Below are positions 1 to 43,102 of a stretch of 43,102 nucleotides of DNA, one piece after another. The notes beneath the pieces are model-generated. The model was not told the DNA's origin, ran no database searches, and was given only the letters and a program-made list of their open reading frames with translations. The number at the start of each line of letters is the position of its first letter. Within the stretch, counting starts at the first letter, position 1. Origin of the DNA: a virus. The stretch covers positions 1 through 43,102 of the IMG/VR virus record IMGVR_UViG_3300032893_000113, one strand, 5' to 3'. A program made the translations under genes and the position numbers.

Positions 1-3000
1 AGCGGTTAACTTATCGCAGACATCCATCAACTTCGGAGGCGTCAATACTGGCGTCACCAGTTCCCCGGTTATGGTCACGCTCACGAATACGGGCGGGCAA
101 ACGCTCACCATTTCAGGCATTTCGATTACAGGCACCAATGCCGCCGACTTTGCGCAGACGAACACTTGCGGCTCCTCAGTCGGGGCGGGAAATACTTGCA
201 CGATTTCGGTCACCTTTACGCCGAGCGCAACAGGATCACGGGTTGCCTCGGTGCAGATTTCCGATAACGCCTCCAACTCGCCGCAGAGCATTGCTCTGTC
301 GGGCACAGGCACGACGCCCGCAGCCCCGGCAGTCACGCTATCCGCGACTTCGCTAACCTTTGCGGCGCAGGTTGTGGGCACCAGTTCCGCTACTCAAGTG
401 GTTACGCTGACGAACTCAGGCACGGCAAACCTGACATGGACATCGCTCTCGATTACGGCAGGCTCGAGCGATTATTCGCTTCCGGTTGGTTCGAACAATA
501 CATGCGTTTCGCCACTCGCCGCGGCGGCAAACTGCAAAATTGGCGTAACCTTCACGCCAAGCACGACGGGAACGCGCACCGGAACTGTTACCTTAGCCGA
601 CAATGCCAGCGGCAACCCGCATACCATTTCTCTGACAGGAACGGGCACAGCGGGCGCTTTGTCATTCGCGCCCAATCCGCTCGCATTCCCGAATCAGACG
701 GTCAACACGTCCAACGTTCTTTCGATCACCGTCAACAATACTGGTTCGGCCAAAGTTACCTTTACCAGCATTTCCATTACGGGCACGAATGCCAACCAGT
801 TCAATGAAGGCAACAATTGCGGCACGAGCCTTGCAGCGGGCGGAACCTGCCTTATCAATGTCATTTTCTCGCCCACGTCAGCGGCGAGCTTCAGCGCCAA
901 CGCCCACGTCGTCGCCTCGACAGGGACAACGAATGTGCCTTTGACCGGAACAGGCACGGCGGCAGTCGGCCAGACAGCAATACAGGGGCAGGGAACGACC
1001 TCAACCGCATGGCAGGGCATTCATGGCGGCCAAACCATTCACCCTAGCTATTTCGGCCTGCATGTCAATGGCGGCACGGCCAACTGGCCCCCCACGCAGG
1101 GCTTTACCTCATTTGGCACATTGCGCCTTTGGGATAATGGCTCACTGGTTGCGGGCAATCCGACCGAATGGGCACCGTCCTACTGCACCGGAACAAATAC
1201 GCCTGTGGGCTGCTCGGCTGGCAATACCACGCCGCCAACTGTGCCCGTTAATTACACCTTCAACAACCTGAAATCATGGCTTCAGTTGATGAAAACGCAA
1301 TGCACGCTGCAATCCGGGCAGTGCGGCATCGTCATGAACTTGGGGCGCACTCCGCAGTCGATTTCGCCATACCCAGCAGAAACGCAATGCGGCTATCAGT
1401 CGAATGGCGGCGGCCACGGCCAATGCTATCCACCTTACGACATCACAAACGTAGGTGGGGGAACTCCGCCAGCTTGCTGGGTGAACTCCGCAACCTGCAC
1501 CACGGGCTGCTATTCGCAGCAAACTTGCAATGATGATGTTTCAGGGACAGATGCCTACTGGAAAGATTGGGTTGGGCAACTGACGACTACGATTGCTGGT
1601 CTTTCCCCGAGCACCTACCAAATCACCAACATCATCTTCGAGCCTTGGAACGAGATTACATCGGACCTCGCAGTCGGCAATGCAGGCCAGTGGTACAACC
1701 GCAACGAAACCTTGCAGGAAGGCCAACTTGCCATTGATGCGAACACCGTGATTCAGGCCAATAAAGGCTCGCTCAACTGGATCACCACGCTTCCGAACTC
1801 AACGACATGGAACCCGAATAACGTTTCTGGCGGCCATGCGGTGACGCAGTACCAAAAGAATGTTTTATCCGTCTCAAATGTTCCTGCCAATGTGCAGGCA
1901 TCTTCGGTACACGGCTATGTCTCTAACGTCGGCCTTCCCAATGGGCCGGAATCCACTGCCGCGATCCTCATTGATCCGACCTATGGGTTGCGAGCGCCAA
2001 ATTTCCTCTCCAATCAGGCAGGCGCAACCTACACGATTTATGACACCGAAATTTCATGGGGCACGGGCACGCACCTGTCAGACCCCGACCAGCAAAAAGC
2101 TTATGCGGCACGCACATATCTGCTGGGCTGGGGATCGGGCGCGAGCACGGTCATTTGGTACACATGGGATTTAGACAACCATTCCTCAACGAATACCGAT
2201 TCCACGCAGATGTGGAGCGCGACCAATACGGGCGCACAAGTCAATTGCACTGTGGCGCTCACGACCGGGTATCTATGCCCGCCCGGAGTCGGAATCCTCG
2301 CAGCCTATGATTGGATGGTCGGGAACGTTCAGCTTTCGCCTTGTGCTGGCCCGGTTCCGCCAGCAGGCCCCGGCATTTGGTCATGCCAGTTTCAGAAACC
2401 CGATGGAACGCTGCTGTTAGCGGTTTGGGATGCTTCGCAAACCTGTTCCGCTGGTGTCTGCACCTACTCGAATTTTCCCGTTCCGGGCAATTATACGAAG
2501 TACGCCACGCTCGAAGCGCCAACCACCTTCGTGAATGTGGGGAACACGGTGCAGATTGGCATCAAACCGATTCTACTGTCGAACAATATCCCCACGCTCA
2601 CCAGTACGAACCTTTATTGCACGCAAGGCTTAACGAATCCCTATTATGGCGTGGTCAATTATCCGGGCGGCGTCACAACGGATGGCCCTGCAACCCTTCC
2701 CCAGACTTGCAATTATTCCGCGACGTCGGCCACGCCTACCGAAACTTTCGGCTATCCGTCAGGCTCGCAATGCCCCAATACGACCGGAGCCGGACACGTT
2801 ACAACCAACGGTGTGTGTTGGGTTGGCAATCCGGGCGACTTGATCCCGAGCGCCAATTCGAGCGATTTCCACAACAATGGCACCGATCCCCGAGCGGGCC
2901 TGCCTGTCGATTACACCACCATCCAAGCGGCGGTAACGGCCTCAGCTTCAAGCAATGGCATTCACTTCAAGATTCTGCCCACATCGGACAATACGCCCAC

Positions 3001-5800
3001 GGGAACGCGCCGACAGTACCTCGAAAACATCACTTTCCCGAACAATACTGCCGGATGCAGCGCCGCGAATTGGAATTGGTTTACCACCGGAAACATGCTT
3101 GGATTACCCGATGAGAACACTCGTATCACGCCCGGATGGATGGGCGTTACCAGCCTCTATGGGCGGCCAAGTTTTCAGGTTCCACTTGTCGCGGGCGTTT
3201 ATGTTCCCCAAATCATCGGGCAGGCCAAAAACACGAACACGATTCAATGGGACTGGTCTACCTGCAATACGCGCTTCATTGGCTTGGAAGTCACGACGGC
3301 CAGCGGCATCCAGAATAGCGGCGAAATCATGGGCAGGCCGGCAGGCGCATTCGGAACGGGAACCATTTCCGGCTCGACATTCTATGCTCTCGGAACTTTT
3401 GATCTTGACTGGAATAGCTCGGCAATTGGGCCAGTCAACAACTACGACGTTGCGGTTTCCTCAGTTGCGAGCACCACGCAGCTTACCTTTACCAGTTCAC
3501 AATCAACGCTGACAGCCGCGACCGGAGTTTCGGGCTGCGCCAATAGCAAAGGCACCAATGTCGGATGCGGCGCAACCGGATATGCCGTCTATACGGGCAG
3601 CTTTACACCATCGGCATGGCCTGTCGGCTTGCCTATCACGCTCGGGGGCTGCTCGGCGGGCACCAGCGGCGATAAAGCTGCCGTTGAAGGCAATGCGGAG
3701 TTTGTTGCATCGGCCACAGCCACGACCATTACAGCAGCGACAACCGCGCAAACCAGTTCAAGCGTTTCGGGCTGCACTTTGGGACCAAGCGGGGCATTCA
3801 ATATTGCGGCCATCCCCGATTCGATCGTCGTAGATCGCAACATCATTCACGGCGGAAACTCGAACACATTCACCAATGTTTCAGGCGCGAACGATGTAGG
3901 CATCAATATCGGCGGCACGAATATGACCGCCATCAACAACTATATTGCTGACATCTGGTGCAATGTCGCAACCGATTCCGGCGCACACCTTTCCTGCACA
4001 GAGTCACATGGGATTGATGCCGGAATCGCTGGAATGCAGCACACAGTAAAGATTGTCAATAATTTCATCGAAGCATCGGATGAACCTGTATTTATGGGCG
4101 GCGCGGTTGAAACGGCTCCCATTACCGACGTCGAAGTGCGGCGCAATCACTTCTACCACCCACTCTATTGGGATGCGGATTGTGATGACGGTAACGTCAC
4201 CTATGCGAGCACGCCGCTTGCCTTCTGTGGCGGCACTGCGCTCGTAAAGGCCACGCCTTACGTTCCAAACACCATTTCCACCATCAGCATGAGCGGAACA
4301 ACCGAGACGGTCACAGCCACGGCAACACTCGGCTCGGGCGTGAACTTCGTCAATCATGAAGTCGTAATCTCGGGATGCTCTGGTGGAACGAATCTCAACG
4401 GCAGCTTCCGCATTGCGACCAAGACCACAACTTCCATCTCATTTATCAATCAGGCTGGTAGTGGCACCTGTTCAGGCGGGCAGATCGCCATCGCTTTGCA
4501 GCCCACGGTAAAGAACTCGACCGAGTTCAAGATGTGCGTGCAGTGCTTGCTTGAGGCGAATATGCATGACCGTGTTTGGGGGAATGCGGCCACGGTCGGG
4601 CCACAGCAAGGCCAACTGCTGAATCTGAATCCCATCAACAAGCCCAACGATTCCTTCGCACATCCGACCAGCGTTTCCAATGTGACTGTCCGCTATTCGG
4701 CAATGGCTGACGGCAACAAAGGCATCATCATCGGCAACGAGAATCACCCCGGCCCGATGGGAGCTCTAGGGCCTGTCAGCGTTCATGATGTTTCGATTGA
4801 CCTCAATATTTCAAAATGGAATTTGCCCTACAACTGGCAGCCGACAGGCGTCACCATGACAGGAACGGGCGACCAGTGTTCGGTCTATACCAACGGATAT
4901 TCCGCGCCTTCGCAGCCGCAAAACATCACATTCAATCATGTGACATGTGCTCCCTCGCTGATTGGCGGCGCTCCTGTTCCCACCAACCCACACGTTCTGC
5001 TGATGCAGACAACCGATAATTCCAACCGCACGGCTGGAAATGCGGCAACGGGCGTGGTCAATGTCGCGCCAATCTCAGGCTCGGCTTGCATCAATATCGG
5101 TGGGCCGCTTCCGGCAAGTTGCGTAACTTGGGTGTCTGGCTCGCAATTTAATACCACGGCGCTCGCATGGCCGGGGCAGCAGATCGAAGTGAATAGCTCG
5201 TTCTATACGATTGCGACCGTCCAAGATGCCACGCATTTAACGATCTTCGATGCTCCGGGCACGATTACGGGCGGCTCCTACTTTGTCAGTTCGACTACAG
5301 CTGCCGCGCAAACTCCCCCACTCACGCCTTGGCCGTCGATTACCTATGAGAACAACATCGGATCAGGCGCGATCTATAATTCCGCATTCAATCCCTATGT
5401 GAATCTGTTCCCGCAAAGCGGCTCAACGGCTGCTTGTTTTGGCCCGAATATTCTCACGACTGCAAGCTCCAATCAGACGCCGATTTCCGCCAGCACCTTC
5501 CCGAGCGGCTATCTGGATTCGCACTGTGGAACGACGCTTATCAACGGCGTCACAAATGCCGACACGCAAAGTCACCAATTAGGGCCAGACACTTCCGGCA
5601 ATCCGGGCGTCGGCTTCACGCTTTTTACGGATGGCAATATCAGCAACTTGTTCTCGCGTGGAACCAACAATTACACGCTTTGTTCCGCAGTCGGTGGAAC
5701 CTGCACGGGCGTCAGCATGGGCCATGCGGCAGGGAACGACGGCGCAGACATGGGCGCGAACTATCAGCTTTTGCAGAACTATCTTCAGGGGGTTGAGTAA
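1..5800 (+). CDS. Giant multidomain surface/tail protein, 5' end missing: ASH-type repeats, clan-A-like glycosidase, beta-helix
   Basis: The reading frame is open from base 2, so the true start lies outside the window; about 1,932 residues are visible. Three immunoglobulin-like repeats of the choice-of-anchor-D/ASH type begin near bases 2, 329 and 656, each with a VTLTN core and a closing SGTGT-type motif. From about base 1000 to 2570 comes a TIM-barrel glycosidase-like domain: EPWNEI supplies a WNE acid/base Glu (codon at 1652) and YDTEISWG a candidate nucleophile Glu (codon at 2048), the layout of clan GH-A enzymes such as GH39 or GH5. From about 2590 to the end, Asn- and Gly-rich turns after a DYTTIQAAV opening suggest a right-handed beta-helix as in tailspikes. 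ASH repeats are typical of host secreted proteins. A role in binding or cutting surface glycans is inferred; exact GH family and substrate are unknown. Probably continuous with the gene starting at 42955. Stop overlaps the next start (TAATG). Confidence 0.8.
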   Translation, partial: AVNLSQTSINFGGVNTGVTSSPVMVTLTNTGGQTLTISGISITGTNAADFAQTNTCGSSVGAGNTCTISVTFTPSATGSRVASVQISDNASNSPQSIALSGTGTTPAAPAVTLSATSLTFAAQVVGTSSATQVVTLTNSGTANLTWTSLSITAGSSDYSLPVGSNNTCVSPLAAAANCKIGVTFTPSTTGTRTGTVTLADNASGNPHTISLTGTGTAGALSFAPNPLAFPNQTVNTSNVLSITVNNTGSAKVTFTSISITGTNANQFNEGNNCGTSLAAGGTCLINVIFSPTSAASFSANAHVVASTGTTNVPLTGTGTAAVGQTAIQGQGTTSTAWQGIHGGQTIHPSYFGLHVNGGTANWPPTQGFTSFGTLRLWDNGSLVAGNPTEWAPSYCTGTNTPVGCSAGNTTPPTVPVNYTFNNLKSWLQLMKTQCTLQSGQCGIVMNLGRTPQSISPYPAETQCGYQSNGGGHGQCYPPYDITNVGGGTPPACWVNSATCTTGCYSQQTCNDDVSGTDAYWKDWVGQLTTTIAGLSPSTYQITNIIFEPWNEITSDLAVGNAGQWYNRNETLQEGQLAIDANTVIQANKGSLNWITTLPNSTTWNPNNVSGGHAVTQYQKNVLSVSNVPANVQASSVHGYVSNVGLPNGPESTAAILIDPTYGLRAPNFLSNQAGATYTIYDTEISWGTGTHLSDPDQQKAYAARTYLLGWGSGASTVIWYTWDLDNHSSTNTDSTQMWSATNTGAQVNCTVALTTGYLCPPGVGILAAYDWMVGNVQLSPCAGPVPPAGPGIWSCQFQKPDGTLLLAVWDASQTCSAGVCTYSNFPVPGNYTKYATLEAPTTFVNVGNTVQIGIKPILLSNNIPTLTSTNLYCTQGLTNPYYGVVNYPGGVTTDGPATLPQTCNYSATSATPTETFGYPSGSQCPNTTGAGHVTTNGVCWVGNPGDLIPSANSSDFHNNGTDPRAGLPVDYTTIQAAVTASASSNGIHFKILPTSDNTPTGTRRQYLENITFPNNTAGCSAANWNWFTTGNMLGLPDENTRITPGWMGVTSLYGRPSFQVPLVAGVYVPQIIGQAKNTNTIQWDWSTCNTRFIGLEVTTASGIQNSGEIMGRPAGAFGTGTISGSTFYALGTFDLDWNSSAIGPVNNYDVAVSSVASTTQLTFTSSQSTLTAATGVSGCANSKGTNVGCGATGYAVYTGSFTPSAWPVGLPITLGGCSAGTSGDKAAVEGNAEFVASATATTITAATTAQTSSSVSGCTLGPSGAFNIAAIPDSIVVDRNIIHGGNSNTFTNVSGANDVGINIGGTNMTAINNYIADIWCNVATDSGAHLSCTESHGIDAGIAGMQHTVKIVNNFIEASDEPVFMGGAVETAPITDVEVRRNHFYHPLYWDADCDDGNVTYASTPLAFCGGTALVKATPYVPNTISTISMSGTTETVTATATLGSGVNFVNHEVVISGCSGGTNLNGSFRIATKTTTSISFINQAGSGTCSGGQIAIALQPTVKNSTEFKMCVQCLLEANMHDRVWGNAATVGPQQGQLLNLNPINKPNDSFAHPTSVSNVTVRYSAMADGNKGIIIGNENHPGPMGALGPVSVHDVSIDLNISKWNLPYNWQPTGVTMTGTGDQCSVYTNGYSAPSQPQNITFNHVTCAPSLIGGAPVPTNPHVLLMQTTDNSNRTAGNAATGVVNVAPISGSACINIGGPLPASCVTWVSGSQFNTTALAWPGQQIEVNSSFYTIATVQDATHLTIFDAPGTITGGSYFVSSTTAAAQTPPLTPWPSITYENNIGSGAIYNSAFNPYVNLFPQSGSTAACFGPNILTTASSNQTPISASTFPSGYLDSHCGTTLINGVTNADTQSHQLGPDTSGNPGVGFTLFTDGNISNLFSRGTNNYTLCSAVGGTCTGVSMGHAAGNDGADMGANYQLLQNYLQGVE

Positions 5801-6165
5801 TGGCGATGGATGCAACGACACTTCTCGGGAGTCAGGTAGGCGCGGCAGCAGCCTGCTCCTACATTCTGAATCTTGCGCAGCGAGCGAAGGCTTTGCCGTG
5901 GATCACCGCGCACACAACGCAAATCAACATGGTTGCCCGCATTCTGCTGTCGGGAATTGCCACGCTCGGCATTTCTTGGGTCTGGGCACCAGCAGCAGCC
6001 GATGGCGGTCATACATTGACCATCACCATTCCCTCGCTCATGGCGATCATTCTGGCGCTGTGGCATTGGTTCTGCCAGTTTGCCTTTCAGCACATCGTCG
6101 GCAAGACGCTCGACAGCACGCAGGCTCCCGTGATGCCGCCTGCCCCGGCGTTGGTTGAGAAATGA
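5800..6165 (+). CDS. Holin-like two-helix membrane protein
   Basis: A 121-residue protein with two hydrophobic helices at roughly residues 44-62 and 76-98, a short loop between them and a Pro-rich hydrophilic tail. Its start overlaps the stop of the giant protein (TAATG) and its stop overlaps the next start (ATGA), so it is translationally coupled at the head of a cassette that ends in a lysozyme. Position, size and topology fit a holin, which would permeabilise the inner membrane so that the lysozyme reaches the peptidoglycan. No sequence motif identifies the holin family, so this rests on context. Confidence 0.6.
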   Translation: MAMDATTLLGSQVGAAAACSYILNLAQRAKALPWITAHTTQINMVARILLSGIATLGISWVWAPAAADGGHTLTITIPSLMAIILALWHWFCQFAFQHIVGKTLDSTQAPVMPPAPALVEK

Positions 6166-6503
6166 ATATTTCTCAAGCTTTACGAATTCTTTGGAAGTAC
6201 AAGCAACCCCCGCCGATTGATCGACGCACGTGGCAGTTTTATAAGCGCGATCTCAACGCGAAACCGGGGTTGTATCCCGGCTATGAAATTCCCCGCAGCG
6301 CTAGCCAATTGCAAAAGGATTTGAATAAAGCATCCGATTCTCTCATTCGTCAACAACACACAAATGATGTGCTCGCTTCAAATTTGCTTTATCAGCGGGC
6401 GATTTCAACTCTTTTGCTTTGGGCATTTGGCATAACTTGGTCTGGCATTGGCGGTTTGTTGATTTGGTTGGCGCCTTTTGCGGTGAAGGGCATGGCGAAG
6501 TGA
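6162..6503 (+). CDS. Single-helix membrane protein of the lysis cassette
   Basis: A 113-residue protein with a basic N-terminal half, a polar amphipathic stretch (about residues 45-80) and one C-terminal hydrophobic helix (about 81-105) followed by a short Lys-containing tail. It overlaps both neighbours by 4 bases (ATGA upstream, GTGA downstream). It could be a second holin, an antiholin or a spanin-type accessory protein; the membrane segment is C-terminal rather than N-terminal, which argues against a classical Rz-like inner-membrane spanin. Function unassigned. Confidence 0.6.
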   Translation: MNISQALRILWKYKQPPPIDRRTWQFYKRDLNAKPGLYPGYEIPRSASQLQKDLNKASDSLIRQQHTNDVLASNLLYQRAISTLLLWAFGITWSGIGGLLIWLAPFAVKGMAK

Positions 6504-6925
6504 TAACGAACATCATCGACCAGCTCACCCGCGACGAAGGCGTAAAGCTCTTTCTGTATTACGACCAAATGGGCTTTGCCACTATCGGAATTGGGCGATT
6601 GATTGATGCTCGCCGGGGTGGAGGAATCACGCTGACTGAAGCGCAATATTTGCTTCAGAACGACATCACTCGAACAAAACTCCAACTCGAAGAAACGTTC
6701 CCGTGGGTGACAGGTCTATCCGATGCGCGTTATGGCGTACTGCTTAATATGGCTTTCAACATGGGGGTTGCGGGGCTTGGCGGATTTCGTGACTTTCTCG
6801 CCTCAGTCGCGCAAGGAAATTACGAACTCGCCGCGCAGCAGATGCTCGAATCCGTTTGGGCCAAGCAGGTAGGTCCTCGCGCACAACGCTTGTCGATCCA
6901 AATGCGCGAGGACGCTTGGCAGTAA
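6500..6925 (+). CDS. Endolysin, GH24 (T4-type) lysozyme
   Basis: The predicted 141-residue enzyme hydrolyses the beta-1,4 bond between N-acetylmuramic acid and N-acetylglucosamine. The catalytic triad of T4-type lysozymes is visible as Glu13, Asp22 and Thr28, with the same spacing as Glu11-Asp20-Thr26 in T4 lysozyme, inside RDEGVKLFLYYDQMGFATIG. A longer open frame begins at 6419, but GTG at 6500 is preferred: it has a GAAGGG site about 9 bases upstream, overlaps the previous stop (GTGA), and starts just before the conserved domain. No signal or anchor segment is present at this start, so release depends on the holin-like protein upstream. Confidence 0.88.
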   Translation: MITNIIDQLTRDEGVKLFLYYDQMGFATIGIGRLIDARRGGGITLTEAQYLLQNDITRTKLQLEETFPWVTGLSDARYGVLLNMAFNMGVAGLGGFRDFLASVAQGNYELAAQQMLESVWAKQVGPRAQRLSIQMREDAWQ

Positions 6926-6987
6926 TGACGCAGTGGTTGATCTATCTCACCTACTCGATTCTTGATCGACTCTCGAAAGGAAAAACT

Positions 6988-7359
6988 ATGACTTTTCTCA
7001 AGAAGCTCGGCTCTATCCTCGCCAAAGGCTTGGCACTTGTGGCTGGCCTTGGCCCACTCATTCAACCGTGGCTCGGTTCGGGATCGGCAGCGCAGACCGT
7101 CAACACCGTGACCAATGACTTTACCCTGATTGCGCAGCAGGTTTTGCAAGTGGAAAGCGTGATTCAGACACCGGGGAGCGGCGCACAAAAGCTGCAAGCG
7201 GCCATTCCCCTAGTGACTAGCATCATCAAAACCAGCGAAGTCGTGTCAGGCAAGAAAATCGCCAATGAAGCACTGTTTACACAAGCCTGTCAGGAATATA
7301 CACAGGCAACCGTGGATTTGCTAAATTCGCTACATGAGGACGCAGTAAAGACCGCTTAA
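6988..7359 (+). CDS. Phage hypothetical protein at end of lysis cassette
   Basis: A 123-residue protein with a hydrophobic, Gly/Leu-rich N-terminus (about residues 8-26, possibly a membrane segment or amphipathic helix) and a helical, Gln/Thr/Ala-rich remainder. ATG at 6988 is preferred because GAAAGGA lies directly upstream; an in-frame ATG at 6925, overlapping the lysozyme stop as TAATG, would add 21 residues and cannot be excluded. It is the last gene before a strong terminator. I do not recognise a family; its place suggests lysis or a late accessory role. Confidence 0.6.
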   Translation: MTFLKKLGSILAKGLALVAGLGPLIQPWLGSGSAAQTVNTVTNDFTLIAQQVLQVESVIQTPGSGAQKLQAAIPLVTSIIKTSEVVSGKKIANEALFTQACQEYTQATVDLLNSLHEDAVKTA

Positions 7360-7379
7360 AGGTGATTTGCTAGTAGGGT

Positions 7380-7407
7380 GCCCCCGGTGGTGAGCCGGGG
7401 GCTTTTT
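7380..7407 (+). terminator. Rho-independent terminator of the late rightward operon
   Basis: A perfect 8-bp stem, GCCCCCGG paired with CCGGGGGC, encloses a 7-base loop and is followed by TTTTT. It lies 20 bases after the last lysis-region stop and only 7 bases before the stop of the convergent gene. On the opposite strand no T-run follows the stem, so it should act on rightward transcription only. Confidence 0.9.
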
Positions 7408-7413
7408 CTTGCG

Positions 7414-8487
7414 TTAAAAACCGAGTGTATAGACTTCCTCATCGTTGCCGAGAACAACAAGCTGGCAAAAAAATCCCGCGCAGTACCCGGCAACATCAAT
7501 CGCGGTGTCATCGGTCGATCCGCCAATCCAGAGGTTTGACCAAGGCCCGTTCACTGCGCCATAGGGCGTGAAATTGGCCGTGTAGACATACCCGAGAGAA
7601 TCAATGATGACCATGTATCCGCCGACGAGAACGACTTTGCGAATATCCCCGTTCGGCAGATACCCACTTGCTGTGTCAGCCCCGGAAGTCACTCTGGCGC
7701 TTACCAAGACTTGTGTTCCACCTTGGCAACCGTGCGTCCAATCGGTTGATGTGTTGGGAGGGCCGCAAAAAATGGCTTTCAGATTATCCGAGCCGCCTGT
7801 CGTGCGGACCACAGCATTCGGGTAGCCATTCGTTCCGATACCGCCCTTTCCAGTCAATCCGGGCTTGTCTCCAAACACAAAAAGCCCATTCGGGAAGCCA
7901 CTAGCGGTGCTATATGGCATCGTGGCCGAAAGGTCGCGTTGCACGGTCGAAGGCGTCAGCGTTGTGTTCCATTGGTACGTGTAGATATGTTGATTCCCCG
8001 GATAGATGCCAGAAAGCAAGGTTCCGGGGGTTGTTGCGTCGTCAGTCGTGATCCGCACATTGTCATCCACGGGAGCCGTGAATGTTCCCTTGCTGAGTAC
8101 GCAAAAGCTAAATGGGTTTGGCGCTCCTGACATATTGGTGAAAGGCTTGATGCGGCCCTCATTCGTAGGGCAGCCGCTATCGGACAACTCGACATAGAAG
8201 CCGAATGTCGAAGTTTCGGGCAGGCCATAGCCGTAATTACCCGATGGGATATACGGGAAGGTTGCGCCGCCCGGTTCCTTGGCCGTGTGATTCACTTGGA
8301 GAAGCGTTTGGGGATTGGGGAAACTGTTTAGCGCAACGCCTTCGGCCACTGCTGGCGGGGATTGATGAACAAAGCAGGCACCGGATGTGTCGGGCCAGTA
8401 GCAAGCGCCGGGAATGGCGTGTTGTGCAAAGGCGGGTAGGACGGCAAGCATAAAAACGGCAAACGACCGTACAATCTTGAAAGCCAT
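7414..8487 (-). CDS. Secreted protein of unknown function, Sec signal peptide
   Basis: A 357-residue protein starting MAFKIVRSFAVFMLAVLPAF and then AQ: a basic n-region, hydrophobic core and an AFA|Q signal-peptidase-I site. The start at 8487 is chosen over an upstream in-frame codon at 8538 because AGAGGAGA lies about 9 bases upstream. The mature part has several Cys pairs and Gly/Asn/Thr-rich, beta-type sequence (for example GYMVIIDSLGYVYTANF), compatible with a beta-propeller or lectin-like fold, but I cannot name a family. It is the last gene of the leftward block, set off by about 96 bases and its own strong ribosome site, so it may be an independently expressed accessory gene acting outside the host cytoplasm. 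Confidence 0.75.
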   Translation of the reverse strand: MAFKIVRSFAVFMLAVLPAFAQHAIPGACYWPDTSGACFVHQSPPAVAEGVALNSFPNPQTLLQVNHTAKEPGGATFPYIPSGNYGYGLPETSTFGFYVELSDSGCPTNEGRIKPFTNMSGAPNPFSFCVLSKGTFTAPVDDNVRITTDDATTPGTLLSGIYPGNQHIYTYQWNTTLTPSTVQRDLSATMPYSTASGFPNGLFVFGDKPGLTGKGGIGTNGYPNAVVRTTGGSDNLKAIFCGPPNTSTDWTHGCQGGTQVLVSARVTSGADTASGYLPNGDIRKVVLVGGYMVIIDSLGYVYTANFTPYGAVNGPWSNLWIGGSTDDTAIDVAGYCAGFFCQLVVLGNDEEVYTLGF

Positions 8488-8583
8488 AAGCTTCAATCTC
8501 CTCTGTAGATTGGGGTTTTTGGTTAGGCTCGGAATCAACGTTGGCGCGTCGGTTCCGGGCCGCTTCTATTCGAGAAAACTCGC

Positions 8584-8834
8584 TTACTGCTTCTCCTTCA
8601 GTGCCTGCTCAGCTTGGGCGAGAGCGGCCCGAGCCTCAGCTAGTTCTCTCTGGGCGACGTTTCGTTCGAGGGAAGCCCGTTGCCATTGGAGTTGCCATTG
8701 ATCTCGTCCATGCGTTCGTTCTTTCAGCTCTTCCTTGACGCGTGCTAGCTCGGCTCGCAGATCGGCAGCGTAAGCGTCAGCAAATTGACAAATTGCCCCG
8801 CAGGAAGTTGCGAAAGATCATATGGATTGGTCAT
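8584..8834 (-). pseudogene. Coiled-coil protein split by an apparent -1 frameshift
   Basis: From ATG at 8834 the frame reads MTNPYDLSQLPAGQFVN and stops after 29 codons. From about base 8783 a second frame continues to a TAA at 8584-8586 as ADAYAADLRAELARVKEEL and a charged, Ala/Gln/Glu-rich heptad-like helix. The two halves would join smoothly as ...GQFVN-L-ADAYAADL... if one base were present near 8780-8785, giving about 83 residues; the interval of 251 bases is one short of a multiple of three. The second half has no ATG of its own. It is either a real inactivating deletion, an assembly error, or less likely programmed frameshifting, as no classical slippery heptamer is present. Confidence 0.5.
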
Positions 8835-8937
8835 TGGCTCACCTGCCCCTCAGTCGTGGTCGGACGAAAATCCAGTAGCACGCTATCAGCAGGAGCAAAG
8901 GCAATCGGGTCATTGGCTCACCTGACCCTCAGTCGTC
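8831..8937. repeat. Duplicated start-region sequence (two copies, about 27 bp)
   Basis: TCATTGGCTCACCTG followed by C/A and CCCTCAGTCGT occurs at 8831-8857 and 8910-8936, with one mismatch. On the minus strand both copies supply the ribosome site and ATG of a small gene (starts 8834 and 8913). Confidence 0.8.
8839..8913 (-). CDS. 24-residue membrane peptide
   Basis: MTRLPLLLLIACYWIFVRPR plus LRGR: one hydrophobic helix with a basic C-terminus. The ATG overlaps the upstream stop as ATGA, and a GAGGGTCAGGTGAGCCA leader precedes it, nearly identical to the leader of the next gene downstream. It ends 4 bases before that next ATG. Real translation is plausible from the coupling and ribosome site, but so short an ORF could be a by-product of the leader duplication. 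Confidence 0.4.
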   Translation of the reverse strand: MTRLPLLLLIACYWIFVRPRLRGR

Positions 8938-9131
8938 GGCTTTTTCTTGTTCAGGCCAGCCAGGTAGCTATCTCTTAGACTCTGTGGAGGCTCCACAAAC
9001 CGCCACTTCTGGAAATCTGATACAGTTCCACACTCGCGGCACTTAACCAGCCCCCTTGTTCCATGCATTGGCTTCAGGGTGAAACACACAGGACACCAAT
9101 AGCAGTACTTCGGCTCCCTCTCAGTCGTCAT
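8910..9131 (-). CDS. Small zinc-ribbon protein
   Basis: A 73-residue protein with two Cys pairs, CPVC and CREC, separated by about 17 residues, the pattern of a zinc ribbon. The region after it (WRFVEPPQSLRDSYLAGLN) is polar and helical. It overlaps its neighbours on both sides (11 bases upstream, ATGA downstream). Such small zinc ribbons are frequent in phage early operons; the partner, nucleic acid or protein, is unknown. Confidence 0.65.
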   Translation of the reverse strand: MTTEREPKYCYWCPVCFTLKPMHGTRGLVKCRECGTVSDFQKWRFVEPPQSLRDSYLAGLNKKKPTTEGQVSQ

Positions 9132-9501
9132 TGGGATTCCCCTTTTTGTCTACAGAGTTCGTCTCTGTTGCTTGAGCATTCGGGGTACCGTGCCCAGAAA
9201 CCTCAGTTGGCTCCGTGGATGCCGTAGAATCCGCAAGAGTAGAGAGTTGCTTGATGCGAACTTTGGCAAAGTGTTCGCGGTGAAGTTCCATGATGGCTGC
9301 GGCTTCATCCACCGCAACAGTTAACCGCTTCCATTCCAAGAAAGCCTCTAAAAGGGCCTTCTCCGCTAGAGCCGGATCGTCGTGAAGATTCAGTGATTGC
9401 TTAAATTCACCGAGCACACCTGACAAGCCGTCTACCGACCCGTTAACTGCTGTCAGTAACGCATCCAATTCGTTCATAAACTCTTTATTTGCCGTCGTCA
9501 T
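9121..9501 (-). CDS. Hypothetical helical protein
   Basis: A 126-residue acidic protein with long Ala/Leu/Glu-rich helical stretches (about residues 5-85) and a Ser/Thr/Pro-rich C-terminal tail. ATG at 9501 follows an AAAGGAATCCCA leader that recurs before the gene at 9131. It overlaps the upstream stop by 4 bases. No family recognised; the composition suggests a coiled-coil or oligomerising role. Confidence 0.6.
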   Translation of the reverse strand: MTTANKEFMNELDALLTAVNGSVDGLSGVLGEFKQSLNLHDDPALAEKALLEAFLEWKRLTVAVDEAAAIMELHREHFAKVRIKQLSTLADSTASTEPTEVSGHGTPNAQATETNSVDKKGNPNDD

Positions 9502-9510
9502 TGGGATTCC
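9124..9510. repeat. Duplicated 17-bp start-region sequence
   Basis: GTCGTCATTGGGATTCC is identical at 9124-9140 and 9494-9510. On the minus strand both are GGAATCCCAATGACGAC, the leader and first codons of the genes starting at 9131 and 9501, read in different frames by the upstream genes. Confidence 0.8.
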
Positions 9511-9794
9511 TTTAGCTCTCTAATCTTCTGAGCATCTAGGTTGTGGCAGTTTGGGCGCGTCTCGCGGGCCTTCGAGCATTCATCTACCAGCCCCTCGCAA
9601 ATTTTGGCCGCCTCTTCTAGCGCCTGTTCTCGGGAGGCTTGCCAGCCGAGTTCGTAGCACTCAAAGCCGAAGTTAAGCTGACTGTCGCCATAGCCCTCTC
9701 CCGGTTCAATCTCTTCAATGCCCCAATATTTCTCGTACCGATTTCTCCGGTCCTGTTCGGCGGCGCGTTCGGGCGACATTGGTGTGTCGGTCAT
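9498..9794 (-). CDS. Hypothetical protein
   Basis: A 98-residue charged protein beginning MTDTPMSPERAAEQ. It shares the pattern of a Trp-containing mid-section (FECYELGWQASREQALEEAA) followed by a C-terminal helix with Cys pairs, a layout seen in several small early phage proteins. The upstream gene ends across its start (ATGA). Its first codons, ATGACCGACACACC, are identical to those of the next upstream gene. Function unknown. Confidence 0.6.
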   Translation of the reverse strand: MTDTPMSPERAAEQDRRNRYEKYWGIEEIEPGEGYGDSQLNFGFECYELGWQASREQALEEAAKICEGLVDECSKARETRPNCHNLDAQKIRELKESQ

Positions 9795-10027
9795 CGGGGC
9801 CTCACTTTCATTGTCGGCGCTCGCTTACTTTCCGCTTTGTCGTCATGCGCTGACACGTCATACGGTTCGATGGTTTCGCAGACGGGGCCACCGATACCAT
9901 TCCTCTTTTCCCACTCTGCATCGTCCGCACATTCGTTGCAGATAAAGAAGCTGCTCCCGCTCGGTCCATCGCACGTATCAATACCGTATCTACATCGGAG
10001 TTGCGGCTTGCGAGGTGTGTCGGTCAT
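9781..10027. repeat. Duplicated 14-bp start codons block
   Basis: GGTGTGTCGGTCAT at 9781-9794 and 10014-10027 gives ATGACCGACACACC on the minus strand, so two consecutive genes both start MTDTP although their remaining sequences differ. Confidence 0.75.
9791..10027 (-). CDS. Small Cys-containing hypothetical protein
   Basis: A 78-residue protein starting MTDTPRKPQLRCRYGIDTC. Four Cys residues (CRYGIDTC and FFICNEC) could bind zinc. The ATG at 10027 is preferred over an upstream GTG at 10042 because AGAGGTGAAACC lies just before it and the start context matches the gene at 9794. It ends in a 4-base overlap with the next gene. No function assigned. Confidence 0.55.
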   Translation of the reverse strand: MTDTPRKPQLRCRYGIDTCDGPSGSSFFICNECADDAEWEKRNGIGGPVCETIEPYDVSAHDDKAESKRAPTMKVRPR

Positions 10028-10031
10028 GGTT

Positions 10032-10364
10032 TCACCTCTCACCTTCGCGTAACGGGTCGCAAATTTTGCTGGCGTAATCTTCGGCCTCGCCGCAATCGGC
10101 TGAACTGGTCGTCTGATCTGCTATCAATTCGGCCTTAACAGCATCCAGTGCGGCATTCCAGCCGTCTAAGAACGTCGTCCACATCGGATGCGGCGAGCGC
10201 CAGCCAGTCCATCTTTCGTAGGCATCAAAACACGGCGTTCGCGCGTGAGGGTGTGTGATCGGGTTATTATTGAAGTGGGAATTAATTAGGCGCTGTGCGG
10301 CCTCTCGTGCCCGCTCGTGGGTAACAATTCGCTCCGATCTGGCTTCGTTAGTCGCTATGTTCAC
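10032..10364 (-). CDS. Hypothetical protein
   Basis: A 110-residue protein with GTG start coupled to the stop of the 43-residue gene upstream (GTGA) and a GGAGGGAG ribosome site 5 bases before it. The central stretch ARTPCFDAYERWTGWRSPHP and a helix FLDGWNAALDAVKAEL resemble small phage proteins of unknown function that pair an aromatic/Cys core with a C-terminal helix. Not recognised further. Confidence 0.6.
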   Translation of the reverse strand: MNIATNEARSERIVTHERAREAAQRLINSHFNNNPITHPHARTPCFDAYERWTGWRSPHPMWTTFLDGWNAALDAVKAELIADQTTSSADCGEAEDYASKICDPLREGER

Positions 10365-10492
10365 TTCTCCCTCCTATCCAGAACCAAGCGCTCCCGTATT
10401 TGATCGAGCCAGTAGTAATCCTCATCACGCAGAATGCTGTATGCTAGTGCCACGCGGAAATTCTGCCAAAATTCGTGCCAACGTTTTCTCAA
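10361..10492 (-). CDS. 43-residue protein with TTG start
   Basis: MRKRWHEFWQNFRVALAYSI followed by a charged stretch ending LVLDRREK. It begins at TTG (10492) with TATAGGAGGGAGCC immediately upstream and its TGA overlaps the next GTG (GTGA), so both ends are explained by coupling. It is basic and Trp/Tyr-rich. The last codons are the leader and ribosome site of the next gene, so protein sequence and initiation signal are written over each other. Function unknown; too short and unusual in start codon for most gene callers. Confidence 0.6.
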   Translation of the reverse strand: MRKRWHEFWQNFRVALAYSILRDEDYYWLDQIRERLVLDRREK

Positions 10493-10519
10493 GGCTCCCT
10501 CCTATACAGAACCGCTAAT

Positions 10520-10699
10520 TCACCATGTAAGTTGCCACGCCGCACAGATCAACCCAACACCGATTCCGAAACATGACAGGCCCAAAAGAAATACCTTCCA
10601 CCAATTACTTCCGTTATCGCGCGATGTTAGGCAGGACATGCCAAACGAAAGGAACAAGCCGCCAGTAAGCAAGCCGCCGATTATTTCAGCCGATTTCAT
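10520..10699 (-). CDS. 59-residue two-helix membrane protein
   Basis: MKSAEIIGGLLTGGLFLSFG begins a first hydrophobic helix (about residues 5-24). A short polar loop containing DNGSNWW follows, then a second helix (about 36-55) ending QLTW. ATG at 10699 follows GGATAGGACGAATAC, a good ribosome site. The protein looks like a small inner-membrane component; a small holin, antiholin or superinfection-exclusion protein are all possible, and nothing in the sequence decides between them. Confidence 0.65.
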   Translation of the reverse strand: MKSAEIIGGLLTGGLFLSFGMSCLTSRDNGSNWWKVFLLGLSCFGIGVGLICAAWQLTW

Positions 10700-10728
10700 G
10701 TATTCGTCCTATCCAGAACTCACTGGCG

Positions 10729-11172
10729 TCACATGAAGTATCGCGTCACATCGGCAAGAATCTCTCGCTTTAATGAGCAGATTTTGTCGCCGCCTACGAT
10801 CTCTATAGGTTCATGCATCGCCACCAACCAAACCCTATCTCCTTTGAAGTTGCTCGGTGAGAGCGTGGCATGCAAGGCCCCATTCGAGCATGGCGTTAGC
10901 GGCGGCGGTAGTTCCTCTATCATCCCCACTGAGCGAGCGCCGCCCTTACCGCCATTGCTAGGAGTGCCATTGGCGTTGGATTTCCAAAGTGCAAGCAAAG
11001 TATTTGGTTTCGGTTCTGGGGCCACGGATTTTATGACGGCCTGCACATATTCGCCGTCGCCGTAGCCGTCGCCGTCGCCGTCGCCGTAGCCGTCGCCGTA
11101 GCCGTCGCCGTCGCCGTAGCCGTCGCCGTAGCCGTAGCCGGAGCTTGGAAGCGTTCCGTAAATCAGTTCCAC
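10729..11172 (-). CDS. DUF7666-like protein with N-terminal Gly-Tyr-Gly-Asp repeats
   Basis: A 147-residue protein. After MELIYGTLPSS comes a low-complexity tract of GYGDG/GDG units (about residues 12-40). A globular domain follows with the pattern C..GALHATLSP, DRVWLVAMHEP and DKICSLKREIL, which I recall from a widespread phage/prophage domain of unknown function (DUF7666). GTG at 11172 is chosen over ATG at 11187 because GGGAGGAAGG lies between them as a ribosome site. It overlaps the DUF6948-like gene by 10 bases; these two families often occur together in phage genomes. Function unknown. Confidence 0.6.
   Translation of the reverse strand: MELIYGTLPSSGYGYGDGYGDGDGYGDGYGDGDGDGYGDGEYVQAVIKSVAPEPKPNTLLALWKSNANGTPSNGGKGGARSVGMIEELPPPLTPCSNGALHATLSPSNFKGDRVWLVAMHEPIEIVGGDKICSLKREILADVTRYFM
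11052..11140. repeat. In-frame hexanucleotide-type minisatellite coding for (GYGDG)n
   Basis: About 90 bases made only of GCCGTC and GCCGTA units (plus-strand reading), in mixed order, encoding Gly-Asp and Gly-Tyr pairs on the minus strand. All units are 6 bases, so gain or loss of units keeps the reading frame. Such tracts are prone to slippage and to assembly collapse, so the copy number seen here may not be exact. Confidence 0.85.
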
Positions 11173-11453
11173 GGCCCTTCCTCCCATTTCGCCTGAGCGG
11201 ACGGCGAAACCTCTACAATCGCCGTGACTTTGTTTAGAGTGAGGCTCGGCACGGCTGGTCCGACTTTACAATTATTCGTCGGTCCTCCCGCAGCCAGACC
11301 CATAAAGCCCTTTACGTCGGCAGACCAGTAGACGCAATTTCTTGCACGCTCGATGGTTACGGAGCCATTCACGGGCGGCTCAGACATGTACCCGAAAAAC
11401 ACGCCACGGAACTCCGTGGTTACCATAACTGCTTGCTCTTTTTGCTTTTTCAT
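11163..11453 (-). CDS. DUF6948-like phage protein
   Basis: A 96-residue protein whose core, VTTEFRGVFFGYMSE, ARNCVYWSADVKGFMGLAA, GPTNNCKVGPAVPSLTL and a final AKWEEGPWN, matches my memory of the DUF6948 family: a small beta-rich domain found in many siphovirus and podovirus genomes. ATG at 11453 overlaps the DUF551-like stop (ATGAAATGA region) and has GGGAG upstream. It overlaps the next gene by 10 bases. No biochemical role is established. Confidence 0.65.
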   Translation of the reverse strand: MKKQKEQAVMVTTEFRGVFFGYMSEPPVNGSVTIERARNCVYWSADVKGFMGLAAGGPTNNCKVGPAVPSLTLNKVTAIVEVSPSAQAKWEEGPWN

Positions 11454-11806
11454 TTCATCTCCCTATCCAGAACTCCCCGCAGCGCCGCCATCGCGGTTCT
11501 CAACTTGTCGGAATCCCCGCACGCATTCAAGACCCGTTGCGCTGCTTCTCTGATTTCTGTAGAGTCCGCTGCGGCCTCGGCGGGATCGTCAATTATCATC
11601 CAGTGAGTGATTTGCTCGGGATCAAGAAATATCGGGTCATCGCAGGGATCGGTGCGCTCAAGCTGCCAACGCTTGTATTCCGGGCAAAACCATGCTGATT
11701 CCCAGCGACCAGCAGTTGTGAATACCAACACCGCTTCACTTGGAGGTTCGCCTTCAGCCTTCAGCCATTTCATCGTTGGGGCGGGTTGCTTACTTACTTC
11801 AGTCAT
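11450..11806 (-). CDS. DUF551-like protein
   Basis: A 118-residue protein. The first 75 residues carry the DUF551 pattern: MKWLKAEGEPPSEAVLVFTT, a Trp-rich strand pair and ITHWMIIDDP. A C-terminal helix (AAQRVLNACGDSDKLRTAMA) follows. DUF551 proteins are common small proteins in phage accessory operons with no settled function. Coupled by ATGA at both ends. Confidence 0.65.
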   Translation of the reverse strand: MTEVSKQPAPTMKWLKAEGEPPSEAVLVFTTAGRWESAWFCPEYKRWQLERTDPCDDPIFLDPEQITHWMIIDDPAEAAADSTEIREAAQRVLNACGDSDKLRTAMAALRGVLDREMK

Positions 11807-12507
11807 AGAGTCGCCTTTATTTCCAAAAGTCTCTCCGCATAGTCGGCCACGCAGGAAGCTAGCTCTGGGGGAATTGTGGCTGCCAGCGCTGTATCTCTGC
11901 TTCGTTGCGGGCTACTCGACCATCCCTGGTTCCATTTGAACTGGGCGCGATATTCGCGGCGCTCCGCGATGCTCATCTGCTTGACTAATTTGCTTGAGCC
12001 TATGTCGATGCCCTTGGTTATTCCTTGCGGCAGAAGGGGCGCTACAGCATTCCCCCAGAGGTAGAATGGACCGCAGTGTGCTTGGGCCTCGCCTACAAAT
12101 TTCTGTGCTGGTCTCACATTTTCCATGATGTAGCGCACGCCGGCCCGCTCCAATAATGCCCGCGTGTAATTAAACAGTTCGATTCCCTCGAACGGATACT
12201 CCGGCTCTGGATGAAAATGGGCCATGCCCCAAATCGAGAACTTCTCGCATGGACTCGATGCACATACAAAATCCGGTTCGTACTCCCACAGGTCTGGGCC
12301 ACGATCTTCGTGCTCTCGGATAATGAATCGCCCTTGGCTGGCTTTGATCTGCAGCACGTTAGCCTGCACAAACTCACCTCGGTAATCGGGATTCCGCACC
12401 AGGTCCACGCCTACCACTTCCCATCCTCGATCTAGAAAGGCGTTCGTCCACCCGCCCCTGCCGCAAAACAAGTCCAGCATTCTCCGGGGGCGCTCATCCT
12501 TGCTCAT
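11803..12507 (-). CDS. Orphan DNA (cytosine-5) methyltransferase
   Basis: A 234-residue enzyme of the C5-cytosine methyltransferase superfamily, expected to transfer a methyl group from S-adenosylmethionine to cytosine in phage and host DNA. Motif I is LDLFCGRGG (residues 11-19). Motif IV is SSPCEKFS with catalytic Cys87, in place of the usual PPCQxFS. Motif VI ENV is at residues 129-131, and a motif-X-like helix is near the C-terminus (IPPELASCVADYAERLL). It is shorter than most bacterial enzymes and has little room for a target-recognition domain, as in other phage versions. No restriction enzyme is next to it; protection from host restriction or regulation is the usual role. Confidence 0.8.
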   Translation of the reverse strand: MSKDERPRRMLDLFCGRGGWTNAFLDRGWEVVGVDLVRNPDYRGEFVQANVLQIKASQGRFIIREHEDRGPDLWEYEPDFVCASSPCEKFSIWGMAHFHPEPEYPFEGIELFNYTRALLERAGVRYIMENVRPAQKFVGEAQAHCGPFYLWGNAVAPLLPQGITKGIDIGSSKLVKQMSIAERREYRAQFKWNQGWSSSPQRSRDTALAATIPPELASCVADYAERLLEIKATL

Positions 12508-13217
12508 TGACTCACCGCCGGGAATTGGTTGATTAACAGGTCTGCCGAGATTCTCGCTTTGCCTTCAGCGGGGGTGTGAGCGGAGCGCTGTTTCATAAAG
12601 AATGCGATGTTGTAAATCTCGCACTCGTCGCGCATGTCTCTCGCCCATTGCTCCAGATCGGGTCGGCGGTTATTCCCTGATTCACCGCCGTAGACCACCC
12701 AAACAGGCTTAGGTGCCCAGCGAATGAACGTGATATGGCCTAGCGCGGGTTCGTAGCTGACCCACTTAATTCCCGGCAATTCCCACATCACGGCCCAACG
12801 CTCATCGAAATGAGCTTGATCTTCTGCCGTGAAGCCCTTCCAGATGCGGGTCGAATTCATCAAGTCCGCAGGAAGATACCGCGCGTATCCGCGAGGACGT
12901 TTCGTCAAAAGCTGCCACGTCAGGTTAGGTGTCGAGCGAATCAAGTCCCACAGCCGCTCGCGCTGGCCTTCCGGGGCTTCATCGTCGAACACATCGGCCA
13001 TCGAAGCGCAGAACACTCTCCCGCTCCATTTCAGAGGCTCCCGCCAATGCTTATCGCCAAACGTGCGCCGAGGCTTTCCCGGCCCCCAATGATCTCCGCC
13101 GACGCGCTTATCGAAAGTCTCCGCGTAACAGTTCACGCAACCGGGCGAGACGCGAGTGCAGCCCCACCAAGGATTGAATGTGTGATCCGTCCAACTGATT
13201 GCCGTTACTTCGCCCAT
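12504..13217 (-). CDS. Gp37/Gp68 family (DUF5131) protein
   Basis: A 237-residue protein opening MGEVTAISWTDHTFNPWWGC, then CVNCYAE, CASMADVFDD, LTKRPRGY and VVYGGESGNNRR. These are the signature blocks of the phage Gp37/Gp68 (DUF5131) family, which has a TIM-barrel resembling radical-SAM proteins; the clustered Cys residues near the N-terminus fit a metal site. ATG at 13217 is preferred over a TTG at 13295 because conserved sequence begins right there and GTGGA lies just upstream. It overlaps the methyltransferase by 4 bases. The biochemical function of the family is not firmly known. Confidence 0.78.
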   Translation of the reverse strand: MGEVTAISWTDHTFNPWWGCTRVSPGCVNCYAETFDKRVGGDHWGPGKPRRTFGDKHWREPLKWSGRVFCASMADVFDDEAPEGQRERLWDLIRSTPNLTWQLLTKRPRGYARYLPADLMNSTRIWKGFTAEDQAHFDERWAVMWELPGIKWVSYEPALGHITFIRWAPKPVWVVYGGESGNNRRPDLEQWARDMRDECEIYNIAFFMKQRSAHTPAEGKARISADLLINQFPAVSQ

Positions 13218-13311
13218 AAAATTCCACTCGGCTCCTTGCTCATTGACTCTGGCTCCTACGCTTTTATTTCTGGATTGGACGTTTTCAGCGACCAAATCAC
13301 CAGATAAGGAT

Positions 13312-13749
13312 TCAGGCTGAGCGGCGATCTGACTTTTTCCGGTGCTCGCGCAATTTCGCTTGCTCGCTCTGGGCTTGCTTCTTGTCCGCTCCGTCCATTG
13401 TCTTTTGATCCGCTAGCCTCTGAAAGCATGGAAACCTCTCCTCGAACTTCAGTGTTTTTGGTTGTTCTAAATTGATACGTGTTGCTTTCGCCATCTGGTA
13501 CTGTGCAAGAATCCAGCGTTCTTCCATGAACTTCTCAAATGATTTATTGCCTCTCAATCGGTTGCAGGGCAGACACGCAATTAACACGTTTTCCGCGCAA
13601 TCAGGACCGCCTTTGGATAACGGGATAAAGTGATCTGGAACGGCTTTGTCGTCAGCCTCGGGTTCCGGGCAATCCAGCACAGGCTTTCCACACCAAAAGC
13701 ACCGGAAACCCGATTCGAGCAGACGGTTTTTCCACTCCAGTTTGGTCAC
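13312..13749 (-). CDS. HNH endonuclease
   Basis: A 145-residue protein with a zinc-binding HNH fold: CFWC at residues 17-20, the DHFIPLSKGGPDCAEN block (Asp39-His40, Asn54) and CLPCNRLRGNKS (Cys59, Cys62, Asn63). The C-terminal third is Lys/Arg/Gln-rich and probably binds DNA. It overlaps the upstream gene by 4 bases. In phages such enzymes are either packaging-associated nickases or free-standing homing nucleases; its place among recombination genes rather than beside the terminase favours a nicking or homing role. Confidence 0.78.
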   Translation of the reverse strand: MTKLEWKNRLLESGFRCFWCGKPVLDCPEPEADDKAVPDHFIPLSKGGPDCAENVLIACLPCNRLRGNKSFEKFMEERWILAQYQMAKATRINLEQPKTLKFEERFPCFQRLADQKTMDGADKKQAQSEQAKLREHRKKSDRRSA

Positions 13750-14000
13750 GCGGCCTCGTTTGCTTTGCGTGCTTCCTCGACTGGTAAAACTCCGTACACG
13801 TACTGGTGAGGCTTCTCCGCAACCACGCAGGCTTTGCAGATATTCAGGGAGTTCATGGATTCGCTAAGTTCTCGCCCGATAAATGCCGCGTCCCACATAA
13901 AGACCATTTGGGCGTTTTTGATGTAAGCCCCACAGAGCGCGATCATTTCGCCGCCCCATTGGGTTTCTGGCTCGGGCACGTTGTACAGATGGGCTTTCAT
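13746..14000 (-). CDS. Hypothetical protein with possible zinc site
   Basis: An 84-residue protein, MKAHLYNVPEPETQWGGEMI..., with CGAY and ICKACVV motifs that could co-bind a metal. ATG at 14000 is chosen over an upstream TTG because it overlaps the stop of the 33-residue membrane gene (ATGA) and has GGAG 8 bases before it. The layout, a Cys in the first third and CxxC in the second, recalls small phage proteins with a split zinc knuckle. Function unknown. Confidence 0.6.
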   Translation of the reverse strand: MKAHLYNVPEPETQWGGEMIALCGAYIKNAQMVFMWDAAFIGRELSESMNSLNICKACVVAEKPHQYVYGVLPVEEARKANEAA

Positions 14001-14098
14001 TTCATATGCTCCGCGATGTGTTTCAGCCAAAAGGCGATAAAGAAAAGAAACGTTGTTGAAAGAAGGGCGCAGATCAGGTACAGGCCCGACGCTTTCAT
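13997..14098 (-). CDS. 33-residue single-helix membrane peptide
   Basis: MKASGLYLICALLSTTFLFF then IAFWLKHIAEHMK: one hydrophobic helix (about residues 5-24) and a basic, amphipathic tail. Its ATG overlaps the ERF-like gene stop (ATGA) and its own TGA overlaps the next ATG (ATGA), so it fits exactly into an otherwise empty gap in a tightly coupled operon. That makes a chance ORF unlikely. Function unknown. Confidence 0.65.
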   Translation of the reverse strand: MKASGLYLICALLSTTFLFFIAFWLKHIAEHMK

Positions 14099-14811
14099 TG
14101 CGTTGCCTCGTTATTCTTCATCTCAACTACTTTCAAGGACTCGGCCAAACCGCTTTCCAGAGAATCCATGCCAGCCGCCCACAGGATTGCTTTCCCGTAA
14201 GCGTCTTTCTTCAAATCTCCGGCTGACGTGACGCCTTGCAATTTCAGGTAGTCGGCACGCTGCTGGTAAGTTTTCCCGGTTTGATTGCACTTGATGTCAA
14301 AGGCTTGCGATTGGTCAAGGCGCTTTCTGGCGTCTTTAGAAAGCCCTTGCGGTGATTCGTACGCGCTGTCTGGGAGAGCAGGCCGTTCCGCATCGGATGA
14401 AAACTCCACTTCGTCTCGATCCATGTACAGGAAGGGAACTTGCCCCAGATTGCGCAAGAAGTATTTGAGCGAGCCTGTTTTTGCCTTGTACGGTGCCGTC
14501 GAATCCGTTGCCCATGCCGAGCCATGCACGATAAAGCTTTTCGAATCTTTCGAGTCAAGGTCGGTTAGGGTGTATTCGGTTCTTACTCGGGCATAGAGCT
14601 TCTCGCCGAATTGCTGATCGTTTGCCTCCAGTTCGGTAATGTCCAAATGCAGGCGCAACGCTCGCATGTGCCTGCGCATCTCAATGAGAAGCTTGGAGCA
14701 GGGAACGTAGTCATATTCCCCGTTGTTGCGGTCGGCAATCAGGCCATCGAGCGCTGCCGACAGTGCCGAGCGCTTCTCAATGAATGTCAGGCTGGCTTTT
14801 TTGCGTGGCAT
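14095..14811 (-). CDS. ERF-like single-strand annealing recombinase
   Basis: A 238-residue protein. After a helical N-terminus (residues 1-60), the segment RVRTEYTLTDLDSKDSKSFI, HGSAWATDSTAPYKAKTGSL and KYFLRNLGQVP has the pattern of the ERF superfamily: a beta strand, a Gly-x-Ala/Asp turn, and a Lys-Ala-x-Ser/Thr-Gly-x-x-Lys-Tyr helix. P22 Erf, the family prototype, promotes annealing for circularisation and replication of phage DNA. The C-terminal part (about 140-238) is charged and variable, as in Erf. ATG at 14811 has GAGGAG about 7 bases upstream. Family assignment is by pattern, not by close similarity. Confidence 0.6.
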   Translation of the reverse strand: MPRKKASLTFIEKRSALSAALDGLIADRNNGEYDYVPCSKLLIEMRRHMRALRLHLDITELEANDQQFGEKLYARVRTEYTLTDLDSKDSKSFIVHGSAWATDSTAPYKAKTGSLKYFLRNLGQVPFLYMDRDEVEFSSDAERPALPDSAYESPQGLSKDARKRLDQSQAFDIKCNQTGKTYQQRADYLKLQGVTSAGDLKKDAYGKAILWAAGMDSLESGLAESLKVVEMKNNEATQ

Positions 14812-14957
14812 AACTCGCTCCTCACCTTAATGGCGACTTTGCGGAGAAGATTGAGCTTGTTCCTGTCCTCTTGGCTCCGCGAGAAAATAGCTGCCTTTTC
14901 TTCCAAGTGAATCAGGATGATGATGACTTCCTCGAGTCCGCTATCTATGGATTTCAT
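14787..14957 (-). CDS. Hypothetical 56-residue helical protein
   Basis: MKSIDSGLEEVIIILIHLEE begins a fully helical, charged protein. ATG at 14957 overlaps the upstream stop (ATGA) with GGAG 5 bases before it, and is preferred to an in-frame codon at 15023 buried in the previous gene. The 3' end overlaps the ERF-like gene by 25 bases. Possibly a small partner of the recombinase; that is inference from coupling only. Confidence 0.55.
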   Translation of the reverse strand: MKSIDSGLEEVIIILIHLEEKAAIFSRSQEDRNKLNLLRKVAIKVRSELCHAKKPA

Positions 14958-15280
14958 TGCTGCTCCGCTTCCTGCTTGCAGCGCAAGGCCCACATCGGTT
15001 CGCCATGAATCTTCCGGTGACATTCCCTATTAATGAAAAGCACTCGCTCGAGTACATCAGAGCGCGGCCACAAATGGTGAAGCTGCCCATCGTGCCAGCT
15101 TGCGGGGCGAGTGCAGGGCGTTCCCGTTATCGCCCCACACTCGCATTTGCCTTCACTCCGCTCCCACGCCTTGCGGCGCAGCCTGCACATGCCGATGGCG
15201 CTTTCTCTCACTGCCCCTGTGCGCCATGAAACCTTTGCCTTGGTTGGCCTCGCCTTCGGTTTGAGCCAAGAGCGCTTCAT
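14954..15280 (-). CDS. HNH-like/NinG-like zinc nuclease candidate
   Basis: A 108-residue basic protein starting MKRSWLKPKARPTKAKVSWR. It contains CRLRRKAWERSEGKCECG, a Cys at TPC, LHHLWPRSDVLERV and INRECHRKIHGEP, giving a Cys/His set arranged like a degenerate HNH (beta-beta-alpha-metal) nuclease such as those annotated as phage recombination or HNH proteins. ATG at 15280 is preferred because it overlaps the upstream stop (ATGA). It lies directly upstream of the ERF-like gene in the operon, which suits a role in processing recombination intermediates. Confidence 0.55.
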   Translation of the reverse strand: MKRSWLKPKARPTKAKVSWRTGAVRESAIGMCRLRRKAWERSEGKCECGAITGTPCTRPASWHDGQLHHLWPRSDVLERVLFINRECHRKIHGEPMWALRCKQEAEQQ

Positions 15281-15477
15281 TGCATCACCAGCCTGAGAAC
15301 AACGACAACCACGGCGGTCACTGCCAGCGCTACCAGACTCCAATCCAAAGCAGCCGCAATGGTTAGCAGTCGTTGAGTTTCCGAGTCGTGCCGTTCACGC
15401 GGTTGCGGTTTCGGCTCTTTCTCTTGCCAGATAGCGGTCATAAATTCCTCGAACTTCTGATCTGAGATTTGACTCAC
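15277..15477 (-). CDS. Small C-terminally anchored membrane protein
   Basis: A 66-residue protein with a polar, acidic N-terminus (SQISDQKFEEFMTAIWQEKE) and one hydrophobic helix near the C-terminus (about residues 42-64, WSLVALAVTAVVVVVLRLV). GTG at 15477 is a likely start; a TTG at 15501 inside the upstream gene would add 8 residues. Topology predicts a tail anchor with the bulk in the cytoplasm. Function unknown. Confidence 0.5.
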   Translation of the reverse strand: MSQISDQKFEEFMTAIWQEKEPKPQPRERHDSETQRLLTIAAALDWSLVALAVTAVVVVVLRLVMQ

Positions 15478-15481
15478 GGCC

Positions 15482-15841
15482 TTACCAGCTTTCCGGCGCA
15501 AGCGTGTAGCGATACAGGCCGACGCCTATTTGCGCGGTTTCAATGCGATAGCCTTGTGCTCGAAGTTCGTAGATTCGCGCCCCATAGCGAAAGCAGAGCT
15601 TGTTTAGTTCAGTATTCGTGCAGCCGTGCGACTTGGCTTGCTTGAGCGCACTCAAAACTGCATTGCGTTGCTGTCCTACGTTCGCGCCAAATTCGAAACT
15701 CGTTTGTGATGTAGGCATGTGCGGCGCGAAGATTGCCGAGAGTTCCCGCTCAATCCGCTCGCGCTCGCCTACGGTCAAGTTGACACGCTTGGCGAGCACG
15801 TTGCGGACGTAGCTTTCTGCGAGTTGGGAAGCAGTGCTCAC
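15482..15841 (-). CDS. Winged-helix/HTH domain protein
   Basis: A 119-residue protein. The C-terminal half, NAVLSALKQAKSHGCTNTEL then RYGARIYELRAQGYRIETA and a short beta hairpin, is the winged helix-turn-helix found in many phage proteins, in which an R..RIxELRxxGY motif forms the recognition helix and wing. The N-terminal 50 residues are helical. GTG start at 15841 overlaps the upstream stop (GTGA). It probably binds DNA; whether it regulates transcription or replication is not visible. Confidence 0.6.
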   Translation of the reverse strand: MSTASQLAESYVRNVLAKRVNLTVGERERIERELSAIFAPHMPTSQTSFEFGANVGQQRNAVLSALKQAKSHGCTNTELNKLCFRYGARIYELRAQGYRIETAQIGVGLYRYTLAPESW

Positions 15842-16128
15842 TCGGATATTCCAGTTCGGGTGAGCCTTTCTTGTTGATAGCCATTCTTCTTGGCTTCTTT
15901 GGCGACCCTTCCATGAGTAAAACCATTTTTACTGACAAATGATTCGCGCTCAGCGTCCTGCCTGTGTCTTGCGCAGAGTACCGCCTTAGCTTTTGTGAGT
16001 AATCCGCCCACCGTTACTTCTGAGGCGTCAGCCCCGCAGCGCTCGTGATAAATAATCGGCCTGCCTTGAGCGTCCCTGCCGCCGTCTTTACGAATCAACT
16101 TTGTGCAAGTCAATTTAGCGTCTGCCAT
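15838..16128 (-). CDS. Hypothetical basic protein
   Basis: A 96-residue protein with CTKLIRKDGGRDAQGRP, a YHERCGADAS segment and ARHRQDAERES; three Cys and two His residues could form a zinc site. The C-terminus is Lys/Arg-rich. AAGGAG lies 9 bases before ATG at 16128. Coupled to the HTH gene by a 4-base overlap. No family recognised. Confidence 0.55.
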   Translation of the reverse strand: MADAKLTCTKLIRKDGGRDAQGRPIIYHERCGADASEVTVGGLLTKAKAVLCARHRQDAERESFVSKNGFTHGRVAKEAKKNGYQQERLTRTGISE

Positions 16129-16152
16129 AAATAAATGCTCCTTAAAAGTCGC

Positions 16153-16359
16153 CTATGGCTTAATCAGGCCCTTTGCGATTGCTTCGGGATAAGTCGGCAC
16201 ATATCCCAAAACTGCTTTGCATTGCGCTTGTTCGCGCTTCACTTCCGCGATAAGAGCAAGCGTCTCTTGGTCGTATTGCTCATAGCCGCACTCCTCGCAG
16301 ATAGGAAAGCGGCCTTCGCGTTCAACCATTGAGTCGAGATGGCATTCCGGGCAGATCAC
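16153..16359 (-). CDS. 68-residue zinc-ribbon protein
   Basis: From GTG at 16359: MICPECHLDSMVEREGRFPI then CEECGYEQ, a compact CPEC/CEEC zinc ribbon, followed by a helix and an AVLGYVPTYPEAIAKGLIKP tail. A longer open frame upstream to 16491 only mirrors the neighbouring gene in another frame. The GTG overlaps that gene's TGA (GTGA) and GGGTGA lies 6 bases upstream, so the short form is preferred. Nucleic-acid or protein binding is the general expectation. Confidence 0.6.
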   Translation of the reverse strand: MICPECHLDSMVEREGRFPICEECGYEQYDQETLALIAEVKREQAQCKAVLGYVPTYPEAIAKGLIKP

Positions 16360-16754
16360 AGGTTCACCCGGCACTTGTCGCAAACGTAGCCTTCGAAGTG
16401 ATCGGAAACCTTTTCTCCGAGATGGATCACGTACCGACCATCTAGGTTGCAGGGCATCGCGTCCTCGCGTGTCTCGCCGCCGCCGACCCACATTTCGCAG
16501 GGGCCATGACTGGCGAGAAATATTTGGTCACGATCCGGGCACTTGCCGTCAAAGCCGCGATGGACGCGGTATTCCTTACAACACCAGAAGCAGGTTCGCG
16601 CCATGCGTTCTTCGTAGTCGTGTCGGAGATGCGTGTATTCGTCGCCAACCGTTGATTCCGATGACGTTCTGCGCATGACGTCGGTCACCATGTCAATCAA
16701 GTTGTCGAAGGCGTGCGCAAAGACCGGAGAGTTGATGTTTCGCAATGAGTTCAT
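16356..16754 (-). CDS. Cys-rich hypothetical protein
   Basis: A 132-residue protein starting MNSLRNINSPVFAHAFDNLI. The middle carries CFWCCKEYRVHRGFDGKCPD, and the end carries VCDKCRVNL, giving several Cys pairs likely to bind zinc. ATG at 16754 overlaps the upstream stop (ATGA) and AAAGGAG lies about 8 bases before it; an in-frame codon at 16835 is inside the neighbour. Function unknown. Confidence 0.55.
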   Translation of the reverse strand: MNSLRNINSPVFAHAFDNLIDMVTDVMRRTSSESTVGDEYTHLRHDYEERMARTCFWCCKEYRVHRGFDGKCPDRDQIFLASHGPCEMWVGGGETREDAMPCNLDGRYVIHLGEKVSDHFEGYVCDKCRVNL

Positions 16755-16978
16755 AATGATTGCTCCTTTGGGCTGGCATGGTTGGCCTGCTTCAGTCTGA
16801 TCCTGACCTCGCGTGGACTCTTCCCATAAGCCCACGCCCGAGGTAGCAACAGCGCTCCGTGCTTAATACAGCGAGGAATGCCGCTGTACTTCGCAGACGC
16901 GAGGCGTGCAGCGCTGCGCTCGGTGTAAACGCAGACCTCTTTGTCGCAAACCAAAATGTCAAAGTCGCGGGCTGGCAT
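16751..16978 (-). CDS. Small hypothetical protein
   Basis: A 75-residue basic protein, MPARDFDILVCDKEVCVYTE..., with GGGAGG before the ATG. It ends in LKQANHASPKEQSL, a near copy of the C-terminus of the upstream gene (LREANHASPRL), because the same 19-bp sequence is present at both junctions. Function unknown. Confidence 0.5.
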   Translation of the reverse strand: MPARDFDILVCDKEVCVYTERSAARLASAKYSGIPRCIKHGALLLPRAWAYGKSPREVRIRLKQANHASPKEQSL

Positions 16979-16987
16979 GGTTGGCCT
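16770..16987. repeat. Duplicated 19-bp gene-junction sequence
   Basis: GGGCTGGCATGGTTGGCCT is identical at 16770-16788 and 16969-16987. At the second site its ATG (minus strand) starts the gene at 16978. At the first site the same bases are inside the 3' end of that gene, which gives both genes the C-terminal motif ANHASP. Confidence 0.8.
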
Positions 16988-17153
16988 CCCTCAGTACGCG
17001 GACTTCCTCTTTCCACCGATCAATGTAGGAATCGAGCCACTCTTGTAGCGCCTTGGCCCACGGATCAATCCCCGGACGAACGCCACCGCCCGCTAACTTT
17101 TGCGCCATCTGGGTAGCGGTTAATAACTCGCTTTTAACGGTTTTTGCAGACAT
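16959..17153 (-). CDS. Small hypothetical protein
   Basis: A 64-residue protein starting MSAKTVKSELLTATQMAQKL, ending LREANHASPRL. ATG at 17153 is preferred over 17201 since GGAG lies 7 bases before it and upstream codons belong to the neighbour. The middle segment DPWAKALQEWLDSYIDRWKE is an amphipathic helix. Overlaps neighbours on both sides by about 20 bases. Function unknown. Confidence 0.5.
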   Translation of the reverse strand: MSAKTVKSELLTATQMAQKLAGGGVRPGIDPWAKALQEWLDSYIDRWKEEVRVLREANHASPRL

Positions 17154-17319
17154 GGAAGTCTCCGAAGTATTCGCCGCCGCAAGCGGGACAGTTGCCATCA
17201 TTGGCTAGAGCGATCAATTGTTTGCGGAGTCCAAGAGCATTCGCCACGAACTCTTGCGAGCGGAAATACCCTTCAAACTCGACTAATTCATCCGGGGCTA
17301 CTTTGCTTTCTGTGCTCAT
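17134..17319 (-). CDS. Small putative zinc-binding protein
   Basis: A 61-residue protein with an acidic, helical N-terminal part and a C-terminal CPACGG...FHVCKNR motif. Three Cys and a His could complete a zinc knuckle. It overlaps the next gene by 20 bases and the previous by 4. Function unknown. Confidence 0.5.
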   Translation of the reverse strand: MSTESKVAPDELVEFEGYFRSQEFVANALGLRKQLIALANDGNCPACGGEYFGDFHVCKNR

Positions 17320-17543
17320 AAGGTTTCCTCAGCTTTCTGAATGGCCTGCACGCTCAAGGCTGGCTTTTTTGGTGGAAGCGCCGCCTCTCCTCCAAGAGCA
17401 AGCGCTTCCACCTTCGCCGCTTCCGCGCAGGCGAACTTCAAGTTGGCGCAAATCACGCAATTGCGATGTTTGGCTGTAATGCTCATACCTTGCGGGAACA
17501 GGTAAACAGGTAAAATCGACCGAATTTGAACGGAACCGACCAT
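17316..17543 (-). CDS. Small hypothetical protein
   Basis: A 75-residue protein whose ATG overlaps the stop of the ribbon-helix-helix gene (TAATG). An internal start at 17486 (MSITAKHRNCVICANLKF) would give 56 residues, beginning right at the Cys-containing part, and cannot be excluded. CVICANLKFAC could bind metal; the C-terminus is a helical Ala/Lys/Glu region. Function unknown. Confidence 0.5.
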   Translation of the reverse strand: MVGSVQIRSILPVYLFPQGMSITAKHRNCVICANLKFACAEAAKVEALALGGEAALPPKKPALSVQAIQKAEETL

Positions 17544-17704
17544 TACGCCGTCACGCCTTCCTTGGTTGCCAAGGCTCGGAGTCCCAAACGAAGCAACTCT
17601 GAAACTGCCTGTATGCCTGTTTTCTTGCGCAGCGCTTCGATGAGTTTGCGATCCTCACTGCTGAAGCGTACTGCCTGCGTGTCGCCATGCTTTTGTTTTA
17701 CCAT
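17543..17704 (-). CDS. Ribbon-helix-helix (Arc/CopG-like) DNA-binding protein
   Basis: A 53-residue protein from ATG at 17704: MVKQKHGDTQ, then AVRFSSEDRKLIEALRKKTG and SELLRLGLRALATKEG. A short beta strand (AVRFS) followed by two helices is the Arc/MetJ/CopG fold, which binds operators as a dimer of dimers through the paired strands. A longer open frame to 17779 runs through the promoter and is rejected. It is the first gene of the leftward operon and, being at the start of its own transcript, is a candidate autoregulator or lysogeny/early repressor. No Shine-Dalgarno site precedes the ATG. Confidence 0.65.
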   Translation of the reverse strand: MVKQKHGDTQAVRFSSEDRKLIEALRKKTGIQAVSELLRLGLRALATKEGVTA

Positions 17705-17739
17705 GTGGCACACGATAGCACAACCCAAAACATTGTCAA
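17705..17739 (-). promoter_or_regulatory. Sigma70-like promoter of the leftward operon, probably leaderless
   Basis: On the minus strand a perfect TTGACA -35 box (17734-17739) is separated by 16 bases from TATCGT (17712-17717), which is preceded by TG one base away (extended -10). The expected start point is about 17705, one or two bases before the ATG at 17704. The transcript would then have essentially no leader, in line with the absence of a ribosome site, and as known for the lambda cI transcript from PRM. An imperfect inverted repeat (TGTGGC/GCACA, about 17705-17722) overlaps the -10 and could be an operator. Confidence 0.65.
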
Positions 17740-17772
17740 GAATAAAATATTGTGGAAATCGAAGAATTACGG

Positions 17773-18192
17773 TTACCAAGGTAAGTGGATTTTTTCTAAC
17801 GACTTCTAAGGTTTTTAGGATAGAGTATTTCCGTCAATCCCCAGACAGCGCTCCCTTGCCGCATAGCAAGGTTCGAGCAGCATTCCAGAAATTCCTATTC
17901 CCAAAAATGGCTAGAATTGGCGTCTTAGCTGCCCACCAGCCGCTTACCGCGAAGCCTTGTGAAACCGTTCCCAAAGCGGTTGCAAAGCTTTTGATTCGTC
18001 GGAACTTGGCGCTACAGGTAAGCAAGCATCTCATCCAACTCATTGCTCTCCGCGCAGCTTGCGTCCAACTGCGACATAGCCGCGCCGACCTCGCGCCGTC
18101 TCCACGCTATATTCCCGAGACTCTCCCCGCCGCCGAGCTTCCCGGCATCATCTTCAAGGCTCCGCTTCGCCCCGAATGGGTCAATTCCTACC
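17773..18192. other. Intergenic region between divergent blocks
   Basis: About 400 bases with no convincing coding sequence except the doubtful minus ORF listed separately. At 17773-17784 there is a TTACC-AA-GGTAA inverted repeat just upstream of the leftward promoter, a possible operator half. The first 80 bases are AT-rich. I found no strong rightward sigma70 promoter here. The later part, about 17840-18010, holds a short open stretch on the minus strand in another frame (APSSDESKALQPLWERFHKA) that may be a decayed gene. Confidence 0.4.
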
Positions 18193-18194
18193 AT
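18012..18194 (-). CDS. Doubtful small ORF, possibly a decayed gene
   Basis: Sixty codons from ATG at 18194, MVGIDPFGAKRSLEDDAGKL..., with plausible composition and an acidic C-terminus. There is no ribosome site, and the ATG shares a CATG palindrome with the start of the divergent gene at 18193. After its TAG, a different frame continues with protein-like sequence for 22 more codons, suggesting a frameshifted remnant of a longer gene. It may equally be non-coding operator DNA. Confidence 0.25.
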   Translation of the reverse strand: MVGIDPFGAKRSLEDDAGKLGGGESLGNIAWRRREVGAAMSQLDASCAESNELDEMLAYL

Positions 18195-18435
18195 GCCCCG
18201 CAAAGCTGACAAGTTCGCCAAGCACGTTCGGCGCTATTTAAGCTTGGATCGCCAGATTAAGCGGCGCTATGAGGAGCGTGACGCGCTGATTTCGGGAGTT
18301 TTGGGGGATTTAAAGCCCGGATACCGAATTACGGTCGGAAATGACACCTTTGAGTTCATTGACCGCTTCGAAGATGCAACAAAAGCTTGGAAAAGTACCT
18401 GTTTCCACCGCTATGAGTTCAAAAAGGTTGGTTAA
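18193..18435 (+). CDS. Small basic protein at the start of the rightward block
   Basis: An 80-residue protein, MPRKADKFAKHVRRYLSLDR..., with a strongly basic helical N-terminal half and a beta-type second half (GYRITVGNDTFEFIDRFE). ATG at 18193 is chosen; the longer open frame upstream is proline/serine-rich and looks non-coding. No clear Shine-Dalgarno sequence is visible. It stands alone, followed by a terminator, so it is its own unit. A nucleic-acid-binding role is possible; no family recognised. Confidence 0.6.
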   Translation: MPRKADKFAKHVRRYLSLDRQIKRRYEERDALISGVLGDLKPGYRITVGNDTFEFIDRFEDATKAWKSTCFHRYEFKKVG

Positions 18436-18453
18436 TCGAACATGAAAGGAGAT

Positions 18454-18624
18454 TTAGGGGACAGATACCAGAGCGGGGAAGGGCTGATGACAGGGGTTTT
18501 CAGCCCTTTTCTCTGCTTTGGGCAGCAAATCGGCAGCGGCCAGCGCCCGGTGCAAGCATTCATCCTGCATCGCCATGCGCTCCAAGATCACCGCAACCCT
18601 TAATTCCAGTTCCTCGTTCGTCAT
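18454..18624 (-). CDS. Doubtful small ORF antisense to the terminator
   Basis: Fifty-six codons from ATG at 18624: MTNEELELRVAVILERMAMQ then DECLHRALAAADLLPKAEKR look like a genuine charged helix. The last 15 codons run through the terminator hairpin and look non-coding. Upstream only GGCGGAA, almost touching the ATG, could serve as a ribosome site. Possible tiny gene whose 3' end was disrupted; low confidence. Confidence 0.3.
   Translation of the reverse strand: MTNEELELRVAVILERMAMQDECLHRALAAADLLPKAEKRAENPCHQPFPALVSVP
18480..18510 (+). terminator. Rho-independent terminator
   Basis: AGGGCTGA (18480-18487) pairs with TCAGCCCT (18500-18507) across a 12-base loop and is followed by TTT. It lies 45 bases after the stop of the small basic protein and upstream of the recombinase, so it would separate the two rightward units. 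The T-run is short, so efficiency is uncertain. Confidence 0.7.
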
Positions 18625-18721
18625 TTCCGCCCATGTTGCTCATTTGTAAGATGCTTCGCAATACAGTATACGCCCCACGCCAACACGCAAGATGTAACGG
18701 ACTGACTTACTGTTTCCTTTT
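18625..18721. other. Region upstream of the recombinase
   Basis: About 100 bases before the tyrosine recombinase with no ribosome site. Weak -35/-10-like pairs can be drawn (for example TTGCTC with CAATAC at 17-base spacing) but none is convincing. An attachment site would be expected near here; it cannot be recognised without the bacterial junction sequences. Confidence 0.3.
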
Positions 18722-19261
18722 TTGAATGTGCAGAGTCTTTCTAAAGACGAGCTCAGGCGGCTCCTTGATGTGGCCCGCGCACACCGCGAGCGTGACTGGC
18801 TCATGATCCTCGTTGCTTATAACCACGGCTTGCGAGTCTCGGAAGTACTTGCAATCACGAGAGATGACGTGCAAGGCGGCTTTCTTCGAGTGCAACGGCT
18901 GAAAGGCTCAAAACGTACCGTGCAGCCGCTAATCTGTCACGCAGATCCGCTCTTGAGCGAAGGCCCCGCGCTCATTGAATTGGCTCGCAAAACTCTCCGG
19001 AGCCGACCGTTATTCAATGTCAGTCGCGTCCATGCCTGGCGTCTCATGAAGCGCTACGCCGCAATCGCCAACGTCGCGCTCCACAAGGCTACCCCGCACT
19101 CGCTCAAATCCTCGTGCGCTCGCCAAATTATTGCGACAGAGGGCGTTCCCGCTACACAGGAATGGCTCGGCCACAAATCCGGCAAGTCTACCCTTGAATA
19201 CACCAAACTGTCCGCTGAGGAAGCGGCAGCAGCCGCCAAACGTGCTTTAAGCGGTGTCTGA
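18722..19261 (+). CDS. int: Compact tyrosine recombinase/integrase
   Basis: A 179-residue catalytic-domain-only tyrosine recombinase. Visible active-site elements are Arg38 in NHGLRVSEVL, His126 and Lys129 in PHSLKSSCA (the usual HxxR position carries Lys), His151 in WLGHKSG and nucleophile Tyr160 in LEYTKL. A block RLKGSKRTVQPL matches what I recall of a compact family of about 180-200 residues in which HxLK is normal, so this is probably full length rather than truncated. Start is TTG 18722 or GTG 18728; neither has a ribosome site. Expected role: integration/excision or circle resolution by site-specific recombination. Confidence 0.78.
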   Translation: MNVQSLSKDELRRLLDVARAHRERDWLMILVAYNHGLRVSEVLAITRDDVQGGFLRVQRLKGSKRTVQPLICHADPLLSEGPALIELARKTLRSRPLFNVSRVHAWRLMKRYAAIANVALHKATPHSLKSSCARQIIATEGVPATQEWLGHKSGKSTLEYTKLSAEEAAAAAKRALSGV

Positions 19262-19284
19262 ACATTGAAACTTTGAAAATCTCT

Positions 19285-22200
19285 ATGGGGTTTCAGCATG
19301 GATCAAGTCTCGGTGATCTTGCTCGGCGCTTTCGTGGTTGCCTTGCTCATTGTGCTGGTTTGGCCGTCGCCGCCTCGTTACTGACTGCAGGCCAAGCATT
19401 TGCGCAGAACGTGCGCTACGATGCGCAATATCCTTCTATCGTTACCGGGCAATCGACGCCCTATCTGGTAGCGAATATCCCGCCCAATTCCCCCAAGCTT
19501 GCCGTTTGCACCGTTCCCGCGAATGGCGTGCCCTGCACCAACTATGCAACCACCTACAATTCCCAAGGCGTAGCCTGCCCAAATGGGGCGCAAGATACGC
19601 CCCAGCCTCAGCCAAGCGCCTGCCAGCCGACCGGGGATGCGCAGGGAAACATCGGGTTTTGGGCACCAGCCGGGAGCTACGATTACACCGTTTGCATTGG
19701 CACCAGCTGCTTTGGGCCTTACCGCGTCACGCTTGGCGGCTCGGGCGGATCAGGAATCGAGCTTCAGACCAATGGCACCAACAACGGCTCGCAAACCAAG
19801 CTCAATCTGACAGGCACAGGAACCACGACCGTCACCGACAATGGCTCGGGAACGGTCACAATCAATTCCACGGGAACGGGCGGCGGCGGAATAACGGGCA
19901 CCTTAACGAACAATTTTGTACCTAAAGCGACCTCTACAGGTACAAACGGAACGGTTGGGAACAGTTCGGTACAGGAAATAGCCTCAACTAATAGTGTTCC
20001 GGTCATAAATGTGCCCCGATTGGAGCAAGTTAGGTACACAGATAACTTCATTTGGTCTCAGAATCCAAATTCTCCTTCCTCGATTGCCCCCGGATCAAAC
20101 GTCATCACGATTGTCTGCCCATATGGGATTGATGCCACGCTGCCCGATTATTGGATCGATATTGGTACTACGGGAACGGCTGAGGCGGCTCCGGTCACGG
20201 CCACATCCTGCACGGCGGCCACGGTTGGCAGTTCCGGCACAATTACGGTGACAGCACGCAATACGCACGCAGCCGGGTACTCGGTCGGAACGGCCTCGAA
20301 TGGCGCTCAAGAGGCCATTAACGACGGCTTGGTTACATCCTCCAGCGCCCATAATGTAAAGGTCGTGCTGCCATGCGGCGCGAATGGCGCGACAATCGCA
20401 TGGGATGCGCCTGTAGAAACGCATGGGAATCATGTGTTTATCGAAGGCGGCGGCTGTGCGCGAATCCTGCAAACGCATCGGCAAGCTGGGCTGATTCTCG
20501 GCAATCGCACTGCCGGCGGAACATTCTTCTTTAATACCGTTCATGCCTTGCAGTTTCAGCCCGGATACGCGGGCACCGCGCCCCAAGTCAATCTCATCAC
20601 CAGCATGTCGCGTACGGGCTGCCCTTCGGCCTGTGTCGCAACCTTCAATTTCGGCAGTTCGCACGACTTGCTGGTAGGCGATTGGGTGATCGTTGGCGGA
20701 AATCTGAATGACAATACCTTCGCTGGTGACTACCAAATTGCGACCGTGCCCAGCGGAACGCAGGTCACAGCCACGCCGCTCTCGAATGCTGCAAACAATC
20801 CTGCCACGGTTTACGCAGGCGGCTACGTCATTGAGCAGTACATCCCCATTTTGGACAACCTGACCATTGAGGGCTACAACGATCAAGTTTCGCTGGTTTC
20901 AACGTCGGGCCTGACGCGGCCTTACGTTTCTGGCGAAGAAGTCTTGGCCGATCAGTCAGCCAACATCCTCCAATTCTCAAACTCAGGTTCCGGGGCCGTA
21001 TTCATGACCCCAACCGATGAATTTCAGCCCAAAATGATCTTTTCTCCCGGTCCAAACAGCCCCAGCGGGGCCGTGGCATTCATTTATGGGGCGAATATGT
21101 CGATGCAGAACACGGGTGACTGTATCGACTGGCAATCCGGCGATGATCTATTCATCACCGATGGCGTTTGTCAGGGATTCGTCAAGAATGGCATCCGTTT
21201 CAGTCAGCGAAGGGGAGGATTCGGAGCTTTTTCCTCCAAAGGCTTGCACTATGAGGGCAGTTTTGGGGGCGTAACGCAGGGAATGACCGCTACCGGGTAC
21301 GCAGGGCTGCTTGATGTGGGCGGAACAAGCGAAGTGGCAAGCGGCGAAAACTCTGCCCCCTATGGTGGGATGCCGCTTTATGCCACGGTCGGGAATGCCT
21401 TGCTCAACTGGTTTTATTACGTGCAGCCGATTGCGAGCACTTCTGACCCAATGTGCTCGTCGCAGCCGCCTGATGGCACAACCGGAGTCACCAATTTGCA
21501 GCGCTGCGCCCTGAATCTTGGTACCGGGCCAGTCTTGTTTGCAGGCTGGGCGCAGGTCGATTCCTCAAGTGGCGGCACGGTGCCTGTGACCTTCAATGCC
21601 ATCCCCGGCGCGACTTCATACAAACTGCTTCGCACGAATGGCCCGACGTCAGGAAACTTCGAAACCGCGCCCTATGGCACAGGTAATTATCTGATTGCCA
21701 CGGTCAACCCGCTAAGTTCCTGCACAGACGCGATTTGCACAGTCAGCGATTCGGTCGGCCTGACGCCTTCGTCTTACACCGTTCCCACCTATGGGCTGCA
21801 CAGCTATTACCCTTACCTGGCGGCGTGGCCCGGAGCGGTGGTCATTTCGAACAATTCGGATGCGGGCGGCACTGGCTCGGCTTCGGTTCCGAACGGCTCA
21901 TATTTTGGCCCGTACAACCAAGGCGGCAACAATGCGCCGATCATAACCACGACGCTGCCCAGCCAAGACGCGGTAATCCTGAACAATCCGATTACCGGGG
22001 CGGTAGTCGGAGCAAGCAGCCCATTGCAAGGCTCGCCATTTGCGTGGCGCGGCGGCGGCTTCACTTCCTCAGGGAATCAGGCATTACCTGGCTGGGCCAC
22101 CCTGGTGCCGGCCAAAAACATGCTGGTGGGCGATGGCGGAACTCTCACCAACCTGAAAGGCTTATTCAATTTCGGCACAACCCTCAGCCCGACCGCTCCC

Positions 22201-22581
22201 TTTGACCTCATCACGTTTTACGATGCCGCGTATGCCAAAACGCTGGCAACTTACGGCCACAGACCCTCAAACGATGCTGGCGACTGCGCTATCGGTATGG
22301 ATGTCACGCAGGCAGGCTTAAGCATTCGCTGCAATACGTCCATCGGCTTCTATGTGAATCACGTGAATGACGGCTCAAACTGGAAGGCCCAAGTCAATGC
22401 AAACGGGATTCAGACCAAGCCGGGGGCGTTTTCCACGCTGGCAACGTGCAATTCTGGCTTGGAAGGGGCGCGAGCTGCGGTAACGGACTCGACTACGGCC
22501 ACGTTTGGGGCAACGATCAGCGGAAGCGGATCAAATCATGTACCTGCCTACTGCAATGGCACAAATTGGGTGGTGCAGTAA
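19285..22581 (+). CDS. Large secreted-type beta-helix (tailspike-like) protein
   Basis: About 1,098 residues from ATG 19285 (TTG 19273 would add four). The N-terminus has RRFRG, a hydrophobic stretch and an AFA|Q site at residues 40/41, a Sec-type signal. Residues about 45-200 are Ser/Thr/Gly-rich linker. From about residue 330 the GAQEAINDG motif and GNHVFIEGGG-type turns introduce a pectate-lyase-like right-handed beta-helix that extends to about 600 (for example DNLTIEGYNDQVSLVS). The C-terminus ends CNGTNWVVQ, close to the DGTNWW motif of two other proteins here. It looks like a glycan-binding or depolymerase tailspike, yet carries an export signal. It sits apart from the other tail genes, directly before the terminase. 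Confidence 0.7.
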   Translation: MGFQHGSSLGDLARRFRGCLAHCAGLAVAASLLTAGQAFAQNVRYDAQYPSIVTGQSTPYLVANIPPNSPKLAVCTVPANGVPCTNYATTYNSQGVACPNGAQDTPQPQPSACQPTGDAQGNIGFWAPAGSYDYTVCIGTSCFGPYRVTLGGSGGSGIELQTNGTNNGSQTKLNLTGTGTTTVTDNGSGTVTINSTGTGGGGITGTLTNNFVPKATSTGTNGTVGNSSVQEIASTNSVPVINVPRLEQVRYTDNFIWSQNPNSPSSIAPGSNVITIVCPYGIDATLPDYWIDIGTTGTAEAAPVTATSCTAATVGSSGTITVTARNTHAAGYSVGTASNGAQEAINDGLVTSSSAHNVKVVLPCGANGATIAWDAPVETHGNHVFIEGGGCARILQTHRQAGLILGNRTAGGTFFFNTVHALQFQPGYAGTAPQVNLITSMSRTGCPSACVATFNFGSSHDLLVGDWVIVGGNLNDNTFAGDYQIATVPSGTQVTATPLSNAANNPATVYAGGYVIEQYIPILDNLTIEGYNDQVSLVSTSGLTRPYVSGEEVLADQSANILQFSNSGSGAVFMTPTDEFQPKMIFSPGPNSPSGAVAFIYGANMSMQNTGDCIDWQSGDDLFITDGVCQGFVKNGIRFSQRRGGFGAFSSKGLHYEGSFGGVTQGMTATGYAGLLDVGGTSEVASGENSAPYGGMPLYATVGNALLNWFYYVQPIASTSDPMCSSQPPDGTTGVTNLQRCALNLGTGPVLFAGWAQVDSSSGGTVPVTFNAIPGATSYKLLRTNGPTSGNFETAPYGTGNYLIATVNPLSSCTDAICTVSDSVGLTPSSYTVPTYGLHSYYPYLAAWPGAVVISNNSDAGGTGSASVPNGSYFGPYNQGGNNAPIITTTLPSQDAVILNNPITGAVVGASSPLQGSPFAWRGGGFTSSGNQALPGWATLVPAKNMLVGDGGTLTNLKGLFNFGTTLSPTAPFDLITFYDAAYAKTLATYGHRPSNDAGDCAIGMDVTQAGLSIRCNTSIGFYVNHVNDGSNWKAQVNANGIQTKPGAFSTLATCNSGLEGARAAVTDSTTATFGATISGSGSNHVPAYCNGTNWVVQ
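19298..19384 (+). CDS. Possible 28-residue membrane peptide nested in the next gene
   Basis: In the +1 frame relative to the large protein: MDQVSVILLGAFVVALLIVL then VWPSPPRY, one clean hydrophobic helix with a short tail. GGGG lies 8 bases before its ATG, which is better than anything before the large gene's own start. Hydrophobic sequence in an alternative frame of a signal peptide can arise by chance, so this is only a candidate. Confidence 0.3.
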   Translation: MDQVSVILLGAFVVALLIVLVWPSPPRY

Positions 22582-22931
22582 TGCCACGCGGCGGGGCTAG
22601 GCCGGGAGCGGGGCGCAAAAAGAAGCCCACGCCTGAAGTGGTGCAGGTTCGCCAGAAAGATCATGCAGCCCAGCTTCTAGCGGCTCTGAACCGACCAGCC
22701 AGCGAGAAAGACAGCTACGAAGTGCAGAAATTTCGACTGATTGACGACGCTGGCGTGACCGAATCGAGCAACCTGCGCAAATGGCTCTATGACAAGCGCG
22801 ACGGATTGCCTGTTCGCACCGTGAACCATTTGCACGATAAACCCTTGGAAATGAACGTCAATTTTACCCTCAGCGAAAAAATGAGGGCCGCAATGGAGAA
22901 AGCAGAGAAGCGTGTCAGCGAACGCAGTTGA
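22581..22931 (+). CDS. Terminase small subunit candidate
   Basis: A 116-residue protein beginning MPRGGARPGAGRKKKPTPEV, the basic N-terminal signature seen in many small terminase subunits, followed by a helical, charged body. Its ATG overlaps the previous stop (TAATG) and its end overlaps the large terminase by 20 bases. Small terminases bind the packaging-initiation site and recruit the large subunit; assignment rests on the N-terminal motif and position. Confidence 0.7.
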   Translation: MPRGGARPGAGRKKKPTPEVVQVRQKDHAAQLLAALNRPASEKDSYEVQKFRLIDDAGVTESSNLRKWLYDKRDGLPVRTVNHLHDKPLEMNVNFTLSEKMRAAMEKAEKRVSERS

Positions 22932-24411
22932 TTACGAACAGGCATTGGTAGATCGCCTGTACGACTTTCGGCACGATCCGCTGGGCGCGGTGCTCTATGG
23001 CTTTCCTTGGGGCGAAGGCGAACTCCGCGATTACAGAGCGCCTTGGGCATGGCAGGAAGAATTGCTGCGCGATGTTGGAGCGCACCTGCAAAACCCGGAA
23101 ACCCGCTTCAAACCCGGTCGGTTTGCTCGCAGTTCCGGGCACGGCATTGGCAAATCTGCGCTGGTTGCTCAACTGATCTGGTGGGGCATGAGCACGGCAA
23201 AAGACTGCCGCATTATCGTCACCGCAAACACGAAGAATCAGTTAGATACCAAGACTCAGCCCGAGGCCGCGAAATGGTTTCGCATGGCAATAAATGCCGA
23301 CTGGTTTGAAGTGAACGTGGCTTCGATCAAGGTGAGAGATGCCTCCGCAGATCGCGGCTGGCGTGCCGATTTCATCCCGTGGTCGGAAGATAACCCGCAA
23401 GCTTTCGCAGGAGCGCACAACGCAGGCAAGCGGCTGATGATCTTTTGCGACGAAGCCAGCGAAATCGCAGACATCATTTTCGAAGTCATCAATGGCGCAT
23501 TGACCGACGCGAATACCGAAATCCTGTTCTTTCAGTTTGGAAACCCGACCAGGCGGCAAGGTCACTTCTATGAGAGTGTTTTCGGTGCGTTTCGGCACCG
23601 TTGGAGCGGAAAAGCGATTGATTCGCGTACCGTGGAAGGCTCAAACAAGGTCGAAATTGCTCAATGGGTGGAAGATTATGGGGAAGATTCCGATTTTGTG
23701 CGCGTTCGCGTGCGCGGATTACCCCCAAAGAGCGAGAGTGCGCAATTTATCGACAATGAACTGATTGAAGCGGCGCAGAAAAGGGTTGTGCGTACCCTGC
23801 CAGATGACGCACTGGTTGCGGGCGTGGATTTTGCATGGGGTGGGTCGGATGACAACATCATCAGGTTTCGGAAAGGTGCGGACGCTCGAAGCATTCCACC
23901 AATCAAGATTAAAGGTGAGTTCACCCGCGAGGCTGCCGTCATGGTGGGCAAGCTCTCCGATGTCCTTACCCGCAGCTACGGTGGGGAAAAGGTCGCTATG
24001 CTGTTTTTCGACTCCGCTGGGATCGCTGCCCCGGTGGAAGCGCGGCTTCGCGCTCTTGGGCATAAAAATATTATGGTGGTTAACTTCGGCGCGGACTCTC
24101 CCGACCACCATTACGCATATTTCCGTGACTGTCTCTGGGGAAGAATGAAGGAATGGCTTGCCTATGGCGCAATCGACAAGGATCGCGGATTAGCCGAGGA
24201 CCTCGCCAAGCCCATTCTGGTGGATGACCCAAGGCAGCGCGTCAAACTTGAGCCGAAGCCTGTGATGAAGCGCCGTTTGGCGAAGTTGGGCCTCGATTCA
24301 AGCTCGCCTGACGACGGTGATGCACTCGCGTTGACGTTTGCCATGCCCGTTTTGCCGCCGAAGAAAAAGGCGCGAACTTCAAGCCCTGCCAGTTATGGAG
24401 CGTGGTCGTGA
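22912..24411 (+). CDS. terL: Terminase large subunit
   Basis: A 499-residue packaging motor and nuclease. The Walker A loop is SSGHGIGKSAL with Lys81; Walker B is RLMIFCDEAS with Asp180-Glu181; a coupling motif FGNPT follows at about 209. The RNase-H-like nuclease domain shows GVDFAWGGSDD (Asp306), LFFDSAG (Asp367) and a final DDGDALAL acidic cluster. GTG at 22912 is the start and overlaps the small subunit. It hydrolyses ATP to pump DNA into the procapsid and cuts the concatemer. Headful versus site-specific cutting cannot be told from sequence, though P22-type relatives use headful packaging. Confidence 0.9.
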   Translation: MSANAVDYEQALVDRLYDFRHDPLGAVLYGFPWGEGELRDYRAPWAWQEELLRDVGAHLQNPETRFKPGRFARSSGHGIGKSALVAQLIWWGMSTAKDCRIIVTANTKNQLDTKTQPEAAKWFRMAINADWFEVNVASIKVRDASADRGWRADFIPWSEDNPQAFAGAHNAGKRLMIFCDEASEIADIIFEVINGALTDANTEILFFQFGNPTRRQGHFYESVFGAFRHRWSGKAIDSRTVEGSNKVEIAQWVEDYGEDSDFVRVRVRGLPPKSESAQFIDNELIEAAQKRVVRTLPDDALVAGVDFAWGGSDDNIIRFRKGADARSIPPIKIKGEFTREAAVMVGKLSDVLTRSYGGEKVAMLFFDSAGIAAPVEARLRALGHKNIMVVNFGADSPDHHYAYFRDCLWGRMKEWLAYGAIDKDRGLAEDLAKPILVDDPRQRVKLEPKPVMKRRLAKLGLDSSSPDDGDALALTFAMPVLPPKKKARTSSPASYGAWS

Positions 24412-24704
24412 TGCTTCCGCAAAATCCCTACGGTGGAATGCAGCAACGCCCAACCTTACCAAATCCTTATCAGGCGTTCGGCCTGCCGAATCCAAGCTCG
24501 CTTCAGCCTCATGTGGGCCGCCCCATGATGCCGATTCACCCGCAGATGCCGATTTCTCAGCCTGTAGGCAATGGTGGGGGAATGATGCCGGGGCCGACGC
24601 AGCCAGTCGGAGCCGCGCCAATCTCGCAGCCTGTGGGCGGCGGAAACATCATGCAGCCCATGCCACTGCAAAACCCTTATGGCTTGATGGCGCGAAGGTT
24701 CTAG
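24411..24704 (+). CDS. Pro/Met/Gln-rich low-complexity protein
   Basis: A 97-residue protein, MLPQNPYGGMQQRPTLPNPY..., rich in Pro, Met, Gln and Gly, with repeated PISQPVG elements. ATG overlaps the terminase stop (TGATG). Small disordered proteins in this place occur between terminase and portal genes in several podoviruses; function unknown. Confidence 0.6.
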   Translation: MLPQNPYGGMQQRPTLPNPYQAFGLPNPSSLQPHVGRPMMPIHPQMPISQPVGNGGGMMPGPTQPVGAAPISQPVGGGNIMQPMPLQNPYGLMARRF

Positions 24705-24869
24705 CTGTGCGGGAAGAACTGACCGAGGCGAGCGGGCAGCGCACGTGGCAATGATGCCTCCAACTTCACATCTCCGGGAGTTGCTTACCTAGCTCCGCAT
24801 ACCTTGCAGCCTTCTCGCGGAGTCAGAAGGCACCGCACAGACTAGCTCGCCTAGAAAGGACCCAACACC
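24705..24869. other. Untranslated leader with alternative hairpins
   Basis: 165 bases with no supported gene. Two mutually exclusive stems can form: CTCCGC (24793-24798) with GCGGAG (24817-24822), and GCCTTCT (24809-24815) with AGAAGGC (24825-24831) around a 9-base loop. No T-run follows, so it is not a classical terminator. A GAAAGGA ribosome site ends the region. It may be a transcript-processing or regulatory leader for the head genes. Confidence 0.4.
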
Positions 24870-25265
24870 ATGCCGAAATTTCTTGAGGACAAATTACGGG
24901 CCGAGTACGGCAACAATCCGCACGCGATCTACGGAACCATGAACAAGATCGGCGCAATGCACGGGAACAAGGAAACCCAGAAGGGAAAACAGATGGAAAA
25001 GAAGCATGAGCACAAAATGTCGCACATGATTATCCGAATGCACGAAGATGGGGGGCATACGGTCGAGCATCACATGCACCCGAAATCTTCAGGCAAATCA
25101 ATGGCTTTCATGGAGCATTCCGAGCCAAAAACCCATGTGTTCGGCAAAGGCGAAAAACACAAGATGGCTGCGCACTTGGCCGAACATCTTGACCTGCCTT
25201 CCCTCAGTGGCGCAGGCCATGAGGAAAGCGACGGCTCAAGCGATGGCGGCGGCGAACTCGAATAG
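24870..25265 (+). CDS. Conserved phage protein, His/Met/Lys-rich
   Basis: A 131-residue protein. MPKFLEDKLRAEYGNNPHAI followed by YGTMNKIGAMHGNKETQKGK is a motif I recall from short proteins near podovirus head genes. The middle is His-rich (KKHEHKMSHMIIRMHEDGGH) and could bind metal; the tail is acidic. GAAAGGA lies upstream. Function unknown. Confidence 0.65.
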   Translation: MPKFLEDKLRAEYGNNPHAIYGTMNKIGAMHGNKETQKGKQMEKKHEHKMSHMIIRMHEDGGHTVEHHMHPKSSGKSMAFMEHSEPKTHVFGKGEKHKMAAHLAEHLDLPSLSGAGHEESDGSSDGGGELE

Positions 25266-25267
25266 CC

Positions 25268-25756
25268 GTGACTGTCTCAATCAAAACCAAGCTTGACCAT
25301 GAGCTAAAGCGCAAAGGCTTTGGCGGCTTGGATGACCCGCGCCTGATTCAGCAGATCGCCTTCTGTGTCCGCGATCACGTCCATTTGCGGCAAATCCTTG
25401 TCACCGTCGTGCCTGAGAAGCGCACGCAAGCCTATGAAGCGATGCGGCCCTATCTGCGCTTTGAAGCGAAGCCGTTGGACGTGTATATCGCGGAAGCTGC
25501 CGACCTTGCCGCCCGAAAAGAGCAGGATCAGACCAAGATTGATGTCATTGCGGAGAAGGCAATTGCTCGAGCCGAGCGCGAATGGCAATCGAATGGGAAG
25601 CGCCTGATTCTGGTTTGCGTGAAATGCACGCGCCAAGAGGATTTCCCTGCATCCGAGCGCTTCATTGCGGCTGGTGACGCCTACCGCGAAGGCTGGCGCA
25701 AGGATGATGGCAAGGTTTATTGCAAGACGTGTGCCCCAAAAATCGTTATTGAGTAA
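25268..25756 (+). CDS. Hypothetical protein upstream of portal
   Basis: A 162-residue protein with GTG start 2 bases after the previous stop. The body is helical and charged; the C-terminus has LVCVKCTRQEDF and YCKTCAPK, two CxxC pairs suggesting a zinc ribbon. It ends coupled to the portal (TAATG). Function unknown. Confidence 0.6.
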   Translation: MTVSIKTKLDHELKRKGFGGLDDPRLIQQIAFCVRDHVHLRQILVTVVPEKRTQAYEAMRPYLRFEAKPLDVYIAEAADLAARKEQDQTKIDVIAEKAIARAEREWQSNGKRLILVCVKCTRQEDFPASERFIAAGDAYREGWRKDDGKVYCKTCAPKIVIE

Positions 25757-27993
25757 TGTCCGCTCCAACTCCTAAAGAAATCAGGGATCGCTTTGCCGAT
25801 TACCTTTCGGAATGGAAACCCATCCGAGAGGAAGGCCAAGAGGATATGCGCTTCGTCGCTGGCGATCCTTGGTCGCCCAACGACCGAAAAGCCCGTGAAG
25901 ATGCCTCGCGCCCGGTTATCTCGCTTGACGAAATCAACCAATACTTAAATCAGGCGATCAACAACGTTAGGCAGAATAAGCGCGGCATTCAGGTCACGCC
26001 CACAGGCGAAGGCGCTAACGATAAAGACGCCAATCACCGCGAAAACATTATTCGTGGCATCGAATATCGCTCCAAAGGGCAAACCGTTTACATCACCGCC
26101 TTCGAGAATGCGATTTCACGCTCTTATGGCTTTACAGGAATCACGAAAAAGTACATCAATGAACGCTCTTTCGATCAGGAATTGCTGCTTCGCCGCTTCC
26201 CCAATCCTGATTGCGTCCTGCCATGCCCGGATTTCAAGGAAGCCGATGGCTCGGACATGGAAGATTGCTTTGTCACCGACACGCTGCGCAAGGATGACTT
26301 CAAAAAGAAGTATCCGAAAGCTTCAAGTTCCGTCAGTTTCACGGGCGATGAAGGTGACCAGCAAATCAGCCTTTGGATTCAGGACAAAACCGTACAGGTA
26401 GCCGAATACTGGTATGTCGATAAGACCGAGGGACAAATCTTCCTCATTGATGGCCCAGACGGAAACCCGATTGTGGTGGAGAAAGTGGGAAAAGGCGAAC
26501 ACGTCATCGCCACGCGGAAAACGACTTTCAAAAAGGTAAACCAACTCATCACGAATGGCTTGGACATCCTTGATGAGATTCCGTGGCAAGGCTCGCGTGT
26601 TCCCATCTGCCCCTGTTTCGGCAAGGAAATCTGGGTGGATGAAGGCGGCGGCCCACGACGCAAGCTGATTTCAATGGTTAGGCTGGCGCGTGATCCGCAG
26701 ATGTTGCTTGCCTACCTCGCTACACAGGAATGCGAAGAGGCTGGCATGACGCCCAAAGCGCCATTTGTCGGCGCAAAAGGCCAGTTTGAAAGCGATCAAG
26801 AGGCTTGGGAACTGCTCAACAAAGTACCGCGAGCTTACGTGCAATACGACGTAGTAGTTGATGCCGCAACGAATACGCCATTACCTGCGCCCACACGCCC
26901 AGCCTTCGAGCCGAACTTTCAGGCATATGAAATTGCGAAAGATTCTGCTAGGCGCTCAATTCAGGCTGCAATGGGGATTTCGCCGCTTCCGACCGCTGCG
27001 CAGCGAGACTCCGAGAAATCAGGCGTAGCCCTTGAAAAGATTCAGGATCAGGAAAACATCGGCACGTTCCACTTTACCGACAATTTCGACATGATGCTCC
27101 AAAACATCGGCTGGCAGATCAATGAACTCCTTGGCCCGACGCTCGACACGGCGCGAACCGTGCCCGTTGCCAAAGCGGATGGTTCGTTCGGCACGCTGAG
27201 AGTCAATGACAAGCCCTATGTCGTGAGCAATCCTGAAAAAGATCATCTGATGCTGCTTGATCCGGAAACCGAAGAGGAGCCGGGAGAGTACGACGTCACA
27301 GTTTCGACAGGCCCAAGCTATCAGTCCCAGCGCGAGCAAGCCGCCGAATTTGCCGACTTCCTCATCGAAAACGCGCCGCAAATGGGCATCCCGCAGGAAG
27401 TCATGGTGAAACTGGTAGCGCTGGCAATCAAGCTGAAAGACATCGGGCCGCTGGGCGACGAAATGGTTGACTTGCTCACCCCGCCTGACCCGAACGACCT
27501 GCCGCCGCAAGCGCAAGCCATGATTGCCCAATTGCAAGGCCAGATTCAGCAATTGACGCAGGAAAACCAAGCTCTGCATCTCGAACGGGCCGGCAAGGTT
27601 CTCGAACAGCAAACCAAGCAGTCGATTGCGAAATTGCAAGAGGCGACAAAGCTCATTGTGGCCGAAATGCAGGCATCGAAAGACGCCGACAAAGCGCACT
27701 TCGAGCAGGAAATGTCGCGTCTTGGATTCGTGCAGGAACAAACCAGCGCCGCCCACGATGCCGCGCATGAAACCGCGATTACGCTACTGGAGCAGCAACA
27801 CGAACAGCAAATGGCGGCCCAGCAACAAGCGCATGAGCGCACGGTATTAGCGCAGCAAGGCGCACAGGATTCGTTTGCTCAAGGCAATGAGCAGCAAGCC
27901 GCGCAGCAAGCGCAGGCTTCCGACCAAGTTCACCAATCGGTGATGGCTGACAAAGCGGCCAAGGCCGCGAAAAAGGAGAAGCCTAAGAAATGA
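25756..27993 (+). CDS. Portal protein, P22 gp1-like
   Basis: A 745-residue protein, close to the 725 residues of P22 gp1. The opening RDRFADYLSEWKPIREEGQE, DMRFVAGDPWSPNDRKARED and SRPVISLDEINQYLNQAINN matches the P22-type portal pattern, in which early residues form the wing. Residues about 575-730 are Gln/Ala-rich and predicted coiled coil, like the helical barrel of P22 portal, with a Lys-rich tail. Twelve subunits would form the DNA channel at one capsid vertex and dock the terminase. Starts by TAATG coupling. Confidence 0.87.
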   Translation: MSAPTPKEIRDRFADYLSEWKPIREEGQEDMRFVAGDPWSPNDRKAREDASRPVISLDEINQYLNQAINNVRQNKRGIQVTPTGEGANDKDANHRENIIRGIEYRSKGQTVYITAFENAISRSYGFTGITKKYINERSFDQELLLRRFPNPDCVLPCPDFKEADGSDMEDCFVTDTLRKDDFKKKYPKASSSVSFTGDEGDQQISLWIQDKTVQVAEYWYVDKTEGQIFLIDGPDGNPIVVEKVGKGEHVIATRKTTFKKVNQLITNGLDILDEIPWQGSRVPICPCFGKEIWVDEGGGPRRKLISMVRLARDPQMLLAYLATQECEEAGMTPKAPFVGAKGQFESDQEAWELLNKVPRAYVQYDVVVDAATNTPLPAPTRPAFEPNFQAYEIAKDSARRSIQAAMGISPLPTAAQRDSEKSGVALEKIQDQENIGTFHFTDNFDMMLQNIGWQINELLGPTLDTARTVPVAKADGSFGTLRVNDKPYVVSNPEKDHLMLLDPETEEEPGEYDVTVSTGPSYQSQREQAAEFADFLIENAPQMGIPQEVMVKLVALAIKLKDIGPLGDEMVDLLTPPDPNDLPPQAQAMIAQLQGQIQQLTQENQALHLERAGKVLEQQTKQSIAKLQEATKLIVAEMQASKDADKAHFEQEMSRLGFVQEQTSAAHDAAHETAITLLEQQHEQQMAAQQQAHERTVLAQQGAQDSFAQGNEQQAAQQAQASDQVHQSVMADKAAKAAKKEKPKK

Positions 27994-28979
27994 CGCCTTT
28001 AGAAACACCCGCCGTGACAAATCAGGACTCGGCCCCTGAATTGAAAATTCCGTCCGGTCGTGCCTATGACGAATGGCGCATGACTGGCGAACTGCCGTCA
28101 GAACCGGAAGCCCCGGCAGCCTCCGAACCCGAAACACCAGCAGAACCGCCGTCAGAGCAGTCCGCAGACTCGGCCCCTGCGGAAAAATCCGTCTCGCCCG
28201 CCGCCCCGGAAGCGGCCCCCACTGCACAGCGGGGAAAGAAAGATGCAGAAGCAAGAATCCGCGAACTGGTCGCAAGGGTTAAGGAACTTGAGGCACGGCA
28301 GTCAACCAGCGTAACGCCGACTTCGCAAGCGGCTCCGATTACTCCAAAACTACCGGAGAAATCGGCCCGACCACCAAAGCCTACCGTCAATGACCGCAAC
28401 CCAGATGGCTCACCGAAATACAAGGATTTGCAAGAATTTCTGGATGCCCGCGACGAATGGACAACCCAAGACGTTCTCGCCAAATCCGAAGAGGCTCTCT
28501 CCAAAAGAGAAGCCGACCGGAAAGCCAGCGAACGCGCCCAGACGGTGCAATCGAAACGGCAAGGCAATCTCGATCGAGGCTTAGCCAAACATCCCGATTG
28601 GGGGGAAAAAGTCGGCAAGATGCAGTTGCCCGACATTTTGGACGCCTTCACGCTGGAATCGGACGTTGGCGATGAGATTCTGTATCACTTCGCCGCAAAT
28701 CCTGCCGAATTTCAGCGCGTTTTCAGTATGCCAAGCGCGTTTCGCATCACCCGCGAACTCGGGAAGCTGGAAGATCAGTTTTCCGGGCAAGGTTCTGCCG
28801 AAAGATCATCTTCGCCCCCTGTGCGCAGAGTATCCGCCGCGCCGCCCCCGCCTCAAATTGTGGATGGGAAAGGCACGACTCCCGGTGATGACGTGGAATC
28901 GGCGCTTAATGATGACGATTTCGCCGCCTATGCAGCGCGGCAGAATCGCCGCGACGTGGAGCGCATGAAAAAGCGCTAA
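27990..28979 (+). CDS. Scaffolding protein
   Basis: A 329-residue protein placed exactly between portal and coat as P22 gp8 is. It is acidic and disordered at the N-terminus (Pro/Glu/Ala-rich to about residue 90), helical in the middle, and ends with a basic helix (ARQNRRDVERMKKR) like the coat-binding helix-turn-helix of P22 scaffold. No catalytic motif. It should direct procapsid assembly and leave before DNA entry. Coupled to the portal by ATGA. Confidence 0.75.
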   Translation: MTPLETPAVTNQDSAPELKIPSGRAYDEWRMTGELPSEPEAPAASEPETPAEPPSEQSADSAPAEKSVSPAAPEAAPTAQRGKKDAEARIRELVARVKELEARQSTSVTPTSQAAPITPKLPEKSARPPKPTVNDRNPDGSPKYKDLQEFLDARDEWTTQDVLAKSEEALSKREADRKASERAQTVQSKRQGNLDRGLAKHPDWGEKVGKMQLPDILDAFTLESDVGDEILYHFAANPAEFQRVFSMPSAFRITRELGKLEDQFSGQGSAERSSSPPVRRVSAAPPPPQIVDGKGTTPGDDVESALNDDDFAAYAARQNRRDVERMKKR

Positions 28980-28996
28980 GTCGCAAGGGATAGGAA

Positions 28997-30229
28997 ATGG
29001 CGAACCTTTTTTTAAACACAAACTGGATTTCCATGGAAGTGTTGCGGCTTCTGGTCAACAAGTTGACCGTGGCCGAATACTTCAACATGGAGTGGGAAAA
29101 GGATTTCAAGAAAGAGTTTGCGGTTGGCTCGACTATTCAAATCAAATTTCCCCAAACCTTCACGATTCGCAACGGCCTTGGCTATGATCCGCAAGGCATC
29201 AACCGGATTTCCACCACCATCAGCTTGGATCAGGTTTTCGGCGTCGATTTCCAGTGGGATGACTATGAAGCCGCGATCAAAGCAGAGCGTTCGGAATCAG
29301 AAATCCGGCAGCAGTACCTCGAGCCGGCGGCAGCCCAGCTTGCTCAAGAAACTGACTCACGCGCCGCGCAGTTCGCTTATCAGAATGCCTCTGGCGTGGT
29401 CGGCGTACTCGGCACCAACTTCACCACGGTAGCAACGCCCAACTCTGCCCGTGCCTACCTCATGCAAAAAGCCTGTCCTCCGGGCCGCCGCGTGATGTGC
29501 GTATCGAGCAGCCAAATGGAGTCATTTTCGAATAACCTGACGAACTTCTTTCACCCCGGTGATGAGATTTCGCAGGCATTCAAGGATGGTTACATGGGGC
29601 GGCAGGGCGGCTTCGACTGGTTCGAGTCCCAATCGCTCTATTCGCATACCGCTGGCACTTGGGCGGGATCGGTAACCGTTCATGGCGGCGGGCAGTCTGG
29701 CACTTCGCTGGTCATCACGGGCACAAACGGTGACACGCTCAATCTCGGGGATAAATTCTCCATTTTGAATGTGAATGCCGTCAACCCGAGAACCCGGCGC
29801 ATTGCCGGCCCGGCAACCGCGCAAACCTTCACTGTGACGCAGGCAGCCACACTCACAGGCGGAAATGACACCATCCAAATCCTGCCTTCGATTTTCGGCC
29901 CCGGCTCGCAGTATCAGAACGTTGACGCTCTGCCAGCAGACGGCGCAGCGCTCACGCTCTGGCCCGGTACGACCTCGCCCAGCGGCAAGGTTGGCACGGT
30001 CGGGTTTGCCCTCTCCAAATATGCATTCGCTCTTTCTGGCGCAAAGCTGTATAGCCCGAAAGCAGTGGAAGTTTGCTCTCAAAAACAGGACCCGAAAACT
30101 GGCATCGCCGTGCGCTATGTCAAGGCTTGGGACCCGGTACGGTCAATGCAAATCAATCGCTTTGACATGCTGCTAGGCTTCGGCAACCTGTACCAAGACA
30201 ACGGCGCAGTTGCGATTGCGATGGCATAG
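28997..30229 (+). CDS. Major capsid (coat) protein, P22 gp5 family
   Basis: A 410-residue protein. The N-terminal block ANLFLNTNWISMEVLRLLVN, then KLTVAEYFN and GSTIQIKFPQTFTIRNG, is typical of the P22 coat family (HK97-like fold). The middle region (about residues 215-290; Thr/Gly/Val-rich with TVTQAATLTGGNDTIQI) fits an inserted beta domain as in P22 gp5. The end (VRYVKAWDPVRSMQINRFDM and the final LLGFGNLYQDNGAVAIAMA) also matches. A ribosome site GGGATAGGAA precedes the ATG. Its N-terminal block recurs in the antisense gene at 32149-32475. Confidence 0.88.
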   Translation: MANLFLNTNWISMEVLRLLVNKLTVAEYFNMEWEKDFKKEFAVGSTIQIKFPQTFTIRNGLGYDPQGINRISTTISLDQVFGVDFQWDDYEAAIKAERSESEIRQQYLEPAAAQLAQETDSRAAQFAYQNASGVVGVLGTNFTTVATPNSARAYLMQKACPPGRRVMCVSSSQMESFSNNLTNFFHPGDEISQAFKDGYMGRQGGFDWFESQSLYSHTAGTWAGSVTVHGGGQSGTSLVITGTNGDTLNLGDKFSILNVNAVNPRTRRIAGPATAQTFTVTQAATLTGGNDTIQILPSIFGPGSQYQNVDALPADGAALTLWPGTTSPSGKVGTVGFALSKYAFALSGAKLYSPKAVEVCSQKQDPKTGIAVRYVKAWDPVRSMQINRFDMLLGFGNLYQDNGAVAIAMA

Positions 30230-30243
30230 GAGCCGAATCGACC

Positions 30244-30954
30244 ATGAAAAAGACACTACTTACCCTCAGCATCGTTTTTGGGTTGGCTCTGGCCTCCTTC
30301 GGGCAAGCTACGCTGACTCAGACCACTCTTTCCGCCAAAGTCGATAACCAGACAACTACGATCCCGCTGACTTCGGCCACGGGCGTAGTCGCCACTTCAA
30401 CCGTGCTGTTTGTCGATAGCGAACTCATGTATGTGAACGCTATCAACTCCACCACGGCCAAAGTGACACGCGGCTATGGCGGCTCGGTCGCAAAAGCGCA
30501 CCGTTCTGGCAGCATGGTGCTCTTAGGACCGCCGAATTACTTTTTCGTGAATACGCCGAGCGGTGCATGTACCAGCACCAATCTTGCTGTTTTGCCTGCC
30601 GTGAATACGCAAACAGGCTTGCAGTGGGATTGCTCGACCGTCACAAGTCAGTGGGGGCCGGGATTTGGGAATAGAACAGCATTTCCGCAAGTCTCGACTG
30701 CCGTTGCTTCGACGGCTGGCAAGATCACGCCCAGTGGTCAACTGTTCCACATCACTGGAACCGCAGCCATTACCGGATTCAATATTCCGGTTGGCTTCGA
30801 TCCGAATGCGGGGCAGACCATTTGCGCGATCCCCGATGGCGCTTTCACCACCACCAACGCGAACAACATTGCAATTGCTTCGACGGGCGTAGTCGGCAAA
30901 ACGCTGTGTTGGACGTATGACCCGAACTCGGCCAAGTTTTACCCAAGCTATTAG
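30244..30954 (+). CDS. Signal-peptide protein next to coat, possible decoration protein
   Basis: A 236-residue protein starting MKKTLLTLSIVFGLALASFG then Q, a Sec-like signal. Residues about 25-95 (TLSAKV, TIPLTSATGVV, FVDSELMYVN, KVTRGYGGSVAKAH) repeat a beta pattern that I recall from proteins encoded right after capsid genes in other phages, where decoration or head-fibre roles are suspected. The rest is Thr/Ser/Asn-rich beta sequence. Its ATG lies 15 bases after the coat stop. If the signal is used, the protein cannot be a cytoplasmic decoration protein; this conflict is unresolved. Confidence 0.6.
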   Translation: MKKTLLTLSIVFGLALASFGQATLTQTTLSAKVDNQTTTIPLTSATGVVATSTVLFVDSELMYVNAINSTTAKVTRGYGGSVAKAHRSGSMVLLGPPNYFFVNTPSGACTSTNLAVLPAVNTQTGLQWDCSTVTSQWGPGFGNRTAFPQVSTAVASTAGKITPSGQLFHITGTAAITGFNIPVGFDPNAGQTICAIPDGAFTTTNANNIAIASTGVVGKTLCWTYDPNSAKFYPSY

Positions 30955-31364
30955 TGCCGATTCGAGAACACATTCCGGTCACGCGGCCCCGCGATCCATT
31001 TCAATTTGATTTGGAAGGCGTTCCGCGTGACCGGGAAATAAGAGAGTCACTCAAATCTGAACTGCGAGGAAACATGGACGACGCAACCCAGAACAATTTC
31101 GGAGAAATCGACCTCAACAAGCCGCCCCGCACGCCTTATGTATTCAAGGAATTTCCTAAAACCGTCTATCACCATGGCAATGGGCGCGTGCATACCGTTG
31201 CCAATGAAAAAGAACTGAAAGCCGCGCAGCGAGCGGGCTTTGAAACCAAGCCATCGGCGGATTATGACTACTCGAAAACGGTGAAGGGACTCGCGCCGAA
31301 GAAACCCGCGCCAAGCCCGGAAGATCAACCCATCAAGCTTGACCTTGAAGAAGAATCGACCTAA
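30954..31364 (+). CDS. Hypothetical head-region protein
   Basis: A 136-residue charged protein with GTG start overlapping the previous TAG. FKEFPKTVYHHGNGRVHTVA then NEKELKAAQRAGFETKP is a short motif seen in small phage structural-region proteins. The C-terminal third is Lys/Pro/Glu-rich. A later ATG at 31074 with GAGGAAAC before it could give a shorter form of 96 residues. Function unknown. Confidence 0.6.
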   Translation: MPIREHIPVTRPRDPFQFDLEGVPRDREIRESLKSELRGNMDDATQNNFGEIDLNKPPRTPYVFKEFPKTVYHHGNGRVHTVANEKELKAAQRAGFETKPSADYDYSKTVKGLAPKKPAPSPEDQPIKLDLEEEST

Positions 31365-31367
31365 ATC

Positions 31368-32204
31368 ATGGCTGTCACGCCTCCCACTGGCGAAGTTCCC
31401 GTAGGTTATACCGATCTTGACATCATTACCGATGCCCTGATCGAAACCGGGGCAGTTGCGCCCGGAGAAGCGCCCGAGCCGGAAGTCGGGCAATGGGCAT
31501 TTCGCCGCCTGAATGACCTGCTGGATGAATGGGGATGTCAGCGCAAGTATGTCTATTCCACAAGCTTCGAACTTTTCACGCTGGTGCCCGGTTTATCGCC
31601 GCATACGATTGGGCCAGCGGCAGGCGCGACATTCAGCGTTCCGGTACGCCCGGTAAGGCTCGAATCGGCTGCCCTGATTCTCAATACCGGAACCGGGCAG
31701 GGCGCTCAAATTGTTGATTTGCCTATCAACATTCGGGATGCAACATGGTGGGCGCTCAATCAGGTCAAAGCCATTGAAACCAATGTGCCGACTGACGTGT
31801 TCTATTCCCCGGATTGGCCGAATTGCAGCCTGTTTTTCTGGCCTGTTCCCAATCAGCAGCAACAGGTTCGGTTGCAACTCTGGAATCAAGTCTATCAAGC
31901 CGACCAGATTACCGATCCGATCGGCGGACTCAACACAGCGTTATTTCAGCTTCCTCCGGGCTATCGCGCCGCCGTCACATCAACTCTTGCCGAGCAGCTT
32001 TGCCCCGGCTTAAGCAAGGAACCAAGCCCTCAATTGATTGAGAAAGCACGGCGTCAAAGGGTTGCGGTGCTGGGCAACAACGAGAAATCTCCGCGCATCT
32101 CGACACAAGACTTTGGGATGCCCAAAACAGGCGGCAAAGGCGGCTATTTCAATTGGGCGAGCGGGGATTTTGGACCGCCAAGTTCCACGGGCGGGGGAGT
32201 CTGA
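31368..32204 (+). CDS. Head-completion/tail accessory factor, P22 gp4-like
   Basis: A 278-residue protein. The N-terminal half, YTDLDIITDALIETGAVAPG, FRRLNDLLDEWGCQRKYVY and a beta-rich core, matches the gp4-like tail accessory family (adaptor under the portal); it is longer than P22 gp4 (166 residues) by a C-terminal Pro/Gly extension. Position before a gp10-like gene agrees with P22 order. It would form a ring closing the portal after packaging. Its 3' end overlaps the antisense Tat-signal gene by 56 bases. Confidence 0.72.
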   Translation: MAVTPPTGEVPVGYTDLDIITDALIETGAVAPGEAPEPEVGQWAFRRLNDLLDEWGCQRKYVYSTSFELFTLVPGLSPHTIGPAAGATFSVPVRPVRLESAALILNTGTGQGAQIVDLPINIRDATWWALNQVKAIETNVPTDVFYSPDWPNCSLFFWPVPNQQQQVRLQLWNQVYQADQITDPIGGLNTALFQLPPGYRAAVTSTLAEQLCPGLSKEPSPQLIEKARRQRVAVLGNNEKSPRISTQDFGMPKTGGKGGYFNWASGDFGPPSSTGGGV

Positions 32205-32475
32205 TTTTAAGTATGCTGCCAGTGCGCGTATGCTGCCAGTGTGCGGGAATATCTCTGTTGAAATGTTCCACGAAAACCAACTTTTCCTTCAAGATTCGCA
32301 GCGATTCAGCAGTGATCCATTCTGTATGAAGGAATGCGTTTTCTGGCAAAACGAGCGATTCGGGAATCACAATCTTGGAAGGAAATGACCATACGCGGCC
32401 AAAGGGAATCGCTTGCTCAAGTGCGATTCCGCCCGCCAGCATCCCGAGAGCTTTGAGAAATCCTCTGCGCTCCAT
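32149..32475 (-). CDS. Antisense gene: twin-arginine signal fused to a coat-protein N-terminal fragment
   Basis: A 108-residue protein on the opposite strand inside the head operon, filling the gap between gp4-like and gp10-like genes. MERRGFLKALGMLAGGIALE is an excellent twin-arginine (Tat) signal (RRxFLK). Residues 48-66, FLHTEWITAESLRILKEKL, match coat residues 5-23, FLNTNWISMEVLRLLVNKL, at 11 of 19 positions; EHFN and GSILKIRLP then align with EYFN and GSTIQIKFP. The remainder of the coat is absent. ATG at 32475 is preferred over 32517 because the Tat motif starts there. There is no ribosome site; the likely -10 element lies 6 bases upstream. It may be an exported or membrane-held capsid-derived peptide; what it does is unknown. 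Confidence 0.7.
   Translation of the reverse strand: MERRGFLKALGMLAGGIALEQAIPFGRVWSFPSKIVIPESLVLPENAFLHTEWITAESLRILKEKLVFVEHFNRDIPAHWQHTRTGSILKIRLPRPWNLAVQNPRSPN
32212..32245. repeat. Tandem 17-bp duplication inside the antisense gene
   Basis: TATGCTGCCAGTGCGCG at 32212-32228 is followed directly by TATGCTGCCAGTGTGCG at 32229-32245, one mismatch in 17 bases. It lies 3' of the gp4-like stop and inside the antisense coat-like gene, where it encodes AHWQHTRTGS. Because 17 is not a multiple of 3, the duplication shifted the frame of whatever was there before. Confidence 0.85.
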
Positions 32476-32489
32476 GAGCGAACTGTAAC
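32476..32489 (-). promoter_or_regulatory. Candidate leaderless promoter element of the antisense Tat gene
   Basis: On the minus strand GTTACAGTTCG (32479-32489) precedes the ATG by 3 bases. It contains TACAGT (32482-32487), a fair -10 box with TG in extended position (TGTTACAGT), exactly 6 bases from the start codon, so the start would be at or next to the first transcribed base. The same 11 bases occur before the antisense gene starting at 38492. Confidence 0.5.
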
Positions 32490-33944
32490 ATGAAGTTTGG
32501 CTTTTGCGGTGGTACATATACTTCCGAGTCGCCTATCGTGGATGACGAAGAGGCGATTAACTGGTACTGCGAAAACGCGGAATCACCAAACGCCCGCGCT
32601 CCCATTTCATTGTTTGACCGACCGGGCCTCAAGATTTTCGCGCAACTTCCCGAGCACAGCGTTCCCGGCTTGTTCTATATCAATGGGCGAACCTTTGCCG
32701 CATCCTCAAATCTGTATGAACTGAATACCGATGGGACATTCACACTGCTTGGCAATCTCGGCACCGCACCGCAGACACCGACACAGATCGCCGCCAATCA
32801 AAACCAGCTTCTAATTCTCAACAATGGCGCTCTGTTCGTGTTTACTCTGACGACCAACACATTCGTCGCCGTCAATATGGCGCAATTCAATGCGCCTGTA
32901 TCGCAGATCGGATTTGCTGACGGCTATTTCTTCGCCACGCTGAAAAACTCGAACACGTTTCAGATGTCGCAACTCGAAGATGGCACAACTTGGAGCGGCC
33001 TCGATATTGCGACGGTTTCACTGTTCCCCGATAACTTTTCGTCGTTCATCTGCGATCACCGCGAAGCATGGTTCTTTTCGAGCAAAAAGACTGCCGCATA
33101 CTACAACGCTGGCGCGGGATTTCCGCCGTTCATCCCCATTCAGGGCGCATTTCTAGAGCAGGGAGCCGCCGCCGCATTTTCCACGGTGCAACTCGACAAC
33201 TCAATTTTCTGGCTTGACCGCGATGAGCGGGGATCACTGATTGCCCGCCGCGCCAACGGCTATGTGGGCACGCGCATCTCGACTCACGCCGTTGAGCAGG
33301 CATGGCAGCAATACAAAACGATTTCTGATGCTGTGGGCTATAGCTTGCAGATGAACGGGCATTTATGGTGGGTGATTTTGTTTCCATCGGCTCCGAATGG
33401 CGGCGCGACATGGGTTTATGACGTGACCACGCAATTGTGGCATCGCTGGGCATTCTGGAATGCGACGTCGGGGCAGTTCTCCGCGCACCGCTCCATGTCG
33501 CATGTATTCGCCTTCAATTCGCATCTGGTGGGCGATTGGGCGACAGGCAACATTTACCAGATGAGCACCGACTATTCAGACGACTTCGGCAACCCGATTC
33601 GGCGTTTGCGACGTGCGCCCAGCCAGAACGATGAGAACAAATTCATTTATTACTCCCAGATCGAATTTGAAATGGAAACGGGGCTTGGACCGCAACCGCC
33701 TTTGCTCGACGGTAACGGCCAGCCCCGACCGCCCCAAGTAATGCTTCGCTGGTCGGACAATGGCGGAAAAACATGGAGCAATCAGTATTTGCTCAACTGT
33801 GGCAAGGCTGGCGAGTACAACGTGCGCGTGATTCGCCGGATGCTTGGCAGGGCACGAAAGAGAGTTTGGGAATTGAGTGCGACCGATCCGGTTCCGATGC
33901 GAATTGTGGATGCTTACCTAAAAGGCGAAGCCAGTACGGAATAG
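32490..33944 (+). CDS. Packaged-DNA stabilisation protein, P22 gp10-like
   Basis: A 484-residue protein, similar in length to P22 gp10 (472). MKFGFCGGTYTSESPIVDDE, NWYCENAESPNARAPISLFD and RPGLKIFAQLP form the characteristic N-terminus of gp10-like tail hub proteins, followed by repeated beta-propeller-type strands (LYELNTDGTF, GNIYQMSTDY) and a C-terminal VMLRWSDNGGKTWSN motif. It should plug the portal below the gp4-like ring. Its ATG lies 14 bases from the divergent Tat gene start. Confidence 0.85.
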   Translation: MKFGFCGGTYTSESPIVDDEEAINWYCENAESPNARAPISLFDRPGLKIFAQLPEHSVPGLFYINGRTFAASSNLYELNTDGTFTLLGNLGTAPQTPTQIAANQNQLLILNNGALFVFTLTTNTFVAVNMAQFNAPVSQIGFADGYFFATLKNSNTFQMSQLEDGTTWSGLDIATVSLFPDNFSSFICDHREAWFFSSKKTAAYYNAGAGFPPFIPIQGAFLEQGAAAAFSTVQLDNSIFWLDRDERGSLIARRANGYVGTRISTHAVEQAWQQYKTISDAVGYSLQMNGHLWWVILFPSAPNGGATWVYDVTTQLWHRWAFWNATSGQFSAHRSMSHVFAFNSHLVGDWATGNIYQMSTDYSDDFGNPIRRLRRAPSQNDENKFIYYSQIEFEMETGLGPQPPLLDGNGQPRPPQVMLRWSDNGGKTWSNQYLLNCGKAGEYNVRVIRRMLGRARKRVWELSATDPVPMRIVDAYLKGEASTE

Positions 33945-33962
33945 CCGGAAAGGGGGTGCCAA

Positions 33963-34106
33963 TTGACTCTAACTCATATCCTGCGTGCCAGAAAGACGCA
34001 AACGGGAGTGCTCTTAACCCTCCTTGCTTTGACGATACCACTCTGCGCGCAGATTAACGCGGCCTGTAGGCACCGTATCAGAGCGCGTAGGGGGATCGGT
34101 GCATGA
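33963..34106 (+). CDS. 47-residue peptide with signal sequence
   Basis: From TTG at 33963: MTLTHILRARKTQTGVLLTL then LALTIPLCAQ and a short basic tail rich in Arg. AAAGGGGGTG lies 5-6 bases upstream, and the TGA overlaps the next ATG (ATGA), so it fits the gap exactly. The LCA|Q end matches the other signal peptides here. The mature part would be only about 18 residues, Arg-rich. It could be a membrane peptide rather than a secreted one. A second possible reading from GTG at 33957 (33 codons, MPIDSNSYPA...) is less well supported. Confidence 0.5.
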   Translation: MTLTHILRARKTQTGVLLTLLALTIPLCAQINAACRHRIRARRGIGA

Positions 34107-34435
34107 GCACGAAAACAGTTCTGTTTCCGCCGCCATCACGCGGATCAAATCTCACACAGCCGGAACTTAAGTGGCTGTTCTCGGTACAAAACTTGCTTCC
34201 GCTCATCACGGTCGATACATCTGGCGGGGCAGTGGCGATTCCCTTGCCTGTGGCGGGCGGAAACGCGCAAGTCGGACAATCGAATCAGAATCAGGAAATC
34301 ATCTACAAAAAAATGAGTGCGGACACAAATGTATGCACGATTACGGGGGCGATAGATGGGCCAGTGACATTGACCGCGCAATACGCCTTCGCACGGTTCA
34401 AATCCGATGGCACAAACTGGTGGCGCGTGGGGTGA
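34103..34435 (+). CDS. Small tail-type protein, position of P22 gp26
   Basis: A 110-residue protein with GGGGG 8 bases before ATG. The second half, TITGAIDGPVTLTAQYAFAR then FKSDGTNWWRVG, is a beta-rich repeat ending in the DGTNWW motif common at the C-termini of phage tail and fibre proteins. It holds the position of the P22 tail needle gene between gp10 and gp14, but has no coiled coil, so it is not a gp26 homologue by sequence. Function unproven. Confidence 0.55.
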   Translation: MSTKTVLFPPPSRGSNLTQPELKWLFSVQNLLPLITVDTSGGAVAIPLPVAGGNAQVGQSNQNQEIIYKKMSADTNVCTITGAIDGPVTLTAQYAFARFKSDGTNWWRVG

Positions 34436-34884
34436 TTGTCGAGGAAACACGCAATTTCCGATTGATCCGGCAAATTGCGACTCACCCAAAAGTCTTTCGA
34501 CAAATCTCAGATGACTTTTCCGACCGCGAAAAATGGCAGCCCAGCGAGAGCGAATTGGTGACCTACCTCATCGCCAAGCATGAAAACGTGCCTGTGGGCT
34601 TCATGGCGCTGATCCCGCGTAACGGGGCGACGGCAGAAATGCACTTCGCATTCCTGCCCGAAGCGTGGGGAAAAACGGCGGAAATCTGCTTTGCCCAGAT
34701 GCTTGCCTATGTATGGAGTCATACACCGTGGCGGCGGATCACGGGCGAGATTGCCCGGAAGAATCGGCTCGCCATCCGCTTTATTGTGAAAGCGGGCTGC
34801 AAAGTAATCGGCATCAATGAAAAGAGCTTACTGCGCGGAGGGGTTTTAGAAGATCAAGTCATTTTAGGGATTAGCAAACCATGA
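34432..34884 (+). CDS. GNAT-fold protein, position of P22 gp14
   Basis: A 150-residue protein with GTG start (GTGA overlap). VPVGFMALIPRNGATAEMHF, then WGKTAEICFAQMLAYVW and ARKNRLAIRFIVKAGCKVIG, follow the strand-helix order of the GNAT acetyltransferase fold, with the late conserved N..A...Y/F..K.GF segment. Phages of the P22 group carry a GNAT-like protein (DUF2824/gp14) here. No acetyltransferase activity is implied: the acetyl-CoA loop is not clear. An upstream open frame to 34171 only mirrors the neighbouring gene. Confidence 0.65.
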   Translation: MIVEETRNFRLIRQIATHPKVFRQISDDFSDREKWQPSESELVTYLIAKHENVPVGFMALIPRNGATAEMHFAFLPEAWGKTAEICFAQMLAYVWSHTPWRRITGEIARKNRLAIRFIVKAGCKVIGINEKSLLRGGVLEDQVILGISKP

Positions 34885-35690
34885 GCTTTGTATCCAGCAT
34901 TGTCGGCGGAATCCTTGGCGCGAATGCGGCAGGCGATGCCGCGAGCACCGAGTCGAAAGCGGCCCAGCAAGCCCAGCAGCTTGAACTGAAAAACCAGCAA
35001 GCGGCCCAAAACTTTCAGCAGGGCGTATGGTCGGGCACGCAGGGCAACGAGAACCCTTATCTCAATCTCGGGGCGCAGAATGCGCAAACCCTGCAATCGC
35101 TGACTTCGACTCCGGGCAAAGGGCTGCTGCAAGGTTATGGCTCATTTCAAGCGCCGACGCTCGCGCAAGCAGAGCAAACACCGGGATACCAATTTGCATT
35201 GCAGCAAGGAACGAGGGCAATTGATGAAAACGCGGCAGCCAACGGCACGCTCATGTCGGGCAACACGGGCACGGCGCTCCAGCAATACGGCCAAGGGCTT
35301 GCCCAAAACGCCTATCAGCAGACCTACAACAATGCCTTCCAGAACTATCAGACGAACTTCAACACGTTCAATCAGAACCAGCAAAACCAGTATGCGCGAC
35401 TGTTCGGAACCACGGGATTAGGCCAAGGAGCGGCCACGCAAACGGGCGCACTCGGTCAAAGCGCTGCCGGAACAATGGCAGGCATTGACCTCACTGGAGG
35501 CCAGCAGCAAGCGCAGCAAATCAACAACGCGGCGGCGGCACGAGCCTCGGGCATTCTCGGCCAAGCGAATGCCTATTCCAATATGGCGGGCGGGATTGCA
35601 GGCGGGTTGACCAGCGGACTCGGGAATCTCGACACGACAGGCGGCTCAAGCTGGCTTGAGCAACTTGGGAACTTTGCGGGGATGGCATAA
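34881..35690 (+). CDS. Ejection/internal virion protein (DNA transfer type)
   Basis: A 269-residue Gln/Ala/Asn-rich protein. A hydrophobic Gly-rich start (SFVSSIVGGILGANAAGDAA) leads into TPGYQFALQQGTRAIDENAA and GTALQQYGQGLAQNAYQQTY, the repeating pattern of podovirus internal proteins named DNA transfer protein; in P22 the corresponding slot is gp7. It is probably ejected with the DNA and forms part of a trans-envelope channel. ATGA coupling on the left, directly followed by the next gene. Confidence 0.72.
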   Translation: MSFVSSIVGGILGANAAGDAASTESKAAQQAQQLELKNQQAAQNFQQGVWSGTQGNENPYLNLGAQNAQTLQSLTSTPGKGLLQGYGSFQAPTLAQAEQTPGYQFALQQGTRAIDENAAANGTLMSGNTGTALQQYGQGLAQNAYQQTYNNAFQNYQTNFNTFNQNQQNQYARLFGTTGLGQGAATQTGALGQSAAGTMAGIDLTGGQQQAQQINNAAAARASGILGQANAYSNMAGGIAGGLTSGLGNLDTTGGSSWLEQLGNFAGMA

Positions 35691-37079
35691 ATGGGCACCA
35701 TACCAGCACCTAACATTGTTGGCGCGTCAGAAGCGATTTCGCAGAATCCTTTGCAGGAATATGCGCGAGCGGTGACGCTTCATGCGCAACAGCAAGCCGC
35801 CGCGCAAGATCAGCAATTACGGCAGCAACAAATTCAGCAAGGCCAGATCCAATTGCAGGATCAGCAAGCGGGATTAGCTGCGCTCAAGGAGTGGGATGGA
35901 AATGACCTATCTACATTGCCTGCCCTGATCCAAAAACACGGCGGCTCATTTAATGCGGTTATGGGAGCACGGCAAAGTGCGCTCGAATATCACACGAAAC
36001 TGTTAGGAATGAAAAAGGATGAACTCGCATTAGAGGACACAAAAAACAATGCGATTGCAGGTCATCTTGATTACGTTAAAGGTTTGGCACCAGCCGAGCA
36101 GCCACAAGGCTTTGAAAACGCCAAGAGCGATTTGATGAATCGCGGTTATATGTCGCCGCAAGAAGCGCAGGCGATGCAATATCCGGGGCCAGAGGGTCTG
36201 GATGGCCTCATAAAACTCCACCAGTCGCATACGCAGCAAACAGAAGATTTGCTGAAGAAAGGGCAAACACAGGAAGCTGTAGGCAGAGGCAAACAGGCAG
36301 AAACGCAGTCCGAAGCCGATCTGTGGAAGCCAGCCGGCGAAGGCACGCTGTACAACGTGAAAACCGGGCAACTGGTGCAAGGTGTTCTGCCGCCTGATCG
36401 AGCGCAGTTCGATGCGTATATCAAGCGCGGCGGCGATCCGGCTACCTATGCCGCATGGAAAGCCAAGCAGGAAGCCATTGCGACCGAGCCAGTCAAAACC
36501 CGCATTGCGGCTACTGAAGCCGCTACGAATGCAGCGATTCATGCCCAATACGACCGTGGCACCGATCCCGCTGTGCAGAATGTCTCGCCAAAGGATGTAG
36601 GCAAAGCGCGAGCCGAATATTCAAAAGCCGGACAAGAATTTGCTGCCGCGAATCAGGCAGCGCAAGGGATGCAGGATTTCATCGCGGAGGCCAAAGCTGG
36701 AAACAAGGAAGCCGTCAAAGTGGTTCCACTACAAGGCGCTTTGGAGATTACGACAGCACAGGGCGTACACCGCATCAATCGAACAGAAGTGGATCAATTG
36801 GCGGGTGCAGGCTCGCTCTATGACAAGTTGGCGGGCAAGGTCGGCCACGTTCTTACGGGTAAAGACATAGATGATTCCGTTCTGAATGACATGAAAGAGC
36901 TTGCGGGAACGGTGCAGCGCAATGCGCGAGGCTTGCACGAAAACAAAGTGAAGTCGATCAATCAAGCCTATGGCTCCGATTTTAAGCCGATGGATTTTGG
37001 CGGGGGAAACAGCGCACCGACACAGCCCGCCGCGACCTCGGGCGGCTTCAATTGGGCCGCCATGCCTGAGCACAAATGA
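35691..37079 (+). CDS. Ejection-type internal virion protein
   Basis: A 462-residue, largely helical protein rich in Gln, Ala and Lys, with long coiled-coil-prone stretches (about residues 30-65 and 295-340) and a Gly/Ser/Pro-rich C-terminus. It fills the P22 gp20 slot. Starts directly after the previous stop and ends in ATGA. Assigned by order and composition, not by a motif. Confidence 0.6.
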   Translation: MGTIPAPNIVGASEAISQNPLQEYARAVTLHAQQQAAAQDQQLRQQQIQQGQIQLQDQQAGLAALKEWDGNDLSTLPALIQKHGGSFNAVMGARQSALEYHTKLLGMKKDELALEDTKNNAIAGHLDYVKGLAPAEQPQGFENAKSDLMNRGYMSPQEAQAMQYPGPEGLDGLIKLHQSHTQQTEDLLKKGQTQEAVGRGKQAETQSEADLWKPAGEGTLYNVKTGQLVQGVLPPDRAQFDAYIKRGGDPATYAAWKAKQEAIATEPVKTRIAATEAATNAAIHAQYDRGTDPAVQNVSPKDVGKARAEYSKAGQEFAAANQAAQGMQDFIAEAKAGNKEAVKVVPLQGALEITTAQGVHRINRTEVDQLAGAGSLYDKLAGKVGHVLTGKDIDDSVLNDMKELAGTVQRNARGLHENKVKSINQAYGSDFKPMDFGGGNSAPTQPAATSGGFNWAAMPEHK

Positions 37080-38386
37080 GTAGCGGCAGCATTGTTCCGG
37101 TATTTGATCCACAGGGCACGCTCCGCGATGTGCCATTTGAGCACTTACGCGATGCCATAAACGCGGGCGGCAAGCCGGGGATTCGGATGCAGGCCCCGGA
37201 TGGCAAGGTGCGCTATGTTCCACCCGACTTGATGCAGGATGCCGTCAAAGCAGGCGGAAAAATGCTGCCCGTTCAAGATCAATCAGTGCCACATGAAGGC
37301 TTCTGGAGTGCTCTGGGATCGGATTTAAAGGGAATGGGCGAAGGACTGGTCCATTCAATTACCGATACCGACAGCCCAAGCATTTGGAGTCTTGAAGGAG
37401 CAAAGCAGGGCTTTCGGCAAGATGTCTCGAATTACCAGCGCGAGCGAGCCGCTGGGCACGGTCGGCTCTACAGCGGTGCGGCCACGGCAGCGAGCGACTT
37501 AGGCGTAAACGTGCCCGGTATGGAGCAAGCGGCCACGGAAGGCGATCCGGGCGCAGTGTTAGGCCATGCGGCAGCCGTTCCCGCTGCGATGGCCGGCACT
37601 TATGGAATTGGTGAGGCTGCCCCGGTCATCAAAGCCGCCGCTCCGCAAGTGTTAGAACATACGCCCGTGGTCGGCCCCAGCATTCGGCTCGCACGCAATT
37701 TAAACCGCGTGATTACAGCCGCCGCCGACGGTACAGAAGCGCCCAAAGGACCACCCACTACCGCAGACCTCCAAGCATGGTGGAAACAGCGCGGTGGAGT
37801 CCTTAAAAGCGAGCGTCCAAATGGGCCAATTCACGGCTCTCGGCCCGTACAGGCAGCAGAAGCGCCCACGCCTACCGAACCGCAAGGGATAGCGCAAAAC
37901 GCAGCCCCAGAGCCGCCACAGCAAGCAGAAACCGAGCCTCAGACGCCGGCATGGGCCAAATGGCCGCCCGAAGCCCCAAAAGTGGCGTTTCAGGATGTGC
38001 GCGACGACGCCGCGATCCAAGACGCCATGCAAAACGACCTCAACCGCCACGAAATGATTGGCCGAAAAGAGGCCCAGCGGCAATTCATCGCAGGCAATAC
38101 TACCGGGGAAACGAAAGGCTCGTTATCTCAAGCTTTCACGCAAAAACTGGATAAGGAAAGGCTGACACAGCAGCTTGCGGACATCTGGCAGCAGATTAAA
38201 GAATCGCAGCCGCCATACCAAGGCGATCTGACTAACAATCCTACGCCCGAGGAGTTGGCACAACCTCCGCGTCGATCACGATCACGCCCGAATCCCGCCG
38301 ATAACGAGGATTTGACCGACCTTTTAAAGCAGAGCGTAGCCCGCGCCAGAGCCGCAAAAGCCCAGAACAGGCCGCCCGGACCATGA
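37076..38386 (+). CDS. Ejection-type protein, P22 gp16 slot
   Basis: A 436-residue protein. Its N-terminal 70 residues contain two similar units (FEHLRDAINAGGKPGIRMQA and LMQDAVKAGGKMLPV), then a Gly/Ala-rich, mildly hydrophobic region (about 140-215) that could insert in membranes, then Pro/Glu-rich linker and a C-terminal charged helix. Composition and order fit a third ejection protein. Its 3' end overlaps the antisense membrane gene by about 146 bases. Confidence 0.6.
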   Translation: MSSGSIVPVFDPQGTLRDVPFEHLRDAINAGGKPGIRMQAPDGKVRYVPPDLMQDAVKAGGKMLPVQDQSVPHEGFWSALGSDLKGMGEGLVHSITDTDSPSIWSLEGAKQGFRQDVSNYQRERAAGHGRLYSGAATAASDLGVNVPGMEQAATEGDPGAVLGHAAAVPAAMAGTYGIGEAAPVIKAAAPQVLEHTPVVGPSIRLARNLNRVITAAADGTEAPKGPPTTADLQAWWKQRGGVLKSERPNGPIHGSRPVQAAEAPTPTEPQGIAQNAAPEPPQQAETEPQTPAWAKWPPEAPKVAFQDVRDDAAIQDAMQNDLNRHEMIGRKEAQRQFIAGNTTGETKGSLSQAFTQKLDKERLTQQLADIWQQIKESQPPYQGDLTNNPTPEELAQPPRRSRSRPNPADNEDLTDLLKQSVARARAAKAQNRPPGP

Positions 38387-38492
38387 TTCCCAAGATGCGG
38401 AATCCGATCCATTCAAGCGTAAGAAATCCAGCCATGAAAGCGAAGAATGCAATCGACATCCAGAATGGCGTATTGGGATACCAGTCGGGCAC
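38241..38492 (-). CDS. Antisense membrane protein in the tail region
   Basis: An 83-residue protein from GTG at 38492: MPDWYPNTPFWMSIAFFAFM then AGFLTLEWIGFRILGIM, one long or two short hydrophobic helices, followed by a basic segment (RLWRGLRSALKGRSNPRYRR) and a VIVIDAEVV tail. It fills the 160-base gap before the tail-fibre genes and overlaps the 3' end of the ejection gene. Both proteins look real in the overlap, so the antisense assignment is uncertain. An 11-base element identical to that of the Tat gene lies 3 bases before its start. Superinfection exclusion is a reasonable but untested guess. Confidence 0.5.
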   Translation of the reverse strand: MPDWYPNTPFWMSIAFFAFMAGFLTLEWIGFRILGIMVRAACSGLLRLWRGLRSALKGRSNPRYRRDSGVIVIDAEVVPTPRA

Positions 38493-38527
38493 TGACGAAC
38501 TGTAACCCGCTTCCTAATTTCATCCAA
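38493..38527 (-). promoter_or_regulatory. Candidate leaderless promoter of the antisense membrane gene
   Basis: GTTACAGTTCG (38496-38506, minus strand) holds TACAGT (38499-38504) exactly 6 bases before the GTG at 38492. A TTGGAT hexamer (38522-38527) lies 17 bases further upstream, a fair -35. No ribosome site is visible. The element and its spacing to the start codon are the same as for the gene starting at 32475. Confidence 0.5.
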
Positions 38528-38547
38528 GTATCTCCCGAGTTAAGCGA

Positions 38548-40167
38548 ATGAAAAGCAAAAGGTTAGCTCTATTTCTCCTTCTGTTCGCCCCTTATATCTG
38601 GGCGCAGGTCCCTGTATCACTTGCCCCGGTGCCAAAGCTGCAATTTTTCTATCCGAATGGCGCACCGCTGGCCTATGGCTGCGTCTTTACCTACCAGTCA
38701 AACACGACCTCGCCACTTGCGACATACACCGATTACACCGGAAGCACCGTCAACTCGAATCCGGTCGTGCTTGATGGCGGCGGATTTGCTTCGATCTGGC
38801 TGCTTTCCGGGCAGGCTTACACGCTGGCAATCAAATCATCGGGCGGAACGAATTGCGCATCGGGATCGCAGCAGTACAGCGTGAATGGCATCGGCGGTTC
38901 AGGCTCGCAGGGCGTCGAAGCCGTGCCCTACAGCCCGACTCCGACCTTCACCGATGTAGCCGAAAACATGCTTTTCACCATCACGCTCACCGGGAATGCC
39001 TCGGCAACCCCGCTTACCGCCGTTGGCGTGATTCCACCGGGCTTGATTATTTTTCAGATCACCCAAGATTCAGTAGGGGGCAGAAGTTTTTCTTGGCCTG
39101 CGAACGTCGGCGGCGGCGCCGCAGTGAACCAGTCGGCCAATGCAGTGACCACACAGCAATTTTTTTGGGATGGCACCGAAGCCTACGCCCTTGGGCCAGC
39201 AACCATTGGCACATCAAGCGGACCCATCATTTCGGTGGGAGAGATTATCTCCTCGGGCGACATTATCAACACGGGCAATATGAGCGTCGGCGGGAATCTG
39301 GCCGTCACAGGGAGCGGAGTTTTTGGCACATCGCTCAAAGCCAATCCCTTCATTTCCGCAACCTCGAATCCTTCCTCAGCGGGAACAATCCGCCTTGCGA
39401 ATACTGACTCAATTCTCTGGCGCAACAATCCCAACGGCGCGAATTATGGCTTTATCCCGTCTGGTGATGCCTTCGACATAATGAATTTGAACTCGCCGGG
39501 CGGTTTAGACCTTACCGGAACAAATCAAATTCTGCGCTTTGGCGGGGAAGGCAATACCTTCCCGATGTTTAAGCGGGCCTCGCAAACCATTCTTACGCGA
39601 CTCGCAGACGATTCCGCCGACGCCAATATCAGCGCAGCCGAAGGCATTTTCTCGAATCACATCTCAGTTGATGGCGTCACTATTAACGCCTCTGCGTGTG
39701 CCTCGAATCAGGTTTTGCAGGTCACTGGCAGCGGGCTGATTACTTGCTCGAATGCGCCATCCATTCAGGCTGCTTCCACTACGATCTTGGGCACCAACGT
39801 GGGCATGTCCAACTCGCCTACAGTGATCCTCACCAAGAGCGTCACCATGCCCACTACGGGCTGCCCATGCCGCGCTCTGGTTTCCTACTCGCAGAACTTT
39901 TCCACTTCGAACGCGCAGCAGACCGTGGTTTATGTCAATGACGGCACCAACAACTTTGCGACTGGGCAAACGCTAGTCACGGGCGCGGCTTCGAATTATT
40001 CCGTTTCTGCGTCCTCGTTCTCCACGGGAACTTACAACAATGGCGCGACGATCACATTCTCGCTTGATGGCGTTTTGAGCACCAGCACGGCTACGGCAAT
40101 CCAAGGCAACGGCGCGGCTTCTGGGCAAAACTCTTGGATGAATATAGCGATTTTCACCAGCAACTAA
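38548..40167 (+). CDS. Tail fibre/tailspike-like protein with signal peptide
   Basis: A 539-residue protein. After MKSKRLALFLLLFAPYIWAQ (IWA|Q site) comes LQFFYPNGAPLAYGCVFTYQ, SPLATYTDYTGSTVNSNPVV and LDGGGFASIWLLSGQAYTLA. This is the classic phage tailspike/fibre N-terminal pattern (FxNGxPLAxGxVxTY...NPVVLDxxGxxxIW) that joins fibres to the virion. The rest is Ser/Gly/Thr-rich beta sequence with SVGGNLAVTGSGVF-type repeats. The export signal in front of a virion-attachment domain is unexpected. Confidence 0.72.
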   Translation: MKSKRLALFLLLFAPYIWAQVPVSLAPVPKLQFFYPNGAPLAYGCVFTYQSNTTSPLATYTDYTGSTVNSNPVVLDGGGFASIWLLSGQAYTLAIKSSGGTNCASGSQQYSVNGIGGSGSQGVEAVPYSPTPTFTDVAENMLFTITLTGNASATPLTAVGVIPPGLIIFQITQDSVGGRSFSWPANVGGGAAVNQSANAVTTQQFFWDGTEAYALGPATIGTSSGPIISVGEIISSGDIINTGNMSVGGNLAVTGSGVFGTSLKANPFISATSNPSSAGTIRLANTDSILWRNNPNGANYGFIPSGDAFDIMNLNSPGGLDLTGTNQILRFGGEGNTFPMFKRASQTILTRLADDSADANISAAEGIFSNHISVDGVTINASACASNQVLQVTGSGLITCSNAPSIQAASTTILGTNVGMSNSPTVILTKSVTMPTTGCPCRALVSYSQNFSTSNAQQTVVYVNDGTNNFATGQTLVTGAASNYSVSASSFSTGTYNNGATITFSLDGVLSTSTATAIQGNGAASGQNSWMNIAIFTSN

Positions 40168-40179
40168 AAAGGACATCCC

Positions 40180-42222
40180 ATGCAAAAACTCTCCACATGG
40201 CTCTGGCTCTGCTTCCTGTTCGGCAGCATCGCCAATGCGCAAGTCACCGGAAAAATCACCAGCACGCAATGCGTCAGCATTCAGGGCGGCCCGAACGTCT
40301 CAACCATTGGTATCCAAGTCACCGGAACTTGGTCGGGAACATTGCAGCCGCAAGTTTCGATTCAAGGGCAGGCACCAACCAATACATCGGTTTCGGCAGC
40401 CGGCTCGACTTCGACGCAGAACACCATCACCGCCAATGGAGTGTTTACCGTAGGGGTTGCAGGGCAGGATTACTTCCAACTCTGTGGCAATACGGTTGGC
40501 TCGGGAACTGCCATTGTTTACCTCAATTCCTCGACAGCAGCCGTTAAGAATGGTGGCGGGGGCGGTGGGGGCGGCGGATCAGTTACCGCAGTGACGGCAA
40601 GCTCGCCCGTTGCCAGTTCCGGGGGCACCGCGCCGAATATCACTTTGGGCACGCTGGTAGCTGGGCAAAACGGCCTTGCGGCATCAGCGACGACCGACAC
40701 TACAAACGCCTCGAATATCACCAGCGGCACGCTTCCCCATGCGCAGCTTCCGACGCTGCTTTCTGGCGACATTCCCAACAATGCCGCGAATACGACGGGC
40801 ACGTCGGGCGGCATTTCGACCAACTACAACGCCCAACAAGTCCTCATTGGCCCGCCAGCGGGAGGCTCGGCAACTCCACCCGTACCGGGCTTGTTGGCGG
40901 GAGGCTATCTCTGGAGTTGCGTAGATGCACAATCGGGCACCGCTTATACGGTTTCGACAGCTGACCAGAGTTGCATCATCCCATTCACGCCCAGCGCATC
41001 GGCAACCATCACGGTACCGAATCCAGCCGCCTCGCCTGCTTTCGGCTGCCCTGCCACAAATGCCTGCTTTACCTTCACCATCACCAATGAAGGCACTTAT
41101 CCGGTCGCGGTGACGCCAATTTCCCCGGCAACCATTGACGGCTTAACGACGATTTCGCTGAACCAGTATCAAAGCCTGCAAGCCTTCTCCGATGGAACAA
41201 ACTGGTGGACCCAACGCGGTGCAGGCGTGAACTTTACCGCTTCGCTGCTCACGAACAACGTTCCGGTCGCTACCAGTACGACTTCGCTCGGCCCTTCGCT
41301 CATTACTGATAACGGCCTTCAATTCGGCTACACGGGCACAAGCGGGGGAATCTTCTCCGGGCCGCTCATCGTTCAGGGAAATATGACGATTGGCGGCGCA
41401 CTCTATACGGCAGGCTCATTTTCGCTCAATTCGCCTATTCCGACAGGCGCGTGCGGCACTTCCGCGACGGGCTATTCCATTCTGTGCATCAACTCCAGCG
41501 GCCAGCTTTCTATTTCCTCCAATGGTGGAGCGCAGACACCTTTTTCGACAGGCGGTGTCAGTTCGATTTCGACTACCAGCCCGATCGTTGGCGGCCCGAT
41601 TACGACCAGCGGAACGGTAAGCTGCCCAAGTTGCGTGACGGCTTCATCTCCGGGCGCGGGAATTGCTCACTTTGCAGGCTCTACGCAGGCCGTTACCAGT
41701 AGCGCCGTCGTCGGCAGCGACATGGCGAACAATACGGTCACGGCAACGCAAATCGCCAATAACGCCATCGGAAACGCGCAATTGGCTGTCGTGCAAACCC
41801 GACGTACCTGCACTATCGTGATTGGAGCCGACAACGGTTCAGCCCTCATCAATGGCGATCTAAACCAGAAGCATCAATGTTTTTTTCCCGCTGCCGCAAC
41901 CATCGTTGAAATTGACATGGAAGGGAACTCAGCTGCCGCTTCATCGCCCACGGCTGTATCCGTCAACAAGTTTCACACCAGCGGATCGGTGACAACCAAC
42001 CTTTTCGGTTCAACCACCACGCAGGCCATTACCGCATCGACAGGCGCAAATACCTGCTCAAACGCAGCCGGATCGGGCACGGGCTTGGATGGAACCACCA
42101 CTTGCTCACTCGCAATCTCAACCACCGCAGTCGCGGCAGGCGATTGGATTGACCTCTCAAATGGTGCTGCTGATGGAACGATGCAGCGCGTTTCGGTAGC
42201 AATTACCTACACCATCAACTGA
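40180..42222 (+). CDS. Large tail-fibre-like protein with signal peptide
   Basis: A 680-residue protein: MQKLSTWLWLCFLFGSIANA then Q (ANA|Q), an N-terminal beta domain, a nine-Gly linker near residue 125, then repeated fibre modules such as NASNITSGTLPHAQLPTLLS and SVTAVTASSPVASSGG, and a DGTNWW motif in the middle. These NxxxxTSGTLPxARLP repeats are typical of phage tail fibres. AAAGGA lies upstream. Receptor or surface-glycan binding is inferred. Confidence 0.68.
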   Translation: MQKLSTWLWLCFLFGSIANAQVTGKITSTQCVSIQGGPNVSTIGIQVTGTWSGTLQPQVSIQGQAPTNTSVSAAGSTSTQNTITANGVFTVGVAGQDYFQLCGNTVGSGTAIVYLNSSTAAVKNGGGGGGGGGSVTAVTASSPVASSGGTAPNITLGTLVAGQNGLAASATTDTTNASNITSGTLPHAQLPTLLSGDIPNNAANTTGTSGGISTNYNAQQVLIGPPAGGSATPPVPGLLAGGYLWSCVDAQSGTAYTVSTADQSCIIPFTPSASATITVPNPAASPAFGCPATNACFTFTITNEGTYPVAVTPISPATIDGLTTISLNQYQSLQAFSDGTNWWTQRGAGVNFTASLLTNNVPVATSTTSLGPSLITDNGLQFGYTGTSGGIFSGPLIVQGNMTIGGALYTAGSFSLNSPIPTGACGTSATGYSILCINSSGQLSISSNGGAQTPFSTGGVSSISTTSPIVGGPITTSGTVSCPSCVTASSPGAGIAHFAGSTQAVTSSAVVGSDMANNTVTATQIANNAIGNAQLAVVQTRRTCTIVIGADNGSALINGDLNQKHQCFFPAAATIVEIDMEGNSAAASSPTAVSVNKFHTSGSVTTNLFGSTTTQAITASTGANTCSNAAGSGTGLDGTTTCSLAISTTAVAAGDWIDLSNGAADGTMQRVSVAITYTIN

Positions 42223-42230
42223 TTCTTCCT

Positions 42231-42953
42231 ATGCGAAAAGTTCTGCTGCCTATTTTTCTGCTGGTGTCTGCGCTGGCGTCGGCAACCGTCTCGATCGTGC
42301 AGGATTCCGGCACAAAATCATGTGCGGCGGGAACGACTTGCACGCAAACCAATATTGTCGGAAGCAATATCACCGCTGGCAATCTTGTGATTTTCATGCA
42401 GGGGCAAACGAGTGCAAGCTCAAACAATACTGTCACAGCGGTTTCGGGCGGCTCTGACAACTTCGTTCACTGCTCGCAGTGTCGGGCAAGTGCCAATGGC
42501 GTCGAATCTGACATCTGGTATGTGATTGGTTCGGCTGGCGGCTATCGCAGCATCACGATTACGAATAGTTCGGGAAGCGTGGCAAGCAGCGTGGCGCTCA
42601 TGGAAATTGCCGCCTCGGGTGCGGGAACCTTCACCATTGATGATAATGAAAATGCGGCTTACGGAACGGCCACGACCACGCCGACCGCTACCAACTTCAC
42701 TCTGACCGGATCAAACGACTTCCTTTTGCAGCTTGCGAAAGGTTCCGGCGCGTCTACCATGACCGCGATCACCCAGAGTTATACCATCTCTGTGAACAGC
42801 ACCACGACGCTCGCCTATGCGACCAAGCTCAACTCTATTACCGCAACTGGGCCGCAATGGACAGGAACGAGCGTTAAGTACGGCTTGAGCAGCATCGCCT
42901 TTGCCGAGCACGCCTCGGGAAACAAACCGCGTCATAAAGTCACCCAAAATTAA
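42231..42953 (+). CDS. Small fibre-type secreted protein
   Basis: A 240-residue protein starting MRKVLLPIFLLVSALASATV, a Sec-type signal whose most likely cut is ASA|T rather than before Gln. The mature part is a single beta-rich, jelly-roll-like domain (SIVQDSGTKSCAAGTTCTQT, VGSNITAGNLVIFMQG) with a Lys/Arg tail. It follows the large fibre gene by 8 bases. Could be a surface adhesin-like or fibre-tip protein; not identified. Confidence 0.6.
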   Translation: MRKVLLPIFLLVSALASATVSIVQDSGTKSCAAGTTCTQTNIVGSNITAGNLVIFMQGQTSASSNNTVTAVSGGSDNFVHCSQCRASANGVESDIWYVIGSAGGYRSITITNSSGSVASSVALMEIAASGAGTFTIDDNENAAYGTATTTPTATNFTLTGSNDFLLQLAKGSGASTMTAITQSYTISVNSTTTLAYATKLNSITATGPQWTGTSVKYGLSSIAFAEHASGNKPRHKVTQN

Positions 42954-42954
42954 A

Positions 42955-43102
42955 ATGAAACTGCGCTATCTTGCTGTACTGGCTTTTGTCGGCAGTTTGT
43001 TTGCCCAAAGTGTCGGCTTGTCACCGGGAAGCATCGGCTTTCCCACCACCACGCTTAATGTCACTGCCTCCGGTCAAGTCGAAACGCTCACTAATAACGA
43101 TT
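42955..43102 (+). CDS. 5' end of an ASH-repeat protein, probably the start of the giant gene at the left edge
   Basis: MKLRYLAVLAFVGSLFAQ is a signal peptide with LFA|Q site, followed by SVGLSPGSIGFPTTTLNVTA and SGQVETLTNND, which is the opening of an ASH/choice-of-anchor-D repeat. The frame is open at the window end. The left edge begins with the same kind of repeat opening, so both are probably parts of one gene. Joining the ends directly gives TAG; repeat alignment suggests about 70 residues are missing. Confidence 0.7.
   Translation, partial: MKLRYLAVLAFVGSLFAQSVGLSPGSIGFPTTTLNVTASGQVETLTNND

Follow-up and report, generated by a model that had tools for sequence, protein, structure and literature searches.

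Introduction

Filamentous-phage coat proteins bear signal peptides and cross the inner membrane, and the filaments are extruded through that membrane. For tailed phages, synthesis and assembly of the virion proteins are assumed to take place in the cytoplasm, and P22 tailspikes can be joined to completed heads outside the cell. In the open-access literature, which mostly leaves subscription journals outside, we found no paper that deals with signal peptides on virion proteins of tailed phages and none on the addition of P22 tailspikes to finished heads. In the part consulted, PMC5723332 describes signal peptides in two Bacteroides phages and does not name virion proteins. WceF of Pantoea, the product of a bacterial gene in a biofilm operon, is described as a trimeric, tailspike-like beta-helix enzyme with a Tat signal (PMC7949094). 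Two cultured podophages, Tunturi 1 and 2, infect the Terriglobia bacterium Tunturiibacter, and the excerpt of the report on them makes no remark on signal peptides (PMC11924767).

Here, we analysed a linear virus record of 43,102 bases, the whole of which is referred to as the window. An earlier note had singled out a giant open reading frame at its left end as a phage tail-type protein with the architecture of a secreted glycosidase. We report that the gene most likely begins with a Sec signal peptide, and that comparable signal peptides are found on fibre, spike and coat-adjacent genes of the same virus and its relatives. The best reading of the giant ORF and of the signal-peptide set, to which we assign a probability of about 0.6, is that of an exported, disulfide-bonded tail appendage.

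Methods

Signal peptides were called with a home-made Sec rule, based on n-, h- and c-regions and on small residues at positions -3 and -1, and by eye. Homologues were taken from 122 viral loci (L002, L004-L044 and L136-L215), the coat relatives being the best 80 of 320. For a whole-record check of 25 relatives, most of each record's sequence was fetched.

Results and discussion

Gene order and phage type

The window carries a P22-type morphogenetic block, recognized by Pfam and PHROG profile matches, with terminase, portal, scaffold, coat, connector and ejection genes. It includes the terminase large subunit (22912-24411), the P22-like portal (25756-27993; PF16510, 2e-101) and the P22-like major coat protein (28997-30229; PF11651, 1.3e-26), all on the plus strand. 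The portal, scaffold, coat and connector genes are of P22 type and stand in the P22 order, which identifies a P22-like podophage. The P22-type head genes and the lysis genes rule out that the window is a fragment of a host chromosome. Directly 3' of the major coat gene lies a gene here called coat+1 (30244-30954, plus strand); a small gene without PHROG match (30954-31364) separates it from a gp4-like gene. A spike-like protein of 1098 amino acids is encoded at 19285-22581, and three fibre genes follow one another at 38548-40167 (fibre1), 40180-42222 (fibre2) and 42231-42953 (fibre3), again all on the plus strand.

At the left end, the lysis region after the giant gene contains a lysozyme/endolysin gene (6419-6925, plus strand; phrog_7 endolysin, 2.1e-16). 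Just beyond this region, on the strand opposite to the late genes, a protein of unknown function without PHROG match is encoded (7414-8487, minus strand), with a predicted signal peptide (8487-8425) and eight mature cysteines. Further along the minus strand, at 11803-13749, genes for a DNA methyltransferase (phrog_363), a conserved unknown protein (phrog_2045, 3.4e-70) and an HNH endonuclease stand in a row. A short integrase is found at 18722-19261 (phrog_1, 1.5e-23), and several relatives likewise have integrase matches ahead of their terminase gene, so the phage group may be temperate.

A giant gene divided between the ends of the record

The giant ORF (2-5800, plus strand; 1932 amino acids) is open at its 5' end and would represent the C-terminal part of the proposed appendage. 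The ASH/choice-of-anchor-D repeats described in the earlier note are borne out: within one open frame, three repeats with a Cys pair in each occupy positions 2-958. Residues ~3-320 match NCBIfam NF012200 at 2.9e-52 (175.7 bits for a curated cut-off of 45) as well as the Pfam profiles Cep192_D4 (6.8e-26) and ASH (1.1e-13), and three separate matches range from 3.3e-20 to 5.3e-25, which places the region in the choice-of-anchor-D/ASH group. The earlier note called such repeats unusual in tailspikes; in phage hydrolases they have precedents, the Erwinia phages phiEaP8, Ea9-2, Frozen and others carrying them too. The repeats are followed by a putative clan-GH-A-like domain of 551 residues (959-2611) and by a C-terminal region that looks beta-helix-like by eye (2612-5800).

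Over residues 2-860, the giant ORF is 63% identical to a 2762-aa protein of locus L002, in which a signal peptide, an ASH repeat, a long domain, three ASH repeats, a GH-like domain and a long C-terminal region succeed one another; similarity to the latter region is partial (27% over residues 1334-1492). The L002 gene stands after a fibre2 homologue, as does a gene start at the right end of the window, where the last 148 bases (42955-43102, plus strand) open a new gene at ATG 42955. This gene starts with a predicted signal peptide (42955-43005), cut at FA^Q, behind which an ASH repeat begins. Since the L002 protein has the same plan and the same position after fibre2, the giant gene most likely begins at this right end. 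The two ends cannot simply be joined as a cut circle, as the direct join is out of frame and sequence must therefore be missing between them; the last 12, 16, 20 and 25 bases have no exact match in the first 3000. The missing stretch may perhaps hold the extra domain seen in L002.

The giant gene stands after the ejection and fibre genes and just before the lysis genes, among signal-peptide-bearing fibre and spike genes. Its position and neighbours suggest that the protein, whose N-terminal part falls in the missing stretch, is a part of the virion. The very likely Sec signal peptide at the 5' end of the gene lends support to the idea of a secreted-type architecture in a tail-region protein. 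The further suggestion of a lysogenic-conversion enzyme for plant polymers is weakened by the location among fibre, spike and lysis genes, which in L002 is likewise after a fibre2 homologue.

A candidate glycosidase domain

Two motifs, EPWNEI at residue 547 and TEISWG at residue 682, supply a candidate acid/base, E551 (1652-1654, in EPWNE), and a candidate nucleophile, E683 (2048-2050). Both residues are kept in L002, the sole relative found, which reads SECAWG for TEISWG and whose domain is 60% identical by tblastn and 64% by alignment. This Asn-Glu motif and the second conserved Glu make a carbohydrate-active role of the giant protein plausible. The combination of ASH repeats, glycosidase and beta-helix in one chain, as proposed from the sequence in the earlier note, stands for the repeats and for both motifs; profile searches returned no glycosidase family, of clan GH-A or other, in Pfam or NCBIfam, and the beta-helix, seen by eye, has no Pfam or PDB sequence match in residues 870-1932. 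An AlphaFold2 (AF2) model of the GH-like domain built from two sequences was unusable (pLDDT 30.4). The best PDB match, 5jvk, which we take to be a GH39-type glycosidase of clan GH-A, was not significant (E 0.17), with the TEISWG stretch aligned to TEIGW.

Residues 320-870 might instead form a binding domain or a decayed enzyme, which would be compatible with an exported appendage. The lack of a significant family or structure match speaks in favor of this alternative, as do the single relative from which conservation is judged and the rarity of the domain. In viral contigs only L002 was found, and in whole virus records the one match among 42 was L002's own record. A match in record G088, the one hit in a set of 47 records, covers 52 positions at E 3.7e-4 in a frame with a stop and was judged to be chance. 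No relative was confirmed in genome contigs in two pattern-based scans, in which distant relatives can be missed, and none was found at E<=1 among phages (50,697 records) and plasmids; the one Granulicella plasmid record searched, the only Acidobacteriota record covered, gave nothing. The conservation of the NE motif and of the second Glu in L002 argues against a mere binding domain or decayed enzyme, and so, weakly, does the strand/helix order of the low-confidence AF2 model, where strands fall just before both motifs. We consider the alternative unlikely, though it retains some weight, and retain a putative glycosidase as the working assignment of the domain.

Signal peptides by gene family

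In the window, the rule detects signal peptides on coat+1 (30244-30303), fibre1 (38548-38604), fibre2 (40180-40239), fibre3 (42231-42284) and the minus-strand gene at 7414, plus ORFs shorter than 170 aa. Sec signal peptides are also seen by eye at the 5' end of the giant gene and on the 19285 spike (to 19404, cut QAFA^QNVRYD), the latter being missed by the rule in the window owing to a long n-region. No core structural gene of the window carries one. The same division is found across the 122 viral loci, where none of the 375 homologues of 11 core genes has a signal peptide, 5'-open ORFs (17 in core families) being left out: terminase 18, portal 55, scaffold 58, coat 69, ORF 30954 35, gp4-like 43, gp10-like 39, head-morphogenesis 20 and ejection genes 18, 15 and 5. 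By the rule, signal peptides are present in 44 of 54 coat+1 homologues, 18 of 27 fibre2 homologues (4 further ones being 5'-open and left out), 5 of 9 spike homologues and 0 of 3 fibre1 homologues, one of which, in L185, has a leader by eye. The fibre2 homologue with a signal peptide in L002 is 46% identical to that of the window. Fibre3 has no homologue in these loci; a relative in record G075, guessed by eye, was dropped, as BLAST at 1e-2 listed none among the ORFs of the fetched records.

Several coat+1 misses were traced to a wrong first start codon under the rule. When the search was anchored on the mature part, signal peptides were found in 58 of 59 coat+1 proteins at a score of at least 6 and in 54 of 59 at a score of at least 8; the single miss, in L145, has a longer leader by eye. 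Chance is ruled out as the source of these leaders by the 0 of 375 core genes and by a control with shuffled N-termini, in which 13.1 of 376 and 0.2 of 12 signal peptides were expected and 42 and 5 seen. Lipoprotein signals are ruled out too, the residue after the cut being Q or T and not C.

In the whole-record check, coat+1 has a signal peptide at a score of at least 8 in 18 of the 25 relatives. Two more records, G056 and G067, reveal it only with the anchored search (L157 at 6.6 and L177 at 9.1), and G088 and G089 have no coat+1 match but a signal peptide on fibre1. Neither feature is present in G049, G050 (near-identical to G049) and G075, where no listed ORF has a signal peptide at a score of at least 8; in G050, a coat+1-type N-domain is found on a Met-starting protein without cysteine. 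In these three records (L234-L236, L253-L254), another coat-adjacent protein, beginning MPRVSSHF.. or MANRVSSHF.., replaces coat+1. A gp4 homologue (G056 1618) that scored exactly 8.0, the threshold, from an internal start was taken as false.

The export signal of the giant protein is not peculiar to it but common to surface-protein genes of the phage group, and the protein itself probably belongs to a larger set of surface proteins with signal peptides in a soil phage. Of the comparable ORFs in the listed loci, the longest, at 8684-18877 of L014, encodes a tail-region protein of 3397 aa that combines a signal peptide with 48 cysteines in its mature part.

A tailspike domain at the predicted cleavage site of fibre1

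Residues 20-115 of fibre1 (38605-38889) form a podophage tailspike N-terminal domain found in 22 of 50,697 phage records, by which fibre1 is recognized as a podophage tailspike or fibre. The domain is 46% identical over 97 aa to the tail spike of Xanthomonas phage PBR31 (E 3e-15). It begins at the initiator Met in all six fetched homologues from named phages, and at the predicted cut, WA^QVPVSLAP, in the window. Of the 80 top-ranking viral loci out of 572, seven have a signal peptide with a score of at least 8; three weaker rule hits that cut inside the domain were not counted. The rule's cut coincides exactly with the matched domain start in five of the seven and lies one residue inside in one, while in L064 it falls four residues before the domain start, where an A^Q cut is visible by eye.

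In a set of 90 distinct domains, drawn from more records and with a different criterion, 19 are of the signal-peptide type and 71 of the Met type. Their tree was built from a small number of columns and its deep branches are poorly supported, so that one origin of the signal peptide fits as well as a few; on it the label changes three times, for a mean of 17.5-17.6 after shuffling and none of 500 shuffles as low. Record G063 has a Met-type fibre1 among signal-peptide-type rows, yet a signal peptide on coat+1. By analogy with P22-type tailspikes, the fibre1 N-terminal domain would attach to the virion.

The coat+1 fold

The AF2 model of coat+1, built from 45 sequences, reached a pLDDT of 88.5 and yielded 119 BFVD matches at E<=0.001, the best being full-length with a TM of 0.71 and several others being tail fibres. 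For residues 1-76, the top four PDB entries are all phage virion proteins: a VP1 capsid chain (Z 11.0, rmsd 2.1, 75 residues), the JBD30 baseplate (9.9), the Mystique tail tube (9.7) and the GP4 portal-tail (9.5). Matches at Z ~8, mostly ATP synthase (F-ATPase) barrels, were not used, and this ranking leaves room for unlisted families. With phage virion proteins as its top fold matches, coat+1 is probably a virion-surface protein, as judged from the predicted model; its gene adjoins the coat gene in relatives as well.

Cysteine counts

Fibre1 proteins of the signal-peptide type contain about three times more cysteine than their homologues without signal peptide, with 1.66 per 100 aa (n=8) against 0.54 in the Met type (n=58 of 73, the 15 under 200 aa being dropped; p 3.5e-5). 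Mature coat+1 has an even number of cysteines (2, 4 or 6) in all 47 distinct closed sequences, which are homologues and hence not 47 independent trials. Among other signal-peptide proteins with two or more cysteines, the number is even in 35 of 45, against 236 of 430 proteins without signal peptide. In the window, the mature signal-peptide proteins have 4, 6, 14, 4, 22 and 8 cysteines and the cut giant protein 48. This parity is evidence separate from the leader sequence itself, and the pattern would be the one expected of disulfide-bonded exported proteins.

Tunturi phages and the likely host

In Tunturi 1 (24 CDS checked), the rule finds signal peptides on gp12, gp13, gp14, gp16 and gp17, all in the tail region, and also on gp22, next to the endolysin; Tunturi 2 (16 CDS checked) has the same pattern. 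The depositors named gp14 'tail spike protein' or 'pectin lyase' and gp17 'virion structural protein'. The portal, coat, scaffold and other structural genes checked in both phages lack signal peptides. Mature gp12, gp13, gp14 and gp17 have 20, 10, 20 and 32 cysteines in Tunturi 1 and 20, 10, 20 and 34 in Tunturi 2, and gp16 has an odd count of one. No signal peptide was found at the annotated starts of structural genes in Tunturi 3 (27 CDS) and Tunturi 4 (18 CDS), which are also Terriglobia phages, so the pattern is not a rule of the host. As far as predicted leaders tell, signal peptides on tail-region proteins thus exist in real infectious phages, though not in all phages of such hosts. In Tunturi 4 (L278 6273-7151), a protein labelled 'head-tail adaptor Ad1' opens like an Ig-type repeat protein (SLTATPATAGLGSPVTLTAVVT), and the label may be wrong.

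In the plasmid collection, the ASH repeats of the giant protein have their highest identity in Granulicella (42% over 64% of the query), with Variovorax at 30% over the whole length. These repeats and the Tunturi-like pattern suggest that the host of the window's phage is probably an acidobacterium (Acidobacteriota, Terriglobia).

A proposed assembly route

In the proposed model, the giant ORF would encode the C-terminal, larger portion of a tail appendage, a spike or fibre, in a P22-like podophage from soil. The protein would be made with a cleavable Sec signal peptide, pass the inner membrane, and fold and gain disulfides in the periplasm. The mature appendage would attach to a polysaccharide of a surface or matrix and probably hydrolyse it via its clan-GH-A-like domain, which would sit on ASH spacers beside beta-helix-like domains. 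Coat+1, the spike and the other fibres would be exported too, and head, portal, connector and ejection proteins would remain in the cytoplasm, so that heads would fill there while the appendages oxidise in the periplasm. Both sets would most likely come together at lysis, as the contents of periplasm and cytoplasm mix, and the N-terminus left on fibre1 by cleavage would then serve as the usual head-binding N-terminus of a tailspike. Of the steps in this model, docking at lysis has the least support; the signal peptides hint at virions completed outside the compartment of head building. The full two-compartment scheme, with DNA-filled heads in the cytoplasm, all outer-surface proteins in the periplasm, junction only at lysis and a docking N-terminus made by signal peptidase, is advanced tentatively, at somewhat below even odds.

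Export could also serve proteins outside the virion, namely free depolymerases or adhesins used for matrix loosening, superinfection exclusion or by the lysogen. Signal peptides and even numbers of cysteines are compatible with plain secretion, an integrase is present in the window, and bacteria do export tailspike-fold enzymes, as the excerpt on WceF describes (PMC7949094). Free enzymes are harder to reconcile with a tailspike N-terminal domain immediately past the fibre1 cut, with the virion-protein fold of coat+1 and its place beside the coat gene in relatives, and with the names that the depositors gave to gp14 and gp17 of Tunturi 1; we regard this explanation as improbable. That the hydrophobic N-termini are uncleaved anchors holding appendages to the inner membrane or within the particle, as the long leaders of L145 and L157 might suggest, is very improbable given the small residues at -3 and -1, the Q that follows the cut in all 58 coat+1 leaders (a count biased towards Q, the cut being free to shift to a nearby one), the tailspike domain starting at the cut and the even cysteine counts.

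If the exported tail appendage is real, the restriction of signal peptides to surface-protein genes would imply a different assembly route and disulfide-hardened appendages, and some signal-peptide-bearing glycosidases of soil viruses now classed as auxiliary metabolic genes would instead belong to tail appendages. The export model can be tested directly in Tunturi 1, for which a cultured Terriglobia host is available.

Comparison with known systems

Filamentous phages differ from the present case in being membrane-extruded filaments, whereas the window represents a tailed phage whose core genes have no signals. WceF of Pantoea shares with the proposed appendages a tailspike-like enzyme with an export signal; it is encoded in a bacterial biofilm operon and uses a Tat signal, in contrast to the phage genes and Sec signals of the window. 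The candidate glycosidase domain resembles clan GH-A/GH39-type enzymes such as 5jvk in its Asn-Glu pair, in a second Glu ~130 residues on and in TEISWG for TEIGW, but matches them at E 0.17 only and has no family profile match. The ASH hydrolases of Erwinia and Pseudomonas phages (phiEaP8, Ea9-2, Frozen, Skulduggery; phrog_18474) also combine ASH-type repeats with an annotation as hydrolase, and the phrog_18474 'hydrolase' profile matches the ASH part of the giant protein at 1.6e-39; the match is restricted to that part, at 26-40% identity. The tailspikes of P22-like podophages, PBR31 and relatives, have the N-terminal domain of fibre1 and its place after the ejection genes, and differ in that fibre1 of the window has a signal peptide of 19 aa ahead of the domain. 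Tunturi 1 and 2 carry other proteins, the ASH-GH protein of the window having no tblastn match there or elsewhere in the whole phage collection, but share with the window large, cysteine-rich, signal-peptide-bearing proteins in the tail region and core structural genes free of signal peptides.

Follow-up and report, generated by a model that had tools for sequence, protein, structure and literature searches.

The window analysed here covers positions 1 to 43,102 of IMG/VR virus record IMGVR_UViG_3300032893_000113, and its coat, portal and scaffold genes indicate that this soil phage is a P22-like podovirus (Table 1). The P22-type portal is accompanied by scaffold, head-closure and ejection genes (phrog_8865, 3.8e-22; phrog_578, 3.8e-94; phrog_598, 1.2e-18). 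A closing repeat was looked for at the window ends and none was found. Because the two end ORFs are out of frame with each other across the ends, circular closure is not assumed; the ORF that is open at the left end probably encodes the C-terminal portion of the product of the gene starting at 42955.

Table 1 Features of the window. Arrows mark predicted cleavage sites; aa, amino acids.
Position	Strand	Feature	Match or remark	Signal
2..5800	+	1932-aa ORF, 5' end open	ASH/Cep192-type repeats
7414..8487	-	Signal-bearing protein, end of leftward gene block	ATG 8487 after AGAGGAG; outside late block	PAFA↓Q
19285..19404	+	Long Sec signal peptide, large spike-like protein		...AGQAFA↓Q
19405..19734	+	QNVRYD N-terminal domain	Six conserved Cys	In all relatives found (22/22)
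19735..22581	+	Remainder of large spike-like protein
22912..24411	+	Terminase large subunit		Absent
25756..27993	+	Portal protein	phrog_156, 1.5e-75	Absent
27990..28979	+	Scaffolding protein		Absent
28997..30229	+	P22-type coat protein	Pfam P22_CoatProtein, 1.3e-26	Absent
30244..30303	+	Sec signal peptide, post-coat gene	Cleavage drawn before Gln; scorer places it three residues earlier	MKKTLLTLSIVFGLALASFG↓Q (SFG↓Q)
30304..30954	+	Mature post-coat protein	Two Cys pairs; signal-less homologs, likewise directly behind coat gene, lack these Cys
31368..33944	+	Head-completion genes	Adaptor-like, 31368-32204; head closure Hc3, 32490-33944	Absent
33963..34106	+	47-codon TTG ORF	Unconserved	Signal-like start, not accepted
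34881..38386	+	Three genes in DNA-ejection position	First, phrog_598 'DNA ejection'; 0 Cys each	Absent
38548..38604	+	Sec signal peptide, spike gene	Relatives' matches begin at query residues 6-10, inside signal	MKSKRLALFLLLFAPYIWA↓Q (IWA↓Q)
38605..38940	+	Tailspike head-binding domain, P22 type, directly after signal	Cys45 and Cys103, absent in signal-less homologs
38941..40167	+	Remainder of spike protein
40180..40239	+	Sec signal peptide	In all relatives listed	MQKLSTWLWLCFLFGSIANA↓Q (ANA↓Q)
40240..42222	+	Mature spike- or fibre-like protein	14 Cys
42231..42284	+	Sec signal peptide		MRKVLLPIFLLVSALASA↓T (ASA↓T)
42285..42953	+	Mature protein, 222 aa	4 Cys
42955..43005	+	Sec signal peptide	Gene continues past window end	MKLRYLAVLAFVGSLFA↓Q (LFA↓Q)

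Signal peptides of the late genes

Signals were called with a home-made scorer, which also labels some E. coli membrane proteins as signals. Six of the 18 late genes score between 8.0 and 11.6 while the remaining 12 score 5.3 or less, and among 6400 windows taken from the interior of these proteins, none reaches a score of 8. The original prediction named eight signal N-termini. Seven of them are convincing, conserved Sec signals, namely those of 19285, 30244, 38548, 40180, 42231 and 42955 and of the leftward gene at 7414-8487. The eighth, at 33963 (LCA↓Q), is dropped: the ORF has no conserved counterpart, and relatives of the gene after it (34103-34435) begin with no signal. A script also assigned a signal to 17526-18209, but this ORF runs antisense to the leftward gene block and is regarded as spurious.

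The n-, h- and c-regions and a small residue at -1 are kept across relatives, as is typical of Sec signal peptidase I substrates. The letters of the signals change from relative to relative, but their hydrophobicity and the Gln at +1 are kept. In related contigs, a signal is called in 44 of the 154 genes that neighbour signal-bearing spikes, compared with 1 of the 301 that neighbour signal-less ones. Every recognisable spike candidate in the window has a signal, whereas none of the proteins required to build and fill the head carries one.

Head-binding domain, post-coat gene and cysteines

The P22 spike functions without a signal, and synthesis without an export signal is the norm for P22-type tailspikes. 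The spike encoded at 38548 shares with P22 gp9, Sf6 gp14, Pam1 and Pan3 its head-binding domain and its gene position behind the ejection genes, but departs from this norm in that a Sec signal precedes the domain and a Cys pair lies within, neither of which is present in the signal-less homologs compared here. The virion-attachment pattern that had been seen behind this signal is indeed a P22-type head-binding domain: it has a PDB profile match at 4e-9 (7eeq, 9vyg), and a structure model covering the N-terminal domain gives fold matches to the Pam1, Pan3, P22 and Sf6 spikes (2vky, 9jg6, 7sg7).

The same domain occurs in IMG/VR in both signal-bearing and signal-less spikes. The comparison set consists of 60 distinct but mutually related sequences, 22 signal-bearing and 38 signal-less. 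Gln occupies +1 in 21 of the 22 signal-bearing spikes. The initiator Met of the signal-less spikes falls in this same column in 24 of 38; in the remaining 14 it follows by one or two residues. The Cys pair is found in 20 of 22 spikes with a signal and in 0 of 38 without, while the invariant residues of the domain are common to both forms.

The post-coat gene at 30244 lies directly behind the coat gene in 17 of 19 loci (one of the others has no coat match and one has an ORF in between), and it keeps this place in signal-bearing and signal-less forms. On the coat-protein tree, its signal state switches at least three times, and its two Cys pairs are present with the signal and absent without it. 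Cys followed the signal state in all three independent pairs on this tree, for which a sign test gives p = 0.25. The mature protein has no PDB match at E ≤ 0.001 and its fold model is weak (pLDDT 55); from its gene position, it is a probable head decoration or head fibre.

Cys-containing proteins with a signal have an even number of Cys in 21 cases and an odd number in 4, compared with 49 and 80 for proteins without a signal. Export with disulfide formation outside the cytoplasm appears well supported at the sequence level because the +1 Gln coincides with the Met of signal-less homologs, because the spikes have Cys pairs, and because the post-coat protein shows a Cys switch and a signal state that changed three or more times. 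The predicted signals, cleavage sites and disulfide potential of the exported proteins are likewise supported. Export as such had been part of the original prediction, and the conserved signals, the Gln/Met coincidence and the Cys switch all speak for it.

Probable fate of the exported proteins

In the textbook view, all virion parts of tailed phages are built in the cytoplasm. For the phage of the window, we consider a build in two compartments probable. The head, portal, head-completion and ejection proteins would be made and assembled in the cytoplasm. Ordinary Sec signal peptides would direct the export of the spike or fibre proteins, together with one protein associated with the head; these signals would be cut off before Gln as in many secreted host proteins, and the proteins would fold and form their disulfides outside the cytoplasm. 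These are the kinds of parts that can join an already finished particle in P22-like phages. Once lysis opens the inner membrane, they may dock on finished particles through their head-binding domains and are then likely to become part of the virion. The sequence does not explain how spikes outside the membrane would meet the particles before being diluted, which is a point against docking.

Two other outcomes had been proposed, non-virion adhesins and uncleaved anchors, and both fit less well than cleaved, disulfide-bonded parts that keep a virion-docking domain and join late. Export and cleavage without incorporation would make these proteins free adhesins, polysaccharide-degrading enzymes, or surface proteins that mask receptors or block superinfection. 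This is unlikely, although it has precedents: WceF of Pantoea stewartii is a host-encoded protein with a tailspike-like fold and a Tat export signal (PMC7949094), and phages of Porphyromonas gingivalis encode five proteins with Q-rule signals whose function is unknown (PMC10367356). The gene at 7414 may well encode an exported protein of this non-virion kind. However, the invariant residues of the head-binding domain are the same with and without a signal, no signal-less spike candidate is recognisable within the window, and the post-coat gene keeps its place after the coat gene whether or not it has a signal.

It is very unlikely that the N-termini are uncleaved anchors tethering spikes to the inner membrane as a site of assembly. 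The N-termini do contain hydrophobic segments, and signal-anchor-release endolysins offer a phage precedent (PMC6116005), but the conserved A-x-A↓Q sites agree with the residue that secreted proteins of Acidobacteriota prefer at +1, the +1 Gln matches the Met position of signal-less homologs, and Cys pairs co-occur with the signal. Misannotation, by true starts downstream or chance hydrophobic stretches, is barely credible. Nothing strong favours it: 33963 is an example, and the possible starts close to the mature N-termini of 19285, 38548, 42231 and 42955 are GTG or TTG codons that lack an obvious ribosome-binding site. Against it stand the lack of any alternative start near the mature N-terminus of 30244 or 40180, the conservation of the signals across diverged contigs and the interior windows that never reach signal scores.

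Late joining of Sec-secreted, disulfide-bonded and N-terminally processed parts at lysis may be a more general route of tailed phages. We lean towards the view that it arose repeatedly in unrelated podoviruses and that signal and Cys were gained and lost together.

If spikes undergo folding and oxidation outside the cytoplasm and are added to particles at lysis, the assembly model of tailed phages changes. This would also explain the Cys-rich spikes of some soil phages, and phage spikes expressed as reagents would require an oxidising compartment. For annotation, a signal peptide on a phage adhesin would then not mean that the protein is host-derived or non-virion.

Known systems, host and other phages

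Filamentous phage coat proteins are virion proteins with cleaved Sec signals, and their virions are assembled in the membrane and extruded. The phage of the window is, by contrast, P22-like and tailed, with cytoplasmic head genes. Secreted and signal-anchor-release endolysins such as fOg44 Lys44 (PMC6116005) also leave the cytoplasm of the infected cell through the host Sec system, but they are lysis enzymes whereas the window proteins are proposed virion parts. WceF resembles the window spikes in having an export signal on a tailspike-like protein; it differs in being a bacterial gene product with a Tat signal and exopolysaccharide as its target, whereas the window spikes are phage proteins with a Sec signal. 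The P. gingivalis phage proteins likewise have signal peptides that expose Gln, but the window genes encode head-binding tailspikes and a post-coat protein, and the host phylum presumably differs. No earlier report of exported tailed-phage spikes was found among openly available journal papers on signal peptides with phage virions.

The Q rule, with Gln at +1 in most substrates, was described for Bacteroidetes signal peptides (PMC5837995). The same tendency is found in secreted proteins encoded on Acidobacteriota plasmids, which supports the suggested link between the phage Gln and a host preference. Six of the seven accepted window genes have Gln at +1, one of them as Gly↓Gln, in keeping with the claim that almost all sites are Ala↓Gln. 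Indirect evidence favours a host among the Acidobacteriota. Among genome contigs, a prophage search with the 19285 domain gave no match and one with the portal hit one alphaproteobacterial MAG only. ASH repeats occur on plasmids of mixed hosts (Variovorax, Methylibium, Granulicella and Gemmatirosa).

Other phages of Acidobacteriota differ in whether they show the pattern. Tunturi 3 and 4, phages of the acidobacterium Tunturiibacter, have no such signals on structural genes, whereas Tunturi 1, a podovirus of Tunturiibacter without detectable similarity to the window phage, has five genes with signals (gp12, gp13, gp14, gp16 and gp17), including the annotated tail spike; the predicted mature N-terminus is Gln, or Thr for gp14. 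With Tunturi 1 and its culturable host, Tunturiibacter psychrotolerans X5P2, the proposed assembly route is directly testable. Within a Pseudomonadota genome, a P22-like prophage also encodes a head-binding spike with both a signal and a Cys pair.

Organization of the window and its signal peptides

The window is 43,102 bases long (IMG/VR virus record) and has the coding content of a P22-like podovirus. It encodes a P22-type coat protein together with a portal, a terminase, a scaffold, head-closure proteins, a DNA-ejection protein, an endolysin and a short tyrosine recombinase. The late block is directed rightward, and a leftward block consists of small genes. The window seems to break inside an ASH-type repeat gene. 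Because the reading frames of the two parts fail to join across the window ends, the assembly may lack a piece of a repeat.

Coordinates of individual features in the window and in related sequences
Feature	Location	Strand	Remarks
ASH-type repeat gene	42955-43102 and 2-5800	+	both window ends lie inside this gene
Block of small genes	~7.4-17.5 kb	-	
Signal-bearing protein (AFA|Q)	7414-8487	-	end of leftward block; adjoins lysis genes
12-base tandem repeat	11039-11152, within 10729-11187	-	encodes a Gly-Asp-Tyr repeat
Conserved 110-aa gene and probable GNAT-type acetyltransferase	34103-34884		between head-closure and ejection genes
Consecutive late genes with Sec signals, relative G003	23527-31083 (L019:3527-11083)		
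P22-like prophage, Pseudomonadota genome	G415:C1:213000-245000		

All N-termini were scored by n-region charge, an uncharged hydrophobic core and the -3/-1 rule. This simple scorer recovered TolB, CpoB, ModA, Ecotin and OmpC in an E. coli control; it also flags several E. coli membrane proteins and hence does not by itself discriminate signals from anchors. Six late genes score 8.0-11.6 and are cleanly separated from the remaining 12 (at most 5.3); a score of 8 is reached by 0 of 6400 interior windows. The original prediction listed eight Sec-type N-termini, of which those at 19285, 30244, 38548, 40180, 42231, 42955 and 8487 (-) are supported, whereas 33963 is not: this 47-codon TTG ORF was rejected because relatives of the next gene begin without a signal. 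The protein ending the leftward block has no family match and is a candidate exported non-virion protein.

The signals recur in relatives. A portal search gave six further contigs; five of them have a relative of 38548, and the matches start within the signal. The N-terminal domain of 19285 has a signal in 22 of 22 IMG/VR relatives, mostly with Gln at +1, and 40180 has one in every relative among the matches listed. The mature parts align across relatives and the signal letters differ, as expected of signal peptides.

Spikes with and without a signal

The post-coat gene and the genes in spike position carry signals; those for coat, portal, scaffold, head completion and ejection do not. In P22-like phages, proteins of the unsignalled kinds are needed to build and fill particles, and spikes and decoration proteins can join particles that are already complete. 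Since, in addition, the window has no recognisable signal-less spike candidate, the predicted exported set probably includes receptor-binding proteins of the virion. Exported spikes would dock onto particles at lysis, once the inner membrane opens.

A virion-attachment pattern had been proposed directly behind the 38548 signal, and it proves to be a tailspike head-binding domain. A profile of residues 20-131 of 38548 and 29 relatives (alignment A6) matches the solved head-binding domains 7eeq (4e-9) and 9vyg (5e-7), and an AlphaFold2 model of the domain (pLDDT 81) matches the Pam1, Pan3, P22 and Sf6 spikes. From these profile and fold matches, cleavage of 38548 would expose the domain that attaches P22-type spikes to the particle.

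Cultured phages of Xanthomonas, Vibrio, Rhodoferax and other hosts have the same head-binding domain but no signal, and their annotated proteins start close to the domain start. In IMG/VR, 38 of 60 distinct head-binding sequences are signal-less. The column of window residue 20 holds Gln in 21 of 22 signal-bearing spikes and the initiator Met in 24 of the 38 signal-less ones, the other 14 starting one or two residues later.

Sec export of phage proteins is already known for endolysins (PMC6116005) and for Q-rule proteins of Porphyromonas phages, whose function is unknown (PMC10367356). The absence of signal peptides has even been used to argue that variable proteins came from phages (PMC6199706). 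The open-access literature searched gave no account of tailed-phage spikes being exported, and the route proposed here would be a new way of maturation for P22-type spikes.

Cysteines and glutamine in the mature proteins

C45 and C103 of the spike domain both occur in 20 of the 22 signal-bearing sequences and in none of the 38 signal-less ones (Fisher 5.5e-14, uncorrected for kinship). Relatives of the post-coat gene 30244 also occur with and without signals, and a P22-type coat gene precedes both kinds. The signal-bearing proteins have two cysteine pairs; in the closely related signal-less forms L056 and L057 those positions are occupied by Ala, Val, Leu, Ile or Thr. Well-supported branches of the coat-protein tree force at least three changes of signal state; cysteines follow it in all three independent pairs, a number too small to be significant by itself. 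Mature signal-bearing proteins contain 2.1 Cys per 100 residues versus 1.2, and their Cys counts are even in 21 and odd in 4, versus 49 and 80 in the others, some sequences in both comparisons being near-duplicates. Such pairwise gain and loss of cysteines along with the signal suggests disulfide bonds, which imply an oxidising compartment.

A small, plasmid-borne sample, taken from Granulicella and Acidisarcina plasmids as five stretches of 50 kb each, contains 39 predicted signals. Gln stands exactly at +1 in 19 of them, and 27 have a small residue and a Gln in succession no more than four residues from the site; the E. coli figure is 1 of 20. Secreted proteins encoded on these Acidobacteriota plasmids thus resemble those under the Bacteroidetes Q rule. 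The Q-rule paper covered Bacteroidetes, Chlorobi, Spirochaetes, Chlamydiae and Cyanobacteria, and Acidobacteria go unmentioned in it; no earlier report of this preference in Acidobacteriota was found. The phage +1 Gln is most simply read as a match to host preference. A Bacteroidota host would also fit this residue; the acidobacterial preference, together with the acidobacterial podovirus Tunturi 1, favours an acidobacterial host.

Signals in other phage lineages

A search for the same pattern in other phages of Acidobacteriota had been suggested, and one such phage shows it. Tunturi 1, isolated on Tunturiibacter psychrotolerans (PMC11924767), carries signals on gp12, gp13, gp14 ('tail spike'), gp16 and gp17; the text of that paper makes no mention of signal peptides, and tblastn detects no similarity between 50 kb of Tunturi 1 and the window late proteins. 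In two further Tunturiibacter phages, the podovirus Tunturi 3 and the siphovirus Tunturi 4, the structural genes, contained in the first 50 kb, have no signals, and so not every phage of this host shares the pattern. A search of 399 genomes, sampled from the phylum to which an alphaproteobacterial MAG belongs, gave nine head-binding loci, eight of them signal-less. The ninth, in a P22-like prophage of a Pseudomonadota genome, combines a signal (ANA|A) with a pair of Cys; close by lies another gene with a signal (SASA|Q), which encodes eight Cys.

Follow-up and report, generated by a model that had tools for sequence, protein, structure and literature searches.

A phage gene family that joins a constant twin-arginine leader to variable pieces of virion head proteins

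Introduction

Why would a phage keep, antisense to its own head operon, a small gene in which a twin-arginine (Tat) leader is followed by part of a coat protein? The question is raised by a stretch of viral DNA of 43,102 nucleotides (IMG/VR record IMGVR_UViG_3300032893_000113), the whole of which we refer to as the window, and in particular by an ORF on its minus strand (32149-32475) that has 108 codons and begins MERRGFLK. The original prediction, made from the sequence of the window, was that this ORF gives rise to a Tat-targeted fragment of the phage's own capsid protein, sent to the membrane or periplasm, where it might block a superinfecting relative or disturb the capsid assembly of rivals. 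The comparisons described here place the gene in an undescribed family, in which a constant promoter-like signal and a twin-arginine leader precede a variable cargo of head-protein modules. We hold this architecture to be well established and assert it with high confidence; what the encoded proteins do is a matter on which our preference among several readings is much more tentative.

Results

The antisense ORF is present where it was predicted, with 108 amino acids and a stop codon (Table 1). Its leader scores 17.6 bits against the NCBIfam model TIGR01409 (TAT_signal_seq), above the curated cut-off of 16.7 bits and in agreement with the assignment as a Tat-type leader, and 15.7 bits against the Pfam model TAT_signal, which is under the cut-off of 22.7 bits. 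The identity to coat residues 5-23 at 11 of 19 positions is correct by direct count, and BLASTP aligns residues 46-99 with residues 3-57 of the window coat (19 of 55 identical, E = 2e-9). This match spans only about 55 residues, a full HK97-like fold of about 400 residues being absent, and judged by its sequence the gene encodes a coat fragment and not a coat. When the protein is submitted to structure prediction, the leader is modelled as a helix and the remainder is of low confidence; the prediction gives no confidence that the cargo folds by itself (pLDDT 58.9). The phage itself is probably temperate, since a tyrosine integrase gene is found in the window. Two further observations concern other parts of the window: the ORF at 34171-34884 (+), between the Hc3 and injection genes, has by eye the look of a GNAT-type acetyltransferase, and a (GYGDGDG)n repeat lies close to the N-terminus of the ORF at 10729-11187 (-).

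Table 1 Features of the window that bear on the antisense gene
Feature	Position	Strand	Evidence or remark
Whole gene, Tat leader and coat fragment	32149..32475	-	108 aa + stop; leader HMM 1.3e-23
Constant part, twin-arginine leader MERRGFLKALGMLAGGIALEQAIPFGRVWSFPSKIVIP, aa 1-38	32362..32475	-	Near-invariant in >50 loci; TIGR01409 above cut-off; codon-position divergence
Variable part, coat N-arm helix and next hairpin, aa 46-99	32179..32340	-	Homologous to coat residues 3-57
C-terminal run-out, aa 100-108 + stop	32149..32178	-	Antisense of adaptor gene 3' end; relatives' tails of same origin
-10-like box TACAGT at -12 from ATG, preceded by TGn	32482..32487	-	Implies leaderless mRNA
Major coat protein, P22 type, related to source of variable part	28997..30229	+	PF11651 1.3e-26; phrog_283 1.4e-53
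Head-tail adaptor gene, 3' end overlaps antisense gene	31368..32204	+	phrog_12985 1.1e-26; phrog_637 4.5e-5
Head-closure Hc3 gene, divergent neighbour	32490..33944	+	phrog_578 3.8e-94; start codon 14 bp from leader ATG
Tyrosine integrase	18722..19261	+	PF00589 1.7e-18

Searches of viral contigs with the window protein, and then with an alignment of leaders, yielded about 53 further loci that carry the leader, together with one additional contig in a betaproteobacterial MAG; repeating the scan with another alignment of leaders brought up the same 52 contigs. Homologues in related phages, the existence of which had been set as a check on the original prediction, have thus been found, the same leader being seen in more than 50 phage contigs. 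The carriers are uncultivated and mostly soil phages, and the leader is missing from 50,697 INPHARED phages and from the 399 genomes around the sole GTDB hit, save that genome itself. About 38 near-invariant residues make up the leader consensus, MxRRxFLxLLGxGxAGIALxxAIPFGRVWSFPKKIVIP, in which R4, F6, I23-P24, R27 to P32 and I35 are identical in the first ten members. The sequence that follows differs almost everywhere among members, and is both hypervariable and modular. Five loci have two copies each, and in L047 and L053 the two share 4 nt, an arrangement reminiscent of translational coupling. Divergence among 56 leaders by codon position is 0.34/0.20/0.59, a pattern from which we conclude that the leader evolves as protein; this, and the in-frame cargo described below, agree with the claim that the antisense gene is protein-coding.

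The leaders have the RR motif and the moderately hydrophobic stretch behind it that mark Tat substrates, RR being present in all 49 unique leaders, and 9 of 14 scanned members match TIGR01409 at E<=0.1. An A-x-A signal peptidase site at residues 17-40, on the other hand, is present in only 3 of the 49, so that the leader might possibly serve as an uncleaved signal anchor. Because this site is mostly missing and the cargo has no confident fold of its own, the proposed export of a folded capsid piece finds no support, and on these sequence and model data membrane tethering seems at least as likely. Two other ORFs deserve mention in connection with the leader. In L185, an extra coat N-arm piece (4797-4964, -) is located directly upstream of the Tat leader, and the ORF at 1746-2006 (-) in L191, near the portal gene, has a different twin-arginine start, MNRRSFLAVLAAPLIAQP, and is possibly a distant relative of the family.

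In the lineage of phages with P22-type coats the gene is without exception oriented against the head operon, and it occupies five gaps: Hc3/adaptor (in most cases), adaptor/next gene, injection gene/Hc3, scaffold/portal, and portal/next gene. It is found in 15 of the 44 relatives that possess both flanking genes and is missing in the other 29, several of which have directly abutting adaptor and Hc3 genes and hence a clean empty site. The overlap with the 3' end of the adaptor gene is 40-90 nt, and the C-terminus often runs into the neighbouring gene up to a stop codon. The conserved C-terminal tails (VAQLKS...GIPES, TAAFPPDSSHTPS), which we considered as a shared 3' element, are the antisense translation of the adaptor 3' end, reached by ORF run-on. 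An invariably antisense orientation, which we also considered, holds for the P22-coat lineage and not for other phages: in L014, L059, L017, L024, and L057, which have other virion types, the gene is co-oriented with the adjacent head genes.

A TATAAT-like hexamer (>=4/6) is seen at -18 to -10 in 33 of 52 distinct genes, compared with 11% of random sites, and it nearly always starts at -12 or -13 from the ATG; in four more (L006, L047a, L058, and L059) direct reading shows a box suited to the closest in-frame ATG upstream. It is kept in L014 and L059 despite their co-orientation. Shine-Dalgarno-like motifs are near background (12/57, or 21%, versus 11% for random sites). The spacing of the box from the ATG implies a leaderless mRNA, which we predict to be transcribed from the gene's own promoter-like signal.

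PHROGs scans of single cargos gave few matches, probably because such short pieces fall below the HMMER filters, and we therefore used profiles built locally from the lineage's own head proteins with a threshold of iE<0.01. At this threshold 30 of 58 cargos match head-protein profiles compared with none of 1160 shuffled family cargos, and the window cargo itself matches a coat-family HMM built from relatives at 2.2e-11. Kinship with the coat N-terminus at the level of profiles, another check set by the original prediction, is therefore borne out. In the strictest version of the test, for which overlap with annotated genes was trimmed off and all six frames were compared, reading in the frame of the leader gives head-protein matches for 25 of 55 unique cargos, and reading in the other frames for 0 of 275 translations. 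For roughly half of the cargos no significant head-protein match is obtained. Among predicted small ORFs in the same contigs, used as a control, 20 of 803 match at 0.01. Of these 20, 7 are genuine head genes in truncated form; coat pieces are seen in only a handful of these ORFs, amounting to <1% once the truncated head genes are removed. Cargos that are homologous to head proteins exhibit 35-55% identity without frameshifts. Estimates of dN/dS from close cargo pairs are underpowered, the pair L036/L037 having six synonymous changes and one nonsynonymous change in one gene and 0:2 in the other.

Four regions of the coat profile are matched by cargos: 4-75 (N-arm helix and next hairpin), 88-141 (start of the long spine helix), 246-310, and 388-422. 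Our coat model (pLDDT 60.5) has helices at 9-22 and 100-130, strands at 253-280 and a hairpin at 371-391, residues 32-98 being poorly modelled, and because of these helices, strands and hairpin the modules look like single secondary-structure units of the modelled coat. Other head proteins are also represented. An adaptor helix is present in the L028 and L038 cargos and, more weakly, in that of L043; the L036a cargo has a weak match to an Hc3 hairpin; L021 has a piece of an injection-type protein; and portal-like pieces in L047a and L006 are weak (best 0.012). TerL profiles have no significant match among the cargos. A terminase-like motif is present in 6 cargos compared with 0.25 expected, although the motif was picked after the sequences had been seen, and there is one weak own-contig match to a terminase source (0.063); because of the post hoc motif and this single weak match, a terminase origin of some cargos is suggestive only.

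Several cargos are mosaics. That of L001 combines coat 118-139 with coat 50-77, so that spine and hairpin are in swapped order, and that of L019 places coat 105-122 (spine) before coat 13-29 (N-arm). In L047a, coat 98-122 is joined to the portal-like piece, and in L008 and L023 the terminase-like motif is joined to a coat hairpin. Cargos may also be shared: L038 and L043, the insertion sites of which differ, have an entire cargo in common (55% over 62 aa, 1e-22), and those of L023 and L049 are 70% identical over 30 aa.

A further possibility, that the cargo is copied anew from the resident coat in each phage, is rejected as a general rule. The resident coat has a mean percentile rank of 0.38 among about 110 coats when compared with its own cargo (n = 22), and is the top match in only 2 of 22 cases; coats of other phages usually match a cargo as well as or better than the resident one does. 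In the window the resident coat ranks 21st of 111. An exception is provided by L017, which has a different coat family and a cargo that matches both that family (phrog_1357, 0.0062) and its own coat (47% over 45 aa, 9e-8). The window gene can accordingly not be viewed as an isolated piece taken from the coat of its own phage, since cargos in the family are drawn from further coat regions and from additional head proteins as well. The resident coat is generally not the nearest, so it seems that cassettes or modules are passed between phages.

Coat segments were also observed in other small ORFs. A segment from the C-terminal part of the coat (approximately 365-412 of the coat profile) is found behind different N-termini in L140 (1354-1878, +), L145 (1811-2179, +), L203 (1735-2274, +), and control ORFs in L018 and L028, and a coat spine-helix piece is present in L139 (123-572, -).

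Discussion

The reading that we consider most likely, and put forward tentatively, is that these proteins are made in the lysogen and, tethered to the membrane, interfere with the head assembly of related phages. In outline, the lysogen would make the cassette's own leaderless mRNA, and the Tat-type leader would tether the peptide to the inner membrane or the Tat translocase. The cargo would act as a mimic of a single head-protein interface, be it the N-arm, the P-domain/E-loop hairpin, the spine helix, the C-terminal hairpin, or a portal or terminase element, so that, upon superinfection by a related phage, the peptide would bind the matching partner and poison or mislocalise head assembly. 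We speculate that the tagged fragment might even drag its bound partner along, hitchhiker export of bound partners being an established property of the Tat pathway (PMC4273604). On induction, head-on late transcription of the resident operon would silence the gene and relieve self-inhibition; such an antisense switch-off is not general, because in phages with other virion types the gene points the same way as the neighbouring head genes. The diversity of cargos would fit an arms race over which rival head is matched, and that cargos usually match other phages' coats at least as well as the resident one is as expected of a weapon against relatives. Against interference, the Tat leader would remove an inhibitor of head assembly from the cytosol unless it is kept as an anchor, and isolated pieces of 20-60 aa may be unstable or inert; the cargos for which no significant head-protein match is seen, about half of the total, likewise tell against it.

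An alternative that we hold to be somewhat less likely is that the leader does the work, for example by engaging or jamming Tat or by marking the envelope, and that any small amphipathic helix or hairpin suffices as cargo, having been drawn repeatedly from the nearest abundant coding DNA, which is that of the head genes. Such an explanation would account for the conservation of the leader, which is far above that of the cargo, for modules that look like single coat secondary-structure elements, for C-termini that are often a mere run-on into the neighbouring gene, and for the half of the cargos that have no detectable source. It sits less easily with head homology that is strictly in frame and in the sense orientation (25 versus 0), and with cargo lineages that have been kept across phages at different insertion sites (L038/L043 and L023/L049). 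This retention of frame and of cargo lineages suggests that the cargo sequence itself matters.

The fragments might instead be decoys, which bind the host or rival defence proteins that sense head components and retain these sensors at the membrane, thereby shielding the resident phage. Terminase and portal are sensed by Avs and the major capsid protein by CapRel, and the presence of coat in many cargos, of weak portal-like pieces and of terminase-like motifs puts sensed proteins among the sources. The cargos also contain adaptor, Hc3 and injection-protein modules, however, and we know of no role for these proteins as defence triggers. Moreover, a decoy should track the resident coat, which is not specially close, and the family proteins themselves have no PADLOC match. 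We therefore regard this explanation as unlikely.

Regulation by the antisense transcript, rather than by the protein, would damp late-operon expression in the lysogen. Such a regulator would suit the promoter-like box, which is conserved and lies opposite the late operon, and the overlap with the adaptor 3' end, but it is made highly improbable by the conservation of the leader as protein, by a cargo that stays in frame, and by the co-orientation with head genes in other phages. A role in the resident virion or at its assembly site, with head pieces anchored through Tat serving to nucleate procapsids or to hold them at the membrane, would suit the location in the head operon and the origin of the cargo, mainly in the coat and other head or connector proteins. 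The gene is dispensable, however, since 29 of the 44 close relatives do without it and the adaptor and Hc3 genes directly adjoin in several of these, and its own promoter-like box and opposite orientation are unlike those of late genes; we consider this role very unlikely. Least probable of all is that the cargos are neutral debris, left where head-gene DNA happened to insert behind a Tat gene without selection, given that, hypervariable and prone to run-out as they are, about five-sixths of neutral captures should be out of frame whereas none of the 275 out-of-frame translations has head homology, and that homology at 35-55% identity persists without frameshifts.

Relationship to known systems

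The original prediction could point to no named system with this architecture, and our searches concur. We find no precedent for the family in INPHARED, in Pfam and PHROGs (apart from matches to the Tat signal and, weakly, to coat), or in PADLOC, for which 14 members compared with PADLOC-DB 2.0.0 match 0 families, and no paper that describes a leader joined to head fragments in the open-access literature searched. As far as these libraries and papers show, the novelty lies in the architecture, no described phage family having a fixed targeting leader joined to shuffled pieces of virion proteins.

Individual traits are nevertheless shared with other gene types. Phage morons are cargo genes that are expressed in lysogens from their own promoters inside late operons and are normally foreign. 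The Tat-leader gene resembles them in its own promoter-like signal, its optional presence, its clean empty site and its position between late genes, but differs in being made from head-gene modules and in being usually antisense. Polymorphic secreted proteins likewise have a constant N-terminal delivery part and a variable C-terminal part. Interchangeable C-terminal parts behind a constant export-type N-terminus are common to both, whereas in the Tat-leader family we see no toxin-like domain or immunity gene and the C-terminal parts derive from phage head genes. A separate observation concerns three ORFs in which a DUF1660-like zinc ribbon (MKRLxCLxxGHxWxxW...CxxC) precedes the coat 36-69 hairpin: L207:4657-4977(-), L152:5135-5434(-), and L140:5619-6062(-). 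Their match to the DUF1660 prophage proteins (PF07874) is sub-threshold (0.017), their N-terminal module differs from that of the Tat-leader family and has no Tat leader, and a scan for more genes of this kind returned only L140, L152, and L207.

Should the pieces act in trans, prophages would have a protein-level means to recognise and poison their relatives, diversified by recombination, and the family would predict which head surfaces are vulnerable. Should they be inert in trans, the family would still be a clear natural case of small genes repeatedly assembled from secondary-structure modules with retention of frame.

Returning to interference with rival heads as the preferred reading, the nearest phage parallel is Tab (tail assembly blocker) of the Pseudomonas prophage JBD26, which is constitutive in lysogens and blocks virion assembly by targeting the tape measure protein, self-inhibition being solved by a dedicated anti-Tab antagonist (PMC10884400). 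Both would be accessory prophage proteins directed against virion assembly in related phages, but Tab is not described as being built from virion-protein fragments or as having a Tat leader (PMC10884400). Captured Gag (Fv1, enJSRV) and itEBLN, which act against virus relatives (PMC6361761), offer a second parallel, in that pieces of viral structural proteins have been retained as accessory genes that counter relatives of the virus, as we suppose for the Tat-leader gene; they are, however, eukaryotic host genes and large single captures, with no export leader and no combinatorial shuffling. We therefore suggest, as tentatively as we favour interference itself, that the family may be a prokaryotic counterpart of Fv1/EBLN immunity, in which a constant cassette of promoter and Tat leader recruits and shuffles head modules from the wider phage pool, and lysogens would thereby gain diversifying, membrane-tethered inhibitors of head assembly, or decoys, for use against relatives.
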